Shown here piece after piece: positions 1 through 64,000 of a stretch of 64,000 nucleotides of DNA. The stretch is from Cellulosimicrobium terreum (GTDB taxonomy: Bacteria; Actinomycetota; Actinomycetes; Actinomycetales; Cellulomonadaceae). Position numbers and translations under genes: made by a program. The notes below the pieces were generated by a model. That model was given only the letters and a program-made list of their open reading frames with translations. It ran no database searches and was not told where the DNA came from. How positions within the stretch are numbered: the stretch's first letter is position 1; every line of letters starts with the position of its first letter. The stretch spans positions 1-64,000 of the forward strand of contig JACYFD010000008.1 in the NCBI GenBank assembly GCA_014803435.1, given 5' to 3'.

Positions 1-165
1 GTCGCCGGACTCACGGGCCTCGGCGAGCTTGTCGAGCGCGGTGTTCGCGCCCGTGACGTACGCCTGGTGGTGCTTGTCGTGGTGCAGCTCCATGATGCGC
101 CCGGAGATGTGCGGCTCCAGTGCGGCGTAGTCGTAGGGCAGCTCAGGCAGGGTGTACACAGGCAT
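1..165 (-). CDS. sodA: Superoxide dismutase (Fe/Mn type), N-terminal part
   Basis: Reading leftwards from the ATG at 165, the first 55 codons encode [20 protein letters not shown] followed by an [10 protein letters not shown] stretch. This is the standard N-terminus of Fe/Mn superoxide dismutases, and the first metal-ligand His lies in the LHHDKHH segment. The enzyme dismutates superoxide to hydrogen peroxide and oxygen in the cytoplasm. The gene is cut by the left window edge, so the remaining metal ligands and the residues that separate Fe from Mn forms cannot be seen. A good ribosome site (GAGGAG, about 6 nt before the ATG) supports the start. It is transcribed in the same direction as the qcr operon but lies beyond a 141-nt gap holding a hairpin, so it probably has its own promoter. 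Confidence 0.93.
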
Positions 166-239
166 GCGGATCTCCTCGTTGTACTCGGACCGGGACGCGA
201 CGTGCTCTCGCACGGGCGTCACCGGCATGGAACGACGGA

Positions 240-284
240 GACCCGCGACCGGGACGTCCTCGGGGGACGGTCCTGGCGCGGGTC
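240..284 (-). terminator. Possible terminator hairpin after qcrB
   Basis: GACCCGCG at 240-247 is complementary to CGCGGGTC at 277-284, and the loop contains further short complementary pieces (ACCG/CGGT). It lies just past the qcrB stop and before sodA. No clear T-run follows, so it may be a weak intrinsic terminator or a processing hairpin. Confidence 0.4.
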
Positions 285-306
285 ACCGTACTACTGTGCG
301 GGAGCC

Positions 307-2070
307 TCAGGGTCGACGCTCGTCGACACCACCCTCAGGCTCGACGATGTCGCGTCCGCCGCCGATCGCGGCGCTGGCCGCCTCGACGTGAGCGTGGCTC
401 TCGCCTTCCAGGGCATCGTGGTCGCCATGGGAGTGCGCTGCGGCGAGCTCAGCGGGCGTCACCGGCTCCACACGGTCCTCGTAGAAGAACCGCGAGAGGC
501 GCTGCATACGCTTGTCCTGCTTGTAGCCCTTGCGCCGCACACCGCGAGAGTCGGTGGCGGGCTCGATCTCGAGCGGCGCGTGCGCCTGGTAGTTGATCCG
601 CAGCCACCGCTCCTGCTCGTCGAGGGGACGGTGCACCTCGATGTACTCGCCGTGGGCGAACCGCACGATGCGACCGGTCTCGTGGCCGTGCAGCACGAGC
701 TCGCGATCCTTGCGCTGCAGCCCGAGGCAGATGCGCTTGGTGATCCAGTAGGCGAACCACGGGCCCACGAAGAAGAGCACCCGGAAGACCCACGTGATCT
801 CGTTGATCGAGAGGTGGAAGTGCGTCGCGATGAGGTCGTTCGAGCCCGCGAGCGCCAGGATGATGAAGGCCGTGAGGAAGGCGACGCCCAGTCCGGTGCG
901 CACGGGCACGTTCCGAGGACGGTCGAGGACGTGGTGCTCCTTCTTGTCCTTGGTCACCGCGGCCTCGAGGAACGGGTAGACGAACAGGAAGGTGAACAGG
1001 ATCCCGGGGATCACCACCGCGGGCAGCAGGACGTTCATCGGCACCGTGAAGTCGCCCCAGGTCACGAACTCCGCAGCGCCTGGCATGAGGCGCAGCGATC
1101 CCTCGAGGAAGAGCATGTACCAGTCGGGTTGGGCACCTGCGGAGACCGGTGACGGGTCGAACGGGCCGTAGTTCCAGACGTTGTTGATCGCCATCGTGCC
1201 ACCCATGAGGGCGAGGATCCCGAAGACGACGAAGAAGAAGCCGCCCGCCTTCGCGACGTAGATGGGGAACAGCGGGAAGCCCACGACGTTCTTGTCCGTG
1301 CGGCCGCCACCCGGGAACTGCGTGTGCTTGTGCAGCACGACGAAGAACAGGTGGAGCGCGACGAGCGCGAGGATCAGCCCGGGCACGAGCAGGATGTGCA
1401 CGGTGAACAGCCGCGGGATGATGTGCTCGCCCGGGAACTCGCCGCCGAAGATGAAGTACGACATGTACGAACCGATGAGCGGGATCGACTTCACGACACC
1501 GTCGGTGATCCGCAGGCCGTTGCCGGAGAGCACGTCGTCGGGCAGCGAGTAGCCGGAGAATCCGGCCGCGAGCCCCATGATCATGAGCAGCAGGCCGACG
1601 ATCCAGTTGACCTCGCGCGGCTTGCGGAACGCCCCGGTGAAGAAGACACGCATCATGTGCGTGACGATCGCCGCCATGAAGATCAGCGCGGCCCAGTGGT
1701 GGATCTGCCGCATCAGCAGGCCACCGCGGACCTCGAACGACATGTGCAGCGTCGAGGCGAAGGCGTCGGACATGAGGACGCCGTCCATGGTCGCCGGCGG
1801 CCCGTGGTACGTGACGAGCGACATGCTCGGCACGAAGAACATCGTCAGGAAGATGCCCGTGATGATGAGCACGACGAACGAGTAGAGGGCGATCTCACCG
1901 AGCAGGAACGACCAGTGGTCGGGGAAGACCTTGCGCGCGAACTCCTTGACGGCCGAGCCGATGCCGGTGCGCTGGTCGAGGTAGTCGGCGGCCTTCCCGG
2001 CGGGTGTCGCCGGTGCGGCGGACTTCGGTGCGGTCGACTTGGATGCGGCGGTGCCGGTGCTGGTGCTCAC
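307..2070 (-). CDS. qcrB: Cytochrome bc1 complex cytochrome b subunit QcrB
   Basis: This 587-residue multispanning membrane protein is the quinol-oxidising cytochrome b of the actinobacterial bcc-aa3 supercomplex. It carries the haem-ligand His region (HMSFEVRGGLLMRQIHHW, then VTHMMRVFFTG), the GFSGYSLPDD loop and the PDWYMLFLEG segment that corresponds to the PEWY Qo-site motif. An Ala/Thr/Ser/Lys-rich N-terminal tail and a long charged His/Glu-rich C-terminus extend past the membrane core, as is usual in Actinobacteria. The start is GTG, sharing a GTGA overlap with the qcrA stop, which implies translational coupling. It is the last gene of ctaE-qcrC-qcrA-qcrB. Confidence 0.97.
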   Translation of the reverse strand: MSTSTGTAASKSTAPKSAAPATPAGKAADYLDQRTGIGSAVKEFARKVFPDHWSFLLGEIALYSFVVLIITGIFLTMFFVPSMSLVTYHGPPATMDGVLMSDAFASTLHMSFEVRGGLLMRQIHHWAALIFMAAIVTHMMRVFFTGAFRKPREVNWIVGLLLMIMGLAAGFSGYSLPDDVLSGNGLRITDGVVKSIPLIGSYMSYFIFGGEFPGEHIIPRLFTVHILLVPGLILALVALHLFFVVLHKHTQFPGGGRTDKNVVGFPLFPIYVAKAGGFFFVVFGILALMGGTMAINNVWNYGPFDPSPVSAGAQPDWYMLFLEGSLRLMPGAAEFVTWGDFTVPMNVLLPAVVIPGILFTFLFVYPFLEAAVTKDKKEHHVLDRPRNVPVRTGLGVAFLTAFIILALAGSNDLIATHFHLSINEITWVFRVLFFVGPWFAYWITKRICLGLQRKDRELVLHGHETGRIVRFAHGEYIEVHRPLDEQERWLRINYQAHAPLEIEPATDSRGVRRKGYKQDKRMQRLSRFFYEDRVEPVTPAELAAAHSHGDHDALEGESHAHVEAASAAIGGGRDIVEPEGGVDERRP

Positions 2071-3128
2071 TTGAGACGCTCCCAGAAGCTCGGGCCGATG
2101 GGCTCGTGGAAGTCGCTCTGAGCGACCAGGTAGCCCTCGTCATCAACGGAGATCGGCAGCTGCGGCAGGGGCCGCTTCGCTGGGCCGAAGACCACCTTGG
2201 CGCCGTCGGCCACGTCGAACGTCGACTGGTGGCACGGGCAGAGCAGGTGGTGCGTCTGCTGCTCGTAGAGGGCCACGGGGCACCCGACGTGCGTGCAGAT
2301 CTTGGAGAACGCGACGATGCCGTCGTAGGACCAGGTCTGACCCGGGGGCGACTGGTCGGACTCGATGTCGCGCGGGTCGAGCCGGACCATCAGGACGACC
2401 GCCTTGGCCTTCTCGGTGATCCACTCGTGGGAGGCCATCTCCTCGGCGCTCGCCTCGGGGATGATGTGCACGACCGAGCCGATCGTCACGTCCGAGGCCT
2501 TGATGGGCCGACCGGACGGGTCGATGGCGAGGCGTGTGCCCGGCTTCCACATCGTGTGCTTGAACTTCGACACGTTCCAGTCGCCACCCACGCTGCTCAC
2601 CAGCGGGACGGCGATCGTCAGCGGGAAGAGCGCGAGCGCAGAGATCACGGCGCCCTTGAGCACGCCACGACGCGCGATGCCCGAGTCGTCCGCACCGGCG
2701 GTGAGCTCGGCGATCGCCGCCTCACGCGTCTCGGCGTCGCTCGCGATGGGGTGTCGCTCGTCGACCTTCTCGTGGTCGGACATGAGCGTCTTCGCCCAGT
2801 GCACGGCTCCGAGCCCGATGCCCAGCAGCGCGAACGCGATCGCGAGACCGAGGCTGAGAGTCGACCAACGGACGCCTGCCGTGGTTCCGTCCGGCGGGAC
2901 GGCGAAGTAGACGACCATGGCGGCGAGGGTGCCGATGATCGAGATGGTGAAGAGCACCACCACCTGACGCTCGGCCCGCTTCGCTGCGCGCGGGTCGCGA
3001 TCGGCCTGACGGCTCTTGTGCTCGGGGAGGCCCGGATCAGGAAAACGCTCGAGCGTCCCCTGCTGCTCCCGGTGCCCGACCTCGCGGTGGGACGACTCGG
3101 GTGATCGCGGGTTCTGGTAGTCGCTCAC
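2067..3128 (-). CDS. qcrA: Cytochrome bc1 complex Rieske iron-sulfur subunit QcrA
   Basis: A 353-residue Rieske protein that passes electrons from quinol to the cytochrome c subunit. The 2Fe-2S binding motifs are CTHVGC (about residues 278-283) and CPCH (about 297-300); C278, H280, C297 and H300 are the expected ligands and C283/C299 the expected disulfide. Three N-terminal hydrophobic segments (about residues 55-78, 90-112 and 155-180) give the multi-helix anchor typical of actinobacterial QcrA. I place the start at the GTG (3128) that overlaps the qcrC stop by 4 nt (GTGA). A longer in-frame extension of 22 codons exists but would lie inside qcrC. Confidence 0.96.
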   Translation of the reverse strand: MSDYQNPRSPESSHREVGHREQQGTLERFPDPGLPEHKSRQADRDPRAAKRAERQVVVLFTISIIGTLAAMVVYFAVPPDGTTAGVRWSTLSLGLAIAFALLGIGLGAVHWAKTLMSDHEKVDERHPIASDAETREAAIAELTAGADDSGIARRGVLKGAVISALALFPLTIAVPLVSSVGGDWNVSKFKHTMWKPGTRLAIDPSGRPIKASDVTIGSVVHIIPEASAEEMASHEWITEKAKAVVLMVRLDPRDIESDQSPPGQTWSYDGIVAFSKICTHVGCPVALYEQQTHHLLCPCHQSTFDVADGAKVVFGPAKRPLPQLPISVDDEGYLVAQSDFHEPIGPSFWERLK

Positions 3129-3904
3129 GAGGACTTCGCTCCGATCCACACTGCTGCGCCGATCAGCAGGCCCATGCCCACGATCCACGCCCACAGTCCT
3201 TCGCTGACGGGGCCGAGGCCGCCGAGGGTCAACCCGCCGGCGGAGCCGTCACGCTGCTCGTCGAGGTACGCGATGATGTCGCGCTTCTCGTCGGGGGTGA
3301 CGGTCGCGTCGTTGAACACGGGCATCGACTGCGGACCCGTCAGCATCGCCTGGTAGATGTTGCGCTCCGACGTCTCGAAGAGAGCGGGCGCGAACTTTCC
3401 CTCGGACAGCGCGCCGCCGGCACCGACCGCGTTGTGGCACATCGCGCAGTTGGTGCGGAACAGCAGCGCTCCGTTGGCGGGGTCGCCCATCGAGGCGTCG
3501 ACCTGCTCGTCCGTGGGGATCGCCGGACCGACGCCGAGGGACGCGACGAACGCGGCGAGCTGCTCGGTCTGCTCCTCGTTGAACTGCGGCGGCTTGGCCT
3601 GCGCCTGCGGTCCGTCCATCTGCATGGGCATGCGGCCGGTGGACACCTGGAAGTCGACCGACGCCGCACCGACCCCGACGAGCGAGGGTGCCGTGGCCGA
3701 CCCCTCGGCGTTGGGGCCGTGGCAGGTGGCGCAGTTGGCCTGGAAGAGCTTCTGGCCGGTCTCGATGTCCTCGGTGCTGGCGGTCTCGGCGTTCGCAGGT
3801 GACGGCGCGAACGCGGCGTACACGCCACCGGTGACCAGCAGCGCCAGCAGCAGCAGCACGACCGGGGCGAACCGGTGGTGTCTGCGGGCGGCGAGTGCCT
3901 TCAC
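3125..3904 (-). CDS. qcrC: Dihaem cytochrome c subunit QcrC
   Basis: A 259-residue dihaem cytochrome c of the bcc complex, with two CXXCH haem sites: CATCH at about residues 58-62 and CAMCH at about 153-157. An N-terminal hydrophobic segment (residues 13-32) and a C-terminal transmembrane helix (about 236-254) hold the haem domains on the outer face. The fused dihaem form is the actinobacterial arrangement that removes the need for a soluble cytochrome c. The GTG at 3904 is preferred because a GAGGA ribosome site lies about 8 nt upstream; an in-frame TTG seven codons earlier is the alternative. It follows ctaE after 69 nt and overlaps qcrA. Confidence 0.95.
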   Translation of the reverse strand: MKALAARRHHRFAPVVLLLLALLVTGGVYAAFAPSPANAETASTEDIETGQKLFQANCATCHGPNAEGSATAPSLVGVGAASVDFQVSTGRMPMQMDGPQAQAKPPQFNEEQTEQLAAFVASLGVGPAIPTDEQVDASMGDPANGALLFRTNCAMCHNAVGAGGALSEGKFAPALFETSERNIYQAMLTGPQSMPVFNDATVTPDEKRDIIAYLDEQRDGSAGGLTLGGLGPVSEGLWAWIVGMGLLIGAAVWIGAKSS

Positions 3905-3973
3905 GGAATGATCCTCGTCTCGCAAGGTGGGGAGCAGGGGGCGGGGTGGCGGGCCGGGCCCGCCGTGGGCACG

Positions 3974-4624
3974 TCAGCGAAGGAGGTAGATCACGGCGAA
4001 CAGCGCGATCCACACGACGTCGACGAAGTGCCAGTAGTAGGACGTCACGATGGCCGTCGTGGCCTCGTGGTGCCCGAAGTTCTTGGCCGAGAACGAGCGG
4101 CCGAGGAGGAACAGGAACGCGAGCAGGCCGCCGACGACGTGCAGGCCGTGGAAGCCGGTGGTCAGGTAGAAGACCGAGCCGTACGCGGTCGACGAGATGG
4201 TCACGCCGTGCTCGACGAGCTCGGCGTACTCGAAGACCTGGCCGCCGATGAAGAAGGCGCCCATGAGGAACGTGAGCGTCATCCACTCGTTCATCCCCCA
4301 GCGGTTCACCTGGAGGAGGGAGCCGGTGCGGACGGGCTGGAACCGCTCCGCGGCCCAGACGCCCATCTGGCACGTCACCGACGACAGGACCAGGACGGTC
4401 GTGTTGATCGTGGCGAAGGTGAGGTTGAGGTGGTCCGCGCCGGCGGCCCACTCCTCGCCGGGCATCGTGGACCTGACCGTGAAGTACATCGCGAAGAGGC
4501 CGGCGAAGAACATGAGCTCGCTGGCCAGCCACACGATCGTCCCGACCGAGACGGGGTTCGGTCGGTTGACGCTCACGTGCTGATGGGCGTGGGGGGCAGC
4601 CGTTGCGGTCGACACAGTTGCCAT
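3974..4624 (-). CDS. ctaE: aa3-type cytochrome c oxidase subunit III
   Basis: A 216-residue heme-copper oxidase subunit III with five hydrophobic helices. It contains the conserved [13 protein letters not shown] start of the first helix and the HGLHVVGG and [10 protein letters not shown] motifs near the C-terminus. It stabilises the catalytic core of the aa3 oxidase that partners the qcrCAB products next door. I chose the ATG at 4624 ([14 protein letters not shown]); an upstream ATG at 4636 and a GTG at 4654 are in frame, and none has a clear ribosome site. It is the first gene of the respiratory operon, divergent from the receiver-domain gene across a 266-nt spacer in which I could not pick out a convincing promoter. 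Confidence 0.95.
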
Positions 4625-4890
4625 TATGGCCGACATCGGCCCGCTTCGTAGCACTCAGTCGTCGGGGTGGGCGCGGCGAATCTCACAATGTCTCCAGATC
4701 ATCCCGACGAGACCTGCACTTGGTGACGGATCGATCTGAAGTGCCATGAAATTCTGCCCTCTTCTCCCTCCCTCGTTCCGTTGTCGGGGGCAGGGGTGCC
4801 GTGCCGGGCGCGAGCGTGCCAAGATGCCAACGACGGCCGGGACCACCTGGCCGGTGACGGCCCGAGAGGGCCGGTGAGCGAAGGGTGACG

Positions 4891-5349
4891 ATGACGACGA
4901 TGTCGACGGTGCCGACGTCCGAGACGACCACGACGACCCAGGGCGACGAGGTCACGGCCCGCACGCCGCGCGTCCTGCTCTACAGCGACGACCGGACCGT
5001 GCGGGAGCAGGTGCGCCTCGCGGTCGGTCGCCGGCTGCGTGCCGGCGGTCCCGACATCGAGTGGCTCGAGGTCGCGACCCCCGCCGCGGTGGTCACCGCG
5101 GCCGACGCGGGCGGCTGGGACCTGCTCGTGCTCGACGGCGAGGCGGACAAGGCCGGCGGCATGGGCCTGTGCCGCCAGCTCAAGAACGAGATCTACCGCT
5201 GCCCGCCGGTCCTGGTACTCACGGGCAGGCCGCAGGACGGTTGGCTAGCATCGTGGTCGCTCGCCGACGACGCGGTGCCACGCCCCTTCGACGCGATGGA
5301 GCTGCAGCGCTCGGTGCGCGACCTCCTGGGTGCCGCCGGCACCCGGTGA
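4891..5349 (+). CDS. Stand-alone receiver-like (CheY fold) protein
   Basis: The 152-residue product has a Thr/Ser-rich N-terminus, then one CheY-like receiver domain: acidic pair in LLYSDD, likely phospho-acceptor Asp in LLVLDGE, Thr in VLVLTG, and PFDAMEL at the end. The invariant Lys of the KPF motif is replaced by Arg (VPRPFD), so phosphorylation chemistry may be altered. There is no DNA-binding output domain. AAGGG lies just before the ATG at 4891; a GTG two codons earlier is also possible. It ends 25 nt before trpD and may be cotranscribed with it. Its function is unknown, and a role in respiratory or tryptophan-gene control would be speculation. Confidence 0.75.
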
Positions 5350-5374
5350 CCCACCGCCCGAAAGGTTCCCCTCC

Positions 5375-6469
5375 GTGACCTCGACGCCGCACGTCCCCAC
5401 CACGCCAGGCAGCACGAGCGCCCCGGCGCTGACGTGGCCGGGGCTGCTCACGGACCTCGTGGCGGGCAAGGATCTCGGGACGGACGAGACCACCTGGGCG
5501 ATGGACCAGGTGATGTCGGGGGAGGTCTCGCCCGTGCGTCTCGCGAGCTTCCTCGTCGCGCTGCGTGCGAAGGGCGAGACGGTCGAGGAGCTCACGGGAC
5601 TCGCCGACGCCATGCTCGCCCACGCGAGCCGGTTCACCGTCGACGGACCGGCTGTCGACATCGTCGGCACCGGGGGCGACCGCTCCCACACCGTCAACAT
5701 CTCGACCATGGCCGCGATCGTCATCGCGGGCTCCGGGGTGCGGGTCGTCAAGCACGGCAACCGGGCGGCGACGTCGTCGTCCGGTGCCGCGGACGTCCTG
5801 GAGGCGCTCGGCCTGCGGCTCGACCACGGCCCGGACCGGGTCGCGCAGATCGCGCTGGACGCCGGGATCACCTTCTGCCCGGCGATGGTCTTCCACCCGT
5901 CCATGCGCCACGCCGGGGCTGCGCGCAAGGAGCTCGGCATCCCGACGGCGTTCAACGTGCTCGGTCCGCTCACCAACCCCGCGCAGCCGCCGGCGAGCGC
6001 GATCGGCGTCGCCGACGCGCGCATGGCGCCGCTCATCGCGGGTGTCCTCGCCGGTCGCAGCGGACGAGCGCTCGTGTTCCGGGGGGACGACGGGCTCGAC
6101 GAGCTCGCGGCGACCGGCGGCGCGACCGTGTGGGAGGTCCGCTCCGGCGTCGTGACGGAGCACCGCCTGGATCCGGTCGCCGACCTGGGCCTCACCCCGA
6201 TCTCCGTGGCGGACCTGCGCGGCGCCGACGCGGCGTACAACGCCGAGGTCGCCCGCCGATTCCTCGCCGGCGAGACCGGGCCCGTGCGCGAGACGGTGCT
6301 GCTCAACGCCGCCGCAGGTCTCGTGGCCGACGGCAGGTTGGCCGGGACGGCGGAGGGGACCCTGGCAGAGCGCCTCCGGGCAGGCATCGCCCTCGCTGCC
6401 GCGAGCGTCGACAGCGGCGCGGCACGGTCGGCCCTCGCCCGGTGGGTCGAGGTCGCCGCGTGGGACTGA
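5375..6469 (+). CDS. trpD: Anthranilate phosphoribosyltransferase
   Basis: A 364-residue cytoplasmic enzyme that transfers phosphoribose from PRPP to anthranilate, the second step of tryptophan synthesis. Visible motifs are the PRPP loop [17 protein letters not shown], the [18 protein letters not shown] segment and [10 protein letters not shown]. The GTG at 5375 is chosen because GAAAGG lies about 10 nt upstream; an upstream in-frame codon would overlap the preceding gene. Other trp genes are not in the window. A lone trpD next to ctaE is also found in Mycobacterium tuberculosis (Rv2192c/Rv2193), which supports orthology. Confidence 0.97.
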
Positions 6470-6490
6470 CCCGACGCCCGCTCGGGGTGC

Positions 6491-6772
6491 TCAGTCGTCC
6501 AGACCGAGGGCGAACGCCTGCTCGAGGTCCACGTTCGAGTAGGCGCGGAACGCGATGAACGTCTCGGTGCGGGTGACGCCCTGCACCTTGCTGATCCTGT
6601 CCGCGATCACGTCCGCGAGCTGGTCGTGCTCGTCGACGCGCACCATCGCGACCAGGTCCGCCTTGCCGGTGACCGAGTAGACCTCGCTGACACCCTTGAG
6701 GTCCGCGACCTGCGAGGCGACCTCGGGGATGCGAGCGGGGTCGGTGTCGATCAGGACGATGGCGGTCAGCAT
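6491..6772 (-). CDS. Lrp/AsnC-type ligand-binding (RAM) domain protein without HTH
   Basis: This 93-residue protein consists only of the alpha/beta RAM domain of Lrp/AsnC regulators (MLTAIVLIDTDP, VSEVYSVTGKADLVAMVRV, VQGVTRTETFIAF). The helix-turn-helix half is absent, so it cannot bind DNA alone. Such stand-alone RAM proteins are common in Actinobacteria and may bind amino acids or assemble with full-length Lrp proteins. Its ATG overlaps the stop of the upstream exonuclease gene by 7 nt (ATGCTGA) behind a strong GGAGGA ribosome site, implying a two-gene operon. It converges with trpD. Confidence 0.88.
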   Translation of the reverse strand: MLTAIVLIDTDPARIPEVASQVADLKGVSEVYSVTGKADLVAMVRVDEHDQLADVIADRISKVQGVTRTETFIAFRAYSNVDLEQAFALGLDD

Positions 6773-8652
6773 GGTTCCTCCGGTCGGGGGTCGACTAACT
6801 CGTGGTCGGGTTCACTGCCAGGCGACCACTCTACGGCGCCGCCGAGGGCGTGGAGCGGGTCCTCGGGGGCGCCCGTGACCCCGCTCGCCCGGGCGACCTC
6901 GCGGGCGGTGGCGGCGAGGTCCACGTGGGAGCGGGCAGACCGTACCGGGCAGGTCCACGCGCCGCGGACGTCGACGAGCCGCACGCCCGGCGACTCGAGC
7001 CACGCGAGGACGAGCTCGGCCTCGTGCGGGTGGCACGCGGGCGCGGGGGCCGGCGGTGGCTCGACCGTCTCGGCGGTCGCGACGAGCGCGTCGACGAGGG
7101 GGAGCGGATCGGCGCCGGGAGCGCTCACCCCGGTCGCCGCGAGGCGCGCGTAGCGGACGACGACGATCTCCCAGCCCCCACCCGTCGTCTGCCGCGCGGC
7201 GACGACCTGCTCGCACGCCGCCAGCGGGCCGAGTCGCTGGGCGCGCGCGGCACCGGTCAGGAACGCACGCAGGCGGTGCGTCAGCGCGCCCGCCTGCTCG
7301 TACCGCTCGTCCTGCGCGAGCGCGGCGATCCGGCGCCCGAGCTCGGTGACGACGGCAGAGGGGTCGCCCTCGAGCGCTCCGCGCAGTGCCGTGGCGACCA
7401 GCCCGTACCCCGCGTCCGGCACGGTCGCGACGCACGGCGCGTCGCAGCGTCCCAGCTCGTGCAGCACGCAGGCGGTCGCGCCCGTCGCGGCGACGATCGG
7501 GAGCCGTGGCGTGCACTGGCGGACCGGGAACGCGTCGTGCAGCGCGTCCACCGCGGCGAGCGCCTGCTGCCGGGAGGAGAACGGACCGATGTGCACGGCG
7601 GGGGGACGGACCTCGCGAACGACGGACAGGCGGGGGTACGGCTCGTGGGTGAGCCGGACCCAGGGCATGCGTTCGGGGTTGCGGGAGCGACGGTTGTACC
7701 GCGGCGAGTGCTCGGCGATGAGCCGCAGCTCGCGCACCTGGGCCTCGAGCGGGGTCGCGCAGACGACCGGCGTCACCGCGTGCGCGATGCGCACCATCTC
7801 GGTGATACGACCACGCTTCTCCGAGCGCGTGAAGTAGGACCGCACCCGACGGCGGATCGACGTCGACGTCCCGACGTACAGGACCTCCTCGCCCGGCCCG
7901 CGGAACAGGTAGACGCCCGGAGCGTCCGGAAGGCCGTCGGCGAGGTGGCGCTTGCGTCGCACGTCCTGCGGCACGGGGTCGGTCGCGCCGGCCAGGTCCT
8001 CGAGATGCGTGACCCCCAGCGGGCCGAGCCGGCCGAGCAGGGCGTGCAGGACGTCGACGGTCGCACGCGCGTCGGCGAGGGCACGGTGCTCGGGGGACAC
8101 GGACGCGCGGAAGAGCGCCGCGAGAGTGGCCAGCTTGTGGTTCGGGGCCTCGTCGCGGGTCACGACGCGGCGGGCGAGCGGCACGGTGTCGAGCACCTGG
8201 TTGCCCGGCCACTCGTACCCGGCGACGCGGCACGCGGCCTTGAGGAACGAGATGTCGAACGGCGCGTTGTGCGCGACGAGCACCGCACCGCGCGAGAACT
8301 CCAGGAACGACGGCAGGACGGACTCGACACGCGGTGCGGAGGCCAGCATCGACGTCGTGATCCCGGTGAGTCGGGCGACGAACGCCGGGACGTGGTGACC
8401 GGGGTCGACGAGGGTCTGGAACTCGCCGAGCACCTCGCCCCCGCGCACCTTGACCGCGCCGATCTCGGTGATGCCGCAGTCCGCCGGGGAGCCGCCGGTC
8501 GTCTCGAGGTCGACGACGACGAACGTGACCTCGTGCAGGGGGGTGCCGAGGTCGTCGAGCGTGGGCTGGATCGGTCGGCCGTGCCCTGACCCCGCCTGGG
8601 TGGGACCGGAGAACCCAGGGGGGTCGGGGGCGAGGAGCGGGCCGAGCGACAT
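6766..8652 (-). CDS. DEDDh exonuclease / GIY-YIG nuclease fusion (Rv2191 type)
   Basis: A protein of about 628 residues with two nuclease modules. The N-terminal half (about residues 40-210) is a DnaQ-like 3'-5' exonuclease with ExoI VVVDLETTGG, ExoII AHNAPFDISFL and ExoIII HRALADARAT, so the DEDDh residues are present. The second half starts with a UvrC-like GIY-YIG domain (GVYLFRGPGEEVLYVGTS, then RRRVRSYF) and continues with a UvrC-type Cys-containing segment (CVLHELGRCDAPC), but lacks the UvrC endonuclease V-like and HhH domains. The same fusion is known in mycobacteria and other Actinobacteria and is presumed to act in DNA repair. The start is uncertain: ATG 8652 or GTG 8676, neither with a clear ribosome site. 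Confidence 0.9.
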   Translation of the reverse strand: MSLGPLLAPDPPGFSGPTQAGSGHGRPIQPTLDDLGTPLHEVTFVVVDLETTGGSPADCGITEIGAVKVRGGEVLGEFQTLVDPGHHVPAFVARLTGITTSMLASAPRVESVLPSFLEFSRGAVLVAHNAPFDISFLKAACRVAGYEWPGNQVLDTVPLARRVVTRDEAPNHKLATLAALFRASVSPEHRALADARATVDVLHALLGRLGPLGVTHLEDLAGATDPVPQDVRRKRHLADGLPDAPGVYLFRGPGEEVLYVGTSTSIRRRVRSYFTRSEKRGRITEMVRIAHAVTPVVCATPLEAQVRELRLIAEHSPRYNRRSRNPERMPWVRLTHEPYPRLSVVREVRPPAVHIGPFSSRQQALAAVDALHDAFPVRQCTPRLPIVAATGATACVLHELGRCDAPCVATVPDAGYGLVATALRGALEGDPSAVVTELGRRIAALAQDERYEQAGALTHRLRAFLTGAARAQRLGPLAACEQVVAARQTTGGGWEIVVVRYARLAATGVSAPGADPLPLVDALVATAETVEPPPAPAPACHPHEAELVLAWLESPGVRLVDVRGAWTCPVRSARSHVDLAATAREVARASGVTGAPEDPLHALGGAVEWSPGSEPDHELVDPRPEEPC

Positions 8653-8718
8653 GGCGGTGACGGTAGCGTCGCCCACCGACAGCGCGTGCCGTGAGCCCGT
8701 CCGGTGCGGGCGGGCCGG

Positions 8719-10536
8719 TCAACGGGTGGCGGCGGGCCCGTCCGCGTAGACGGCCTCGATCTCGGTCGCGAAGTCCTTGAGCACCTCGGACCTCTTCACC
8801 TTGAGCGACGGCGTCAGGTACCCGTTCTCCACGGTGAAGTCGGTGGTGAGCACGGTGAACTTGCGGATGGACTCCGCTCGCGAGACCGCCTTGTTCGCAC
8901 GCGTCACGGTCGCGTCGAGCGCCGCCAGCACCTCGGGGTCGGTCGCGGCGTCCTCGATCGACAGGCCCTCCTTGCCGTGCATCGCGGCCCACCCGGGCAG
9001 CCCCTCCGGGTCGAGCGTCACGAGGGCGCCGATGAAGGGCTTCTGGTCCCCGACGACGACGCACTGCGAGACCAGCGCGTGCGCGCGGATGCGGTCCTCG
9101 AGCATTGCCGGAGCCACGTTCTTCCCACCGGCGGTGACGATGATCTCCTTCTTGCGACCGGTGATCCGCAGGAAGCCGTCGTCGTCGAGCGAGCCGAGGT
9201 CGCCGGTGCGGAACCAGCCGTCGACGAACGCCTCCTGCGTCGCGCGCTCGTTGCCGTGGTAGCCGCGGAAGACGTGGTGACCCTGGAGCAGGATCTCGCC
9301 GTCCTCGGCGATGCGCACCGCGCACCCGGGAAGCTGGGTCCCGACCGACCCGATGCGCGTGCTCGACGGGCGGTTGACGCTCGTGGGCGCCGTCGTCTCG
9401 GTGAGTCCGTAGCCCTCGAGGATGAGGACGCCGATGCCGCGGTAGAAGTGCCCCAGGCGCTCGCCGAGCGGCGCGCCGCCCGAGACCGCGTGCTTCGTCC
9501 GGCCACCGAGGGCATGGCGCAGCTTCTTGTAGACCAGCGCGTCGGCGACCTTGTGCTGGAGCGTGAGGCCGAGGCCCGGTCCCTTCGGCTCGTCGAGCGC
9601 GCGCGAGTACGCGATCGCGGTGGCCGCCGCCCAGTGGAAGATCTTCAGCTTGCCGCCGGCCGCGGCCTTCTGCTCGGACGAGTTGTAGACCTTCTCGAAC
9701 ACGCGGGGGACCGAGAGCAGGAACGTGGGCCGGAAGGTCCCGAGGTCGCCGAGCAGGTCCTTCGTGTCGGCCGTGTGCCCCAGCACCGTCCCGCCGGCCA
9801 CGACGAGCACGCCGATGAACCGTGCGAACACGTGCGCGAGCGGCATGAAGAGCAGCGTGCGCCCGCCCGGCTCCTTGAAGACCTCGGGGACCGCCTCGAC
9901 CGCGTTGACCGTGAGCGAGTAGAAGTTCTCGTGCGTCAGTTCCGCGCCCTTGGGGCGGCCCGTCGTGCCGGACGTGTAGATGATGGTCGCGACGTCGGCG
10001 AGGTTCGCGAGCCCACGGCGCCGTGCTACCTCGTCGTCGCCGACGCCGGCACCCGCGGCGGTCAGCGTCGCGATCGCGCCGTCGTCGAGCACGAGGACGT
10101 CCGTGAGCGTGGGCGTCTGGTCCCGGACCTCCGCGACGGTGGCGGCGTGCTGCGACGTCTCGGTGACGAGGACGCGCACGTCCGCGTCGGTCAGGATCCA
10201 CTGCACCTGCTCGGCGCTGGACGTCTCGTACACCGGGACGGAGACCGCGCCCGCGGCCCAGCACGCCCAGTCCAGGAGCGTCCACTCGTACCGGGTGCGC
10301 GACATGATGCCGACGCGGTCGCCGGGCTCGACGCCGAGGGCGACCAGGCCCTTCGCGACGGCGACGACCTGGGCGTCGAGCTCGCGCGCGGTCACGGGCT
10401 CCCAGGCGTCGCCCGCGGCGTTGCGCACCTCGACCATCGTGGCGGCCGGGTCCACCGCGACGCGTGCGGCGAACAGGTCGTTGAGGTTCGACGAGGGGTC
10501 GACCTCGACGATCCTGGGGGCGGAGAACTCGTCCAT
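8719..10536 (-). CDS. fadD15: Long-chain acyl-CoA synthetase (AMP-forming)
   Basis: A 605-residue ANL-superfamily ligase that activates long-chain fatty acids to acyl-CoA through acyl-AMP. Motifs seen are the P-loop-like TSGTTGRPKGAELTH, YGLTETTAPTSVN (A5), and GWFRTGDLG with a following GRKKEIIV hinge. Length and sequence resemble the FadD15 group, and the neighbourhood matches that gene's mycobacterial context. Start ATG 10536 (MDEFSAP) has a GGAG about 7 nt upstream; an upstream in-frame extension of 15 codons is less likely. It is divergent from the glucokinase gene across about 205 nt. Confidence 0.93.
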   Translation of the reverse strand: MDEFSAPRIVEVDPSSNLNDLFAARVAVDPAATMVEVRNAAGDAWEPVTARELDAQVVAVAKGLVALGVEPGDRVGIMSRTRYEWTLLDWACWAAGAVSVPVYETSSAEQVQWILTDADVRVLVTETSQHAATVAEVRDQTPTLTDVLVLDDGAIATLTAAGAGVGDDEVARRRGLANLADVATIIYTSGTTGRPKGAELTHENFYSLTVNAVEAVPEVFKEPGGRTLLFMPLAHVFARFIGVLVVAGGTVLGHTADTKDLLGDLGTFRPTFLLSVPRVFEKVYNSSEQKAAAGGKLKIFHWAAATAIAYSRALDEPKGPGLGLTLQHKVADALVYKKLRHALGGRTKHAVSGGAPLGERLGHFYRGIGVLILEGYGLTETTAPTSVNRPSSTRIGSVGTQLPGCAVRIAEDGEILLQGHHVFRGYHGNERATQEAFVDGWFRTGDLGSLDDDGFLRITGRKKEIIVTAGGKNVAPAMLEDRIRAHALVSQCVVVGDQKPFIGALVTLDPEGLPGWAAMHGKEGLSIEDAATDPEVLAALDATVTRANKAVSRAESIRKFTVLTTDFTVENGYLTPSLKVKRSEVLKDFATEIEAVYADGPAATR

Positions 10537-10741
10537 GCTGGCTCCAGTGGCAGTAGTCGACGGTGGGAGAACCCTACCCATCCGCGGCGTGTGCCGCGGA
10601 CCCCCAGGACTCGGTAGGCTTCAGCTGCTGTGCGCTGCCTGCGCAACGTCTGGCGCGGGCACGGAGTTCCGGCCGCGAGGCCGGTGACCAGCCAGTGACC
10701 ACCAGCAGTGGGAAGCCATCACGAGCCAGTGAGGACGGGAC

Positions 10742-11689
10742 ATGCACGCGATCGGTGTGGACATCGGTGGGACCAAGATCGCGGCGGGGGTCGTCGACGA
10801 CGAGGGCCGGATCCTCGCCCAGACGCGCCGCGAGACCGCGCCCGACGACGTCGCGAGCATCGACCAGGCGATCGCGGAGGTCTACGCCGAGCTGTCGGCG
10901 GACCACGAGGTCGCCGCGATGGGTCTGGCTGCCGCCGGGTTCGTCAGCCCCGACCGGACGTCCGTGCTCTTCGCCCCGAACATCGCGTGGCGCGAGTACC
11001 CCCTGGCACAGCGCGTGCGCGACCTGATCGGGGACGACGACGTCGCGATCGTCGTCGAGAACGACGCGAACGCCGCGGGCTGGGCCGAGTTCCGGTTCGG
11101 CGTCGGGCGCGACGCGACGGACATGCTCATGCTGACCGTCGGCACCGGCCTCGGCGGCGCCGTCATCGTGGAGCGCGAGCTCGTGCGCGGCAAGTGGGGC
11201 GTCGCGGCCGAGGTCGGCCACATGCGCGTGGTCCCGGGCGGGCACTACTGCGGGTGCGGGCACGAGGGCTGCTGGGAGCAGTACGCCTCGGGCACGGCGC
11301 TCGTGCGCGACGGGCAGAGCGCGCTCATCGCGCAGCCCGACCGCGCCCGGCGCCTGCTCGAGATCTGCGGCGGCGACGCCGAGAAGCTCACGGGACCCCA
11401 GATCACCCAGGCCGCCCAGGAGGGCGACGAGCTCGCCGTCGAGCTGCTCGCCACGCTCGGGCGCTGGATCGGCGAGGGCGCAGCCTCGGTGACCGCGCTC
11501 CTCGACCCCGAGCTCATCGTCATCGGCGGCGGCGTCGGTGCGGCAGGCGACCTGCTGCTGCAGCCGGTGCGCCGTGCCTTCGCCGACCAGCTCTCCGCGC
11601 GGGGGCACCGCCCCGAGGCCAAGATCGAGCTGGCGGAGCACGGCAACGAGGCCGGCATCGTCGGTGCGGCGGACCTGGCTCGTCGCTGA
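10742..11689 (+). CDS. glkA: ROK-family glucokinase
   Basis: A 315-residue sugar kinase, most likely a cytoplasmic ATP-dependent glucokinase. It has the ROK phosphate loop GVDIGGTKIAAGVV, the ENDANAAGWAEFRFG catalytic Asp segment, TVGTGLGGAVI, and the zinc-binding ROK signature GHYCGCGHEGCWEQYASG. A GAGG lies about 7 nt before the ATG. The lack of an N-terminal helix-turn-helix makes it a kinase rather than a NagC/XylR-type repressor. Proximity to the acyl-CoA ligase gene resembles the glkA region of Streptomyces coelicolor. It ends at a strong hairpin (11701-11722). Confidence 0.93.
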   Translation: MHAIGVDIGGTKIAAGVVDDEGRILAQTRRETAPDDVASIDQAIAEVYAELSADHEVAAMGLAAAGFVSPDRTSVLFAPNIAWREYPLAQRVRDLIGDDDVAIVVENDANAAGWAEFRFGVGRDATDMLMLTVGTGLGGAVIVERELVRGKWGVAAEVGHMRVVPGGHYCGCGHEGCWEQYASGTALVRDGQSALIAQPDRARRLLEICGGDAEKLTGPQITQAAQEGDELAVELLATLGRWIGEGAASVTALLDPELIVIGGGVGAAGDLLLQPVRRAFADQLSARGHRPEAKIELAEHGNEAGIVGAADLARR

Positions 11690-11700
11690 GGCGTCGATCC

Positions 11701-11722
11701 CGGGGCCGCCGACGCGGCCCCG
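11701..11722. terminator. Bidirectional hairpin terminator
   Basis: Perfect 9-bp GC stem (CGGGGCCGC at 11701-11709 and GCGGCCCCG at 11714-11722) with a 4-nt loop. It sits between the ends of the converging glucokinase and membrane-protein genes. Confidence 0.75.
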
Positions 11723-11731
11723 GTGCCGACG

Positions 11732-12379
11732 CTAGACGACGGCGCCCGGGCCGCGGTCGTCGTCGCGACGGTGCGGCATGCGCCAGAGCAGGACGGCGAG
11801 CCCCGCGAGGAACACCCCGATCCCGACCTGGGCCACCACGACCGGGTACGGGCGCGCGACGACGAGCAGGACGAGCAGCACGAGCGGGACGCCCGCGACG
11901 ACGGCCCACGCCATCGTGAGCAGCGGGTCGCGGCCGAGCACCAGGGGCGGGTCGGGCGGCACGAAGTGGCTCTCGGCCTCTTCCAGGTCCTCCACGTCGG
12001 GCGTCGTCGGCCAGTCGCGCGGCCCGGTCGGCCGGACCCAGGGCGCGACGGGGAACGAACCCAGAGCGTCGCCGGCGGAGCGGCCGGGACCCCCGGCCGA
12101 CGGTGCCGGTCCGGTGCCCGCGTCTGTTGCCGGGCCGGTGCCCGGCCTCGGCCGGTCCGCGGCGTCGAGGCCGGAGAGGTCCGAGAGCTCGGCGACGATC
12201 CCGGCCCACCTGCCCTCCACGTCGAGGTCGTCGTCACCCTCCGCAGCAGCGTGCGCAGCGTCCGCGGGCGGGTCGTCCGCGGGCGCGTCGTCGTGCCCTG
12301 CTGGGTCGGGAGCGTCGTCGTGAGGCTCGGGGAGGTCGTCGGGCTGTCCAGCGCCCGGGTCGGCATTCGGTGCGGCCAT
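11732..12379 (-). CDS. Hypothetical acidic two-helix membrane protein
   Basis: The roughly 215-residue product has a long Asp/Pro/Ala-rich, probably disordered N-terminal half, a middle segment with WVRPTGPRDWPTTPDVEDLE, then two adjacent transmembrane helices (LLTMAWAVVAGVPLVLLVLLV and a following one of similar length) and a basic/acidic tail. The layout resembles actinobacterial proteins found beside the PlsC-type acyltransferase (Rv2183c region). No catalytic motif is visible. The ATG at 12379 is preferred; a GTG three codons upstream is possible. It is divergent from the acyltransferase gene, with only about 55 nt between the likely starts. Confidence 0.75.
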   Translation of the reverse strand: MAAPNADPGAGQPDDLPEPHDDAPDPAGHDDAPADDPPADAAHAAAEGDDDLDVEGRWAGIVAELSDLSGLDAADRPRPGTGPATDAGTGPAPSAGGPGRSAGDALGSFPVAPWVRPTGPRDWPTTPDVEDLEEAESHFVPPDPPLVLGRDPLLTMAWAVVAGVPLVLLVLLVVARPYPVVVAQVGIGVFLAGLAVLLWRMPHRRDDDRGPGAVV

Positions 12380-12434
12380 GACATTCACTCTAGAGTCGGT
12401 TCCACGTCCCGCGCCGGGACGGCGAGGAGGAACG

Positions 12435-13223
12435 TTGTTCTACTGGTTCATGAAGCAGGTGATGGTCGGCCCGATCCTGCGGGTCCTGTACCGTCCCTGG
12501 ACGCGGGGCGTCGAGAACGTGCCCGACGAGGGGGGCGCGATCCTCGCGAGCAACCACCTCGCCGTCATCGACTCGTTCATCCTCCCGCTCGTCCTCGGGC
12601 GCAAGGTGCAGTTCCTCGGCAAGTCGGACTACTTCACCGGGACCGGTGTCAAGGGGCGGCTGACCGCGGGCTTCATGCGCGGCGTCGGGACGATCCCGGT
12701 CGACCGTACCGGCGGGAAGGCGAGCGAGGCCGCACTCGACACCGGCCTGCGGGTGCTGCGTGACGGCGACCTGTTCGGCATCTACCCCGAGGGCACGCGC
12801 AGCCCGGACGGGCGGCTGTACCGCGGCAAGACCGGGGTCGCCCGGCTGGCGATCGAGTCCGGTGCCCCCGTGGTCCCGGTCGCGATGGTCGGGACGAACA
12901 TCGCCCAGCCCATCGGCAAGGTCATCCCGACGCCCATGCGCATCGGCATCGTGATCGGTGAGCCGCTCGACTTCTCGCGCTACCAGGGCATGGAGAACGA
13001 CCGCTTCATCCTGCGATCCGTGGCAGACGAGATCCAGTACGCGATCATGCGCCTGTCCGGGCAGGAGTACGTCGACGTCTACGCGGCGACGGCCAAGGCC
13101 CGGCTCGCGGCGGGTCACCCCCAGCCCGCGGGTCCGACGGTCGTCGCGCCCGGCGGACGCCCGGCGCCGGACGTCCAGGTTCCGGAACCGCCCGAGCCGT
13201 CCCCGGAGTCGTCAGTAGACTGA
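12435..13223 (+). CDS. 1-acyl-sn-glycerol-3-phosphate acyltransferase (PlsC family)
   Basis: A 262-residue membrane-associated acyltransferase that adds an acyl chain to lysophosphatidic acid or a related lipid. The NHLAVIDSF block is a variant of the HX4D catalytic motif (NHLAVID, with N instead of the usual N-H-x-S start but His and Asp kept), followed by IPVDRTGGKAS and YPEGTRSPDG. I place the start at TTG 12435 because GAGGAGG lies 4 nt upstream and MFYWFMKQV is the usual N-terminus; an upstream GTG/ATG extension overlaps the divergent gene. The C-terminus is a Pro-rich tail. It precedes the PPi-PFK gene by about 100 nt. Confidence 0.9.
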   Translation: MFYWFMKQVMVGPILRVLYRPWTRGVENVPDEGGAILASNHLAVIDSFILPLVLGRKVQFLGKSDYFTGTGVKGRLTAGFMRGVGTIPVDRTGGKASEAALDTGLRVLRDGDLFGIYPEGTRSPDGRLYRGKTGVARLAIESGAPVVPVAMVGTNIAQPIGKVIPTPMRIGIVIGEPLDFSRYQGMENDRFILRSVADEIQYAIMRLSGQEYVDVYAATAKARLAAGHPQPAGPTVVAPGGRPAPDVQVPEPPEPSPESSVD

Positions 13224-13321
13224 GCGCGCGCCCGTCGTCGACCGTGACGTCCCATCGCCGCCACGCAGCGGTCCGGTCCGGGTGCCAACGGATCCCGCAC
13301 TACGAGAGGTTCTGAGTACAC

Positions 13322-14548
13322 ATGTCGGTTCGTCGCGTCGCCCTCCTCACCGCGGGCGGCTTCGCCCCGTGCCTGTCGTCCGCCGTCGGGGGGCTCATCG
13401 AGCGGTACACGGAGCTCGACCCCGAGATCGAGATCATCGCGTACCAGCACGGCTACCACGGCCTGCTGACCGGGACGAAGATCGTCGTGGACGCCGAGGG
13501 CCGCGCGAAGGCCGGTGTGCTGCACCGCTTCGGCGGGTCCCCGATCGGCAACTCGCGCGTCAAGCTCACGAACGCCGCGGACTGCGTCAAGCGCGGCCTG
13601 GTCGCCGAGGGCGAGGACCCGCTGCAGGTCGCGGCCGAGCGGTTGAAGACCGACGGTGTCGACGTCCTGCACACCATCGGTGGCGACGACACGAACACCA
13701 CCGCCGCGGACCTCGCCGCGTACCTGCACGACAACGGCTACGAGCTCACGGTCGTGGGCCTGCCCAAGACGATCGACAACGACGTCGTGCCGATCAAGCA
13801 GTCCCTGGGCGCGTGGACCGCGGCCGAGGAGGCCGCCGGCTTCGCCGCGAACGTCATCGGCGAGCACCGGTCCGGCCCCCGCATGCTTATCGTCCACGAG
13901 GTCATGGGTCGGCACTGCGGCTGGCTCACCGCCGCTTCTGCCGCGGAGTACCGCAAGTGGCTCGACGCGCAGGAGTGGGTCCCGAGCCTCGGCCTGACAC
14001 GCGAGCGCTGGGACGTCCACGCGGTGTTCCTGCCCGAGCTCGCGCTGGACCTGGAGAGCGAGGCCGCGCGGCTCCGGACGATCATGGACACGCAGGGCAA
14101 CGTCAACATCTTCCTGTCGGAGGGTGCGGGCATGCACGAGATCGTCGCGCAGCTCGAGGCGGCCGGCGAAGAGGTCCAGCGCGACCCGTTCGGCCACGTC
14201 AAGCTCGACACGGTCAACCCCGGCCAGTGGTTCGCCAAGCAGTTCGCCGAGAAGCTGGGTGCCGAGAAGGTCATGGTCCAGAAGTCCGGCTACTACTCGC
14301 GCGCCGCGGCCGCGAACGCCGAGGACCTGCGCCTCATCAAGTCGATGACCGACCTCGCGGTCGAGTGCGCGCTGCGCGGCGAGTCCGGTGTCATCGGGCA
14401 CGACGAGGAGCAGGGCGACCGCCTGCGCGCCATCGAGTTCCCGCGCATCGCCGGTGGCAAGGCGTTCGACGTGAACCAGCCCTGGTTCGGCGCGCTGCTC
14501 GAGGGCATCGGCCAGCCGCTGGTGCCCGCGGCACCGGCCGCGCACTGA
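13322..14548 (+). CDS. pfp: Pyrophosphate-dependent 6-phosphofructokinase
   Basis: A 408-residue glycolytic enzyme that reversibly phosphorylates fructose-6-phosphate. The phosphoryl-donor site reads GGDD (residues 120-123), and the catalytic loop reads PKTIDND (148-154). The second Asp of GGDD and the Lys in PKTIDND are the established markers of PPi rather than ATP use. MGRHCGWL matches the substrate-binding MGR motif. Start ATG 13322 follows an AGAGG about 12 nt upstream. It is followed after 16 nt by aroG, so the two may share a transcript. Confidence 0.95.
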   Translation: MSVRRVALLTAGGFAPCLSSAVGGLIERYTELDPEIEIIAYQHGYHGLLTGTKIVVDAEGRAKAGVLHRFGGSPIGNSRVKLTNAADCVKRGLVAEGEDPLQVAAERLKTDGVDVLHTIGGDDTNTTAADLAAYLHDNGYELTVVGLPKTIDNDVVPIKQSLGAWTAAEEAAGFAANVIGEHRSGPRMLIVHEVMGRHCGWLTAASAAEYRKWLDAQEWVPSLGLTRERWDVHAVFLPELALDLESEAARLRTIMDTQGNVNIFLSEGAGMHEIVAQLEAAGEEVQRDPFGHVKLDTVNPGQWFAKQFAEKLGAEKVMVQKSGYYSRAAAANAEDLRLIKSMTDLAVECALRGESGVIGHDEEQGDRLRAIEFPRIAGGKAFDVNQPWFGALLEGIGQPLVPAAPAAH

Positions 14549-14564
14549 CGACGACGGGACGCGC

Positions 14565-15914
14565 ATGACCACCACGAGCGAGCCGGAGGTCGACCTCGGG
14601 CTGGACCACTTCCGGTCCCTGGTCGCACTGCAGCAGCCGACCTGGCCGGACGAGGCAGCCCTCGTGGCCGCACGAGAGCAGCTCGCGGCCTCCGCGCCGC
14701 TCGTGGTGCCTGCCGCCGCCGACACCCTGCGCTCGCGCCTCGCCGCGGCCGCGCGCGGCGAGGCCTTCCTCCTCCAGGGGGGCGACTGCGCCGAGACGTT
14801 CGCCGAGGCGAACGCCGACCGGATCCGCAACAAGATCCGCACCATCCTGCAGATGGCCGTCATCCTCACGCACGGGGCGAGCATGCCGGTCGTGAAGATG
14901 GGCCGCATGGCGGGCCAGTACGCCAAGCCGCGCAGCTCGGACGACGAGACCCGCGACGGCGTGACGCTCCCCGCGTACCGCGGCGACATGATCAACGGCC
15001 ACGCGTTCACCCCCGCGTCCCGGGTCCCGGACCCGCAGCGGCTCGTCGACGCGTACCGGATCTCCGCGGCGACGTGGAACGTGGTGCGGGCGTTCACGAC
15101 CGGCGGCTTCGCCGACCTGCGCCAGGTCCACGAGTGGAACCGCGGGTTCATGCGCAACCCCGCCTACGCGCGCTACGAGACGACCGCGTCGGAGATCGAC
15201 CGCGCGATCCGCTTCATGGACGCCTGCGGCGCGGACTTCGACGCCCTGCGCACGGTCGAGCTCTTCGTCAGCCACGAGGCGCTCGTGCTCGACTACGAGC
15301 GCGCGCTCACGCGGATCGACTCGCGCACGGGGGACCCGTACGACACCTCGGGCCACTTCCTGTGGATCGGCGAGCGCACCCGCCAGCTCGACGGGGCGCA
15401 CGTGGACTTCCTGTCCCGCATCGCCAACCCGATCGGCGTGAAGCTCGGCCCGACGACGTCGCCCGACGACGCGCTCGCGCTCGCGCGCCGCCTCAACCCC
15501 GAGGACGTCCCCGGCCGACTGACGTTCATCACCCGCATGGGTGCCGGGCGCATCCGCGAGGCCCTGCCGCCACTGGTCGAGGCGGCCGACCGCGCCGGCA
15601 TCACCGTGACGTGGGTGAGCGACCCGATGCACGGGAACACGATCACGTCCGACAGCGGCTACAAGACGCGGCGGTTCGACGACGTGCTCGACGAGGTCCG
15701 CGGCTTCTTCGAGGTGCACCGGGCCGCCGGCACCGTTCCGGGCGGCCTGCACGTCGAGCTCACCGGCGACGACGTCACCGAGGTCCTGGGCGGCAGCGAG
15801 GAGATCGACGACGCAGGTCTCGCGCTGCGCTACGAGACGCTGGTCGACCCGCGTCTCAACCACCAGCAGTCGCTCGAGATGGCGTTCCAGGTCGCGGAGA
15901 TGCTGCGGCGCTGA
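14565..15914 (+). CDS. aroG: Class II 3-deoxy-7-phosphoheptulonate synthase
   Basis: A 449-residue class II (plant/mycobacterial-type) DAHP synthase, first enzyme of the shikimate pathway, condensing phosphoenolpyruvate and erythrose-4-phosphate. Signature segments include GDCAETFAE (metal-ligand Cys), KMGRMAGQYAKPRS, WIGERTR, RMGAGRIREALP, VSDPMHGNT and LTGDDVTEVLGG. The length fits the class. In mycobacteria this gene lies close to pknL, as here. Confidence 0.97.
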   Translation: MTTTSEPEVDLGLDHFRSLVALQQPTWPDEAALVAAREQLAASAPLVVPAAADTLRSRLAAAARGEAFLLQGGDCAETFAEANADRIRNKIRTILQMAVILTHGASMPVVKMGRMAGQYAKPRSSDDETRDGVTLPAYRGDMINGHAFTPASRVPDPQRLVDAYRISAATWNVVRAFTTGGFADLRQVHEWNRGFMRNPAYARYETTASEIDRAIRFMDACGADFDALRTVELFVSHEALVLDYERALTRIDSRTGDPYDTSGHFLWIGERTRQLDGAHVDFLSRIANPIGVKLGPTTSPDDALALARRLNPEDVPGRLTFITRMGAGRIREALPPLVEAADRAGITVTWVSDPMHGNTITSDSGYKTRRFDDVLDEVRGFFEVHRAAGTVPGGLHVELTGDDVTEVLGGSEEIDDAGLALRYETLVDPRLNHQQSLEMAFQVAEMLRR

Positions 15915-15955
15915 CCCCCGGACCGGCAGGGTGCGTTCGCGCCGGCGCGTGCGGG

Positions 15956-17983
15956 TCAGAAGATGTTGATGACGATCGTCGAGCCCTTCGGTGCGGTCTC
16001 GCCGTCGCCGCCGGCGGGGTCCTGCGCGTAGACGATGTTGAGCGGGCTGATGCCCTGCGGGTGGCGGACCTCGACCTCGAACCCGGCGTCCCTGAGCTCC
16101 TTCTCCGCCGTCTTGGCGTTGAGCCCGTAGGTGTCCGGGATCTTGACGAGCGGCGGGCCGAGCGAGACGACGATCGTGACCGTGTCGGTGCGGTGCGCGT
16201 CGGTACCCTGCTCCGGGTCCTGGCTGATGACGCGCCCGGTCGCGACGTCCTCGGAGTGCTCCTCCTCGACCTTCACGACGAGGCCCTCGTCCTCGAGGGC
16301 GGCCGTGGCCGCGTCCTTGTCGGTCCCGGTGACTGACGGGACGACGACGGGCGCGGGGCCCGACGACACGGTGAGGACCACCGGCGTGTCGTGCGGGATC
16401 TCGGCACCTGCCTCCAGGGTGGCACCGTCGTCGTCGGTGACGGCCATGACCTGGCCCGCGGGGACCTTGTCGTCTGCTGTGGTCTGCGGCTCGGCGACCG
16501 TGAGATCGGCAGCCTCGAGCGCGGAGCTCGCCTCGACCTGGGTCGACCCGACGAGGTCGGCGGGCACGGTGAGCATCCGCACGCCCTTGGACACGACGAG
16601 ATGGACGGTCCCGTCCTTGCGCACGTCGTCCCCGCTCGCGGGCTCGCTGCTGACGACCGTCCCGGCCGGGACGGCGTCGTCGTACCGCTCCTCGACGGCC
16701 GGCTCGAGCCCCGCGGCGTCGAGGTCGGACACGGCCTCCGCGCGAGGTACTCCCGTCAGGCCCGCAGGCACCGTCGTGTACGCACCGGGCCCCGAGGTGA
16801 ACCACCAGGCCGCCCCGCCGCCGCCTGCGGCGAGCACGAGCAGCACGACGAGCGTCCAGGCGACGGCGCGGGCCGGCCCCCGGCGCCGACCCGACGGCGG
16901 GCCGGGGAGCGTCGTCGGGACCATCAGGTGCCCGACGGCGAGCTGCTCGGTGAGGCCGGCCGCCTCGCGGTCCCGCAGGCTCAGGGTCGCGAGCGACTGG
17001 GTCCGGTCGGGGTCGTTCCATGCGTCTGCACCGTCGGGTCCGTCCGCGGGGGCCTGCCCACCGTCCGGGCCGGGGCCCGGGGCGGGGACGGGTGCCGGCG
17101 GTACGACGCGGCGCGCGAGGTCCTCGGCGGAGAGCGAGGCCCGGACGCCGCGGACGAGGACGAGCGCCGCGGCGGCGTCCACGGGACGGTCCGCGGGGTC
17201 GCGTGCGGCGAGCGCGCACACGAGGTCGTCGAGCTCCGGCCCGATCCAGGGGGCCGTCTCCGACGGTGCGGGCACGTCGTTGTTCACGTGCTGGAACGCG
17301 ACCTGGATCGGGGTGGAGCCGACGTGCGGCACGGTGCCGACGAGCATCTCGTACGCGAGGATGCCGACGCCGTACACGTCGGACCGGGCGTCGCACGTCC
17401 CGGTCGTGATGAGCTCGGGGGAGAGGTAGGCGACCGTCCCGAGGATGGCACCGGTCGTGGTCGACGTCACCTCGTTGACGGCACGGGCGAGCCCGAAGTC
17501 GGTGACCTTCAGACGGCCCTCGGAGTCGATGAGGACGTTCTCCGGCTTCACGTCGCGGTGGACCAGCCCCGCGCGGTGCGCCGCGGCCAGGGCGTCGAGG
17601 ACGTCCGCGAGCACGTCGAGCGTGCGCCCCACGGTGAGCGTTCCCTCGGTGAGCAGCAGGCGACGCAGGTTCGAGCCCGCGACGTACTCCATGGTCAGGT
17701 AGCTCGTGTCGCCGTCGAGCCCCTGGTCGAAGACCGCGACGAGGCCGGGGTGCGTGAGGCGTGCGGCGGCGCGGGCCTCACGCCGGAACCGGGCGACGAA
17801 CTCCGCCCCTGCGGCACCCTCCGCGAGGTGCGGGTGCATGATCTTGAGCGCGACCTCGCGCTCGAGCCGGCGGTCGGACGCGAGGTACACGGTCGCCATG
17901 CCGCCGCGGGCGATGCGCGAGACGACCTCGTAGCGCCCGTCGACCAGGCGGCCTACGAGGGGGTCGGTCGTCACGGTAGCCAC
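15956..17983 (-). CDS. pknL: Serine/threonine kinase with four PASTA domains (PknL type)
   Basis: A 675-residue bitopic membrane kinase. The cytoplasmic kinase domain (about residues 17-280) has the ATP Lys (VALKIM, K47), HRDVKPEN (Asp144), DFG (162-164) and an activation loop with several Thr (EVTSTTTGAILGTVAY). A linker and one transmembrane helix follow (about residues 375-400), then four extracellular PASTA repeats of about 65 residues that are expected to sense peptidoglycan fragments. The GTG start at 17983 is likely; GTG 17974 is possible. It is divergent from the Rv2175c-like gene, and in M. tuberculosis Rv2175c is a substrate of PknL. Note that mycobacterial PknL itself lacks PASTA domains, so this protein is an enlarged version or a positional analogue. 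Confidence 0.93.
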   Translation of the reverse strand: MATVTTDPLVGRLVDGRYEVVSRIARGGMATVYLASDRRLEREVALKIMHPHLAEGAAGAEFVARFRREARAAARLTHPGLVAVFDQGLDGDTSYLTMEYVAGSNLRRLLLTEGTLTVGRTLDVLADVLDALAAAHRAGLVHRDVKPENVLIDSEGRLKVTDFGLARAVNEVTSTTTGAILGTVAYLSPELITTGTCDARSDVYGVGILAYEMLVGTVPHVGSTPIQVAFQHVNNDVPAPSETAPWIGPELDDLVCALAARDPADRPVDAAAALVLVRGVRASLSAEDLARRVVPPAPVPAPGPGPDGGQAPADGPDGADAWNDPDRTQSLATLSLRDREAAGLTEQLAVGHLMVPTTLPGPPSGRRRGPARAVAWTLVVLLVLAAGGGGAAWWFTSGPGAYTTVPAGLTGVPRAEAVSDLDAAGLEPAVEERYDDAVPAGTVVSSEPASGDDVRKDGTVHLVVSKGVRMLTVPADLVGSTQVEASSALEAADLTVAEPQTTADDKVPAGQVMAVTDDDGATLEAGAEIPHDTPVVLTVSSGPAPVVVPSVTGTDKDAATAALEDEGLVVKVEEEHSEDVATGRVISQDPEQGTDAHRTDTVTIVVSLGPPLVKIPDTYGLNAKTAEKELRDAGFEVEVRHPQGISPLNIVYAQDPAGGDGETAPKGSTIVINIF

Positions 17984-18074
17984 GGGCCGATTCTAGGCGG
18001 CGCTGCGGCGTTCGGTGGCGAAGGCGGGTGCGGGTGTCGGGAGAGTCACCGGCGCGGCGTCGTAGGCTTGCGGC

Positions 18075-18506
18075 GTGAACGACCAGGTGAGTGCGACGGA
18101 CGGACCGCAGGACCTCGACGAGCTCGTGGACGGGTGGCTGACGCTGCCCGACGTCGCGGAGGCGCTCGGTACCGACGTCGGCAAGGTGCGGCGCATCGTC
18201 CAGGACCGTCGGCTCGTCGGCGTCCGGCGCGGCGAGCGGCCGACGTTCCAGGTGCCCGCGGCCTTCCTCGTCCCCCTGCACCTCATCGACCCGGCGAACG
18301 CCGGCCGGCCGGACCCGGACGGGCGTGTCGGGATCCTCAACAGCCTGCAGGGCACGTTCGTCGTCCTCACCGACTCCGGGTTCGACGACGCGGCGACGCT
18401 GCGGTGGCTCTTCAGCCCCGAGCCGGAGCTGGGGGAGCGCCCGATCGACGCGCTGCTCGCCGGGCGCAAGTCGCACGTGCGGAGGGTCGCGCAGACCCTG
18501 GCCTGA
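18075..18506 (+). CDS. Rv2175c-family DNA-binding protein
   Basis: A 143-residue protein with a winged helix-turn-helix near the N-terminus (WLTLPDVAEALGTDVGKVRR, then VRRGERPTFQVPAAFL) and a C-terminal helical domain (GILNSLQGTFVVLTDSGFDD). It matches the Rv2175c family. The mycobacterial member binds DNA and loses binding when phosphorylated by PknL near its N-terminus; here the N-terminal segment also holds Thr/Ser residues (NDQVSATDG). The GTG start at 18075 lies 91 nt from the start of the divergent kinase gene. Confidence 0.9.
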   Translation: MNDQVSATDGPQDLDELVDGWLTLPDVAEALGTDVGKVRRIVQDRRLVGVRRGERPTFQVPAAFLVPLHLIDPANAGRPDPDGRVGILNSLQGTFVVLTDSGFDDAATLRWLFSPEPELGERPIDALLAGRKSHVRRVAQTLA

Positions 18507-18553
18507 GACGCCGGGCCTGGGCCGACGAGGCCCGCGGAAGTCCCGCTCGGCGG

Positions 18554-19699
18554 TCAGGCGCTGCGGCGGACCGCCGCGCGCGCGAGCTCGGCGAGGACGT
18601 CCGCACCCGGCGCGCGCAGACCACGGTCCGACAACGCGGACGTCGCGCGCACGGTGAGCTCGTCGATGAGGGTCTCCACGTCGTCGAGCGCACCGGTCGC
18701 GACGATGATCTCGCGCACCCGGCCGACGCTCGCGGCGTCGAGGCGCGGGTCACCCAGGCGCGCGATCAGCAGCTCGCGGTCGTCGCGCCCGGCGCGCTCG
18801 AGAGCGCGCAGGACGAGCAGCGTGCGCTTGCCCTCGCGCAGGTCGTCGCCCGCCGGCTTCCCCGTCACCCGCGCGTCGCCGAAGACGCCGAGGACGTCGT
18901 CGCGCAGCTGGAAGGCCTCCCCGAGCGGGAGACCGAACGCGCCGACGGCACCGATCGCCGCGTCGTCCGCCCCGGCGAGGGCCGCGCCGAGCGCGATCGG
19001 GTGCTCGACGCTGTAGCGCGCGGACTTCGTGCGGATGACCGCACGGGCCCGCTCCTCCAGCTCGCCCGGGCGGGCGTCGTCCCACGGCAGGACCTGGGCG
19101 TGGACGTCGAGGTACTGGCCGGCGGTCACCTCGGTCTGCATGCGTCCGAACACGCCGAGCGCCCGCGCCCCGACGTCGCGCGGGACGGTCTGCGTCGCCT
19201 CGCCGAGCTCGCGGTGGCTCGCGATGAGAGCGATGTCCCCGAGGAGGATGGCCGCGTTCTCGCCGTACCGGTCGGCGTCCCCGGTCCACCCGAGCTCGCG
19301 ATGGCGGGCGGCGAAGGCCCGGTGCGCCGTCGGGCGGCCCCGGCGCGTGTCGGAGGAGTCCATGACGTCGTCGTGGAAGAGCGCCGCGGCCTGGAAGAGC
19401 TCGAGCGCCGCGCCCGCACGCAGCACGGCGTCGCGCCGTACGGTGTCGGCCACGTCGCCGCCGTGCGCGCGCCACGACCAGTAGCAGAAGGCGGCACGCA
19501 GGCGCTTGCCGCCGCTGAGCAGGTCCCGCGTCGCCACCACGAGCGGCTCGCAGTCCGGATGGGTCGCCGCGAGCTCGTCCGCGAGCACCGTCACGGCCCG
19601 GGCGAGCGCGTCGTCGACCCCTGCGCGCACGTCCTCGCGGTCGAGGAGCGCGGCTCGGTCGCCGGAGGGGTCGTTGGTCGCGGTCGTCGGCGTCGGCAC
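18554..19699 (-). CDS. Polyprenyl (geranylgeranyl-type) diphosphate synthase
   Basis: A 381-residue trans-isoprenyl diphosphate synthase that condenses isopentenyl diphosphate with allylic primers. The first Asp-rich motif is in LFHDDVMDSSDTRRGRPTAH and the second in FQLRDDVLGVFGD, with GGKRLRAAF near the N-terminus. It corresponds in position to idsA2/Rv2173 beside the Rv2175c-pknL pair. The chain length of the product cannot be read securely; a bulky residue before the first motif suggests a C15-C20 product. GTG start. It converges with the Rv2175c-like gene and is followed upstream by a lipoprotein gene. Confidence 0.93.
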   Translation of the reverse strand: MPTPTTATNDPSGDRAALLDREDVRAGVDDALARAVTVLADELAATHPDCEPLVVATRDLLSGGKRLRAAFCYWSWRAHGGDVADTVRRDAVLRAGAALELFQAAALFHDDVMDSSDTRRGRPTAHRAFAARHRELGWTGDADRYGENAAILLGDIALIASHRELGEATQTVPRDVGARALGVFGRMQTEVTAGQYLDVHAQVLPWDDARPGELEERARAVIRTKSARYSVEHPIALGAALAGADDAAIGAVGAFGLPLGEAFQLRDDVLGVFGDARVTGKPAGDDLREGKRTLLVLRALERAGRDDRELLIARLGDPRLDAASVGRVREIIVATGALDDVETLIDELTVRATSALSDRGLRAPGADVLAELARAAVRRSA

Positions 19700-19722
19700 A
19701 CCCGCAGCCTAGGCGACGACGG

Positions 19723-20361
19723 TCAGGCGGGTGCGACCAGGCCGCTGATGGTGACGAGGCGCTCGTCGTCGTCGTCGAACACGCCGACCGCGACCGACTG
19801 CGTCGGCTCGTCCGACTTCCCGGTGCGGACGAACGTCGTGAGGGCGGTGAGCGCGCTCGCCTCCTCGCTGGGGGACACCGTGAACCCACCGTCGTCGAGG
19901 ACGCCGGCGTAGAAGTCGGTGACGTCCTCCACCGAGTCGGCGGTCCGGAGGTTGAGCGTGATCGGGACGAGGCCGTCGTCCCCCGGGGCGCCGGCCGAGC
20001 TCGCGAGGACCTCGCTGCCGGGGGCGACGGGGACGACGTCGCTCGGGAACCCCTCGGCCAGCTCGCCCACGCTCGACCGGGCGTCGAACTCCGGCAGCGC
20101 CGTCGCGGCGGAGCGAGGGAGACCGGCCGGAGCATCACCGTCGGGCGTGTCCGCGGGAGCGTCGTCGACCGGCGCGGACGCCGAGACGGACGGTTCCGGG
20201 TCCGCGACGGCGTCGCCGCCCGACGCGCCGCACCCGGCAAGAAGACCGCTGAGGCACAGGGCCGCGAGGCACGGGACCGCGAGGACCTGGACCGACGCCG
20301 GTCGTCTCCCGCCGCGGGCGCGCGCGGTCGGGGTCTCGGGTCGGAGGGGCACGGAGCACAC
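19723..20361 (-). CDS. Putative lipoprotein, unknown function
   Basis: The roughly 212-residue product has a signal peptide ending in LSGLLAGC, a good lipobox, followed by an Asp/Ala/Pro-rich linker (about 50 residues) and a compact C-terminal domain (about residues 85-212: LPITLNLRTADS-like strand, DVTDFYAGVLDDGGFTV, LTALTTFVRTGKSDE, VAVGVFDDDDERLVTISG). It is probably exported and anchored to the outer face of the membrane. The start is uncertain: GTG 20361 is used so that the basic n-region precedes the hydrophobic stretch; upstream in-frame codons exist. It lies 24 nt past the synthase start region and is divergent from the DUF4192 gene. Confidence 0.7.
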   Translation of the reverse strand: MCSVPLRPETPTARARGGRRPASVQVLAVPCLAALCLSGLLAGCGASGGDAVADPEPSVSASAPVDDAPADTPDGDAPAGLPRSAATALPEFDARSSVGELAEGFPSDVVPVAPGSEVLASSAGAPGDDGLVPITLNLRTADSVEDVTDFYAGVLDDGGFTVSPSEEASALTALTTFVRTGKSDEPTQSVAVGVFDDDDERLVTISGLVAPA

Positions 20362-20479
20362 GGTAGTCACCCACGACGCGAGGAACCAGCAGCGTGCAGG
20401 CCCGACCACAGCCCTCCCGGCGTCCACAGGCGGCGCGGGGCATGGTGACGACCTCCGCCGGGGCGGCTGGGATGTGCCC

Positions 20480-21601
20480 ATGACGACACTGATCCGGGCC
20501 AACGGCCCCCGGGAGCTCCTCGCCTACGTCCCCTACCGCCTGGGCTACCGACCCCAGGACTCCGTCACCCTCGTCGGGCTGCGCCCACCACGGGGGCGCA
20601 TCGGTCTCGTGGTGCGCGTCGACGTGGCAGACCTGGCAGACGTGACGCAGGGACCGCAGGTCGCGCGCTCGGTCGTCGGTCACCTCGTCGCGGACGGCGC
20701 CGAGCGGGTCGTCCTGGTCGTGCACTCGGACGCGCCCCTGCGCGACCCCGCGGCCACCGCGACGCGCGAGCGGGCCGCCGTCGAGCACGCACGGGAGGCG
20801 TGCGAGTCGATGCTCGGGCCGACCGACGCCTGGGTGGTCTCCTCCACCGGGTGGGCCGGGCTCGACTGCACGGTCCGCTCGTGCTGCCCGCCGGCGGGGC
20901 GCTCGCTGGTCGAGCTGGAGTCCTCCGAGGTCGGTGCGCACATGGTCCTGGCAGGTGCGGGCGTCGCGGGCTCGCGGGAGGAGGCGATGCGGATACCGCG
21001 CGCACCGGCGGTCTCGAGGCGTCGCGCGGCCCGAGCGGCGCTCGCCGCGCGCGAACGTGGTGCCCGGGCGCGCGCCGACGGTCGGCACGTGGCATGGCGC
21101 CAGGACGCCCTGGCGTCGTGGCGGGAGGCGGTGACCCTCGTGCAGCGGGCGAGCAGCGCCGCAGACCTTCCGGAGACTCTCCTCGGACGGGTCGAGGCCG
21201 GGCTGGAGTCCGTCCCGGTCCGCGACGCCGTGCTCGTCTCGCTCGTCCTCGGCGGGGACGCGCTCGCCGACGAGACGGTCCGCGGGGGAGACGTCGACGA
21301 CGGCACGGCGGACGCGATCGCGACGGTCGTCGACCCGGTCCGCGGCCTGCCCCCGGAACCGCAGGTCGCCACGGTGGCGCGCACGGTCCTGGAGGCCGTC
21401 GCCGCCCACGCGGTGCGTGGACGCGGGGCACCTGCCCTGACGCTGCTCGCCTTCCTCGCGTGGTGGGACGGTGACGGCGGACGGGCGGGCGAGCGTCTGC
21501 GCGAGGCGCTCGCGCAGGACGACCGGTACCGGCTCGCGCTCCTGCTGGCGAGCGCGGTCGACGCCGGAGTGCCCCCGGGCTGGGTCCGGGCGGAGCCTTG
21601 A
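20480..21601 (+). CDS. DUF4192 family protein
   Basis: A 373-residue soluble protein. The N-terminus reads MTTLIRANGPRELLAYVPYR, followed by LGYRPQDSVTLVGLR, which is the hallmark of the DUF4192 family widespread in Actinobacteria; its function is unknown. The C-terminal part is helical (LTLLAFLAWWDGDGGRAGER, then ALAQDDRYRLALLL) and ends in PPGWVRAEP. The ATG at 20480 is chosen on family alignment; a GTG two codons upstream is in frame. It precedes the universal stress gene by about 120 nt. Confidence 0.88.
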   Translation: MTTLIRANGPRELLAYVPYRLGYRPQDSVTLVGLRPPRGRIGLVVRVDVADLADVTQGPQVARSVVGHLVADGAERVVLVVHSDAPLRDPAATATRERAAVEHAREACESMLGPTDAWVVSSTGWAGLDCTVRSCCPPAGRSLVELESSEVGAHMVLAGAGVAGSREEAMRIPRAPAVSRRRAARAALAARERGARARADGRHVAWRQDALASWREAVTLVQRASSAADLPETLLGRVEAGLESVPVRDAVLVSLVLGGDALADETVRGGDVDDGTADAIATVVDPVRGLPPEPQVATVARTVLEAVAAHAVRGRGAPALTLLAFLAWWDGDGGRAGERLREALAQDDRYRLALLLASAVDAGVPPGWVRAEP

Positions 21602-21720
21602 GGTGAGGCGTGCGGTGCGATTCCGGTACGGTCGGCACGTGCGCGGCCGCCGCGAGCGACGTGACCGCCCGCCACGGACGAGCACCACCGCACCGACGAG
21701 CACTCCCACGGAGGACCTCC

Positions 21721-22104
21721 ATGACCGTCGTCGTCGCCCACCTGAGCAGCCCCGAGGGGCTCGAGGCGCTGGCCACCGCGGCCGCCGAGGCTGCGCGTCG
21801 TCACGTCGACCTGGCGGTCGTGGTGGGGGAGAAGGGCGGCCCTGCGGTCGAGGGTGACGAGCTCCGCGAGGTCGCGGACCAGGTCGAGGCGGGTGGCGGA
21901 TCGCTGGTGCGCCAGGACGCCACGGGGGATCTTGCCGAAGACCTGGTGGCTGCGGCGGAACGCACCGAGGCAGAGCTCATCGTCATCGGCCTGCGGCGCC
22001 GCAGCCCGGTCGGCAAGCTGATCCTCGGTACGAACGCCCAGCGGATCCTGCTGGACGCGCCGTGCCCTGTGCTGGCGGTCAAGCCGCACCGTCCCGCCTC
22101 CTGA
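21721..22104 (+). CDS. Universal stress protein (UspA fold)
   Basis: A short 127-residue single UspA domain. The C-terminal nucleotide-binding loop is recognisable (VIGLRRRSPVGKLILGTNAQ followed by LLDAPCPVLAVKP), so it is probably an ATP-binding member. The N-terminal strand and first helix (MTVVVAHLSSPEGLEALATA) are normal. GGAGG lies about 6 nt before the ATG. It is followed by a hairpin (22152-22173). Confidence 0.9.
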   Translation: MTVVVAHLSSPEGLEALATAAAEAARRHVDLAVVVGEKGGPAVEGDELREVADQVEAGGGSLVRQDATGDLAEDLVAAAERTEAELIVIGLRRRSPVGKLILGTNAQRILLDAPCPVLAVKPHRPAS

Positions 22105-22151
22105 GGCGAGGGACCGTGCACGGCTGGGTGCGGGCCGGCGCGGGTGATTCC

Positions 22152-22173
22152 GCCGGGCCGTGAGAGGCCCGGC
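22152..22173 (+). terminator. Hairpin terminator after the universal stress gene
   Basis: GCCGGGCC (22152-22159) and GGCCCGGC (22166-22173) form a perfect 8-bp stem with a 6-nt loop, 48 nt past the universal stress stop codon and just ahead of the sigma factor promoter region. Confidence 0.65.
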
Positions 22174-22188
22174 AGGCGTGGCGCGGGT

Positions 22189-22217
22189 GGGAATTTCGGC
22201 GCCGACCGGGCCGTTGG
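22189..22217 (+). promoter_or_regulatory. SigR/SigH-type promoter upstream of the principal sigma gene
   Basis: GGGAAT at 22189-22194 and GTTGG at 22213-22217 are separated by exactly 18 nt. This matches the GGGAAT-N18-GTT consensus of actinobacterial disulfide-stress sigma factors (SigR in Streptomyces, SigH in Mycobacterium). It lies about 170 nt before the sigma gene start. Confidence 0.7.
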
Positions 22218-22263
22218 AGAGAACAGCGGCTCGTGTCGCGCCGCCTGGCGTGGCGAACGCCGG

Positions 22264-22269
22264 TACAAT
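22264..22269 (+). promoter_or_regulatory. Possible -10 element TACAAT for a housekeeping promoter
   Basis: TACAAT fits the TANNNT -10 consensus in an otherwise GC-rich spacer about 120 nt before the sigma gene start. No good -35 hexamer is seen 16-18 nt upstream, so it is a weak call. Confidence 0.4.
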
Positions 22270-22389
22270 AGAGGTATCCACCAAGGACCGACAGCGACTC
22301 GCGGCCGAACCCGTGAACCTGAACGACACGTCGCCGTCCCGTCCCCGCGGTGGTCCTACCGCCCCCCATGATTGCCGAAAGGTCGGTTT

Positions 22390-23919
22390 GTGGCGCCCTC
22401 CACGCAGATCCCCGCACTCCCGCGAGAGTTCGAGCACCCCGCACTGCAGGACCTCCTGCGACGCGGCAACGCGAACGGCCGGGTCGACGCCGAGAGCTTC
22501 CGCACCGCGTGCGAGGAGGCGTCGATCAACGATGCCAAGCGCCTGAAGGCCGTGTTCCGCGCACTCGCCGGCGCCGGTGTCGAGGTCGACATCCCGACCG
22601 CCACGCCGGTCGCCGCCGCCGCCTCGTCCCGTTCCACGACGACGGCACGTGCCGCGGTGAAGCCCGCGACGAAGGCCGCTCCTGCTCGCACGACGAAGAG
22701 CGCGACGTCCGAGGACGACACGTCCACCGAGACCGCGCCCGCAGCGAAGCCTGCGACGAGCACCGTCAAGACTGCCACCACCAAGCCCAGGGCGACGCGC
22801 GCCACCACGGCGAAGGCGGGGACGCGCGCGAAGAAGGCGGCGACCCCCGACGTCGTGCCCGACGGCGTCGTGGTCGACGAGTCCGAGGACGAGGACGCCG
22901 CGGCCAAGACCGCGACCACCGGCTCCGAGAAGGACGAGGAGCGCGGCTTCGTCGTCTCCGACGCTGACGAGGACGACGCCCCCGTCCAGCAGGTCGTCAC
23001 CGCAGGTGCCACCGCGGACCCGGTCAAGGACTACCTCAAGCAGATCGGCAAGGTCGCGCTGCTGAACGCCGAGCAGGAGGTCGAGCTCGCCAAGCGGATC
23101 GAGGCCGGCCTGTTCGCGGAGGAGAAGCTCGCGGCCGAGGGCGACGACCTCGAGCGCAAGCTCAAGCGCGAGCTGCAGTGGATCGCGCACGACGGCAAGC
23201 GTGCGAAGAACCACCTGCTCGAGGCCAACCTGCGCCTGGTCGTCTCGCTCGCCAAGCGGTACACGGGTCGCGGGATGCTGTTCCTGGACCTGATCCAGGA
23301 GGGCAACCTCGGTCTGATCCGCGCGGTCGAGAAGTTCGACTACACCAAGGGCTACAAGTTCTCGACGTACGCGACGTGGTGGATCCGTCAGGCCATCACG
23401 CGTGCGATGGCGGACCAGGCGCGCACCATCCGCATCCCGGTGCACATGGTCGAGGTCATCAACAAGCTCGCCCGCGTGCAGCGGCAGATGCTCCAGGACC
23501 TGGGCCGCGAGCCCACGCCCGAGGAGCTCGCCAAGGAGCTCGACATGACGCCCGAGAAGGTCGTCGAGGTCCAGAAGTACGGCCGCGAGCCCATCTCGCT
23601 GCACACGCCCCTCGGCGAGGACGGCGACAGCGAGTTCGGTGACCTCATCGAGGACTCCGAGGCGATCGTCCCGGCCGACGCCGTGAGCTTCACGCTCCTG
23701 CAGGAGCAGCTGCACCAGGTCCTCGACACGCTCAGCGAGCGCGAGGCTGGTGTCGTGTCCATGCGGTTCGGTCTGTCCGACGGGCAGCCCAAGACCCTCG
23801 ACGAGATCGGCAAGGTCTACGGCGTGACGCGTGAGCGCATCCGCCAGATCGAGTCCAAGACCATGTCGAAGCTGCGTCACCCCAGCCGCTCGCAGGTCCT
23901 GCGCGACTACCTGGACTGA
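22390..23919 (+). CDS. sigA: Principal RNA polymerase sigma factor
   Basis: A 509-residue group 1 sigma-70 factor. After a short conserved start, residues about 70-200 form an Ala/Lys/Thr-rich low-complexity extension ending in an acidic patch, as in HrdB/SigA of Actinobacteria. Region 1.2 ([16 protein letters not shown]), region 2 ([46 protein letters not shown]), region 3 and region 4.2 ([19 protein letters not shown]) are all intact. The GTG at 22390 has GAAAGG 7 nt upstream; the in-frame TTG six codons earlier is not needed. The upstream region carries a SigR-type promoter and the gene ends in an intrinsic terminator. Confidence 0.97.
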
Positions 23920-23939
23920 GCAGCACCGGGTCCACCGGA

Positions 23940-23972
23940 CGCCCCGCACGGCCACCACGGCCGGGCGGGGCG
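23940..23972 (+). terminator. Intrinsic terminator of the sigma gene
   Basis: CGCCCCGC (23940-23947) pairs with GCGGGGCG (23965-23972), with an inner GGCC/GGCC pairing, followed by a T-containing tail (GTTCGTCGTT). It lies 20 nt after the stop codon. Confidence 0.75.
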
Positions 23973-24003
23973 TTCGTCGTTCCCGGAGCGCGCCGGCGTG
24001 CCG

Positions 24004-24012
24004 TTGTCCACA
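24004..24012 (+). promoter_or_regulatory. Single consensus DnaA-box 9-mer
   Basis: TTGTCCACA at 24004-24012 equals the actinobacterial DnaA-box consensus and lies in a non-coding spacer between the sigma gene terminator and the DUF6318 gene. There is no cluster of boxes, so this is not an origin; it may be chance. Confidence 0.4.
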
Positions 24013-24120
24013 GACCGGGACGACCGGCCCCACGAGCGACCTGACTTCGCTAGGTTCTGGGGCAGTTCGTGCGGCGCGGCCCGGTGGGTCGTGGTGCTGG
24101 TCTCGATCGCAGGGGGTCGT

Positions 24121-24753
24121 ATGCGTCTGGTTCTCCGTTCGCCCGTCCGTGCCCGACGGCGCGTGGCCGCGGCCGGTGTCGTCGTGGCGGTGGGTCTGGT
24201 GGTCGGTGGGTGCACGGGCGAGGAGCCGGCCGAGCCGGACCTGACGACCAGCACGGTCGAGGCCGAGCCCGAGCCGACGGAGGAGCCCGAGCCGACGCCG
24301 ACCGAGACGGGCCCGGCAATGCCGGAGCGCCCTGCGGCGATGGAGAAGGACGACGCAGAAGGTGCGGCGGCCGCCGCGGAGTACTTTCTCGAGCTGTACT
24401 CCTACGTGATGACTACGGGTGACACATCCGAGTGGGAAGTCCTGTCCCTCGATTCATGCACCTTCTGTCAGGGCGCTATCGAGCAGGCTGGCCAGATCGC
24501 TCAGCGTGAGGACGTTTTCGAAGGCGGGGGTGCCGTGGCGAACGTTGACGATCCCGGCTTCTACTCTCGCGATGAAGCGACGGGCATCTTCCCGCTTGAC
24601 GTCCATGTGGTCCAGGAACCCATGTCCATCCGTAGCGAGGACGGTGAAGAACTGTTCGCACAGAAGCGGACTGACGACATCTACAGGGCGGAGCTCGGCC
24701 TGAGTGACGGTGAGTGGGTCGTCGTTGAGATCTCGCTTCGCGACGCAAGCTGA
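24121..24753 (+). CDS. DUF6318 family lipoprotein
   Basis: A 210-residue exported lipoprotein: basic n-region, hydrophobic core and lipobox VVGGC at about residue 31, then a Glu/Pro/Thr-rich linker (EPEPTEEPEPTPTETG). The globular domain follows, starting EGAAAAAEYFLELYSYVMTTG with a CxxC-like pair (DSCTFCQGAIE), which is the DUF6318 signature. Function is unknown. The ATG at 24121 has a G-rich ribosome site. From about 24380 the DNA becomes visibly richer in A/T than the first third of the gene, suggesting that the 3' part was acquired or exchanged. Its stop codon overlaps the next start by 1 nt (TGATG). Confidence 0.88.
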   Translation: MRLVLRSPVRARRRVAAAGVVVAVGLVVGGCTGEEPAEPDLTTSTVEAEPEPTEEPEPTPTETGPAMPERPAAMEKDDAEGAAAAAEYFLELYSYVMTTGDTSEWEVLSLDSCTFCQGAIEQAGQIAQREDVFEGGGAVANVDDPGFYSRDEATGIFPLDVHVVQEPMSIRSEDGEELFAQKRTDDIYRAELGLSDGEWVVVEISLRDAS

Positions 24754-25616
24754 TGCGTGGAGTCGGGCTTTACGTTGGGCTGGCGCTACTCGGCGCATCT
24801 ACCAACGGCTCACCTGACTACGAAGGTATCCAGGGGGAAGCGTCCAATAGCGAGATCGTTGTTGACGCCGCCCGCACTGGGACCAGAGGGGGAGAGGTCT
24901 ACACCACGTCGGGGGACGGTGAGTCGCAGGAGCAGTACTTCGCCGCCACGCCGGCGCTGTGCGAGCTGGTGGGGACGTTGGACGGCTCGTCGACGCGGTA
25001 CGACTACGCATGTGACGAGGGCATGCAGCTGGCTTACGAGGGCATCGAGTGCGATGCGGAGGAGTTCGCGCAGGGTGCGTTGTTCGTCCAGGTGCGTGAG
25101 GACGACGGGTCGTGGGGCGCGCCGGAGCTGGTGGGCGACGAGGGTTGTGTGACGCCTGCTGACCTGGTGGAGGAGGCGGCGCGGGAGTTCGCGACGTTGG
25201 AGATCGAGGCGTCGCAGATCGTGGTGCAGCCGCCGGACGGGTGGACGTTGGTGAACGTGCCGACGATCACGTACACGCAGGACACGGAGCAGGTGCTGCC
25301 GGCGACGTTGTTGGGGATCCCGGTGGAGATCCGGGCGACTCCGGAGGAGTTCGCGTGGGACTACGGGGACGGGAGCGACCTGGTGGTCACGTCCGATCCG
25401 GGTGCGGCGTACCCGGAGGAGTCGGTGACGCACACGTATGCGCAGCCGGTGGAGTCGGTGACGATCTCGCTGACGACGTCGTGGTCGGGGCAGTTCCGGA
25501 TCGTGGGTTCGCCGTCGTGGACGGATGTGCCGGGGGAGGCGACGACGCAGTCGGTGGGTGATCCGTTGCGGGTGTACGAGGCGCGCTCGCGCCTGGTCGA
25601 GGACCCCGTCGGCTGA
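24753..25616 (+). CDS. PKD-like domain protein of unknown function
   Basis: A 287-residue product translationally coupled to the DUF6318 gene. A short hydrophobic N-terminus (GVGLYVGLALLGAS) may be a weak signal or anchor. The middle has paired Cys residues (ALCELVG, YDYACDEG, GIECDAEEF, GDEGCVTP). The C-terminal part (about residues 195-270) is a PKD-like beta-sandwich with EFAWDYGDGSD and SVTHTYAQPVESVTISLTTS. Similar proteins accompany DUF6318 genes in Cellulomonas-like genomes, and a surface role is inferred. Codon use is unlike the neighbours (many TTG, GTG and T-ending codons), supporting recent transfer. A strong bidirectional hairpin follows. Confidence 0.8.
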   Translation: MRGVGLYVGLALLGASTNGSPDYEGIQGEASNSEIVVDAARTGTRGGEVYTTSGDGESQEQYFAATPALCELVGTLDGSSTRYDYACDEGMQLAYEGIECDAEEFAQGALFVQVREDDGSWGAPELVGDEGCVTPADLVEEAAREFATLEIEASQIVVQPPDGWTLVNVPTITYTQDTEQVLPATLLGIPVEIRATPEEFAWDYGDGSDLVVTSDPGAAYPEESVTHTYAQPVESVTISLTTSWSGQFRIVGSPSWTDVPGEATTQSVGDPLRVYEARSRLVEDPVG

Positions 25617-25677
25617 TCGGTCGCCCGGAGCCGCACCACGCGACGTCGGGCCGCTCAGGAAGAGGCGGGGACAGCAC

Positions 25678-25707
25678 GAGGCCCGGGCCGTTCCCGGCCC
25701 GGGCCTC
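25678..25707. terminator. Bidirectional hairpin terminator
   Basis: Perfect 13-bp stem (GAGGCCCGGGCCG at 25678-25690 with CGGCCCGGGCCTC at 25695-25707) and a TTCC loop, between the converging PKD and DUF7455 genes. Confidence 0.85.
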
Positions 25708-25727
25708 GATCGTTCGGTGGCGTGCGC

Positions 25728-25949
25728 TCAGCGAGCGGCGCCCGCGCCGTGCTCGGCGTGCAGCTTGTCGGTCTCGTCCTGGACGTGGGTCGCGAGGTTC
25801 GTGTACGCGTCGGCGTGGGCCCGTGCGTGGTGTCCGCAGAAGAGGAGCTCTCCCGTCGGCAGGACCACGCGGACGTACGCCTGCGCGCCGCAGCGGTCGC
25901 AGCGGTCGGCCGCGGTCAGCGGTTCGGTGGTGGTCGTCGTAGCAGTCAC
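25728..25949 (-). CDS. DUF7455 small zinc-ribbon-like protein
   Basis: A 73-residue protein with a Thr-rich start, then LTAADRCDRCGAQAYVRV, LPTGELLFCGHHARAH and a helical tail. The CxxC...CGHH pattern suggests a single metal (probably zinc) site. The family is common in Actinobacteria next to the sigma factor/topoisomerase region and has no known function. The GTG at 25949 (VTATTTTTEPL) is preferred over a longer upstream start. It is divergent from the topoisomerase gene. Confidence 0.85.
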   Translation of the reverse strand: MTATTTTTEPLTAADRCDRCGAQAYVRVVLPTGELLFCGHHARAHADAYTNLATHVQDETDKLHAEHGAGAAR

Positions 25950-26122
25950 ATGACCATGAAACCACCTCGCACCCACTCCTCGGTGCCGGAAGGGGCGTGG
26001 TTCGCTACCCGCGTAGCCGGTCTCGTCCGGGAATACGGTCGACCGGGCGGGATCACGCGGCTCTGCCGGTCTCGCGGCATGGTGACACCAGGGCGTGGGC
26101 AGCCTCGTCTAGGCTGTGCCGC

Positions 26123-28252
26123 GTGACGACGACCTCCGCTGAGTCCAGCTACACCGCTCGGCACCTGTCCGTGCTCGAGGGGCTCGAGGCGGTGCGCAAG
26201 CGCCCGGGCATGTACATCGGCTCGACCGACTCGCGCGGCCTCATGCACTGCATGTGGGAGATCATCGACAACTCCGTCGACGAGGCGCTCGCGGGCAACT
26301 GCTCGCACATCCGCGTGGTCCTGCACGCCGACACGTCGGTGACGGTGGAGGACGACGGGCGCGGCATCCCGGTCGACATCGAGCCCAAGACGGGCCTCAC
26401 GGGGGTCGAGGTCGTCTTCACCAAGCTGCACGCGGGTGGCAAGTTCGGCGGCGGTTCGTACACCGCGTCCGGTGGTCTGCACGGCGTGGGCGCGTCGGTC
26501 GTCAACGCGCTGTCCTCACGCCTCGACGTGGAGGTGGACCGCGGGGGGAAGACGCACCGGATGACGTTCCACCGGGGTGAGCCCGGGTTCTTCACCGACC
26601 CGAGGACTGGACCGACCCCGGACGCGCCGTTCGAGCCGTTCGTCAGCCGGTCGGAGCTCGCGGTCGTCGGCAAGGTCCGCCGCGGGGTCACCGGTACGCG
26701 CGTGCGCTACTGGGCCGACCGTCAGGTCTTCCCCAAGAGCGCGGTCTTCTCCTACGACGAGCTCGTCACGCGCGTGCGGCAGACGACGTTCCTCGTCCCG
26801 GGTCTCGAGATCACCGTGCGCGACGAGCGCGGCCTGCCGGGCACGCCGGGCGAGGAAGGCCCGCACGAGGAGACGTTCGTCCACACCGGCGGGTCGGTGG
26901 ACTTCGTCGAGTTCCTCGCTCCCGACACGCCCGTCACCGCGACCTGGCACCTCACCGGCACCGGCTCGTTCACGGAGACGGTCCCGGTGCTCGACGACCG
27001 GGGCCACATGTCGCCGCAGGCGGTGCAGCGCGAGTGCGAGGTCGACGTGGCGCTGCGTTGGGGCGGGGGCTACGAGACCGAGGTGCGCAGCTTCGTCAAC
27101 ATCATCGCGACGCCCAAGGGCGGCTCTCACCTCGGCGGGTTCGAGCAGGGCCTGCTCAAGGTGGTGCGCAAGCAGGTCGAGACCAACGCCCGGCGTCTCA
27201 AGGTCTCGACCAGGGACGCCTCGGAGCGCATCGAGAAGGACGACGTCCTCGCGGGGCTCACCGCGGTCGTCACGGTCCGGCTCGCGGAGCCGCAGTTCGA
27301 GGGCCAGACCAAGGAGGTGCTCGGTACGGCGCCCGTGCGGGCGATCGTCTCCCGGGTCGTCGAGAAGGAGCTCGGCGCCGTCCTCACCTCGACCAAGCGC
27401 GACGAGAAGACGCAGGCGTCGCTCCTGCTCGACAAGGTCGTCGCCGAGATGCGCGCGCGCATCACGGCGCGCAAGCAGAAGGAGATCTCGCGGCGCAAGA
27501 ACGCCCTCGAGACGTCTTCCCTGCCCGCGAAGCTGGTCGACTGCCGCAGTGACGACGTCGGGCGCAGCGAGCTGTTCATCGTCGAGGGGGACAGCGCGCT
27601 CGGCACCGCGCGGCTGGCCCGCAGCTCCGACTTCCAGGCTCTCCTGCCTATCCGCGGCAAGATCCTCAACGTCCAGAAGGCGTCGGTGAGCGACATGCTC
27701 CGCAACGCGGAGTGCACGGCGATCATCCAGGTGCTGGGTGCGGGCTCGGGACGGTCGTTCGACCTCGAGGCCGCGCGCTACGGCAGGATCGTGCTGATGA
27801 CGGACGCCGACGTCGACGGCGCGCACATCCGCACCCTCCTGCTCACGCTCTTCTACCGCTACATGAAGCCGCTGGTCGAGGCCGGGCGGGTGTTCGCCGC
27901 GGTGCCGCCGTTGCACCGCGTCGAGGTCATCGGCGCGGGTCGCCGCAAGAACGAGTACATCTACACCTACTCGGAGGCCGAGCTCGCCGCCACGCTGAAG
28001 AAGCTCGACCGCACCGGCCGTCGGTACAAGGACGACATCCAGCGGTACAAGGGCCTGGGGGAGATGGACGCCGACCAGCTGGCGGAGACCACCATGGATC
28101 CGCGCCACCGCACCCTGCGCCGCGTCACGGCGGAGCACGCGGAGGCGGCAGAGCACGTGTTCAACCTGCTCATGGGCAGCGACGTCGCGCCGCGCAAGGA
28201 CTTCATCGTCGCCGGTGCCGCAGGCCTGGACACCGCGCGCATCGACACATGA
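26123..28252 (+). CDS. parE: DNA topoisomerase IV subunit B (GyrB-like)
   Basis: A 709-residue type IIA topoisomerase ATPase subunit. The GHKL ATPase has EIIDNSVDEALAGNC, VEDDGRGIPVD, and GGKFGGGSYTASGGLHGVG (ATP lid); the TOPRIM domain has ELFIVEGDSALGTA and LMTDADVDGAHIRTLLLT; the C-terminus has RYKGLGEMDADQLAETTMDP. Its place close behind the principal sigma gene matches the second gyrB-like (parE) gene of Streptomyces and related genera rather than the dnaA-linked gyrB. The partner parC is not in the window. The GTG start at 26123 (VTTTSAESSYTARHLSVLEG) fits family alignment; longer in-frame codons upstream are spurious. Confidence 0.93.
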   Translation: MTTTSAESSYTARHLSVLEGLEAVRKRPGMYIGSTDSRGLMHCMWEIIDNSVDEALAGNCSHIRVVLHADTSVTVEDDGRGIPVDIEPKTGLTGVEVVFTKLHAGGKFGGGSYTASGGLHGVGASVVNALSSRLDVEVDRGGKTHRMTFHRGEPGFFTDPRTGPTPDAPFEPFVSRSELAVVGKVRRGVTGTRVRYWADRQVFPKSAVFSYDELVTRVRQTTFLVPGLEITVRDERGLPGTPGEEGPHEETFVHTGGSVDFVEFLAPDTPVTATWHLTGTGSFTETVPVLDDRGHMSPQAVQRECEVDVALRWGGGYETEVRSFVNIIATPKGGSHLGGFEQGLLKVVRKQVETNARRLKVSTRDASERIEKDDVLAGLTAVVTVRLAEPQFEGQTKEVLGTAPVRAIVSRVVEKELGAVLTSTKRDEKTQASLLLDKVVAEMRARITARKQKEISRRKNALETSSLPAKLVDCRSDDVGRSELFIVEGDSALGTARLARSSDFQALLPIRGKILNVQKASVSDMLRNAECTAIIQVLGAGSGRSFDLEAARYGRIVLMTDADVDGAHIRTLLLTLFYRYMKPLVEAGRVFAAVPPLHRVEVIGAGRRKNEYIYTYSEAELAATLKKLDRTGRRYKDDIQRYKGLGEMDADQLAETTMDPRHRTLRRVTAEHAEAAEHVFNLLMGSDVAPRKDFIVAGAAGLDTARIDT

Positions 28253-28313
28253 GGTGCGTCCCGGCAGGTGGGCGGCCGCTCGCTGCCCCGCGTGCGCGCC
28301 TAGACTTGCGGCC

Positions 28314-28757
28314 GTGACTCTCCCCGCCACCCGGACCGGCGCCCTCGCGCGCGTCGCCACCGGCCTGACCGCTCTGCTCCTCACCTCCGGCCTGCTGAGC
28401 GCCTGCGCCGAGGGCTCCGACAGCCCCGGTGCGTCCGCGACCTCGTCGGCGGCCCAGGAGGCCACGACCGAGCCGGAGGACGACACCGCGACGACGTCCG
28501 CCGAGTCCGCCGGCATCGGGTACACCGGTGAGGACGGCCGCACCGCGCTCGAGCTGCTGCAGACGGCCGACCCGTCCGTCGAGGTGTCGGGCGAGGGCGA
28601 CCAGGCGTACGTCGTCGGGATCGGTGGGTACACCGCCGACGAGTCGAAGAACGAGTTCTGGGCCCTGTACGTCAACGGCGAGCAGGCTCAGGTGGGCGCC
28701 GGTGCGCTCGAGACCACGGACGGAGATGAGATCGAGTGGAAGCTCGAGACCTACTGA
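28314..28757 (+). CDS. DUF4430-type lipoprotein
   Basis: A 147-residue exported protein with signal peptide and lipobox (LTSGLLSAC), a Thr/Glu/Ala-rich linker, and a C-terminal DUF4430-like domain (GEDGRTALELLQTADPSVEV, VVGIGGYTADESKNEFWALY, LETTDGDEIEWKLETY). DUF4430 domains resemble the small domain of transcobalamin-type binders, and some occur with cobalamin uptake. The next gene encodes a membrane protein resembling small ECF-type substrate-binding units, overlapping by 22 nt, so the two may act together in uptake of a small molecule; this is inference. Confidence 0.82.
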   Translation: MTLPATRTGALARVATGLTALLLTSGLLSACAEGSDSPGASATSSAAQEATTEPEDDTATTSAESAGIGYTGEDGRTALELLQTADPSVEVSGEGDQAYVVGIGGYTADESKNEFWALYVNGEQAQVGAGALETTDGDEIEWKLETY

Positions 28758-29320
28758 CCCGCTGGTGGCGGCCTGCGATCGTCCTGACCGTCGCGGCGCT
28801 CGCGGTCGTGTGGCGCCTGGTCCGTGAGGACCTGGGTGCGCCGCCCAACCTGGAGCTTGTGACGGCCGCGACGTTCGTCGCGGCGGTGCTGCTGCGCTCC
28901 CGCTGGGCGTTCGTCGTGCCGCTCGTGGTGACGGTCGTCTCGGACCTCGTCATGGGGAACACGTCGATCGCGCTGTTCACGTGGAGTGCGTGGGCCATCA
29001 TCGGGATCTCCGCCTACCTGGTGCGCGACACCACGGGCTGGAGGCGGATCGGCGCGGGCGCCGCGTTCGGCGTCGGCGGGTCGCTGTTCTTCTACCTCTG
29101 GACCAACTTCGGCGTCTGGTTCCAGGGCCGCGGAACCTGGTACCCCGCCGGGTGGGACGGCCTCATGGCGAGCTACGTCGCCGGGCTGCCGTTCCTGCGG
29201 ACCATGCTGGTCGGTAATCTCGTCCTGGTCCCGCTCGCCGCGGCCGGCACGCTGCTCGTCGAGCGGCTGGAGCGGCACGCTCACCTTGTCAGCGGAGCTG
29301 TTCGGCCAGCGCGAGGATGA
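28736..29320 (+). CDS. DUF6580-like integral membrane protein
   Basis: A 194-residue protein with about five to six transmembrane segments (for example WWRPAIVLTVAALAVVWRL, TAATFVAAVLLRSRWAFVVPL, VVTVVSDLVMGN, AAFGVGGSLFFYLWTNFGVW). The DLVMGN and FFYLWTNFGVW segments and the small size resemble DUF6580/ECF-S-like putative transport proteins. It starts at a GTG inside the 3' end of the DUF4430 gene (22-nt overlap, so coupled). Its 3' end overlaps the convergent VOC gene by 32 nt. The substrate is unknown. Confidence 0.8.
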   Translation: MEARDLLTRWWRPAIVLTVAALAVVWRLVREDLGAPPNLELVTAATFVAAVLLRSRWAFVVPLVVTVVSDLVMGNTSIALFTWSAWAIIGISAYLVRDTTGWRRIGAGAAFGVGGSLFFYLWTNFGVWFQGRGTWYPAGWDGLMASYVAGLPFLRTMLVGNLVLVPLAAAGTLLVERLERHAHLVSGAVRPARG

Positions 29321-29729
29321 TCCCGCCCGGCCCGCGCAGGTAGCAGAGCCGGTAGACGTTCTCGTACTGGACGATCTCGCCGAGCAGCTCGGCGCCGTGC
29401 CCGCGGAGACGCTCGACCGTGTCGTCGACGTCGTCGACGGCGAACATCACGCGGTGCAGACCCAACGTGTTGGGCGGCGTCCCGGCGAGGCCTGCATCGA
29501 TCAGGGCCGGGGAGCGGTAGGTGGTGAGCTCGAGCCGACCTGCGCCGTCGGGCACACGCATCATCGCGATCTCCGACCGCATGTCGTCCAGCCCGACGAC
29601 GCGCTCCGCCCACCGCCCCTCGATCTCTGCCCGGTCCTCGAGCTCCATCCCGAGCTCGGTGAAGAACGCCACCGCCGCGTCGAGGTCGTCGACCACGATG
29701 GCGACGTTGTCCATCCGCTGGATCGTCAT
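29289..29729 (-). CDS. VOC (glyoxalase/bleomycin resistance-like) family protein
   Basis: A 146-residue protein of the vicinal oxygen chelate fold. Two beta-alpha-beta-beta-beta units are visible (MDNVAIVVDDLDAAVAFFTE and LGLHRVMFAVDDVDDTVERL), with possible metal ligands in LHRVMF and the final GGIILALAEQL strand. It may be a lyase, dioxygenase or binding protein; substrate cannot be assigned. The ATG at 29729 has a G-rich stretch just upstream; M at 29714 is an alternative. Confidence 0.88.
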   Translation of the reverse strand: MTIQRMDNVAIVVDDLDAAVAFFTELGMELEDRAEIEGRWAERVVGLDDMRSEIAMMRVPDGAGRLELTTYRSPALIDAGLAGTPPNTLGLHRVMFAVDDVDDTVERLRGHGAELLGEIVQYENVYRLCYLRGPGGIILALAEQLR

Positions 29730-29783
29730 CCCCCGATCGTAGGATGCGAGACTGTCGGAGCGACCCGAGCAGAGGAGACCCCC

Positions 29784-30251
29784 ATGGCCAGACACCGGAT
29801 CTTCGGGATGAGCTTCGCCCGCATCTACGCGCTCTACGTGACCAAGGTGGAGCGCAAGGGGCATGGCACGGACCAGCTGGACCAGGTCATCTCCTGGCTC
29901 ACCGGCTACGACGAGGCCGGTCTGGAGAAGGTGATCGCGGACGAGATCGACCTCGAGACGTTCTTCGACCAGGCGCCCGTGTGGAACCCGAACGCCTCCC
30001 TCATCACCGGCGTCATCTGCGGCATCCGCGTCGAGGACATCGAGGACCCGCTCATGCAGAAGGTCCGCTACCTGGACAAGCTGGTCGACGAGGTCGCGCG
30101 CGGCAAGAAGATGACGTCCATCCTGCGCGGGGAGCCGACGGCCGCCCGGCAGTCCCGTTCGAGTCCTGCGCCGGGCGGCGCGAGGTGTCAGGCGCCGCGC
30201 GCGGGATCGCTCATGTCGCCCGTCCCGGGCGTGCCGTCAGCGAGGCCGTAG
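29784..30251 (+). CDS. DUF2200 family protein with a C-terminal extension
   Basis: The first 115 or so residues match DUF2200 closely (MARHRIFGMSFARIYALYVT, VISWLTGYDEAGLEKVI, FFDQAPVWNPNASLITGVIC, LMQKVRYLDKLVDEVARGKK). The family function is unknown. The usual stop near MTSILRG is missing, and about 36 additional Pro/Ser/Arg-rich residues run on, overlapping the 3' end of the convergent reductase gene by 64 nt. The extension looks like read-through after loss of the original stop. The ATG at 29784 has GAGGAG upstream. Confidence 0.85.
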   Translation: MARHRIFGMSFARIYALYVTKVERKGHGTDQLDQVISWLTGYDEAGLEKVIADEIDLETFFDQAPVWNPNASLITGVICGIRVEDIEDPLMQKVRYLDKLVDEVARGKKMTSILRGEPTAARQSRSSPAPGGARCQAPRAGSLMSPVPGVPSARP

Positions 30252-30823
30252 CGCAGGAGCACGGTGCCCGAGGGCCCGGCCGCGGGCGGTTCGAGGAGGG
30301 TGAGGTTGGTGGGGACGGCGCCGCCGTCGAACACCTGCTTGCCCACCCCGAGCACGATGGGGTGGACCCACAGGTCGAGGCGGTCGAACAGGTGCTCGCG
30401 GAGCAGCGACTGCACCAGGTTCAGGCTGCCGACGACCTTGACGTGCTCGTGCCGGTCGCGGACCTCGCGGATCGCCGTGGCCAGGTCCGGACCGAGCTGT
30501 GTCGACCCGGCCCACGACAGGTCGGGCGTGCCGCGCGACGCGACGTACTTGGGGATGCGGTTGAAGAGCGTCGCGATGTCGTCGTCCGCTCCGCCCTCCT
30601 GGTGCGGCCAGTAGGAGGCGAAGATGTCGTACGTGCGACGGCCGAGCAGCAGGGCGTCAGAGCCCTCGTAGGCAGCGTCGATCTGCGCGCCGGCGACCTC
30701 GTCGATCAGCGGCGCCTGCCAGCCGCCGAACGGGAACCCGTTCTCCGGGTCCTCCTCCGGCCCGCCGGGCGCCTGCCCGACGAGGTCCAGGGTCGTGAAC
30801 AGCTCGATCTCAATGCGTCCCAT
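30188..30823 (-). CDS. Dihydrofolate reductase-like (RibD C-terminal domain) protein
   Basis: A 211-residue NADPH-dependent reductase-fold protein. Motifs include LFTTLDLVGQAPG, DALLLGRRTYDIFASYW, ATAIREVRDRHEHVKVVGSL and HPIVLGVGKQVFDGG, as in the DHFR/RibD-C group of small accessory reductases. These enzymes are rarely the essential folate reductase, and the substrate is unknown. The ATG at 30823 has GAGAGG upstream. Its 3' end overlaps the DUF2200 extension. Confidence 0.9.
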   Translation of the reverse strand: MGRIEIELFTTLDLVGQAPGGPEEDPENGFPFGGWQAPLIDEVAGAQIDAAYEGSDALLLGRRTYDIFASYWPHQEGGADDDIATLFNRIPKYVASRGTPDLSWAGSTQLGPDLATAIREVRDRHEHVKVVGSLNLVQSLLREHLFDRLDLWVHPIVLGVGKQVFDGGAVPTNLTLLEPPAAGPSGTVLLRYGLADGTPGTGDMSDPARGA

Positions 30824-30939
30824 GGGTCCTCTCCCGTTGAGCTCGTCACCCGGTCGTGGAGTAGACCGGCGTGCGCGGCAGAACTCATCGCGCGCGGCGC
30901 GCCAGGAAGCGGAAAGGCATCGGGGACGTCCCTGATGGC

Positions 30940-31543
30940 GTCTCGGGGCCAGATCAGGGCGGATACCTGATCCGCAGCGCTTGGTCCCCGGCGATCGCGG
31001 CGCTCGCCCTGGTGCGGCGCAGCCTGGGGCTCGCCGGTGTGCGGGCATGTGCTGCCGGCGATGCTCGCGGTGCTCGCCGTCGGTCCGGTCGAGGAGATCG
31101 GCTGGCGCGGCTACGCCTTGCCTCTGCTGCAGCGCCGGTTCACCCCGCTGATCGCGAGCCTGGTCCTGGGCGCGCTCTGGGGGCTGTGGCACCTGCCCGC
31201 GTTCCTGTTCAGCGGGACCGCGCAGGGAGGGTGGTCGGTCTGGCCGTTCCTGCTCGGCGCGCTGGCGCTGTCCGTCCTCATGACGGGGATGTTCAACGCG
31301 TCCCGCGGCAGCATCCTCATTCCCGTGCTCGTCCACTTCCAGCTCAACGGCCCGGCCTGGCCCGAGGGGCATCCGTGGGAGAACGACGTGTTCGCCGCGG
31401 CCGTGGTGGCGCTGGTCGTCTGGAAGCGGGACCTGTTCCTGCGTCGTGACCACGCGGCCACCGAGCTGGTTCGTCACGCCGCACGACGTACCCGACCGCG
31501 GCGCCACCCGAGCGACCGTGACGCTCGGGTGACGCCGCAGTGA
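30940..31543 (+). pseudogene. Decayed CPBP (CAAX-like) intramembrane protease
   Basis: An open frame beginning at GTG 31037 encodes 168 residues with the CPBP core: VGPVEEIGWRGYALPLLQRR (the EExxxR motif) and GALWGLWHLPAFLF (the FxxxH-like motif), plus the final N/H helices (MTGMFNAS, VLVHFQLNG). The N-terminal transmembrane half is missing; full-length members have about 250-300 residues. Just upstream, in a different frame (30950-31025), lies YLIRSAWSPAIAALALVRR, which resembles the family's earlier helix. A deletion with frameshift therefore broke the gene. It sits at the left border of the injection-system locus. Confidence 0.7.
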
Positions 31544-31565
31544 CGGCGATACCGGAGGCTCGACG
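31518..31565 (+). promoter_or_regulatory. Three-repeat SARP-type operator upstream of the sheath operon
   Basis: GTGACGC (31518-31524), GTGACGC (31529-31535) and GTGACGG (31540-31546) recur at an exact 11-bp period, one helical turn. After 11 nt comes AGGCTCGACG (31556-31565). The same four-part arrangement with identical spacing precedes the minus-strand CIS operon (55928-55975). Tandem repeats at 11-bp spacing are the classic site for SARP regulators, and a SARP gene lies at 56093. The sheath ATG is 38 nt further on. Confidence 0.8.
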
Positions 31566-31603
31566 TACGGACGGTCGTCCCGCCGGCGTCGAAGGAGCCA
31601 CCC

Positions 31604-33151
31604 ATGACCATCACTCCCACCCACCCGGGTGTCTACATCACCGAGGTGCCGAGCGGGAACCGCGCGATCACGGGTGTCGCGACGTCGATCACGGCGTTCG
31701 TGGGCCCGGCGGACCGTGGGCCCGCAAACGAACCGGTGCAGATCAGCAGCCTCGCCGACTTCGACCGCCGGTTCGGCGGCCTGGCGCGCAACAGCGGTCT
31801 CGGCTACGCGGTGCGGGACTTCTACCTCAACGGCGGGGGTCGCGCCATCGTCGTGCGGATAGCGGCCGCCGACGCGCAGACCGCGACCCTGGAGGTCGGC
31901 GACGTCACCCTGGAGGCCGCCGGACCGGGCGAGTGGGCCAACACCCTCGAGGTGGAGGTGCAGCACCTGCCCGACCCGGAGGCCGCCGAGGTGGCCGAGT
32001 CCCAGGGCGCCGGGATCGAGGGCGGCGACCTGTTCACCCTGATCGTGCGGGAGGCCCCGGGCGCGGAGCCTTCCGAGGTGTTCCGCAACGTCACCATGCT
32101 CGATGGTCCACGGCGTGTGGACCGGGTGCTGGAGGCGTCGTTGCTGGTCCAGGCCGTGGCGGTCCCGGACGCCGGCAACCCCCGTCCGCCCGCTGCCACG
32201 GTGACGGTCGCTGCGGGCGACGAGGGTGCCTCAGGATCCACGATCGTCGCCACCGACTACGCGAGCGCGGCCCTCCAGTCGTCGCGGGGAGGGATCTTCG
32301 CGCTCGAGGACGCGGACCTCGTCAACATCATCGTCCTGCCGCCTCCCACCCCCGGTGGGGCTCTGCCCGCCGCGGTGTGGCCGGAGGCTCTCGCCTACGC
32401 GGTGACGCGGCGCGCGTTCCTCGTCGTCGACCCGCCGCCGGACACGACGCCTGCCGACGCCGCGACGTTCGCGGCCGACAGCGGTCTGACAGGCATCGCC
32501 GCCCGCAACGCCGCTCTCTACTACCCACGGGTCCGGCACGCAGACCCGCTGCGCGGCGGGACGATCGGGACGTTCGCCCCGGGTGGTGTCGTCGCGGGGG
32601 TCATGGCACGGACCGACGGCGCCCGCGGGGTCTGGAAGGCTCCCGCCGGTCTGGAGGCCGCGATGACCGGCGTCGTCGACCTGGAACGACACCTCACGAA
32701 CGACGAGAACGGCGACCTCAACCCGCGCGGGATCAACGCGCTGCGCACGTTCCGCGACGCCGGGTCCGTGGTCTGGGGAGCTCGCACCCTGCGAGGTGCG
32801 GACGTGCTGGCCGACGAGTACGGGTACGTGCCGGTACGACGGTTCGCCCTGTTCCTCGAGGAGAGCCTGTTCCGGGGCACCCAGTGGGTCGTGTTCGAAC
32901 CCAACGACGAACCCCTGTGGGCGCAGATCCGTCTCACGGTGGGCGGGTTCCTGCAGGACCTTTTCCGCAAGGGCGCGTTCCAGGGCCGGACGCCGCGCGA
33001 GGCGTACTTCGTCAAGTGCGACGCCGAGACCACCACCCAGTTCGACATCGACCGCGGGATCGTGAACATTCAGGTCGGGTTCGCACCGCTCAAGCCGGCG
33101 GAGTTCGTCATCGTCTCGGTCCAGCAGAAGACTGCTGCGGCCACCGACTAG
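31604..33151 (+). CDS. CIS tail sheath protein
   Basis: The 515-residue contractile sheath subunit. The N-terminal THPGVYITEVPSGNRAITGV, then GPADRGPANEPVQISSLADF, and the C-terminal block (YGYVPVRRFALFLEESLF, QWVVFEPNDEPLWAQI, YFVKCDAETTT) are the standard phage/CIS sheath domains. Sheath rings surround the tube and shorten on firing to drive it through a membrane. It is first in the plus operon behind the three-repeat operator, with a GAAGGAG ribosome site. Only one sheath gene is present, unlike the several paralogues of the Afp/PVC systems. Confidence 0.96.
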   Translation: MTITPTHPGVYITEVPSGNRAITGVATSITAFVGPADRGPANEPVQISSLADFDRRFGGLARNSGLGYAVRDFYLNGGGRAIVVRIAAADAQTATLEVGDVTLEAAGPGEWANTLEVEVQHLPDPEAAEVAESQGAGIEGGDLFTLIVREAPGAEPSEVFRNVTMLDGPRRVDRVLEASLLVQAVAVPDAGNPRPPAATVTVAAGDEGASGSTIVATDYASAALQSSRGGIFALEDADLVNIIVLPPPTPGGALPAAVWPEALAYAVTRRAFLVVDPPPDTTPADAATFAADSGLTGIAARNAALYYPRVRHADPLRGGTIGTFAPGGVVAGVMARTDGARGVWKAPAGLEAAMTGVVDLERHLTNDENGDLNPRGINALRTFRDAGSVVWGARTLRGADVLADEYGYVPVRRFALFLEESLFRGTQWVVFEPNDEPLWAQIRLTVGGFLQDLFRKGAFQGRTPREAYFVKCDAETTTQFDIDRGIVNIQVGFAPLKPAEFVIVSVQQKTAAATD

Positions 33152-33161
33152 GAGGCATACC

Positions 33162-33680
33162 GTGGCCGAGTTCACCGTCAACGCCACCCGGTTCGACCCA
33201 TACAAGAACTTCAAGTTCCGCGTGAAGTGGGACGGCAGGTACGTGGCCGGCATCAGCAAGGTCAGCGCGCTCAAGAAGACCACCGAGGTGGTGACGCACC
33301 GCGACGGTGCCGACCCGTCGAGCAGCCGCAAGTCGCCCGGTCGCACCGAGTACGAGGCGATCACGCTCGAGCGGGGCATCACGCACGACCCGGAGTTCGA
33401 GAAGTGGTCCGACAAGGTGTGGGGGTTCGGCGCCGGGCTCGGCGCCGAGTCGTCCCTCGCGGACTTCCGCAAGGACGTCATCCTGGAGATGTACAACGAG
33501 GCGGGGCAGCTCGCGCTGGCCTACAAGATCTACCGCTGCTGGGTCTCGGAGTACCAGCCGATGCCCGAGCTGGACGCGAACGCGAACGGCGTGGCGATCG
33601 CGATGCTCAAGCTCGAGAACGAGGGCTGGGAGCGCGATACCGCCGTCGCCGAACCCACCGAACCGACGCTCGAGGCGTGA
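33162..33680 (+). CDS. CIS inner tube protein (gp19/Hcp-like)
   Basis: The 172-residue tube subunit. FDPYKNFKFRVKWDGRYVAG, then SKVSALKKTTEVV, GITHDPEFEKWSDKV and YKIYRCWVSEYQPMPELDAN are the family landmarks. Hexamers stack to form the tube inside the sheath and may hold cargo in the lumen. GTG start with GGAGG upstream, 10 nt after the sheath stop. Its stop codon overlaps the next ATG by 1 nt. Confidence 0.95.
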   Translation: MAEFTVNATRFDPYKNFKFRVKWDGRYVAGISKVSALKKTTEVVTHRDGADPSSSRKSPGRTEYEAITLERGITHDPEFEKWSDKVWGFGAGLGAESSLADFRKDVILEMYNEAGQLALAYKIYRCWVSEYQPMPELDANANGVAIAMLKLENEGWERDTAVAEPTEPTLEA

Positions 33681-34384
33681 TGTCGGGCGACGGCGCCGTC
33701 CTCGCGCTCGCGGAGGCGCTGTCACAGTCGCCCCCGGCGTTGCGCGGTGCCACGCTGCTGGTCGAGGTCGGCCAGGCCGCCGACGTCGACGCGGCGAGCA
33801 CGATCACGCTCGCCCGGGCGGGAGCGGTCGCCCTCGACCTGCTGCGCGACAGCGCCGGCCCGGTGCTGGCCACCGTCCTGACGTGCCCGGGCTGCGCCGA
33901 GCCGCTCGACGTCCCGCTCGTGCTCGACGAGCTCGCCGCGACCACCGCCGTCCCCGACGAGGAGGTCCGGGTCGACGGTGCTGTGGTCCGTGCCCCGACG
34001 ACGGCGGACCTGGTCGCCGCGTCGTCCGCCCCCGACCCGTCCCGGGCGTTGCGGGACCGGTGCGTGCGATGGGAGTCGGACCTGTCGGCGGACCGCCGGG
34101 ACGCGGCCCTGGCCCAGGTCGACGAGGTCGCCGAACGGCTCACGGGCGCGGCGGGGATCAGCCTGCGCCTGGAGTGCCCCGCTTGCGGCGCACCCGTGTC
34201 AGCGGACGTCGACCTGGTCGCCCTGCTCGACGACCGGCTGCAGGGCGACGCCCGTCGGATCGTCGCCGAGGTCGCCACGCTCGCCGCCGCCTTCGGGTGG
34301 TCGGAGGCCGACGTCCTCGCGCTGCCTGCACGCCGTCGTGCCGCCTACCTCGATGCGGCCCGGAACCCGGTGCCGTCCCGATGA
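33680..34384 (+). CDS. CIS-associated zinc-ribbon protein, putative assembly chaperone
   Basis: A 234-residue protein with two CPxC pairs (LTCPGCAEPLDV about residue 74; LECPACGAPVSA about 172) forming a likely zinc ribbon. It ends in LAAAFGWSEADVLALPARRR, AAYLDA. This Cys-plus-FGWSE arrangement is typical of the proteins encoded between tube and cap in Streptomyces-type and other eCIS loci, often listed as T4 baseplate/tail-assembly-like. A chaperone or assembly role is inferred. It is coupled on both sides by 1- and 4-nt overlaps. Confidence 0.75.
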   Translation: MSGDGAVLALAEALSQSPPALRGATLLVEVGQAADVDAASTITLARAGAVALDLLRDSAGPVLATVLTCPGCAEPLDVPLVLDELAATTAVPDEEVRVDGAVVRAPTTADLVAASSAPDPSRALRDRCVRWESDLSADRRDAALAQVDEVAERLTGAAGISLRLECPACGAPVSADVDLVALLDDRLQGDARRIVAEVATLAAAFGWSEADVLALPARRRAAYLDAARNPVPSR

Positions 34385-35532
34385 GCGTCTTCGACCGGCT
34401 CGCGGCGCGGGCCACGACGACGGACGGCCCCACGGTCGTGGCGCGCCGCCCGGCACCCTTCGAGCCGGCCCGCGCCGCCCCGGGCAGGCCGTCGACGTCG
34501 GCCGCGAGGACCCGCACGGACGACGCACCGCCTGACGGCAGCACGTCCCTCGTCGACGTGACTGTCCCACCTGGCCCCCTCGCACCCGACTCCGGGACAC
34601 CCGCACGGCACGACCACGCCGCGGCAGACGCCGTCCCCGGCACGGTCCGACCGCGGACGGGGGACGGGGACGGAGCGCGGGGCCGGGTCGCGTCCGGCAC
34701 GGGTCCTGAGCCGCTGACGCGCCGCCCGACGTCGGGGCCGTCGTCGGGCGGCCCGGCGCCGGCGCCCGGATCGGCGTCGTCGGGACCGCCGTGGCCCGGG
34801 TCGCCATCGGGACCTGACCGCAGGATCACGCGGCTCGGCGTGCGCGGGCGGGGACCGGGGAGCGCGTACCTCGACGCCGCGGTTCCCGTCGCTCCCGGTG
34901 ACGGCGCCGCGCCCGACCGTTCGAGCCCCGCTCCCACCTCGGACCCGGCGCCGTTCCTGGGACCGCACCGTCCCGGACGGACGGACCGCCAGGACCCCGG
35001 GCTGGGGGTGCGCGCAGTCCGAGGTCGCGCGGCCGAGCACCCCGCGACGCACCGGCCGGTCGCGCGCGAGGACGGCGACGACGCGAGCGGCGTGCCAGCA
35101 TCCCTGCGCCACGCCTCCGCGGCGGTCCCGGTGCCCACCGGGTCCTGGGCCGCGCCCCGGACGGCGGGTCCCGATCCCGCCGTCACGACCGGCCCCGCGG
35201 CGTCGGGCCCCGCCGGTGCGGCGGTCCCGTCCGCGCGGAACCGCACCGTCTCGACCACGGACCTCCTCGCCCGGCTGGCACCTGCCCTGGAGCGCACCGG
35301 TGCTGCCGGCGCCGCCGAGGCCGACCGCCTCCGGGACAGGTCGGCGCAGCCGCTCGCCGTCACCGGGCTCGACCCTGTCGAGGTACCGGTCACCGCGGAC
35401 GTGCACCTCCACGTCGGGCGGGTGGAGATCCACCACCCGCCCGGTCAGGTGCCCCCGGCACCGCCGGTCGCCCGGGCACGTGTCGACCACGCCGCCTACC
35501 TTGCCCGGCAGAAGGACCGGTGGCGGCGATGA
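34381..35532 (+). CDS. Disordered Pro/Ser/Arg-rich CIS protein
   Basis: A 383-residue protein that is almost entirely low-complexity (Pro, Ser, Thr, Gly, Arg), with short conserved ends: MSVFDRLAARATTTDGPTVV at the start, and near the C-terminus TTDLLARLAPALERTGAAG, VPVTADVHLHVGRVEIH and a basic tail ending QKDRWRR. The gene sits between the assembly protein and the cap gene with 4-nt overlaps on both sides. No known domain is recognised. It could be a scaffold, a linker between tube cap and ATPase, or a divergent length-control factor; none of these is shown by the sequence. Confidence 0.7.
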   Translation: MSVFDRLAARATTTDGPTVVARRPAPFEPARAAPGRPSTSAARTRTDDAPPDGSTSLVDVTVPPGPLAPDSGTPARHDHAAADAVPGTVRPRTGDGDGARGRVASGTGPEPLTRRPTSGPSSGGPAPAPGSASSGPPWPGSPSGPDRRITRLGVRGRGPGSAYLDAAVPVAPGDGAAPDRSSPAPTSDPAPFLGPHRPGRTDRQDPGLGVRAVRGRAAEHPATHRPVAREDGDDASGVPASLRHASAAVPVPTGSWAAPRTAGPDPAVTTGPAASGPAGAAVPSARNRTVSTTDLLARLAPALERTGAAGAAEADRLRDRSAQPLAVTGLDPVEVPVTADVHLHVGRVEIHHPPGQVPPAPPVARARVDHAAYLARQKDRWRR

Positions 35533-36773
35533 GCAACACCCTGGCGATCGCCGCGGTGACGACGAGCATCCGGTTCCTGCTGCACGAGGCGCTGACCGGT
35601 GCCGAGCCGGCGCCCGTCGGCGGTGCCGACGTCACGACGCTCCGGCCCGCCCAGCTCGCCGACGCCGACACCGTCGGGACGGGCGCGTCGGGTCTCAACG
35701 TGTACCTGTACCAGGTCACGCCCAACCACGCGTGGAACCTGCACGACCTGCCGACGCGCCATCGCGACGGCAGCCTCGCGCGCCGTCCCACCACCGCGCT
35801 CGACCTGCACTACCTCGTCACCGCGTACGGCGACGAGGAGGCGCTGGAGCCCCAGCGGCTGCTCGCCCGCGGCGCGCTGGCGCTCGCGGCAAACCCGGTG
35901 CTCACGAGGTCGGTGATCGAGGCGGCGGTCGACACGTTCGACTCAGGGGCGACGAGCTTCCTGGACGCCGCCGACCTGGTCGACCAGGACGAGCTCGTGA
36001 AGATCACGGCGACGCCCCTGCCCCTGGAGGAGCTGTCGAAGCTGTGGGGGGTGCTCGGCACCCCGTACCTGCTCTCGCAGGCGTACACGGCCACGGTGGT
36101 GATCATGGAGGCCGCGCTGCCGGTCCGCACGCCGCTGCCGGTCACGACGCGTGCGCTGACGGTCCGGCCGTTCGGGCGGGTCCTGCTCGACGACGTCGCG
36201 GTCGACGGCGGCGGTCCCGCCGTCACCGGAGCCACGCTGGTGCTCACGGGGCGTGGACTCCTGGGTGCCCGCACCGTCGTCTCGATCGCCGGGGAGCGGC
36301 TCGAGGTCGAGCCGTCGTCGCGCACCACGCGCCTCACGACGATCCTTCCCGGCACCGTCAGGGCAGGCGTCCACGCAGTCCAGGTGGTGCACGACGAGGA
36401 GCCGGGCGCGCCGGGGGAGCCGACCCGGGTGCTGGCCCGGTCCGACGCGCTGCCCCTGGTCGTGCGGCCGGACGTCGGCACGGTGACGACGACGGCGACG
36501 CTGGTGCGAGTCCCCGTGTCACCGGGTGTGCGGGAGGGGCAGCGCGCCACGGTCGGCCTCGTCCGGCTCGACGGCGACCCTGACGTCCCGGCTCTCGTCG
36601 AGGAGCACTTCGGGCCCGTGGACGCCGCCGACGAGCCGGTCGACCTGCTGGACGTGCCCCGGGCGTCGCTCTCCCCGGGGACGTGGCTGGTGCGCGTCCT
36701 CGTGGACGGCGTCCCGAGCCTGCCGACGAGGTCGGACGACACGTTCGACGGACCCGTGGTGGTGCTGGCGTGA
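35529..36773 (+). CDS. CIS tail cap protein, DUF4255 plus TIG-like domain
   Basis: A 414-residue protein. Residues 1-200 form a DUF4255 domain (MSNTLAIAAVTTSIRFLLHE, GLNVYLYQVTPNHAWN, LDLHYLVTAYG, YTATVVIMEAALP), the family of Afp16/Pvc16 caps that terminate tube and sheath. Residues about 215-320 look like an IPT/TIG Ig fold (GATLVLTGRGLLGARTVVSI, LTTILPGTVRAGVHAVQVVH), and a further beta domain follows. Start ATG 35529 overlaps the preceding stop (ATGA); its own stop overlaps the ATPase start (GTGA). Confidence 0.92.
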   Translation: MSNTLAIAAVTTSIRFLLHEALTGAEPAPVGGADVTTLRPAQLADADTVGTGASGLNVYLYQVTPNHAWNLHDLPTRHRDGSLARRPTTALDLHYLVTAYGDEEALEPQRLLARGALALAANPVLTRSVIEAAVDTFDSGATSFLDAADLVDQDELVKITATPLPLEELSKLWGVLGTPYLLSQAYTATVVIMEAALPVRTPLPVTTRALTVRPFGRVLLDDVAVDGGGPAVTGATLVLTGRGLLGARTVVSIAGERLEVEPSSRTTRLTTILPGTVRAGVHAVQVVHDEEPGAPGEPTRVLARSDALPLVVRPDVGTVTTTATLVRVPVSPGVREGQRATVGLVRLDGDPDVPALVEEHFGPVDAADEPVDLLDVPRASLSPGTWLVRVLVDGVPSLPTRSDDTFDGPVVVLA

Positions 36774-38644
36774 GCACCGTCACCGGCGCCGACGCCCGCG
36801 ACCTGGTGGTGAGCGAGCTGGCGGTCGTGCGGGCCGACCTGCTCGGCCGGGATGCCGCCCCCGAGCGCGCGAGGCTCGACGCGCAGCGCGAGCGCGTGCC
36901 CGGCCCGGGCCCGCTGGACGACCTCGAGTCGGGGTTCGGCCTGAGCGCGTTCGAACGCCGGACCCTGCTGCTCGCGTGCGGCCCGGAGCTGGTGGGCGAG
37001 GTAGCGCGCGAGCTCGTCGAACGGACGGGGAGCCCGCACCTCACGTTCGGCGCCGCGCTGGAGCACCTGCCGGGCGCCCACTGGGACGCACTGGTCCCGG
37101 AGGCACCGTTGCGCCGCTGGGGGCTCGTGAGCCTGACAGAGTCGTCGTCGTTGCTCGCGGCGCCGCTGATCCCTGACGAGCAGGTGGTGCACCGGTTGGC
37201 CGGCGTCGAGGCGCTGGACGAGGAGCTGGAGCTGCGCAGCCTGCCGGTCGGAGGCCTGGCTCCGCTCGCACCGGCGCACCGCGCCGTGGTCTCGGAGGTC
37301 GTCGCCCGCTGGGAGTCCGACGGCCCGGTCGTGCTGCGCGGACCGCAGCCGGGCACCACCCGGGCGGTGGCCGCCGCGGCGTGCGCGGTCGTGGGCCTGA
37401 CCCCCCGGCTCCTCGGCGGCGCCGACCTGCCGTCCGGTGTCGTCGACCTGGAGCGGCTGCTGCGCCGGCTCGTGCGCCAGACGGTGCTCGGGCGGGTCGG
37501 GTGGCTGATCGACCTGGACGCGCCGCACGTGCCCGACGCGCTCGGTCGTGCCCTCGCCGCGGGCGACGCGCCCGTCGTGCTGCTGGGAGCGTCGGGGACG
37601 CAGGCCGCCGTGCTGGAACGGCTCGGCCTGCCGGTCCTGGAGGTGCCGAGGCTCGGCGCGGGGGCACGGCGCGCGGTGCTGGCCGCGGCGTTGTCCCGGG
37701 CGGGCACCGCCGCGCCCGACGACGAGGTCGAGGCCGCCGCGGGCGCGTTCGACCTGGCGGCGGACGACGTCGACGACGTGGCGCGCGACGTCGCCTCCGG
37801 CATGCCCCTGTGGTCGGCGTGCCGGCGTCGGCCGCGCGCCGACGTCGGGAGTCTCGCGCAGGTGCGGGTCGCCCGGGCCGGGTGGGACCGGCTGGTGCTG
37901 CCCGCGGCCCAGGTCGCGCAGCTGCGCGCGCTGGTGGCGACCGTGCGGCATCGCGCCACGGTCCTGGACGACTGGGGCTTCGGGGCGTCGTCGAGCCGGG
38001 GCCGGGGCACGACCGCGCTGTTCACGGGCGACAGCGGGACCGGCAAGACGTTCACCGCCGAGGTCCTCGCGCACGACCTGCAGCTCGACCTGGTGCACGT
38101 CGACCTGTCCCAGGTGGTCGACAAGTACGTCGGGGAGACGGAGAAGCGGCTCGCGCGCCTGTTCGACGCCGCGGAGGACGGCGGCATGGTGCTGCTGTTC
38201 GACGAGGCGGACGCCCTCTTCGGGAAGCGCTCGGACGTCAAGGACAGCCACGACCGGTACGCCAACGTCGAGGTCGGGTACCTGCTGCAGCGTCTGGAGG
38301 CGTTCACCGGGCTGGCGGTCCTGACGACGAACGCCCGCAGCTCCCTGGACCAGGCGTTCACCCGACGCCTGTCCGCCGTGGTCACCTTTCCCTACCCGGA
38401 CGTGGCCGCCCGTCGGCGCATGTGGGCGCAGAGCCTGCCCGACGCCGTGCCGTCTCGCGACGTCGACCTCGACCGCCTGGCGCAGGCCGACCTCTCCGGC
38501 GGTGGCATCGCCGCCGCTGCGCTCGTCGCCGCGTTCCTCGCGGCCGACGACGGCAGGGTCCTGACGATGGAGCACCTCACCCAGGCGGTGCGCTGGGAGC
38601 TGGGCAAGTCCGGGCGGGTGTCCGGTCTGCGCGACCCGCGCTGA
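36770..38644 (+). CDS. CIS AAA+ ATPase (Afp15/Pvc15 type)
   Basis: A 624-residue ATPase. A long helical N-terminal region (about 370 residues, with a degenerate P-loop-like first half) is followed by an active AAA+ module. Walker A is GDSGTGKT (about residues 421-428), Walker B is VLLFDEAD (about 474-481), sensor 1 is VLTTNARS, and a TRRLS segment may supply the arginine finger. Such ATPases accompany eCIS loci and are thought to act in assembly or cargo loading. It is the last gene of the plus operon and converges with the minus operon; only 10 nt separate the two stops. Confidence 0.93.
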   Translation: MSTVTGADARDLVVSELAVVRADLLGRDAAPERARLDAQRERVPGPGPLDDLESGFGLSAFERRTLLLACGPELVGEVARELVERTGSPHLTFGAALEHLPGAHWDALVPEAPLRRWGLVSLTESSSLLAAPLIPDEQVVHRLAGVEALDEELELRSLPVGGLAPLAPAHRAVVSEVVARWESDGPVVLRGPQPGTTRAVAAAACAVVGLTPRLLGGADLPSGVVDLERLLRRLVRQTVLGRVGWLIDLDAPHVPDALGRALAAGDAPVVLLGASGTQAAVLERLGLPVLEVPRLGAGARRAVLAAALSRAGTAAPDDEVEAAAGAFDLAADDVDDVARDVASGMPLWSACRRRPRADVGSLAQVRVARAGWDRLVLPAAQVAQLRALVATVRHRATVLDDWGFGASSSRGRGTTALFTGDSGTGKTFTAEVLAHDLQLDLVHVDLSQVVDKYVGETEKRLARLFDAAEDGGMVLLFDEADALFGKRSDVKDSHDRYANVEVGYLLQRLEAFTGLAVLTTNARSSLDQAFTRRLSAVVTFPYPDVAARRRMWAQSLPDAVPSRDVDLDRLAQADLSGGGIAAAALVAAFLAADDGRVLTMEHLTQAVRWELGKSGRVSGLRDPR

Positions 38645-38654
38645 GCACCGCGAC

Positions 38655-39197
38655 CTACCCCCTGCCCTCCCGGGCGGCGGCACGGAGCGCGAGGTCGACC
38701 TCCGCCGCGACCGACGGCACGACGTCCTGGTCGCGCAGCCACGCGAGCGTCGCGGTGGCGCGGGTCCCGCCGAGCTCACCGAGCGAGCAGGCGGCACGTT
38801 CGAGCTCGTCGTCGGTCAGGGCGGTGTGCCGCACGAGGTGGTCGAGTGCCGCGACGGCGTCGTCCACGGGGACGAGCCCGAGCAGGTCGATGGCGCACGG
38901 ACGCACCATGGGGTCGTCGAGGAGCGGGACGACGCGCCGCACCACCTCGGCGCCGCGGTCCCGACCCGCGGCGGCCACGGCGTCCTGCAGGAGGGACTCG
39001 AAACCGGCGCGGTCGGGCACGGGCACCCGTGGGTCGCCGACGTCCGCGAGGATGCCGAGGAGGTCGTCGAGCGACGACGCGTCCAGACCGGCGAGGAGCT
39101 CCCGTTCGGCATGGCGGCGCTGCCGCGGCGTGGTGAACGGGCCGAGCGGCCCGACGAGGTGGGCGAGCTCGTGCCACAGGTCGTCGCGCCGGCTCAT
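38655..39197 (-). CDS. Small helical (HEAT-like) protein coupled to the cargo gene
   Basis: A 180-residue, largely alpha-helical protein with short HEAT/Armadillo-like units (DDLLGILADVGDPRVPVPDR, VVRRVVPLLDDPMVRPCAI, AVAALDHLVRHTALTDDELE, RATATLAWLRDQDVVPSVA). No enzyme motif is seen. Its ATG overlaps the cargo gene stop (ATGA), and it is the last gene of the minus operon. The position suggests an adaptor, chaperone or immunity protein for the cargo; this is inference only. Confidence 0.75.
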   Translation of the reverse strand: MSRRDDLWHELAHLVGPLGPFTTPRQRRHAERELLAGLDASSLDDLLGILADVGDPRVPVPDRAGFESLLQDAVAAAGRDRGAEVVRRVVPLLDDPMVRPCAIDLLGLVPVDDAVAALDHLVRHTALTDDELERAACSLGELGGTRATATLAWLRDQDVVPSVAAEVDLALRAAAREGRG

Positions 39198-42100
39198 TCG
39201 GGCACCTCGGCGGTGTCCTCCTCGTCGATGACCAGCTCGTAGACGGTGGTGGTCGCCTCGGAGCCGATGAAGTACCCGATGCCCCCGGCGAGCAGCGTCC
39301 CGACGCCGTGCCCCAGCCACGCCCACGGCCCGGCGACGTCGGCGGGGGTGTACCAGTAGGCGAACGCGGCCCCGGCGGCGGTGGCACCGGCCCAGCCCCC
39401 GGCCACGCTGAGGACCTCCCGCGTCGTGTCCTCGGCGGTGACGATGCGATAGGCGTCGTTGGCGAGGCCGATGACGATGAGCACCCGTCCGCCGTACCGG
39501 AACACTCCCCGCACCCGCCCGGACCACCGGTTGCGGATCGCGGCCTCCTCGGCGGCGGCGGCGAGCACCGGGTCGGCGGCCTCGCCCACGTTGCGCAGGG
39601 CCGCGAGGACGGTGGTCGCGCCGCCGCGGATGCGGATCTTGGCGGCATCGCGCACGACGGCGAACCGGCCGTTGCCGCTCCGGGAGAACCGGCTGTTCTC
39701 CAGGACGACCTCGCCCACCCCGTGCTGGGACGCCCGCACCTGCTCCCCGACCCGCTGCCACATGCGCGACTCGGCGGCCTGGTCGAGGAACTTGCCGCGC
39801 ATGTAGCGCCGCTGCTTGGAGTTCAAGGGGGTCGAGTCGTCGATGTGAGCGGTCCGCCGGTACTCCGCCTCGACGACCGGCTCCAGGGCGGCACGCTCGC
39901 GCTCGAAGACCTCGAGCAGCTCGGCCTCGCGGAACACGATCGCGGTGTCGGCGTTCACGAGCTCGACGGGGATGGAGACGCTGCCGCCGCGGTCCGCGCC
40001 GACGTACGGCGTGCCTTCGGTCACGAACCAGGCGACGCCCCCGACGCGGCCCAGGTCGGGTCGCCACGGGAACCGGCCCTCCGTCGAGCTGCGCAGGATC
40101 TCCAGGGCGACGTCGGACGGCACCCCGGCGTTCGCCGGCCGACCGGCGGCGAGGTCGCGCGGCAGGGCCGTGCCGAACCCGGGGTGGTCCGGGTCCGCGA
40201 GCCGCCGGCCCAGCTCCTCCTCGACGTCGGCGAGCAGGGGTTCGTCGACGTCGACCAGCGCCTCCCGGTACAGCGCGAGGATGGCGTCGTCGGACAGGGT
40301 GCTGAGGTCGAGGGGCGGGGGAGCGGGCTCCGGCTCCGGCGTCGCACCCTTGGAGAAGTCGCGGGCCTGCCGCATGCGTTCGCGCTCGGCCTCCCGCTCC
40401 GCCTCGAGGGCCGCCTGGCGCTGCACCTCGTCGGGGGTCGGCGCGGGCGGCGCGACCGGCGTCGGCTGTGGCGGGCCGGGCTCCGCGAGCTCCTCGGCGA
40501 ACTCGTTCGCCGTCGTGCGCGCGTCGTCCTCCGGCGGCTCGATGGCGAGCATCTCGGTCTCGAAGGTGTCCGCCTGCGGCGTCGTCGACGGGTGCTGCGC
40601 GGCGTCGATCGCGAGCAGGTTCGAGTCGCCGAAGTAGTTCTCGGGCTCGATGCCGGCGAGCGGGTTGGCGGCGGGGTCGTCGCGGTAGTGCCGGCGGAGG
40701 AAGAGCATGAAGGCGAGAGAGTCGCCGGGAAGACCGTCGAGGGGGTCGTTCGTGTCCTCGAGCAGCCAGTCGACCAGCTCGTCCATGCCGGACACCTTGC
40801 GCTCCCACGCCCGGCGCAGCCGCTGCAGCACCCCGGCGTGCTCCGGGCGGTACGGGTGGTTGAGCGCGCGGGCCCGCAGCGCGATCTCTCGCAGCGGCAA
40901 GGGGTCCAGCTCGGCGTCCGTGCCGGACGCCGGCGGGGCAGAGACGTTCCAGAACTGCCCGGCCGAGGGCACGGTCGCGGGCTCGCGCACCTTCAGCTCC
41001 TCGCCGGCCTCCGACCGACCGGTCCCCGCGTGGATCATCTCGACCAGCCGGTCGTGGTCCTCCTGCCCGACGACGAAGAACTCGGTCGGCACGTGCCCGC
41101 GCAACCCGAACACGCGGGCGACGTACTCCCGCTTCTCCTCGTCGGGTGCGGGCCGCAGCTCCAACGGCAGGAAGTCCTGTTCCATGAGGAAGTCGAAGGC
41201 CTCCTCGGGGGTGGCGAGGTGGCTCGCCCCGATCTGGACGGACTCGTACCCCTGGTACACCGTCGGCGCCCACACCCAGGCCTGCCCCCCGACCATCGAG
41301 CGCAGCACGTCGAGCGCCTGGTCCGACTGCCCGAACTCGCACCCCCGCACGATGACGCGCGTCTGGTCGTCGATCATCGTCGCGACGACGTCGCGCCGTC
41401 GCTGTCGGAACCGGGCGTGCATCCCCTCCTGGAACTCCTCCTGCAGGTCGTCGGCGTCCCACACGGTGAAGAACCGGTGGCGGGCGACGTCGCCCCGGGT
41501 GAGCGGGATCTGCATGCCTCCGGCGGCGTTCGCGTGCGTGACGACGACCAGCTCGCGCAGGTGGGCCGACCGGTCGGTCGGGACGCGACGCATCTCGGTG
41601 TAGAGCGTGTCGAACATCGCCTCGAAGCTGTGCGAGCGGATCAGCCGGTGCCCGGGGTAGTAGCGGCTGATGAACTGCTCGGCGGCCTGGCCGTAACCTC
41701 CGCCGGTGAACACGAACGCGAAGTCGAGCTCGGCGACCTCCGGCCGGTTGGACGTCGTCGGCGCGGAGGCCGGGGTGTCGACGTCCTGGGTGGGCAGCGG
41801 TTCGAGGCCGACGAACTCGCCACCGGTGGCGCCCGCGGTCGGTGCGACGAGACCCCCCGGTGTGCCGGTGGATGTCCCCGCGGCGGTGCCCAGCCGTCGG
41901 CCGTCCCGGGCTGCGTGCTCCTCCGCGGCAGTCGCACCCTGCGGTGCCCGCCCCGCGGTGGGCCGGGTTCCCGGGCGGGCGCCGAGGGCGTGCCCGAGCT
42001 CGTGCTCGACGACGTGCTCGGCCGCGAGGGTGCCGCGCCCGACCTCCGGGCCGAGGTAGACGTGCCGGCCGACGGTGAACGCCCGCGCCCCGAGCCGGGC

Positions 42101-42325
42101 GGCGACGCGGTCGCTGTCGTGGCCGGCGTGCACCTGCACGTCGGCGACGTCGTGGCCGAGGCGCGCCGCGAGGTCGGGGCCGAGCACCTCGTGCGCGGGA
42201 CGACCGCCAGAGACGGGCAGGGCGCCCCACGTCTGCGCGGAGCGGACGTCGCCCGGTGCGGTGGCGCGCGAGCGCCGGGCGTCGCCGTCCGCGACGTCCG
42301 CCTGAGCACTCTCCCGTCCCGGCAC
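39194..42325 (-). CDS. Putative CIS cargo: DUF4157-like domain, His/Cys module, glycine-rich C-terminus
   Basis: A 1043-residue protein in four parts. (1) Residues about 44-117 resemble the eCIS-core/DUF4157 domain (DLAARLGHDVADVQVHAG, ARLGARAFTVGRHVYLGP, EHVVEHELGHALG), with zinc motif HELGH at 108-112. (2) Residues about 195-440 form an alpha/beta module with FAFVFTGGGYG, RELVVVTHANAAGG (His264) and TRVIVRGCEFGQ (Cys329), a pattern like caspase-fold (clan CD) peptidases. (3) Residues about 590-660 hold a Pro-rich linker and a charged helix (ALEAEREAERERMRQAR). (4) The last 120 residues are hydrophobic and glycine-rich (VAGGWAGATAAGAAFAY, GTLLAGGIGYFIGSEA), as in membrane-active toxin tails. 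DUF4157 domains mark many eCIS effectors. The GTG start has a weak ribosome site. Confidence 0.8.
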   Translation of the reverse strand: MPGRESAQADVADGDARRSRATAPGDVRSAQTWGALPVSGGRPAHEVLGPDLAARLGHDVADVQVHAGHDSDRVAARLGARAFTVGRHVYLGPEVGRGTLAAEHVVEHELGHALGARPGTRPTAGRAPQGATAAEEHAARDGRRLGTAAGTSTGTPGGLVAPTAGATGGEFVGLEPLPTQDVDTPASAPTTSNRPEVAELDFAFVFTGGGYGQAAEQFISRYYPGHRLIRSHSFEAMFDTLYTEMRRVPTDRSAHLRELVVVTHANAAGGMQIPLTRGDVARHRFFTVWDADDLQEEFQEGMHARFRQRRRDVVATMIDDQTRVIVRGCEFGQSDQALDVLRSMVGGQAWVWAPTVYQGYESVQIGASHLATPEEAFDFLMEQDFLPLELRPAPDEEKREYVARVFGLRGHVPTEFFVVGQEDHDRLVEMIHAGTGRSEAGEELKVREPATVPSAGQFWNVSAPPASGTDAELDPLPLREIALRARALNHPYRPEHAGVLQRLRRAWERKVSGMDELVDWLLEDTNDPLDGLPGDSLAFMLFLRRHYRDDPAANPLAGIEPENYFGDSNLLAIDAAQHPSTTPQADTFETEMLAIEPPEDDARTTANEFAEELAEPGPPQPTPVAPPAPTPDEVQRQAALEAEREAERERMRQARDFSKGATPEPEPAPPPLDLSTLSDDAILALYREALVDVDEPLLADVEEELGRRLADPDHPGFGTALPRDLAAGRPANAGVPSDVALEILRSSTEGRFPWRPDLGRVGGVAWFVTEGTPYVGADRGGSVSIPVELVNADTAIVFREAELLEVFERERAALEPVVEAEYRRTAHIDDSTPLNSKQRRYMRGKFLDQAAESRMWQRVGEQVRASQHGVGEVVLENSRFSRSGNGRFAVVRDAAKIRIRGGATTVLAALRNVGEAADPVLAAAAEEAAIRNRWSGRVRGVFRYGGRVLIVIGLANDAYRIVTAEDTTREVLSVAGGWAGATAAGAAFAYWYTPADVAGPWAWLGHGVGTLLAGGIGYFIGSEATTTVYELVIDEEDTAEVPE

Positions 42326-42338
42326 GGCAGACGTCCGT

Positions 42339-45275
42339 TCAGCCGCCCACGCCGCGGGCCACGCGGATGGTCAGCAGCTCCCCGCGGCGCAGCTCGGCGC
42401 CCTCGGGTGGTTCCGTCGCGACGACGGTGCCGCCCCGCACGCCGGGGGCGTCCACCTCCTCGAACCGCACGACCAGACCGGCGTCGAGGGCGCGTCGTTC
42501 CGCGAACGCGCGCGTGCGGCCGACGACGGCGTCGACGATCACCGGCGGGATGACGATCGGCGGGCGCCCGAACCAGAACCAGGTCTCGAACCGGCCGCCG
42601 GTCACCTCGTCGGTGGTGGGCAGACGCAGCCGGGTGCTGCCGCGCTCGGAGACGGCGACGGCCTGCCCGTTGAGGTGGAGCTCGGGGTTGCGGGCGTCGA
42701 CCACCGCCCAGCCGTCGAGCTGGAACCGCAGACGCAGGGGCAGCGTCCCCTGCGGGACCCGGTTCTCCCGCTGCCAGTCCAGCACCCGGTCGCGGACCTG
42801 CTCGAGCACGCCGCGGAGCGACTCCGGCGGCTGCCACACGATCCGACGGCCGTCAGCCGCGAGAGTGCCGTCGAGCGTGATCGTCTGCGTGCCGAACGAC
42901 TGCTCGAGCGCCCAGTCGTTGCCGAGCGCGGGCGTCGGCCAGGGCAGGTCGACCAGGACCCGGCCGACGGGCTTGTCGTCCACGCTGTCGGGCAGCGGGG
43001 CGCCGTCGAGCTCGACGACGAGACCGGACGCGATGGAGACGGCTGCCACGACGGTGTCGTTGACGAGCTCCGTGCCGTCGCGGAACGTCACCGCCACCAC
43101 GTGCAGGCCGGACGTACGCCCGACCGCGACGTCGAGCTGCGCCGACACCTGGACGAGGGCGACGCCGTCACGGGCCGAGCCGTCGAGCCCGATCGTCAGC
43201 GTGTCGCTCAGCACCCCGTCGTCGTCACGCTCGTCGAACACCGGCTGCCACGCGAACGCCGCGACCCCCGCGTCGTCGGTGCCCGCCACCGCCACCTCGG
43301 TCGCGGTCGCGGGCAGGGAGCCGGGCACGGCGGCGCCGTCGTCGGTCGCGAGGACGCGCGCCCCGTCACGGCCCCGCGCCACGACACGGGCTCGCACGGG
43401 CCCGCACGGGCTGTCGACGACGACCCGCACCAGCCGTGGCACGGTGCGCCCGCGCGATCCCACCTCCTGACCGTCACCGCCGAGCAGCCGCAGCATCCGC
43501 GTGGTCACGACCTGCGCGAGCGCGTCCTGCACGGTGCGGGTGCCGGCGAAGCCGTCGCACACGGGGTCCCACGCGACCTCGCGGGCCACGCTGAGCCGAC
43601 CGGTGACGACGACGGCGGCCCCGGTGGGGGTGTCCGTGTCGTCGAGCAGGACGGAGGTCACGGTCTGCGTGGGACCTCCGCCGGGGTCGAGGGTCCACCG
43701 GACGGCCGCGACGCCGTCGGGTCCCGCCAGGACGGTCCCGGCGGCGCCGAGGACGTCGCCCGACGCGTCGTCGCGCAGGGTGCCGCCGTCGGCGGTGAAC
43801 CGCACGGGCGCGCCCGCGACGGGGACCGCGCCCTTGCGGACGACGACACGCACGGCCTCGTCGAGCTCGTCGCCCGGCATGGCCTCCTGCCCGTCGCCGC
43901 CGACGAGGTCGAGCGCTGCGAGACCGGTCAGGGGCGGGAACAGGGAACGGCAGTCCGAGACCTGCGTCCACGTGCCTCCGGTGCGGTCGAGGACGGCGAG
44001 CCGGGCGCGGTGCCGCTCGGGCCCGTCGGGTGGCTGCGGGTCCGGCGAGGGGGAGTCCCACGGCCACTCGAGCGTGCCCTGCCGTGCCGTGACGCCGAAC
44101 GCGAGGCGCGCCGTCCGGGCCGGTACCAGCCAGTAGTCGCCCACCCGTGGCGTCCCCTCGGCGGGGAACCGTACGACGATCCCGCCCTCCAGATCCGTCG
44201 AGGTCGTACGCAGAGGGCTGGGTCCGCCGTCCCACCGCCGCACCACGGGGGCGCGGCCGAGCGCGGCCACGGACGTCGGGGCACCGGCGTCCCACGCGAC
44301 GTGCAGCACGAGCCCGACGACGGACGCCACGGTCCCGAGGAAGCCGGGCTCGCCGCGCAGCCGCCGGTCGGAGCTGGTCACCTCGACCAGCTCGCCCTGT
44401 CGGATCGACAGCTCGTCGTCGCGGCCGGGGCGGTCGGTCGTCAGGGCGGCGTCCGCACCCGGCACCGTGGACACGTCGAGGTCGAGCAGCCCGGTCACGA
44501 CGGACCCGTTCTCGCGCGACCACACGAATCGCGGCGTCGGCTCGACGTCGAACACCTCGACCCGGTACAGCTGGTTCTCCAGCCGCTGGTAGCCGCCCCC
44601 GCCGACGATGCGGCACGGGTCGACGTCGTCGTCCGCCTCCTGCAGCGACGCGACCATGCGGCGCGGGTCGGCCTGCGCCGTCGGGACCTGCGAGCAGACG
44701 GTGTCGGCGGCGACCGGCTCGAGCCGCACCTGCCAGACCGTCTGCTCGCGTGCCGCGGTGTCCGGGCCCCCGAGCGCGGACTCGAGCAGCTGAGGACGCT
44801 CGTCGGCGGTGACGAGGTGGTCCCGCACGTCGAGGAACGCCGCGTACCGGCCGTCGTCGGCCGGCTCGGCCAGTCCCGGGTTCGCCGCGACGCCGGCGCC
44901 GATGGTGCGCAGGTGCGGCTGGTCCGCGAGCGGCCACGCGCCCGGCGACGCGACGGCGGGATTCGCCGGCGCGGAGGCCAGGACGCCGTCCACGTAGTAG
45001 CGGCCAGGCGTGACCGCGAGCTCCTCCCACGACGCACCGTCGGGCGGCGCGCCGTCGGCCGCCGAGACGATCGCGAACGGTCCGACGCCACCGTCGGACG
45101 GCTCGGGCCCGCCCGCCGGGCCGACCACGTCGTGCGTGCGCACCTGGTCGTGGTGCGCGGTGATCTCCGCCTGCTCGTTCCACTCGGCGTCCAGGAGGAC
45201 CCTGCCCTGCTGCATCAGCACCGAGCGATAGCCGAGGCCCGGGTCGAAGGTCCACCGCGTGAGGTCTGCGTGCAT
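42339..45275 (-). CDS. DUF6519 protein with Big-1-like repeats and C-terminal PASTA-like domain
   Basis: A 978-residue protein. Its N-terminus MHADLTRWTFDPGLGYRSVL, with MQQGRVLLDAEWNEQ next, is the DUF6519 signature found in CIS and phage-tail loci. The middle has at least two Ig-like Big-1-type segments, each starting with GGDGQE (about residues 475 and 615) and including VPVAGAPVRFTADGG. The C-terminal 70 residues read VVGRTRAFAERRALDAG, VRGGTVVATEPPEGAELRRG, LTIRVARG, a PASTA-like unit of the peptidoglycan-binding kind. It is probably a peripheral baseplate or surface-contact component. It starts 2 nt after the preceding stop (TGACCATG), so is coupled. Confidence 0.82.
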   Translation of the reverse strand: MHADLTRWTFDPGLGYRSVLMQQGRVLLDAEWNEQAEITAHHDQVRTHDVVGPAGGPEPSDGGVGPFAIVSAADGAPPDGASWEELAVTPGRYYVDGVLASAPANPAVASPGAWPLADQPHLRTIGAGVAANPGLAEPADDGRYAAFLDVRDHLVTADERPQLLESALGGPDTAAREQTVWQVRLEPVAADTVCSQVPTAQADPRRMVASLQEADDDVDPCRIVGGGGYQRLENQLYRVEVFDVEPTPRFVWSRENGSVVTGLLDLDVSTVPGADAALTTDRPGRDDELSIRQGELVEVTSSDRRLRGEPGFLGTVASVVGLVLHVAWDAGAPTSVAALGRAPVVRRWDGGPSPLRTTSTDLEGGIVVRFPAEGTPRVGDYWLVPARTARLAFGVTARQGTLEWPWDSPSPDPQPPDGPERHRARLAVLDRTGGTWTQVSDCRSLFPPLTGLAALDLVGGDGQEAMPGDELDEAVRVVVRKGAVPVAGAPVRFTADGGTLRDDASGDVLGAAGTVLAGPDGVAAVRWTLDPGGGPTQTVTSVLLDDTDTPTGAAVVVTGRLSVAREVAWDPVCDGFAGTRTVQDALAQVVTTRMLRLLGGDGQEVGSRGRTVPRLVRVVVDSPCGPVRARVVARGRDGARVLATDDGAAVPGSLPATATEVAVAGTDDAGVAAFAWQPVFDERDDDGVLSDTLTIGLDGSARDGVALVQVSAQLDVAVGRTSGLHVVAVTFRDGTELVNDTVVAAVSIASGLVVELDGAPLPDSVDDKPVGRVLVDLPWPTPALGNDWALEQSFGTQTITLDGTLAADGRRIVWQPPESLRGVLEQVRDRVLDWQRENRVPQGTLPLRLRFQLDGWAVVDARNPELHLNGQAVAVSERGSTRLRLPTTDEVTGGRFETWFWFGRPPIVIPPVIVDAVVGRTRAFAERRALDAGLVVRFEEVDAPGVRGGTVVATEPPEGAELRRGELLTIRVARGVGG

Positions 45276-45277
45276 GG

Positions 45278-47479
45278 TCAGCTCCCGAACATTCCGATCT
45301 GCATCCCGGCAGGGACGTACGGTGCGACGAGGCGACGGGCCGCGTCGAGCCGCGAGGGACGGCGAAGGTGGTGGTGCACGCCCATCTCGGCGTCGTGCTC
45401 GCCGCCGCGCCGGATCGACGCTGGCGTGCTCGCCGCGAGGGCGGCGTACGACGGCGAGCCGGGAGCCGTCGAGACGTACGACGGCGCGTCGGACGTCTCG
45501 CGGTCCGACGGCGGGACGCACCGGAAGCGGCGCGGGGTGCGCGACCCCGGGCCCAGGTAGGAGAAGCGGGCACAGCCGCGCTGGGCGTCGACGACGGTCA
45601 CGACGCCGTCGCACACGCTGGACGTCAGCTCCAGCACCCGGCACCCGGCGTCGCCGCGCAGCGTCGACCCGTCGATGCTCGCGCGCGCGCCCGGCGCTTC
45701 GACGCAGGTGCCGCCGCCGGTCCCCTGCAGGCTGTCGAGCACGCAGTCGGTCACGCTGAGCCGGCCGACGGTGGGCGCGAGGTCCACCCCGGCGGCGCGA
45801 CTGCGACGTAGCGTGACCCGCAGCGCGCGGTTGCCCGCCTCCGGGTCGTCCGGACCCGCGGTGGTGTCGGCCTCGACACGTATCCGGCCGGCGACCGTGC
45901 ACTGGCCGAGCGTCAGCGAACCCAGGTCGCCGGGCGCCACGACGACGTCCCCCTCGACGACGAGACCGTCGAGCACGACGGAGCTGCCACCCGCGCCCGT
46001 GACCACGACGTCGCCCACGACCCTGGGTCGCAGACCCTCGGGGGAGTACACCCCCGGCACCGGGGCCTCGACGTCGCCGGAGAGCAGCTCCCGCCCGCGC
46101 CACGCCGCCGCCACCAGCACGAGCCGCGTCTCGGCAGGGACGTCGACGACGAGCCCGCCCGGGTAGGCCTCGGAGTCGCCGACCGACACGACGTGCGTGC
46201 CGCCGGTGGCCGCGGGGTCGGTCCAGACGGTGGTCGTCGTCGCGACGGCGGCAGCGACCGACGGCTCCAGCCCCGGCTCGCCCGCCCCCGGCGGCGGCAC
46301 CGACCGCACCGCCACCTGGCCCTGGACGCCCAGCACGTCCGCGCCGCCACGGTCGGCGTCGCCCGTGAACGGGTCGGCGGCGAGCGTGTCCTCGTGCGTG
46401 TCGCTGCGGTCCTGGGTGCCGGCCCCGACGTCCGCCACCGCGCCGTACGCATGGTCGGTGTGCAGTGCGGCCGGGTCGGCGGGGTCGCCGTCGAGGTACG
46501 GCTGCACCCGGCCCGTCACCGCGTCGACCATGACCTGCCACCCGTCGAGCGGTGCCAGGTCCTCCACACCGCACACTCGAACCCGTTCGGGCTCGAGCGG
46601 CGGGTCGTCCTCGACGCGGACCGCGAGCGGCACCGGCTCGGCCGGCACTCCGGCTCGAGCCGCCTCGAGCGCGGCGAGCAGGCGCCGCGGACGCAACGGC
46701 ACGGGCAGGTCCGCCTCGCCCGCCAGGTGCTCCACCGACTCCTCCGTCGCGGGGGCGGCGAACCACGGCTCGTCCAGACCCAGCGGGTGGGTGCGCCACC
46801 CGCCCGTGCCGGGCCGGGCGGGCGCTGCCACCGCGTCGTAGACCTGCGTCCTGAACACGAAGACGCCCACTGCCGGGATGCCGAACCGGCCACGCCCGCC
46901 GGTCGGACCGGGCTCGACCGGGCGCACCTCGCCCGTGCGCGCAGTGCGGGACAGCGCCCCCGCGGCGAGCTGCGGCGACGTGAGCTCCACGTCGGCCGCG
47001 GACCGCAACGAGACCCACGCCGGTCGGTCCGGCCGCAGGTGGTTCACGTGCGCGGTCGTGGCGAGGCGCCGGTAGAACTCGACCGCCACCGCCGGCCACC
47101 CCGTCGCGTCGCGCACCACCTGCTCCAGCACCGCGACGGTCCCCTTGCCCTGCCGGTAGGTCACCGTGTTCGCCGTCACCGCACGCCGGCCCGCCCCGGC
47201 ATCACCCACGTCCTCGGGGAGCCCCGTCACCCCGACGAGGTCCGCCAGGTACGGCACCACCCACGCCGGCGCCGTCTCGACGAACCACGCGTCGTACAGG
47301 CTCTCCAGGTCCTCCTCGACGACGGCGAGCTCGCCCGCCACCGCGTCCAGCAGGGCGTGCAGCAGCCCGCCCGTGGCGGCGTCGCGCTCGCGGACGTGCG
47401 CCGGCAGCAGGCCCTCCAGGTACGCGGTGCGGTCGGCACGGCGCTCGTCCGACACGGTGAGGGGCTCGGGTGTGCTCAC
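45278..47479 (-). CDS. P2 gpI-like tail protein with repetitive beta region
   Basis: A 733-residue baseplate protein. The N-terminal 150 residues resemble P2 gpI/phage tail proteins (RTAYLEGLLPAHVRERDA, FVETAPAWVVPYLADLVG, NTVTYRQGKGTVAVLEQVVR, DATGWPAVAVEF). The central part contains linker and beta segments. About residues 490-640 carry repeating short strands like a beta-helix (VVGDVVVTGAGGSSVVLDG, LVVEGDVVVAPGDLG, SLTLGQCTVAGRIRVEAD, LRVTLRRSRAAGVDL, LSVTDCVLDSL). The C-terminus is Ser/Pro/Arg-rich and ends MQIGMFGS. GTG start overlapping the upstream stop by 4 nt. Probable site: baseplate periphery, contacting spokes or target. Confidence 0.85.
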   Translation of the reverse strand: MSTPEPLTVSDERRADRTAYLEGLLPAHVRERDAATGGLLHALLDAVAGELAVVEEDLESLYDAWFVETAPAWVVPYLADLVGVTGLPEDVGDAGAGRRAVTANTVTYRQGKGTVAVLEQVVRDATGWPAVAVEFYRRLATTAHVNHLRPDRPAWVSLRSAADVELTSPQLAAGALSRTARTGEVRPVEPGPTGGRGRFGIPAVGVFVFRTQVYDAVAAPARPGTGGWRTHPLGLDEPWFAAPATEESVEHLAGEADLPVPLRPRRLLAALEAARAGVPAEPVPLAVRVEDDPPLEPERVRVCGVEDLAPLDGWQVMVDAVTGRVQPYLDGDPADPAALHTDHAYGAVADVGAGTQDRSDTHEDTLAADPFTGDADRGGADVLGVQGQVAVRSVPPPGAGEPGLEPSVAAAVATTTTVWTDPAATGGTHVVSVGDSEAYPGGLVVDVPAETRLVLVAAAWRGRELLSGDVEAPVPGVYSPEGLRPRVVGDVVVTGAGGSSVVLDGLVVEGDVVVAPGDLGSLTLGQCTVAGRIRVEADTTAGPDDPEAGNRALRVTLRRSRAAGVDLAPTVGRLSVTDCVLDSLQGTGGGTCVEAPGARASIDGSTLRGDAGCRVLELTSSVCDGVVTVVDAQRGCARFSYLGPGSRTPRRFRCVPPSDRETSDAPSYVSTAPGSPSYAALAASTPASIRRGGEHDAEMGVHHHLRRPSRLDAARRLVAPYVPAGMQIGMFGS

Positions 47480-49980
47480 GGGACCACCTCCACGTCCATC
47501 AGGGCGGCGGTCAGCCGCAGCGCCTGCGCGGGCAGCAGCCGTGTGCCGTCCCAGCGGGCCTCCTCGGCCACCAGCAGGTCGTCGCCGACGGCGGTCGCCG
47601 CCGGTGCGACCAGCCGCGGCACCGTCGCGGACACGACCCCGTCGACCTCGGACGCGGTGACGAGCACCCTCGCCGCCGCCACCGGGACGGCGAGCGGGAG
47701 ACCGCCGAACCTCGTCAGCAACGCCGCCGACACCGCCTCCCGCACGGCCTCGGTCTCGAACCGCGGGTCCACCTGCAGCCGGATCCGGGCACCGACGTCG
47801 AGCACCTCGCCCGCGAGCAGCACGCGCGGTGCACGCTCGTCACGCGCACCGTCGATCGTGGCCGCCAGGTCCGCGATCAACGAGACCGACGCCGGACCGC
47901 CGTCCGCCGCCAGCACCGACACCACCACGGTGTCCGTACGGCCGTCCCACACCAGGTCGGCACGCGCGCTGCCCACGCCCGAGAAGGCGCGGGCGAAGTC
48001 GCCGTAGTCGTCCACCGAGACCGCCCGGTCGAGGGTGCGAACCCGCTGCGGCGCGTTCGTCCGTGCGCTCTCCAGGTCCTCGGGCGGCGCCCAGTCCCGG
48101 GACGCCGCGAGGTTGCGCACCGTCGCGATCCCGCGCGGGCGGCGCACCGGGAGCGACACCTGCCCCGGCTCCGCGACCCCGTCCGCACCCAGGCCGATCC
48201 GGTACACCGCGCGCACGTTCTCCACCCCGGAGGGCAGCCGCGACCCGTGCACCCCGTCACCGAACGTCACGGTCGACGACGCCGTGTCGTCCTGCCGCAC
48301 GACGTACACCTGGTCGGTCGGCCCCGCGTCGTGCAGCGTCTCCACCTCGGCCCAGGCGACGTCCTCCACCCGCACCTGCAGCGCCGCGGCCGCACCGGTC
48401 GCGTTCGTCGTCGTGCGCACGTACGTCAGCGACGGTCGTCGCAGCGCGAACGACGCGAACACTTCCCGCCCGTCGCCCGAGCCGAGCACGTGCTCCACCG
48501 TCTCGCCGTGCGTGGCCGCGGTGACGTTCCCGAGGACGCGCACCGTGCCCGGCCGGTAGTCGTGCACGAGCGGCGGCTCCAGCGTGAGCCTCTGCACCGG
48601 GTCGCCCGGCGCCTCGCCGCCGCCCGCCGGGCCCGTCACGGCCTGCACCGCCACCACGGTGGTGACCTCCACCTGCACCTCGCCGCCGGGACCGACCCCC
48701 GTCACCAGCACCGCCCGGTCGGCAGGGAGCGGCGGGTCGCTCACCGCGACGTCCAGCGTGTGCCCGGTGCCCGCGTCCCCCGCCCCGAGCGGGACCGGAC
48801 TCGGCATCCACGTCGCCGGGAGCTCTGTGCTCACCGCGAGCACCAGCGCACCGTTGCGACGGAACTGCTCGATGTTGTGCGCCAGGTCCACCGTGACCCG
48901 GGTGAGCTTTCCCGACAGCCCGAACTTGGTCGCGCCGTCGGTGACGACCGCCGACACCTGGAACGCCTCCGTCCGACCCGGCTGGTCCAGCACCAGCCAC
49001 GACCCCGGCACGACGTCGGCAGCGTCGCCGTCCAGCTCCAGCTCGCGCACGCCCGCGCGCAGCGCATATCCCGGCCACGGCACCGGCTGGTCGTTCAGCA
49101 GTGCCGGGTCGGGCGCGTTCCAGCCGAACAGCGACAACCGACGCGACAGCGAGTAGACCCGCACGTCCTCCTCGGCGACCAGGGTCCGGGACCTCCGGAA
49201 GCCGATGCGGCGGTCCAGCCGCAACCGGGTCCAGCCCGGTGCCTCCTCGGGCGTGTCGACCGCCGCGACACGGCGGAGCTCCCACCGCTCGTGGTCGTCC
49301 GAGTGCACGGCGTCGGCCGCGACGTCGCGGCGCTCGCGGCCGACGACGAGCAGGTGGTCACCGGACCTCACGGCGGGTGCCGTCGTCGTGAGCCAGATCT
49401 CCCGGGTCCCGTAGCCGAGCGGCTGGGGGACCCGGTCGTGGGCCGCGAGCTCGTTCCACGCCCCCCGGGCCTCGACCTCGTCGGAGGTCTCGAAGACCTG
49501 GGGGAGCGAGCCGGGTGCGGGGATCGTCTGCACCGGCGTGCCGGCAGGCACGATGACGGACGCGGGTGCGCCGGGCGCGGTCTCCACCTGCCAGGCGAGG
49601 TCGGTGCGGGCGGCGACGCCGGGGCGCAGCTCGTACCCGAGGGTGCGTGCGAGCTCGCGCACGGACCGGGACTCGGTGGCCGTGCGCAGCAGACCCTCGG
49701 TGGCGATGCGCTCGGTGTAGAAGGAGACGACGTCGCCCACCACGGCCCACGCGTCGAGGAGCGCCACGGCAGGGTCGGCGGTGCGGTCGGGGCTGCCGGT
49801 GCCGGAGCCGTGGGTGGCGAGCGAGCGCACCGGCTGCGGGTGCCTGCCGTCCGCCAGCGCCGCGCGGAGACGTTCGAGCGCCGCTCCGTGCGGGGCCACC
49901 CGCCAGGCGATCCGGTCCTGACCGGGCGGGTTCGACGGGACCGTCCCCGTGGCGACCGACGCGTGCTCGTCCGCATTCAC
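47476..49980 (-). CDS. Baseplate wedge protein (J-like, Afp12 type)
   Basis: An 834-residue putative baseplate assembly protein. The early segment DPAVALLDAWAVVGDVVSFY, then TERIATEGLLRTATESRSV and RELARTLGYELRPGVAARTD, is the standard signature of this CIS/phage group. The C-terminal third has J-like features (NLAASRDWAPPEDLE, RAVSVDDYGDFARAFSGVG, RIRLQVDPRFETEAVREAV). It forms the wedge that triggers sheath contraction. GTG 49980 (VNADEHASVATG) overlaps the preceding stop by 4 nt. Confidence 0.92.
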   Translation of the reverse strand: MNADEHASVATGTVPSNPPGQDRIAWRVAPHGAALERLRAALADGRHPQPVRSLATHGSGTGSPDRTADPAVALLDAWAVVGDVVSFYTERIATEGLLRTATESRSVRELARTLGYELRPGVAARTDLAWQVETAPGAPASVIVPAGTPVQTIPAPGSLPQVFETSDEVEARGAWNELAAHDRVPQPLGYGTREIWLTTTAPAVRSGDHLLVVGRERRDVAADAVHSDDHERWELRRVAAVDTPEEAPGWTRLRLDRRIGFRRSRTLVAEEDVRVYSLSRRLSLFGWNAPDPALLNDQPVPWPGYALRAGVRELELDGDAADVVPGSWLVLDQPGRTEAFQVSAVVTDGATKFGLSGKLTRVTVDLAHNIEQFRRNGALVLAVSTELPATWMPSPVPLGAGDAGTGHTLDVAVSDPPLPADRAVLVTGVGPGGEVQVEVTTVVAVQAVTGPAGGGEAPGDPVQRLTLEPPLVHDYRPGTVRVLGNVTAATHGETVEHVLGSGDGREVFASFALRRPSLTYVRTTTNATGAAAALQVRVEDVAWAEVETLHDAGPTDQVYVVRQDDTASSTVTFGDGVHGSRLPSGVENVRAVYRIGLGADGVAEPGQVSLPVRRPRGIATVRNLAASRDWAPPEDLESARTNAPQRVRTLDRAVSVDDYGDFARAFSGVGSARADLVWDGRTDTVVVSVLAADGGPASVSLIADLAATIDGARDERAPRVLLAGEVLDVGARIRLQVDPRFETEAVREAVSAALLTRFGGLPLAVPVAAARVLVTASEVDGVVSATVPRLVAPAATAVGDDLLVAEEARWDGTRLLPAQALRLTAALMDVEVVP

Positions 49981-52556
49981 GACGCACCCCCCAGCTGGAC
50001 CCGGACGTGCCCGGCCTCGGGGTCGTTCGGGTCGGAGTCGCAGCGCAGCAGCTCGCGCGGTGCCATGACCAGGACGCCGGCGCGCAGGGACGCCGCGGCC
50101 TGCGCCCGGGTCGCGCCCGCCCGGGCGAAGCGGCGCAGCTCGACCCACGACACGCCGTCCACCGTCATGGCCGCGCCGACGACGTCGGACAGCCGCAGGG
50201 GCTGGCCGAACGTGAACCGGTCCGGGTGGAAGAAGCCGGGGCTGCCGTCGCGGCGGACACCGGCAGTGAAGACCTCGCGCAGCACGGCGGTGACGTCGGG
50301 TACCAGGTAGCCGTCCGCGACACAGCCGCCGAGCACGAGCTCCAGGGGGACGTGGAGCGGGCGTTCGAGCGCGACGTCGACGCCGGCCATGCGGCGCACC
50401 TCGAGCGCGGCGAGCACCTCCGCGCGCAGCACGGGGTCGTCCGCGCGGGATGCCACCGGGTCGAGGGTGACGGACTGGGCGTACCAGGAGCCGGTCCAGC
50501 GGCGCCGGGCGACCGCACGCTGCGTGCCCGGGTTCTGCTCCGCGACCGCGGCATGGTCGGCCGAGGTGACGGCACGGCGCTGGGTCCGGAACGCTGCCGG
50601 GGCGAGCTGGCGCACCTGTTCCAGCGCCTCCGGTTCACGCCCTCCGGACGCAGGCAGCGGGTTCCACGACCGCAGGTCCGCGCCGCCTGCCGGGTCGGTG
50701 CCGCCGGGGAGCAGGAGCAGGCGCACGAGGCGTCCGGGCCCGACGTCGCCGGCAGCGCCGGAGCCGACCCGGTACGTCGCGCGCGGGGTCGCACCCACGA
50801 CGGGACGCCGACCGTGGCCCTGCGCGCCGAACCGCAGCCGGCTCACCCCGCCCGGCTCCGGCTCGACCACCAGGTGGGTCGCGAGCCGACCGCTGCCGAG
50901 CATGTCGTCGCGCGGGGTCCACGTCCGCAGGCCGTCGTCCAGGGCGAGTGCCGCCGCGGCCCGCCGCGGGTCCGGGGCGAGCAGGGCGGTCACGGACGAC
51001 GACGGCGCGAGGACCGGGTCCACGCGCGACAGGCCGGGGCGCTGCAGCCGCGGCCGGTACGCGAGGCCGGCGCCGACGGTCGGCGGCACGAGCGCCTCGT
51101 CCGGCACGGTGGCACCGTGGTCGGCGACCACCACGTTCGCGAGCGCCGCCGCCCGCGCCGCCTCGGTCCCCGGCTCGGACACCCGCAGGGGCGCCGGCAG
51201 GGCGTCGGCCGGGTTCCAGCGGACCTCCCACACGGTGATGCCGGGCTCGAGCGGGTCACCGTGCTCCACGGCGTCCGCGGTCAGCCGGACCCCGAACCGC
51301 CGGCCGGGGTGTCCGTCACGCGGGTCGGCGCCCACGGGACGGTCCACCAGCACCAGCAGGTCGCCGGCACGCAGCAGCGGGTCGGTACCGGCGTCGGTGC
51401 GCAGGAAGGCGGACGTGGCGCCTGCGGGCAGCCAGTGGTCGTCGTCGCCCCACGCGTACAGGTCGAGGGCGTTGCGCTCGGGCCGGACCGTCAGCGGCGC
51501 GACGGTCTCGAAGACGGTGCGGCCCGCGTCGGTCGCCTCGACCGGCACCGTGGGCTCCACGGCACCCGGCGCCACGACGATGCGCGCGTCGTCGGGCAGG
51601 TCGGCCACGGGGGTGCCCACGGGCAGGGTCAGCGTGGTGTCGGTCTCCAGGGCGAGCAGGGTGCGGGCCGAGCAGCCCTCGTGGACGCGGTAGCCGAGCA
51701 GGCGGGCGTGGCGGCGCACGGACGTCCGCCGACGTGCCGTGCCGAGGTACGCCTCGGCGGCGACCGCGTCCTGCCAGGCGGCCAGCCGGTCGCCGACGGC
51801 GGCGAACAGCTCGGTCACCATGACGGCGGGGTCGGCCGGGCTGCGGTCCGTCCAGCCGGGTTGCAGCGTCGCGAGCCGGTCGAGCAGCCGGGTGCGCAGC
51901 GCCGCGTAGTCGCGGGCGAGGTAGTCGCCGGGGGCGAGCGCCTCCACCGGGGGCGCCACGACGGTCTCGACCCGGCAGTCCAGGTCGGACGGGCAGTCGA
52001 CGGCGAACCGGAACGTCGCCGTCGCGAGCACGGGGTCGATGCCGTCCGGCACGCCCGTGCCGCCGGGCCCGAGGAGCCGCAGCGTGTACGTGGACAGGTC
52101 GCCCGGCGTCGTGGTCCGCACCACGAGCCCGCGCTCGCGCCCGACGTCGTCCGGCAGGCCTTGCGCGACGAGCAGCCGGTCGGCGGGCTCGACCCCGTCG
52201 AGAGGGTCGGTCGCGGGGGTGCCCGCGGTGCCGGCCACCTGGGGTGCCGGGTAGGCCCACTCGACCCCGACCGGGTTGACGTCCGGGTCGTCCCGCACGC
52301 CCCCGGCGAGGGCGACCGTGCCGACGCCCCAGCCGGCGGGGACGGGCCCGTTGAGCAGGTGCACGACGAGGGTGCGCTGGGACGGTGCGCCGGGCACGTG
52401 CCCCGGCGTGCCCGCGTGGTTGGACAGCACCTCGACGAAGTCGATGCCGTCCAGGTCGGCACGACCGCGCACGCGGGAGCGCCGCGCCTCGCGGTCGATC
52501 GTCCCGCCGAAGACCGCGACCTCGGCGGACTCGGTGACGGCCTCGGTCGCGCTCAT
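49977..52556 (-). CDS. Baseplate wedge protein (J-like, Afp11 type)
   Basis: An 859-residue baseplate assembly protein, paralogous in layout to the following gene: PADPAVMVTELFAAVGDRLA, WQDAVAAEAYLGTARRRTSV, RRHARLLGYRVHEGCSARTL in the middle, and a J-like C-terminal third (RRAVTSADHAAVAEQNPGTQ, ALEVRRMAGVDVALERP, FTFGQPLRLSDVVGAAM). The first 250 residues are a beta-rich addition beginning FGGTIDREARRSRVRGRAD. Start ATG 52556 overlaps the gp25 stop (ATGA). Together the two J-like proteins are expected to build the inner baseplate ring. Confidence 0.92.
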   Translation of the reverse strand: MSATEAVTESAEVAVFGGTIDREARRSRVRGRADLDGIDFVEVLSNHAGTPGHVPGAPSQRTLVVHLLNGPVPAGWGVGTVALAGGVRDDPDVNPVGVEWAYPAPQVAGTAGTPATDPLDGVEPADRLLVAQGLPDDVGRERGLVVRTTTPGDLSTYTLRLLGPGGTGVPDGIDPVLATATFRFAVDCPSDLDCRVETVVAPPVEALAPGDYLARDYAALRTRLLDRLATLQPGWTDRSPADPAVMVTELFAAVGDRLAAWQDAVAAEAYLGTARRRTSVRRHARLLGYRVHEGCSARTLLALETDTTLTLPVGTPVADLPDDARIVVAPGAVEPTVPVEATDAGRTVFETVAPLTVRPERNALDLYAWGDDDHWLPAGATSAFLRTDAGTDPLLRAGDLLVLVDRPVGADPRDGHPGRRFGVRLTADAVEHGDPLEPGITVWEVRWNPADALPAPLRVSEPGTEAARAAALANVVVADHGATVPDEALVPPTVGAGLAYRPRLQRPGLSRVDPVLAPSSSVTALLAPDPRRAAAALALDDGLRTWTPRDDMLGSGRLATHLVVEPEPGGVSRLRFGAQGHGRRPVVGATPRATYRVGSGAAGDVGPGRLVRLLLLPGGTDPAGGADLRSWNPLPASGGREPEALEQVRQLAPAAFRTQRRAVTSADHAAVAEQNPGTQRAVARRRWTGSWYAQSVTLDPVASRADDPVLRAEVLAALEVRRMAGVDVALERPLHVPLELVLGGCVADGYLVPDVTAVLREVFTAGVRRDGSPGFFHPDRFTFGQPLRLSDVVGAAMTVDGVSWVELRRFARAGATRAQAAASLRAGVLVMAPRELLRCDSDPNDPEAGHVRVQLGGAS

Positions 52557-53002
52557 GTCGTCCCTCCCGCGCCGCCCGCGGCAGCGGGACCGCCCACCTG
52601 GAGCGTGCGGGACTGCTCCGGCCCCGTCGCGTGCAGCGGCAGGTACGTGACGAGCACGTCCACCCGGGCGCCGGTGGTCGTGACCTGGACGTCCTCGACG
52701 CGGATCAGGTCGCCGAGCCACTGCTGCAGCGCCCCGTGCACGAGCGCCTGCGTGGTGGAGGCGAGCGCGTCGTCCGACGGCGCGAAGACCAGCCGCCCGA
52801 CACCGCTGCCGAAGTCCGGGCGGTTGACCCGCTCCCCGGGGGCGGTGAACAGCACCTGCTCGACGAGGCCCGCCAGGTGCGTCTCGACGTCGGCCAGGGC
52901 GGTGCGTCCGCGAGCGTCGAGCCGCAGCGGGAACGCCACGTGACGCGGCGACCGGGCGCGGCGCGGGGCGGGCGGGGTGGTGCCCGAGGTCGTGGTGCTC
53001 AT
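52553..53002 (-). CDS. GPW/gp25-family baseplate protein
   Basis: A 149-residue gp25-like protein linking baseplate to the first sheath ring. HVAFPLRLDARGRTALADVE, LVEQVLFTAPGERVNRPDFG, SGVGRLVFAPSD and DLIRVEDVQVTTTGARVDVL give the lysozyme-like gp25 fold, including the ERVNRPDFGSG core motif. The ATG at 53002 overlaps the PAAR gene stop (ATGA). Confidence 0.94.
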   Translation of the reverse strand: MSTTTSGTTPPAPRRARSPRHVAFPLRLDARGRTALADVETHLAGLVEQVLFTAPGERVNRPDFGSGVGRLVFAPSDDALASTTQALVHGALQQWLGDLIRVEDVQVTTTGARVDVLVTYLPLHATGPEQSRTLQVGGPAAAGGAGGTT

Positions 53003-53316
53003 GTCGCACGCACCCGCGCAGCCGCGGACTGGGCCTGCATCGGCACTCCCGTGGGAGCGCACGTGCCGGTCGAGCCGAGGAACGCGAGGGGCACGCCATC
53101 GCACGTGACGCGTGTGGTGCCGCTCGTCCACTGGCCCGACACGTCGGGCCCACCCGCGTTCGGGGGGTGGGCGCAGCCCGCGACGGTGTACGGAGCCGTC
53201 TGCAGGACCGCCGCGACGCCGTCGAGCGTGACACGGGGCGCGCCCGCCGACGGGGTCGCGACCCCTTGGTGTGTGCACGCGACCTTCGACGCGATGGTGA
53301 GCAGGTTCCCCGGCAT
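52999..53316 (-). CDS. PAAR-like spike tip protein
   Basis: A 105-residue protein with MPGNLLTIASKVACTHQGVA, then GAPRVTLDGVAAVLQTAPYT, VAGCAHPP and TRVTCDGVPLAFLGSTGTC. The Cys/His pattern and small beta repeats match PAAR-like (DUF4280-type) tips that cap the spike, usually around a metal ion. It sits between spike and gp25 genes, overlapping the spike stop by 1 nt (TGATG). Confidence 0.88.
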   Translation of the reverse strand: MPGNLLTIASKVACTHQGVATPSAGAPRVTLDGVAAVLQTAPYTVAGCAHPPNAGGPDVSGQWTSGTTRVTCDGVPLAFLGSTGTCAPTGVPMQAQSAAARVRAT

Positions 53317-53810
53317 CACGTCACCTCCAGCGCACCGTTGTTGAGGGACACCGACGGCGTCGAGGCGCTGATGGACGCGGACCCGGCCGTGACCTCGAAC
53401 CCGGAGCTCGTCGCCGTGATCTCCACGGGGACCGCGACCGCGGGCTTCTCGACCGTGAGGCGCAGGCCGCCCGCTCCCGGCAGGTCCGTCGCCTCGATCG
53501 TCACGGCGTCGGTCTTGAGGATCTTCACCTCCGCGAGGGCGGGGGCCGCGGGCACCTGCCCGGTGCCCCAGAAGCAGCCGCCGAGGATCGGCAGGTCCGG
53601 GTCGCCCGCCTCGAACTCGACCCACACGTTCGCCCCGACCGGAGGGACGAGAAAGAGCCCGACGCCGTCGCCCGCATAGGGGGAGCAGGGCATGGCCCAG
53701 CTCAGGGTCCCCGAGCCGAGCACCGCAGGGCAGGCCACCTGCACGCGGCCGAGCTGCAGCGGGTCGACGTTGTTCTCGACCGTGCCCCGGTACTTGCCGT
53801 AGAAGCGCAC
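53316..53810 (-). CDS. Spike protein (baseplate V / gp5 OB-fold)
   Basis: A 164-residue VgrG/gpV-like spike. The OB-fold domain has GKYRGTVENNVDPLQLGRVQ, VACPAVLGSGTLSWAMPCSP, VGLFLVPPVGANVWVEFEAG and DPDLPILGGCFWGTG; the C-terminal third is a short beta-prism (VTIEATDLPGAGGLRLTVEK, ITATSSGFEVTAGSASISAS). Trimers would form the needle under the PAAR tip. GTG start with AGGAGG about 5 nt upstream, the best ribosome site in this operon, after a 9-nt gap. Confidence 0.94.
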   Translation of the reverse strand: MRFYGKYRGTVENNVDPLQLGRVQVACPAVLGSGTLSWAMPCSPYAGDGVGLFLVPPVGANVWVEFEAGDPDLPILGGCFWGTGQVPAAPALAEVKILKTDAVTIEATDLPGAGGLRLTVEKPAVAVPVEITATSSGFEVTAGSASISASTPSVSLNNGALEVT

Positions 53811-53819
53811 CAGTCCTCC

Positions 53820-54962
53820 TCAGACCCGGACCACGGGAACGGTCGAGCCGAAGCCCTCCCGCACGAGCGTGAAGTCCGCCGTGTAGCTGCCCCGGGCGAT
53901 CCGGTGCTCCACCTTCCGCACGTACCACAGGCCGTCGTGCGACCAGCCGGCGCCCCGCATCCCGACGAGCCCGCGCGGACGCAGGACCGAGCCGTACCTG
54001 CCGCCGTCGAGCGAGCCGGTGGCCTCGACGCAGTCGATGCTCGCGTCCGTGCCGGCCTGGGCACGGGCCAGCGCGGTCGTCGCCGGCACGCCCGAGTCGC
54101 GGACCTGGCGGGTGCGCACGTCCGGCTGGTGGACCGCCCACACGGGCAGAGCGGCCAGCGGGGGGCGGAGCGACCCCACGGTGCGTACCGGGACGACGGC
54201 GCCCAGCCGTGGGTCCTGCACCTGCCCCTCGAGGAGCTCCGGCCCGAGCACGTCCTGACGGAACCGGGGCGACCCCGTCACGTTCGTGTGGGCGCCAAGG
54301 TCCACGGACAGGGCGGGCTGCGGGACCCCGATCCGCACGGGCGGCCCCCAGTACAACGTGCTCGTCCCCGGTGCCGGGCCGGGAACCATCGTCACGACGA
54401 ACCCGTGATGGGCGGCGAGCACCTCCAGGTGCTCCCAGTCGGTCCCCTGCTGGGTGGGGATGCGTTCGATCGGGAGCGGCGGGTCCAGCGCCGGCGGCGG
54501 AACCACCTGCGGCACCACCCCCTGCGCAAGGTACGGGGCGGCGATCGCGCCGACCTGCAGCATGTCGTCCAGGCCGACGTGCTCGGCGGACACCTCGTGC
54601 CGGTCGAGCAGCACCGACAGGTCGTGCCCGGTGGCGCGCAGCTCCGCCGGCTGCCCCGGCCCGCCGGGAACCAGCTCCGTCTCCGTGACGATCCCGTCGG
54701 CCAGCACGATCGGTACCGCCCCCATGGTGAGCACCACCACGACGCGAGAGTTCGCGCGCACCGGGGACGTCGTCAGGACCGACGTGTCGAGTGCCGCCGT
54801 GGGACCCGACCGGCCCGCATCGAGAGTGAGCGTGAACGCCGACCGGTCGGAGTCCGACTCCGTGACCACGAGCTCGCGCACCCGTGCCGTGACGTCCGGC
54901 GGCAGCGGGACCGGGACGGTCGGGCCAGCGAGGACCGTCAGGTGCACCCCGAGCAGCGTCAT
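53820..54962 (-). CDS. Hub protein (phage late control D / gp27-like)
   Basis: A 380-residue baseplate hub protein. VTESDSDRSAFTLTLDAGRS, ANSRVVVVLTMGAVPIVLAD, LRATGHDLSVLLDRHEVS, RIPTQQGTDWEHLEVLAAHH and the closing WYVRKVEHRIARGSYTADFT, LVREGFGSTV are typical of CIS late-control-D proteins. The hub trimer connects the tube to the spike. ATG 54962 overlaps the LysM gene stop (ATGA). Confidence 0.93.
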   Translation of the reverse strand: MTLLGVHLTVLAGPTVPVPLPPDVTARVRELVVTESDSDRSAFTLTLDAGRSGPTAALDTSVLTTSPVRANSRVVVVLTMGAVPIVLADGIVTETELVPGGPGQPAELRATGHDLSVLLDRHEVSAEHVGLDDMLQVGAIAAPYLAQGVVPQVVPPPALDPPLPIERIPTQQGTDWEHLEVLAAHHGFVVTMVPGPAPGTSTLYWGPPVRIGVPQPALSVDLGAHTNVTGSPRFRQDVLGPELLEGQVQDPRLGAVVPVRTVGSLRPPLAALPVWAVHQPDVRTRQVRDSGVPATTALARAQAGTDASIDCVEATGSLDGGRYGSVLRPRGLVGMRGAGWSHDGLWYVRKVEHRIARGSYTADFTLVREGFGSTVPVVRV

Positions 54963-55267
54963 CGGCCCGACACCCCCGGTTGCGGCACCACGATCTCGGT
55001 GCCGACCGCCTCCGCGTCCGTCAGCGCGTCCGGGTCGAGCGCCGCGTTCGCGTCGCACAGCCGCCAGAACCCGAGCGGGTCGCCCGTGTACCGGTAGCTC
55101 AGCAGGTCCAGCCGGTCACCGGGAACCACCGTGTGCAGCGCGGCCGGCCCCTCCACGTCCACGGGCGGCGGCAACGGGCGACGGCGGAGGTAACGCACCA
55201 GGCGGCGCGTGCCGTCGGGGGCGGTCACCTCCAGCGTGGCGGTCTCGACGTCGTCGTACCGCGACAT
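54959..55267 (-). CDS. LysM-domain baseplate adaptor (C-terminal half of Afp7-type protein)
   Basis: A 102-residue protein with a beta-rich start (YDDVETATLEVTAPDGTRRL) and a LysM domain (HTVVPGDRLDLLSYRYTGDP, LGFWRLCDANAALDPDAL, VGTEIVVPQPG). In Afp7/gp53-like CIS proteins the LysM is fused behind the CIS_tube domain; here the two parts are separate genes 1 nt apart. It probably sits between hub and tube. Confidence 0.9.
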   Translation of the reverse strand: MSRYDDVETATLEVTAPDGTRRLVRYLRRRPLPPPVDVEGPAALHTVVPGDRLDLLSYRYTGDPLGFWRLCDANAALDPDALTDAEAVGTEIVVPQPGVSGR

Positions 55268-55268
55268 G

Positions 55269-55925
55269 TCAGCTCCCCACCGACAGCTCGACGCTCGCCC
55301 CCACGACGCCCGAGACCGCCGCGACCGACGCCAGCACCTCCGCGGCCACGTGGTGCGCCACGTACAGCGCGAACCCCGGGTTCGTCGGTGCCAGGTCGTC
55401 GTAGGTCAAGGCGTCGAGCGTGACGTCGACGCTCGCCCGGACCGGGGCAAGCGCAGGGTTGAAGGCCTGCTCCCGGACCGTGACGCTCGAGACGGTCACC
55501 GGGACCACCCGACCGGGACCCCACACGAGCACCGTCAGCGGTCCCTGCGGCGGCAGGACCTCGATCGTGCCGGCCGCGAGCAGCCCCGTGTTGATCGCCA
55601 CCGTCGCCGCGCTCGGGTACAGCAGCATCTCCAGCGCCGAGAGCTGCGGCAGCACGCCCGTCGTCGTCGCCACGGGGTCCGACGACTCCATGCCGTCGGT
55701 CGCGTCCAGCTCCAACGTCATCGAGATCGACTCCGTCGGTGCCCCCCAGATGCGCTGCGCGTCCACCGACGCACCACCGCCAGCAGGCGGCGTGCGGGGC
55801 CTCAGCTGGCGCGTCACCTCCTGCGGGTTGTACTGGAAGATCACCACGCGGGCGAGCGGGCTCAGCGGGTCGACGGCGACGATCGCGCCCGGCAGGACGC
55901 GCGGGCTCCCCGGAAAGCTGCTCAT
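55269..55925 (-). CDS. CIS tube-initiator protein (CIS_tube N-terminal domain)
   Basis: A 218-residue protein with VVIFQYNPQEVTRQLRPRTP, ESISMTLELDATDGME, LPQLSALEMLLYP, TVLVWGPGRVVPVTVSSVTV and REQAFNPALAPVRASVDVTL, which fits the CIS tube-protein N-terminal family (Afp7 and relatives) that starts tube polymerisation on the baseplate. It is first in the 12-gene minus operon, directly after the three-repeat operator; the ATG is only about 2 nt from the conserved AGGCTCGACG box, so the leader is very short. Confidence 0.88.
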   Translation of the reverse strand: MSSFPGSPRVLPGAIVAVDPLSPLARVVIFQYNPQEVTRQLRPRTPPAGGGASVDAQRIWGAPTESISMTLELDATDGMESSDPVATTTGVLPQLSALEMLLYPSAATVAINTGLLAAGTIEVLPPQGPLTVLVWGPGRVVPVTVSSVTVREQAFNPALAPVRASVDVTLDALTYDDLAPTNPGFALYVAHHVAAEVLASVAAVSGVVGASVELSVGS

Positions 55926-55927
55926 GG

Positions 55928-55979
55928 CGTCGAGCCTGCGCGGCACGCGTCACCGCCGTGTCACGCCGGTGTCACGCCG
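55928..55979 (-). promoter_or_regulatory. Three-repeat SARP-type operator upstream of the minus CIS operon
   Basis: On the minus strand GTGACAC (55975-55969), GTGACAC (55964-55958) and GTGACGC (55953-55947) recur at an exact 11-bp period, then after 11 nt comes AGGCTCGACG (55937-55928). On the plus strand the two outer units read as perfect tandem GTGTCACGCCG copies. The layout is identical in spacing to the element at 31518-31565. It also lies about 115 nt upstream of the divergent SARP gene and could control that too. Confidence 0.82.
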
Positions 55980-56092
55980 GCGGGGGGACTGGTCGTATCA
56001 CCCCTCCGACGACGCCCTCCCTCAGGGCGAGGGGTCGCACACGACCCCGGCTCGTCGACAAGCCGTGTGGTCGAACGCGCAAGGGAGACGTC

Positions 56093-56869
56093 GTGCCGGA
56101 GCGAGCGGGCGGGCACCCGCCACAGCTGCCAGACGAACCCGTCGTGTCCCTGCACCTGCTCGGCAGCTTCTCCCTGCACGTCGACGGCGCGCCGCCCGTG
56201 ACCCTGCCCGTGGGAGCGCAGCACCTCGTCGCCCTCCTGGCGCTGCGCGGACGCACGGGGCGCAGCCGCCTCGCCGGCCTGCTGTGGCCCGACACCGTGG
56301 AGCAGCGCGCGCTCGCCTGCCTGCGCACCGGGATCTGGCGGGTCAACCAGGCTGCGCACGGCCTCGTCGTCTCCGCTCGCGGCGTCGTCGAGCTGGGCCC
56401 GATGGCGGACGTCGACACCGACCGGCTCATCGAACGCTCGCGTGCCGTCCTCGGTGCCGGGACGGGTACCGATGCACTCTCCGACCCGGTGGCCGAGCCG
56501 ATCGCCGATCCGCCTGCCGATCTGCTCGGCGCCCTCACGGACGTCGAGGGGGACCTGCTCCCCGACTGGGACGACCCGTGGCTCGACGCCGAACGTGAAC
56601 GCCTGCGCCAGCTGCGGCTGCACGTGCTGGAAGCGACCGCCCGTCGCCTCACCGCGCTCGGCCGCTACGGGCTCGCCCTGGAGGCGGCGCTCGCGGCCGT
56701 CCGGGCCGACGAACTGCGCGAGAGCGCCCACCGCTCCGTCATCGAGATCCATCTGGCCGAGGGCAACGTGGTCGAGGCGCGCCGCGCCTACGCGGCTTGT
56801 GCCCGGAGCCTGCGCGACGAGCTCGGTGTCGAGCCGACCGGGACGACACGGGCACTGCTCGTGCTGTGA
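56093..56869 (+). CDS. SARP/BTAD-family transcriptional regulator
   Basis: A 258-residue regulator. Residues about 18-100 form the OmpR-like winged helix of SARPs (VVSLHLLGSFSLHVDGAPPV, QHLVALLALRGRTGRSRLAG, LLWPDTVEQRALACLRTGI), and about 105-255 the BTAD helical domain (LIERSRAVLGAG, WDDPWLDAERERLRQLRLHV, ARRLTALGRYGLALEAALAA, GNVVEARRAYAACARSLRDE, LGVEPTGTTRALL). There is no NB-ARC or sensor domain. GTG 56093 has AAGGGAG upstream. It is divergent from the CIS minus operon, whose operator has the direct repeats that SARPs bind, so it is the probable activator of the CIS locus. Confidence 0.9.
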   Translation: MPERAGGHPPQLPDEPVVSLHLLGSFSLHVDGAPPVTLPVGAQHLVALLALRGRTGRSRLAGLLWPDTVEQRALACLRTGIWRVNQAAHGLVVSARGVVELGPMADVDTDRLIERSRAVLGAGTGTDALSDPVAEPIADPPADLLGALTDVEGDLLPDWDDPWLDAERERLRQLRLHVLEATARRLTALGRYGLALEAALAAVRADELRESAHRSVIEIHLAEGNVVEARRAYAACARSLRDELGVEPTGTTRALLVL

Positions 56870-56893
56870 CGGCCACGTGCACGCCGCGGATCC

Positions 56894-59800
56894 TCAGACC
56901 GAGAAGTACTTCGCCTCGGGGTGATGGAAGACGAACGCGTCTGTGGACTGCTCCGGGTGGAGCTGGAGCTCGTCGGAGAGCACCACCCCGACCCGCTCGG
57001 GGCGCAGCAGCTCCACGACCTTGCGGCGGTCCTCCATCTCCGGGCACGCGGGGTACCCGAGGGAGAAGCGGGCCCCGCGGTACTCGAGCTTGAACATCCC
57101 CTCCGCGGACGCGGGGTCCTCGTCGGCGAACCCGAGCTCGGAGCGCACGCGAGCGTGCCACATCTCGGCCAGGGCCTCGGTGAGCTGGACGGACAGCCCG
57201 TGGAGCTCCATGTACTCGCGGTACTTGTTCTCCCCGAACAGCTTGGCTGTCGCGGCCTCGACGCTCGATCCCATGGTCACGAGCTGGACGGGCAGGACGT
57301 CGAACCGCCCGGTCTCGGTGACCCACGAGCGCGGCTTGACGAAGTCCGCGAGGCACAGGTGCCGGTCGCGGCGCTGCCGGGGGAAGGTGAAGCGCAACCG
57401 CTCGGTGCCCACCTCGCCGCCGCTGCCGCCGTCGGGCCCGTCGTGGTGCGCGACGACCACGTCGTCGCCCTCGGACCACACGGGGAAGTAGCCGTAGACG
57501 ACCGACGGGTCCACGACGCCCTCGGTGCGGATGCGCTCGAACCACTCGGCCAGCCGCGGGCGGCCCTCGGTCTCGACGAGCTCCTCATAGCTCGCCCCGT
57601 CCTCACCACGCCCCGGCTTCAGACCCCACTGCCCCATGAACGTCGCGCGCTCGTCGAGGAACGCCGCGTAGTCCGCGAGCTGCACGCCCTTGACCAGGCG
57701 CGTGCCCCAGAACGGCGGGTAGGGGACGGGGTTGTGCTCCGCGACGTCGGACCGCGCGGGCAGGTCCTCGACGGGCGTCTCGGTCACGGTCACCGTCGCG
57801 TGGCGACGCTTCTTGAGGGCCGGCAGGCCGACCTCGTCGCGGTCCGCCCCACGAGCGACGCGCACGAGCGGCTCCATGAGCCGCAGCCCCTCGAAAGCGT
57901 CGCGCGCGTACCGAACCACCCCGGGGAACTGGCCCGCCAGGTCGTCCTCGACGTAGGTGCGGGTCAACGCTGCGCCGCCGAGCAGCACCGGCCACCGCTC
58001 GCCGAGCCCGCGCGAGGTGAGCTCGGCGAGGTTCTCCTTCATGACCACGGTCGACTTCACGAGCAGCCCGGACATACCGATCACGTCGGCGTCGTGCTCC
58101 TCCGCGGCCTCGATCATCGCGGAGATCGGCTGCTTGATGCCGATGTTGACGACCGTGTAGCCGTTGTTCGTCAGGATGATGTCGACGAGGTTCTTGCCGA
58201 TGTCGTGCACGTCGCCCCGCACGGTCGCGAGCACGATCGTGCCCTTGGACCCGCTCTCGCCCTCGATCTTCTCCATGTGCGGCTCGAGGTGCGCGACCGC
58301 CGTCTTCATCACCTCGGCGGACTGCAGCACGAACGGGAGCTGCATCTCGCCCCGCCCGAACAGGTCGCCGACCACCTTCATGCCCTCGAGCAGGTGGTCG
58401 TTGACGATGTCGAGCGCCTTCATGCCCTCGGCGAGCGCGGTGTCGAGGTCGGCCTCCAGCCCCTTGCGCGCGCCGTCGACGATGCGTCGCTCGAGCCGGT
58501 CGCCCAGCGGCAGCGCCTCCAGCTCCGCCGCCCGCTGGTCCTTGAGCGCCGCGGAGTCCACGCCCTCGAAGAGCTCCAGCAGGCGGGACAGCGGGTCATG
58601 CGTGAGGTTGCCCTCGTCGTCGTACACGCGCTTGTCCCACACGAGGTCGAGCGCGGCCTCGCGCTGGGTGTCGGGGATCTGCGCGAGCGGCAGGATCTTC
58701 GCGGCGTGCACGATCGCGGAGTCCAGCCCGGCCTGCACGGCCTCGTGCAGGAACACCGAGTTCAGCACGGTGCGCGCGGCCGGGTTCAGCCCGAACGACA
58801 CGTTCGACACCCCGAGCGTCGTGTGGATCCCGGGGTAGCGGCGCGTGATCTCGCGGATCGCCTCGATCGTCTCGATGGCGTCGCGCCGCGTCTCCTCCTG
58901 GCCGGTGGCGATCGGGAACGTGAGGGCGTCGACGATGATGTCGTCCACGCGCATGCCCCAGTCCCCGGTCAGGGTCTCGACCAGCCGCGACGCGATCGCG
59001 ACCTTGTGGTCCGCGGTGCGCGCCTGCCCCTCCTCGTCGATCGTCAGCGCGACGACGGCCGCCCCGTGCTCGACGACGGCCGGCATGACCCGGGCGAACC
59101 GCGACGTCGGGCCGTCCCCGTCCTCGAAGTTCACCGAGTTCACGACGGCGCGCCCGCCCACCAGCTCGAGCCCGGCCGCGATGACCTCGGGCTCTGTGGA
59201 GTCGATGACGAGCGGCAGCGTCGACGCGCTCGCGAGCCGCGACACGACCGAGCGCACGTCCACGACGCCGTCGCGACCCACGTAGTCGATGCACACGTCG
59301 AGCAGGTGGGCGCCGTCGCGCGTCTGGGCGCGCGCGATGTCGACGCACTCGTCCCAGTTCTCCGCGAGCATCGCCTCGCGGAAGGCCTTGGAGCCGTTCG
59401 CGTTCGTCCGCTCGCCGATCGCGAGGAACGACGCGTCCTGGTGGAGGTCCGTGTGCGAGTACAGGCTCGCGACGCCGTTCTCGCGCTCCGGGTGCCGCTC
59501 GGCCACGCGCCGGCCACGCACGGCCTCGACCACGAGCCGCAGGTGCTCCGGCGTCGTGCCGCAGCACCCGCCGACGAGGCCGAGCCCGAACTCGTCCACG
59601 AACTGCGTGTGCGCCGCCGCGAGCTCCGCGGGCGTCAGCGGGTACGACGCGCCGTCCTTGCCCAGCACCGGAAGCCCCGCGTTCGGCATGCACGTCACGG
59701 GCATCTCGGCGTGGCGCGACAGGTGGCGCAGGTGCTCGCTCATCTCCGCCGGGCCGGTCGCGCAGTTGAGCCCGATCGCGTCGACCTTCAGCGCCTGCAG

Positions 59801-60466
59801 CGTCGTCAGCGCGGCGCCGATCTCCGAGCCCATGAGCATGGTGCCGGTCGTCTCGACCGTGACCTGCGCGATCACGGGCACCGAGCGCCCGACCTCGCGC
59901 ATCGCCGCGCGCGACCCGTTCACGGCCGCCTTCGTCTGGAGCAGGTCCTGGCTCGTCTCGACCAGGATGGCGTCCGCCCCGCCGTCGAGCAGCCCGGCCG
60001 CCTGCAGCGCGAACGTGTCGCGCAGGTGCGTGTACGTCGTGTGCCCGAGGCTCGGCAGCTTGGTCCCCGGCCCCATCGACCCGAGCACCCAGCGCGGGTG
60101 GTCCGGGGTCGAGTACGCGTCGGCGCGCTCGCGCGCGATCCGGGCGCCGGCCGCCGCGAGCTCGCGGATACGGTCGTCGATGTCGTAGTCCGAGAGGTTG
60201 GACCAGTTGGCGCCGAACGTGTTCGTCTCGATCGCGTCGACCCCGACCTCGAGGTAGGCGTCGTGGACGGAGGCGATGATGTCCGGCCGGGACACGTTGA
60301 GGATCTCGTTGCAGCCCTCGAGACCCTGGTAGTCCTCGAGCGACGGGTCCTGGTCCTGGATCATCGTGCCCATCGCGCCGTCCGCGACGACCACGCGCGT
60401 GCGCAGCGCGTCCGCGAAGGCCTGGGAGCGGGCGTCGGCGGGGGAGTGCGAGGTCGGAGCAGACAT
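56894..60466 (-). CDS. metH: Cobalamin-dependent methionine synthase
   Basis: A 1190-residue four-module enzyme that methylates homocysteine from methyltetrahydrofolate. The homocysteine domain has ADGAMGTMIQ, GLNCATGP and the zinc-ligand GGCCGTTPEHL; the folate domain has FLAIGERTNANGSKAF; the B12 domain has DVHDIGKNLVDIILTNNGY (His cobalt ligand) and VLLGGAALTRTYVEDDL; the reactivation domain has SLGYPACPE near the C-terminus. All modules are intact. No cobalamin riboswitch was recognised in the 127 nt before the start. It converges with the SARP gene and is divergent from the acetyltransferase gene. Confidence 0.97.
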   Translation of the reverse strand: MSAPTSHSPADARSQAFADALRTRVVVADGAMGTMIQDQDPSLEDYQGLEGCNEILNVSRPDIIASVHDAYLEVGVDAIETNTFGANWSNLSDYDIDDRIRELAAAGARIARERADAYSTPDHPRWVLGSMGPGTKLPSLGHTTYTHLRDTFALQAAGLLDGGADAILVETSQDLLQTKAAVNGSRAAMREVGRSVPVIAQVTVETTGTMLMGSEIGAALTTLQALKVDAIGLNCATGPAEMSEHLRHLSRHAEMPVTCMPNAGLPVLGKDGASYPLTPAELAAAHTQFVDEFGLGLVGGCCGTTPEHLRLVVEAVRGRRVAERHPERENGVASLYSHTDLHQDASFLAIGERTNANGSKAFREAMLAENWDECVDIARAQTRDGAHLLDVCIDYVGRDGVVDVRSVVSRLASASTLPLVIDSTEPEVIAAGLELVGGRAVVNSVNFEDGDGPTSRFARVMPAVVEHGAAVVALTIDEEGQARTADHKVAIASRLVETLTGDWGMRVDDIIVDALTFPIATGQEETRRDAIETIEAIREITRRYPGIHTTLGVSNVSFGLNPAARTVLNSVFLHEAVQAGLDSAIVHAAKILPLAQIPDTQREAALDLVWDKRVYDDEGNLTHDPLSRLLELFEGVDSAALKDQRAAELEALPLGDRLERRIVDGARKGLEADLDTALAEGMKALDIVNDHLLEGMKVVGDLFGRGEMQLPFVLQSAEVMKTAVAHLEPHMEKIEGESGSKGTIVLATVRGDVHDIGKNLVDIILTNNGYTVVNIGIKQPISAMIEAAEEHDADVIGMSGLLVKSTVVMKENLAELTSRGLGERWPVLLGGAALTRTYVEDDLAGQFPGVVRYARDAFEGLRLMEPLVRVARGADRDEVGLPALKKRRHATVTVTETPVEDLPARSDVAEHNPVPYPPFWGTRLVKGVQLADYAAFLDERATFMGQWGLKPGRGEDGASYEELVETEGRPRLAEWFERIRTEGVVDPSVVYGYFPVWSEGDDVVVAHHDGPDGGSGGEVGTERLRFTFPRQRRDRHLCLADFVKPRSWVTETGRFDVLPVQLVTMGSSVEAATAKLFGENKYREYMELHGLSVQLTEALAEMWHARVRSELGFADEDPASAEGMFKLEYRGARFSLGYPACPEMEDRRKVVELLRPERVGVVLSDELQLHPEQSTDAFVFHHPEAKYFSV

Positions 60467-60593
60467 GCGAGCAGCGTAGACGCGTACCGCCGACGCGCGG
60501 CCGATCGTCTCACCCCCTTCGCGTCGGACGAGCGTGGGGCGTCGTCACGAATTGCCCGTGCCCGACGGCGGGCGGTCGCCTAGCGTGGACCGC

Positions 60594-61727
60594 ATGAGCA
60601 CCCCCACGAGGACCGACCCGGTCGACCCGTCCGCAGCCCCGCTCGCGCCGATCGCCGAACGGGCCGCTGCGCCGTCGGGCGTCCCGGCCGTCACCGCGGG
60701 CGACCTGACGTGGCGCCCTGCGGTCGCGACCGACGCACCCGCGCTGCTCACGCTGAAGAACGAGATCGCCGACGCCGACCGCGAGCCGTACCGCGAGTCG
60801 ATCGCGGAGGTCGAGGACGTCTTCACGGCAACCTGGCGCGACGTCGAGCACGACACGCTCCTCGGCGTCGACGCCGACGGCTCGCCGCGGGCGTACGCGC
60901 TGGTCGACACCGCGCCGGGCGACGTCACGACGGTCCGCGCGTTCCTGTCGGGGGGAGTGCACCCCACGCACCGTGGACGTGGCATCGGCCGCGAGCTGCT
61001 CGCGTGGCAGGTCGCACGCGCACGCCAGCTCCTCGCCGCGAGCGGCAAGGAGATCCCGGCCCGCATCGCCCTCTACGCGGAGGACACCGACCCGGCGTCC
61101 AAGCTGCGCCTCTACGAACGGTTCGGCTTCGTCGCCCGCCGCTTCTACGCCGACCTGCGCCGCGACCTCGCGACGCCGGTCCCCGACGCCGCGCTCGACA
61201 GCACGTTGCGTGTCGTGCCCTGGTCGCAGGACCTGGACGAGGCGACGCGCCTTGCCCACAACGACGCGTTCCGCGACCACTGGGGGAGCGAGCCGCGCTC
61301 GCACGAGTCCTGGACGCACGGGCGCAGCGAGTTCGCACCGCAGTGGTCGTTCCTCGTGCTCGACGACGCCCCCGACACGGACACGCTCCTGGCCGACCCG
61401 CACACGGACCCGGAGACCGCGGCGATGCTGCGCGCCGGCGGACCGCTGGTCGTCGGCTACGAGATGGCCGCGCGCTACGACGAGGACTTCGGCGTGCGCG
61501 GCTTCACGTTCGGCTACACCGAGCTGCTGGGCGTCCGCCGCGCGTACCGCGGACGCAAGATCGCCGTCGCGGCGCTCGCAGCGGGGATGCGGGCGTTCGC
61601 CGCCGACGGGATGCAGTACGCGGTGCTCGACGTCGACACGGCGAACCCGTCCGGCGCGCACGGCCTGTACGCGAGCCTGGGCTACGAGAAGGACTCCGGG
61701 TCGAGCATGTACTCGATCGAGCTCTGA
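60594..61727 (+). CDS. Tandem GNAT-domain N-acetyltransferase
   Basis: A 377-residue protein with two GNAT folds. The first (about residues 38-195) has a normal acetyl-CoA loop (VHPTHRGRGIGRELLAWQVA) and LYERFGFVARRFY; the second (about 200-377) has VRRAYRGRKIAVAALAAGM and DVDTANPSGAHGLYASLGYE. The double arrangement resembles mycothiol-synthase-like and antibiotic-modifying families, but no specific substrate can be assigned. ATG 60594 has a weak upstream site. It ends in a long bidirectional inverted repeat. Confidence 0.9.
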   Translation: MSTPTRTDPVDPSAAPLAPIAERAAAPSGVPAVTAGDLTWRPAVATDAPALLTLKNEIADADREPYRESIAEVEDVFTATWRDVEHDTLLGVDADGSPRAYALVDTAPGDVTTVRAFLSGGVHPTHRGRGIGRELLAWQVARARQLLAASGKEIPARIALYAEDTDPASKLRLYERFGFVARRFYADLRRDLATPVPDAALDSTLRVVPWSQDLDEATRLAHNDAFRDHWGSEPRSHESWTHGRSEFAPQWSFLVLDDAPDTDTLLADPHTDPETAAMLRAGGPLVVGYEMAARYDEDFGVRGFTFGYTELLGVRRAYRGRKIAVAALAAGMRAFAADGMQYAVLDVDTANPSGAHGLYASLGYEKDSGSSMYSIEL

Positions 61728-61759
61728 CCTCGACCGCGTCCCGCGGGGTCGGGTCAGAG
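61722..61759. terminator. Long inverted repeat spanning two convergent stop codons
   Basis: CTCTGACC (61722-61729) pairs with GGTCAGAG (61752-61759), and inside it CGACCGCG pairs with CGCGGGGTCG with a two-nucleotide bulge, around a short TCC loop. Both stop codons of the flanking convergent genes lie in the arms. A bidirectional terminator is the simplest reading. Confidence 0.75.
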
Positions 61760-62674
61760 GGTCGACGCGGCGAGGGCGTCGCAGTCCTGGAGCGTGCCGC
61801 CCTCGTAGCCGATCGTGAACCAGCGCTGGCGCTGCTCGCTCGACCCGTGCGTCCAGGCCTCGGGGTTCACGCTGCCCGTCGCGGACTCCTGGATGCGGTC
61901 GTCGCCGACTGCGGACGCGGCGGACAGCGCGTCGTCCAGCTGCTGGTCGGTGACGGGCTCGAGGAACGTCACGCCCGTGTCGGGGTCGACCGTCGTCGCC
62001 GCGTGCCCGGCCCACATGCCGGCGAGGCAGTCGGCCATGAGCTCGATGCGCACCGAGTCGGACTCCGGTCCGGTCCCGCCGCGCTCGGCGGCATCCATCG
62101 CGCCCGTCTGCTGCTCGATGTGGTGACCCAGCTCGTGCGCCACGACGTACATCTCGGCGAGCCCGCCGTCGTTCGCGCCGAAGCGGTCCGAGAGGTCGTC
62201 GTAGAAGCCGAGGTCGATGTACACGGTCTGGTCCGTCGGGCAGTAGAACGGCCCGACGGCGCTCGTCGCGGCGCCGCACCCCGTCGAGACCTGACCGGTG
62301 AAGCTCACGACCTCGGGCAGCGCGTACTCGACGCCGGCCTGCTGCGGCAGCGCCTGTGCCCAGTACGCGTCGAGCGACTGGACCGTCGCGTTGAGGCGGC
62401 ACTCGCGCGTCGTGTTCGCCTCCTGGGCGGTGCAGTCGTCGATGTACTGCGCCTGTCCCTCGCCGTACGCGCCGGAGTCGGACGCGTCATCGCCTGTCAG
62501 CCCGCTGAGGTCGATGCCCGTCTGGCTGCTGAGGAACGCGATGGCGAGGGCCACGACCACGGCGCCGATGCCGCCGCCCGCGATCAGCGGGCCGCGACCC
62601 CTGCCGCCTCCGCCGCTGCCCTTGCGGACCCGGCCGCCCTCGAACGAGCCACCCTCCTGGAACGTCACGGGCAC
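61754..62674 (-). CDS. Neutral zinc metallopeptidase (YpfJ family)
   Basis: A 306-residue single-pass membrane protein. The N-terminus is MPVTFQEGG followed by a Gly/Arg-rich stretch, a transmembrane helix (about residues 31-48) and an extracytoplasmic peptidase domain with YVVAHELGHHIEQQTG (HExxH zinc motif) and a distal ligand region RIELMADCLAGMWAGH. Cys residues at DDCTAQE, RECRLN and GCGAAT may form disulfides. Substrate is unknown. GTG start at 62674; a second GTG two codons on is equally possible. Confidence 0.92.
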   Translation of the reverse strand: MPVTFQEGGSFEGGRVRKGSGGGGRGRGPLIAGGGIGAVVVALAIAFLSSQTGIDLSGLTGDDASDSGAYGEGQAQYIDDCTAQEANTTRECRLNATVQSLDAYWAQALPQQAGVEYALPEVVSFTGQVSTGCGAATSAVGPFYCPTDQTVYIDLGFYDDLSDRFGANDGGLAEMYVVAHELGHHIEQQTGAMDAAERGGTGPESDSVRIELMADCLAGMWAGHAATTVDPDTGVTFLEPVTDQQLDDALSAASAVGDDRIQESATGSVNPEAWTHGSSEQRQRWFTIGYEGGTLQDCDALAASTL

Positions 62675-62841
62675 AACCTAACCCCGGACGCGTCCACCGG
62701 CTCACGCTCCGAGCGTCCCTGGCGCACCGACCCGTAGACTCGGGTGTCGGCCCACCGCGGGCCGGTCCTGCCCGGGCGCCTCGAGCGCCGAGCCGACCGG
62801 CCGCCGTCGGCCCCCCGTGAACCCCCCGAGAGGACCCCCTG

Positions 62842-64000
62842 TTGATCACCGCCCACGGCGTCGAGCTGCGCTTCGGCGCCCGCGTCCTGCTGCACGAGGC
62901 CACGTTCCAGATCGCCGCGGGCGACCGGATCGGCCTCGTCGGTCGCAACGGCGCCGGCAAGACGACCCTGACCAAGACGCTCGCGGGGGAGACCCTGACG
63001 ACGGCGGGCAAGATCACGCGCGGCGGCGACATCGGCTATCTCCCGCAGGACCCGCGCACCGGGGACCTCGACGTCATCGCGATGGACCGGGTGCTCTCCG
63101 CGCGCGACCTCGACACGATCGTGCGCCAGATGCGCGAGACCGAGGGCGCGATGGCGAGCCTGGACCCCGAGACGCACGAGGCCGCGATGGAACGTTACCC
63201 GCGGCTCGAGGAGCGGTTCCAGGCCGCGGGCGGGTACGCCGCCGAGAGCGAGGCGCACCGCATCACGAGCAACCTGGGCCTGGACGACCGCGTGCTCGCC
63301 CAGGAGCTCGGCACGCTCTCGGGTGGTCAGCGCCGCCGGATCGAGCTCGCGCGCATCCTGTTCTCGGGCGTCCAGACGCTGCTGCTGGACGAGCCGACCA
63401 ACCACCTCGACGCGGACTCGATCATCTGGCTGCGCGACTATCTCAAGGCGTACTCGGGCGGGTTCGTCGTGATCTCTCACGACAACGACCTGCTGCGCGC
63501 GACCGTGAACAAGGTGTTCCACCTGGACGCCAACCGGGGCGAGCTCGACCAGTACAACCTCGGCTGGGACGCCTACCTGAACCAGCGGGAGACGGACGAG
63601 CGCCGCCGCCGCCGGGAGCGGCAGAACGCCGAGAAGAAAGCCGGGGTGCTGCAGGCCCAGGGCGAGAAGATGCGCGCCAAGGCCAGCAAGGCCGTCGCCG
63701 CGCAGAACATGATGCGGCGCGCCGAGAAGCTCATGGCCGGCATCGAGGGCGAGCGGCAGAGCGACAAGGTCGCCAAGCTGCGCTTCCCGACGCCGGCACC
63801 GTGCGGGCGCACGCCGCTCACCGCGGCCGGGCTGTCCAAGGCGTACGGGTCGCAGGAGGTGTTCACGGGCGTCGACCTCGCGATCGACCGCGGCAGCCGC
63901 GTCGTCATCCTCGGTCTCAACGGCGCCGGCAAGACGACGCTCCTGCGCATCCTGGGCGGCGTCGAGAAGCCCGACACGGGCGAGGTCCTGCCCGGGCACG
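62842..64000 (+). CDS. ABC-F family ATPase, 5' part
   Basis: The first 386 codons of a soluble ABC-F protein with no transmembrane domain. The first nucleotide-binding domain has GLVGRNGAGKTTLTKTLAGE (Walker A), LSGGQRRRIELARIL (signature), TLLLDEPTNHLDADSI (Walker B) and VVISHDNDLL; a basic linker follows (RRRRERQNAEKKAGV to RRAEKLMAGIEG); the second domain starts with LGLNGAGKTTLLRILGG. ABC-F proteins act on ribosomes, as housekeeping factors or in antibiotic protection. The start is TTG 62842 with GAGAGGA upstream. The gene is cut by the right window edge, so the subgroup is not settled. Confidence 0.93.
   Translation, partial: MITAHGVELRFGARVLLHEATFQIAAGDRIGLVGRNGAGKTTLTKTLAGETLTTAGKITRGGDIGYLPQDPRTGDLDVIAMDRVLSARDLDTIVRQMRETEGAMASLDPETHEAAMERYPRLEERFQAAGGYAAESEAHRITSNLGLDDRVLAQELGTLSGGQRRRIELARILFSGVQTLLLDEPTNHLDADSIIWLRDYLKAYSGGFVVISHDNDLLRATVNKVFHLDANRGELDQYNLGWDAYLNQRETDERRRRRERQNAEKKAGVLQAQGEKMRAKASKAVAAQNMMRRAEKLMAGIEGERQSDKVAKLRFPTPAPCGRTPLTAAGLSKAYGSQEVFTGVDLAIDRGSRVVILGLNGAGKTTLLRILGGVEKPDTGEVLPGH

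Follow-up and report, generated by a model that had tools for sequence, protein, structure and literature searches.

Phased GTGAC repeats as a candidate SARP-type operator upstream of both operons of a contractile injection system in Cellulosimicrobium terreum

The locus and its two phased repeat sets

The window, i.e. the whole stretch of 64,000 nucleotides that was analysed, carries sheath, tube, baseplate, AAA ATPase and eCIS_core genes together, which corresponds to an eCIS-like contractile injection system (CIS) according to Pfam. The plus-strand operon starts with the sheath gene (31604..33151; Phage_sheath_1, Phage_sheath_1C) and includes the inner tube gene (33162..33680; Phage_T4_gp19, E 2e-41) and an AAA ATPase gene (36770..38644; AAA plus winged-helix domain, scanned from 36683), the latter being matched in the relatives' loci. 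The minus-strand operon begins with a gene for a CIS_tube family protein (55269..55925; CIS_tube, E 3e-6, scanned from an upstream start), comprises genes for a baseplate/spike OB-fold protein (53316..53810; Phage_base_V), a baseplate J-like protein (47476..50148; Baseplate_J) and a Tail_P2_I-like baseplate protein (45278..47479; Tail_P2_I), and carries at its 3' end an eCIS_core domain gene (39194..42325; eCIS_core, E 2.5e-14). Divergent from the minus operon lies a gene of 258 codons (56093..56869, plus strand), in whose product the BTAD domain was found, so that the locus indeed has its own gene for a SARP-type regulator. A second CIS occurs in this genome with a large BTAD protein nearby.

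Both operons are preceded by three GTGAC cores arranged as GTGAC-N6-GTGAC-N6-GTGAC. The first set, denoted operator A (31518..31544, plus strand; core starts 31518, 31529 and 31540), lies upstream of the sheath operon. The second set, operator B (55949..55975, minus strand; core starts 55975, 55964 and 55953), is located 24 kb away, between the SARP gene and the minus (baseplate) operon, which it precedes. The core positions and the strict 11-bp period at both sites were confirmed throughout. That the operator is part of the upstream CAAX-like ORF was considered and rejected, the ORF stop (31541-31543) falling inside the third repeat; tblastn with this ORF as query (E 1e-8) gave no match in the 40 regions searched.

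In a zero-mismatch scan of the whole 4.49-Mb genome the exact triple was found nowhere except at the two CIS sites, compared with 0.006 occurrences expected from base composition, and the pattern read backwards gave no exact match genome-wide. With one mismatch or fewer there are three genome matches, two of them at CIS. Allowing up to two mismatches resulted in 22 genome matches, 20 of them away from CIS, against one for the reversed pattern, which is an imperfect control since the reversed core has other dinucleotides. Within the window, triples with at least 13 of 15 core positions number two at period 11 and none at the remaining periods from 7 to 15. When up to three mismatches were permitted, the five window matches were at chance level (6.8 expected), so that only the near-exact triple is informative.

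For comparison, the upstream regions of the seven closest loci, from genomes with close sheath orthologues, were compared. A triple with 14 to 15 of 15 positions was found 80-91 bp upstream of the sheath start in 7/7 of them, and the counterpart of operator B beside the divergent SARP gene is complete (15/15) in all seven. Mean pairwise identity amounts to 94% and 100% for the cores versus 38% and 32% for the 40 nt upstream, i.e. both operators were kept while their surroundings diverged; the rows of L020 and L039 in this comparison were cut by contig ends and not sliced correctly. The six relatives' loci were scanned whole and showed triples with at least 14/15 at these two places only, except for G154 with one extra divergent copy. 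Some repeats read TTGAC in the relatives.

An origin by chance, or by a recent duplication in which one promoter was copied to the other operon, could be suggested by the 10-mer AGGCTCGACG, which occurs 11 nt after each repeat set (31556-31565 and 55937-55928) and is therefore common to both sites in this genome. However, the sequences around the cores look unrelated, with identities between the two sites of only 5/12 in the N6 spacers, 12/40 in the upstream 40 nt and 3/10 in the 10-nt spacer. With two exact triples found against 0.006 expected and both sites kept in 7/7 genomes, this explanation is already refuted by conservation and has a practically negligible probability, in line with the original prediction that such an arrangement is very unlikely by chance.

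The -10 element and the predicted promoters

The original prediction had further treated the identical 10-mer as a fourth element with invariant spacing. Whilst AGGCTCGACG is exact at both sites here, it is common to both sites in only one of the seven two-site genomes and was rejected as an invariant fourth operator element, because relatives retain only the A and the T of a NANNNT -10 hexamer. Judged from this pattern, the 10-mer is best described as a putative -10 element (GAGGCT/CAGGCT) plus start region, conservation being confined to the -10 hexamer, which extends over the beginning of the 10-mer. The sheath promoter would thereby have its -10 hexamer GAGGCT at 31555..31560 (plus strand) with a predicted +1 near 31567, and the minus-operon promoter its hexamer CAGGCT at 55933..55938 (minus strand) with a predicted +1 at about 55926.

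The offset of this hexamer is conserved in 27/30 CIS-linked operators, in which NANNNT follows the last GTGAC after 10 nt (21 operators) or 11 nt (6 operators). At any other offset between 0 and 44 it was found in at most 4/30, and it is missing at offsets 10 and 11 in L212, in L215 and in one of the two operators of L217. Since the last GTGAC is separated from the ATG of the minus operon by 22 or 23 nt in 7/7 genomes, this one included, and the predicted +1 at about 55926 is directly adjacent to the ATG at 55925, the baseplate mRNA is predicted to be leaderless.

According to the accessible part of PMC10936776, SARP promoters carry direct repeats at an 11-bp or 22-bp period with 8 bp between the 3' repeat and the -10 element, and their -10 and -35 elements are poor. 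Here, 11-bp direct repeats, a suboptimal -10 (GAGGCT, CAGGCT) at both promoters, a poor or absent -35 and a linked SARP gene are all found; inspection by eye revealed no canonical TTGACA-like -35 at about 17 nt at either promoter. The 8-bp distance is obtained only with the heptamer phased as GTGACNN, a phase chosen by us; so phased, GTGACNN plus 8 nt plus NANNNT is present at both window sites and in 21/30 operators, with one nucleotide more in six and not seen in three. 

The GTGAC motifs might also be regarded as intrinsic -35-like elements that need no activator, given their likeness to TTGAC and the TTGAC repeats of the relatives. Read as GTGACN hexamers, however, the three copies would be separated from the -10 by 9, 20 and 31 nt, none of these lengths being close to 17. 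Three phased copies are kept, and at 13/15 they occur in only 1/27 CIS loci without a linked SARP. In the absence of a workable spacing the idea was rejected, and we consider it very improbable.

Linked SARP genes and the distribution of the triple

The BTAD domain (PF03704) was detected in 7/7 members of the SARP family, and the family profile matches the SARP domain of AfsR (PDB 8hvr, E 1.1e-10) with the DNA-binding region included. The DNA-binding half, putatively an N-terminal OmpR-type winged helix, received no Pfam call and is tentatively assigned by this profile match. R78, T79 and R83 are invariant in the seven sequences and were aligned by eye with AfsR R87, T88 and R92; in ten wider sequences R78 and R83 are invariant and position 79 is T or S.

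The association between SARP and triple was analyzed over 51 CIS loci, consisting of 20 class-level loci (drawn from 47 match places outside this genome), 14 from a genome-contig search (the actinobacterial ones recognised by name among 80 matches listed), 14 family loci and three plasmid loci. Several family loci and all plasmid loci were chosen for their SARP, none for the triple. Loci were counted as SARP-linked if profile A2 matched within the stretch at an E value below 1e-40, as seen for the three plasmid loci and for L227, whose SARP lies about 25 kb away on the same contig and which was included for this reason. Of the genome-contig loci, L173 is 5.7 kb long and the others extend at most 10 kb on each side, so that a SARP further away could have escaped detection; for L201, L211, L218 and L219 no SARP was found at E 1e-15 in the whole genome, and the whole-genome search gave two SARPs in the genome of L233. 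Counted as SARP-less were G852, whose SARP is a distant one (E 3e-17), and the second CIS found in the present genome, the latter despite its large BTAD neighbour.

With these definitions a triple of at least 13/15 is present in 23/24 SARP-linked versus 1/27 SARP-less loci, and of at least 14/15 in 19/24 versus 0/27, the corresponding Fisher tests ignoring relatedness. The SARP must have been gained or lost at least five times on the sheath tree, which carries a long-branch warning for G060, G065, G852, G803 and G210. The SARP-linked locus without a triple of at least 13/15 is G210, and in L230 the triple is found upstream of the CIS_tube gene and not of the sheath gene. The 29 short class-level loci, taken with 1.5 kb on either side, contain a triple of at least 13/15 in a single case, that of G827.

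These data bear on the possibility that the operator is real but bound by another regulator, such as a second BTAD protein, PhoP or a CRP/FNR-type protein, with the neighbouring SARP being incidental. GTGA resembles the CRP half-site, but CRP sites are palindromic and the repeats here are direct. Four other BTAD matches exist in this genome, and AfsR and PhoP sites overlap at the afsS promoter, as described in the available text of PMC10972967. Against such a regulator, the operator tracks the small CIS-linked SARP over 51 loci with repeated gains and losses, is missing in 26/27 CIS loci without a linked SARP, and shows the -10 spacing of SARP promoters. Binding by a different protein is consequently judged highly unlikely, and the linked SARP remains the favoured candidate.

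More weight, though still a rather small one, is given to a SARP operator whose regulon is wider and includes the CIS as one target among several. Triples occur in 60/221 family genomes, many of them without CIS, and close SARP homologues with triples are also found away from CIS in relatives. In G146 and G138 they lie near triples with a -10, upstream of VanY/peptidoglycan-binding and astacin-family protease genes; G104, G105 and G109 combine a SARP homologue with a triple, yet NANNNT is missing at offsets 10 and 11, the gene downstream of the triple in G105 matching PF23719. In the present genome a two-mismatch match lies upstream of one more gene (L151). On the other hand, two of the three genome matches with at most one mismatch are at CIS, and a -10 at offsets 9-11 accompanies just one of the 20 weaker matches away from CIS. 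The originally predicted dedication of the switch to the CIS therefore holds in this genome for close matches, whereas in relatives the same kind of operator also stands before non-CIS genes.

Relation to known SARP promoters and proposed mechanism

A close likeness is provided by the afs box of AfsR at the afsS promoter of Streptomyces coelicolor (PDB 8hvr, 8jke, 8k60), where 11-bp direct repeats likewise lie upstream of a poor -10. In the accessible part of PMC10936776 this -10 is CACTGT, also of the form NANNNT, and the stretch covered by the repeats (-40 to -19) includes a poor -35 (-38 to -33); if our -10 is placed at -12 to -7, as we propose, -38 to -33 would likewise be occupied by the middle GTGACN. 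The systems differ in the core, which is GTGAC here versus CGTT(T/C)ATCG in the afs box (PMC10972967, available text), in the number of repeats (three versus two), in the small stand-alone SARP, and in the target, an injection machine versus afsS. Three heptameric direct repeats before activated genes are found at the operators of DnrI, ActII-ORF4, VlmI and, at pimM, PimR, and the classical SARP unit measures 11 bp (PMC10972967; PMC5930380; available texts). As far as the available source text goes, these operators have other heptamers (CGGCAAG for PimR) and belong to antibiotic clusters, and the main PimR operator does not overlap a -35.

For eCIS loci, Geller et al. 2021 (PMC8213781) list BTAD as a shell domain, named as regulator in the legend of the model figure, and propose adjacent BTAD or GerE regulators; the accessible part mentions no operator or promoter element. 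In the S. coelicolor eCIS (sco4242-4263) the CIS promoters are divergent and follow a single temporal pattern, sco4263 being a putative regulator of the cluster, and control there is reported to act via bldA through the sco4263 TTA codon; the term SARP does not occur in the main text, as available (PMC10020575). The accessible texts give no DNA site for CIS control beside bldA control or the proposed adjacent BTAD/GerE regulators, and no description of a GTGAC-triple operator for CIS was found in the open-access PMC literature. What appears new, as originally claimed, is hence the operator and not BTAD/SARP regulation of eCIS, which published work already proposes (PMC8213781; PMC13102240; available texts).

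Uniqueness, conservation, co-occurrence with SARP and a -10 spacing that fits the published rule together strongly support the original prediction of one SARP-type operator for both CIS operons, and the two sites very probably constitute a pair of SARP-activated promoters that co-induce both halves of the machine. We infer from the sequence SARP binding, activation and start sites at both promoters, and leaderless translation for the baseplate operon. The gene at 56093-56869 would supply SARP protomers that occupy the GTGAC repeats, 11 bp apart, next to one another along the same side of the helix. From the -10 placement given above, approximate repeat starts of -49, -38 and -27 follow, so that the middle and the last repeat would fall within the afs box region (-40 to -19) of the AfsR-RNA polymerase complex. 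Given the poor -10 and the lack of a canonical -35, hardly any activity is expected of either promoter before the polymerase is recruited by the SARP; this recruitment would induce the sheath/tube/ATPase and baseplate/eCIS_core operons jointly, the latter giving a leaderless mRNA.

If so, injection machines would be placed under an antibiotic-type activator, extending SARPs beyond antibiotic clusters to protein weapons, with the baseplate half translated from a leaderless mRNA. With an operator defined, a regulator proposed and starts predicted, CIS control would become directly testable, SARP-controlled CIS loci would be recognisable from sequence, and the 10-11 nt offset to NANNNT could serve as a usable rule for weak SARP promoters in GC-rich genomes. 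Triples of this kind also lie upstream of related machines in many other actinobacteria. SARP and GTGAC-triple promoter probably form a portable regulatory module of chromosomal and plasmid-borne actinobacterial CIS loci, which would coordinate separate CIS operons and be gained or lost with its SARP; in S. europaeiscabiei the operons so coordinated would include a divergent DUF4157 operon as well.

A probable operator pair in the CIS locus

The contractile injection system (CIS) in the window (GC content 73%) is organized in two converging halves. The plus half (+ strand, 31604 to ~39.2 kb) carries the sheath, tube and AAA ATPase genes along with others; on the − strand, from 55925 to 39.2 kb, the minus half carries the gene for a protein of the CIS_tube family and those for OB-fold, baseplate and eCIS_core proteins. 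Oriented divergently to the minus half is a gene of 258 codons (56093-56869, + strand) that encodes a BTAD domain. Its family profile matched the AfsR SARP domain (PDB 8hvr) with an E of 1.1e-10, the DNA-binding region being covered; as originally noted, the locus carries its own SARP-type gene.

Triples of the form GTGAC-N6-GTGAC-N6-GTGAC precede both operons, operator A (31518-31544, +) the sheath operon and operator B (55949-55975, −) the minus operon, and the positions proposed for both operators and for the two 10-mers behind them (31556-31565 and 55937-55928) proved exact throughout. A scan of the whole genome (4.49 Mb, 14 contigs) found exact triples at these two CIS sites only, against 0.006 expected, which bears out the view that chance origin is very unlikely; allowing up to one mismatch added a single further match. 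Among periods of 7 to 15 compared in the window, triples with at least 13 of the 15 core positions matching occurred at period 11 only. That A and B are copies of one another was ruled out, spacers and flanks being unrelated.

The third repeat of operator A contains the end of a CAAX-protease-like ORF (31037-31543), for which tblastn gave no match in the 40 regions searched. Furthermore, this genome carries a second, different CIS (contig C7, ~234.7-248.3 kb; L160, L161, L007) that lacks the triple and has a 41% identical sheath; a BTAD-containing large frame of 1583 codons follows ~12 kb after it.

Conservation and association with the SARP gene

A sheath match (E 1e-20) was found in 69 of the 221 family genomes searched, this one included, and a close orthologue (at least 62% identity) in seven, again counting this genome. 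All seven have triples at both sites, with 14-15/15 on the sheath side, 80-91 bp before the sheath, and 15/15 on the minus side, 144-236 bp before the SARP match and pointing to the minus operon. The 15 core positions had a mean identity of 94% at the sheath operator and 100% at the minus operator, compared with 38% and 32%, respectively, for the 40 nt upstream of the operators. In the whole loci of the six relatives, triples of at least 14/15 were confined to the two places, the one exception being an additional divergent copy close to the sheath of G154. None of the other 23 sheath loci (two sliced imperfectly) exceeded 12/15 within 500 bp; in two of these, G020 and G064, an exact triple lies ~0.9 kb farther upstream, ahead of the gene that precedes the sheath.

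The wider contig scan of the best 80 sheath relatives revealed SARP-linked triples in two Micromonospora loci (13/15), in Catenuloplanes, Streptomyces tanashiensis, Kitasatospora and Segeticoccus, and in a Streptosporangiaceae strain, whose triple precedes the CIS_tube gene; Geodermatophilus also has a triple, its SARP lying ~25 kb away. The other 73 of the best 80 reached at most 11/15 within 1.5 kb before the sheath on the coding strand, and no 13/15 triple was found in the SARP-less loci of Microbacterium (two), Nostocoides, Crossiella and Arthrobacter. In a class-wide sample of 20 loci, G827 alone had a close SARP and G827 alone had triples of at least 14/15. Three plasmid loci, all with linked SARPs, yielded triples of at least 14/15 with a −10 in two cases and a 13/15 triple lacking the −10 in the third. 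Altogether, 23 of 24 SARP-linked loci carried a triple of at least 13/15 (19/24 at 14/15 or better) against 1 of 27 SARP-less loci (0/27), corresponding to Fisher p values of 3e-12 and 9e-10 that ignore kinship. Mapped on a sheath tree of the 51 loci, the SARP label requires eight changes, at least five of them forced by well-supported branches, and the association is therefore not the mark of one clade.

Divergent SARP-linked types mostly conform: G060 has a 14/15 triple with GACGGT and G065 two 13/15 triples with a −10, while no triple was found in G210. In G065 (L347+L120 join, minus strand, ~18032) one of the 13/15 triples, with CAGGCT as its hexamer, points to the SARP gene, and an ATG follows 6 nt past the hexamer, so that self-activation of this SARP appears possible. 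Both Micromonospora loci carry two convergent SARP-like genes side by side near the sheath (L163 5992-7598; L164 5223-6994). A Streptomyces europaeiscabiei plasmid (NZ_CP109155.1) has the CIS architecture seen here and a third operator (L361 8281-8307, −; 14/15, −10 at offset 11) before a divergent gene pair, one member of which encodes a DUF4157 protein.

The predicted −10 element and promoters

The 10-mer, claimed to be identical behind both triples, is indeed the same at both sites of this genome, but a 10-mer common to both sites exists in only one of the seven close genomes. What recurs was counted over 30 CIS-linked triples, each at least 13/15: on a strongly GC-rich background, 23 carry A at the 12th position past the last GTGAC and 22 carry T at the 16th. 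The offset from the repeat to the start of NANNNT is 10 nt in 21/30 and 11 nt in 6/30, and every other offset from 0 to 44 is seen in at most 4/30; in a hand-thinned set of 19 operators the two leading offsets account for 12 and 5. By these counts the 10-mer is a predicted −10 element. GTGACNN followed by 8 nt and the −10 fits the SARP promoter rule of PMC10936776, and this A and T are also present in the afsS −10 (CACTGT) of that paper. The GTGAC core is unlike the AfsR and PimR cores compared with it.

According to the same paper, the AfsR complex has two adjacent protomers on 11-bp repeats that span −40 to −19, and these protomers contact sigma region 4. If the −10 hexamer is set here at −12 to −7, starts of ~−38 and ~−27 result for the two downstream GTGAC repeats; the remaining repeat, at ~−49, could hold one more protomer. 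R78, T79 and R83, which correspond in an alignment by eye to R87, T88 and R92 of the AfsR recognition helix, are invariant across seven close SARPs; ten wider ones keep R78 and R83, with T or S at position 79. Given the AfsR-like geometry and these residues, the likeliest reading is a predicted pair of SARP-dependent promoters, near-silent alone. Since no sensor domain was seen in the 258-codon SARP, the input signal probably acts on expression of the SARP gene.

The last GTGAC lies 22 or 23 nt from the minus-operon ATG in 7/7 genomes, and this ATG stands six or seven nt past the T of the −10 (G145 also has an upstream in-frame ATG); the S. europaeiscabiei plasmid, whose CDS was annotated independently, shows the same operator-ATG spacing. 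From this spacing we predict that the baseplate-operon mRNA is leaderless. For the sheath mRNA a leader of ~37 nt is expected, in which GAAGGAG would be the ribosome site.

Novelty and triples away from the CIS

As originally supposed, no description of such an operator for a CIS was found in the open-access literature. The apparent novelty is that of the operator and does not extend to the regulator: Geller et al. 2021 (PMC8213781) count BTAD among the eCIS shell domains, and it figures as a regulator in their model, while a 2026 paper (PMC13102240) reports a STRING-predicted interaction of an S. clavuligerus SARP gene with CIS genes. Judged by sequence, the operators are of the SARP promoter type, itself known; their target is of a new kind and they are widely conserved.

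The proposal of a dedicated switch holds at the level of close matches in this genome, with its one non-CIS match at up to one mismatch, but not in relatives, where close SARP homologues accompany triples at non-CIS genes; the SARP-operator pair therefore looks like a reusable module that is tied to the CIS here. The closest non-CIS SARP homologue (G146, 73% identity) is flanked by two triples with a −10 (L116 9347 and 11764), one of which stands ahead of genes for a VanY/peptidoglycan-binding protein and for a small protein lacking a Pfam match. Next to the SARP homologue of G138 (57% identity), a triple (L117 8530) whose −10 position reads TAGCGT precedes an astacin-family protease. Neither genome gave a sheath match at E 1e-20 in the family search of 221 genomes.

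Exact triples by SARP homologues, with no −10 at the usual offset, also occur in L113, L114 and L115 (G105, G104 and G109), the homologues being divergent to a gene that in L113, where this was tested, matched Pfam PF23719. In this genome a two-mismatch triple (L151, C7:581399) lies 45 nt upstream of a protein whose start is similar. Seven GTGAC repeats phased at the 11-bp period stand at G048:C9:25568-25638, in a genome with no sheath or SARP among the matches listed. A second SARP of Geodermatophilus is adjoined by four phased GTGAC repeats (L360, G936:C7:533620-533657) followed by CATCGT.
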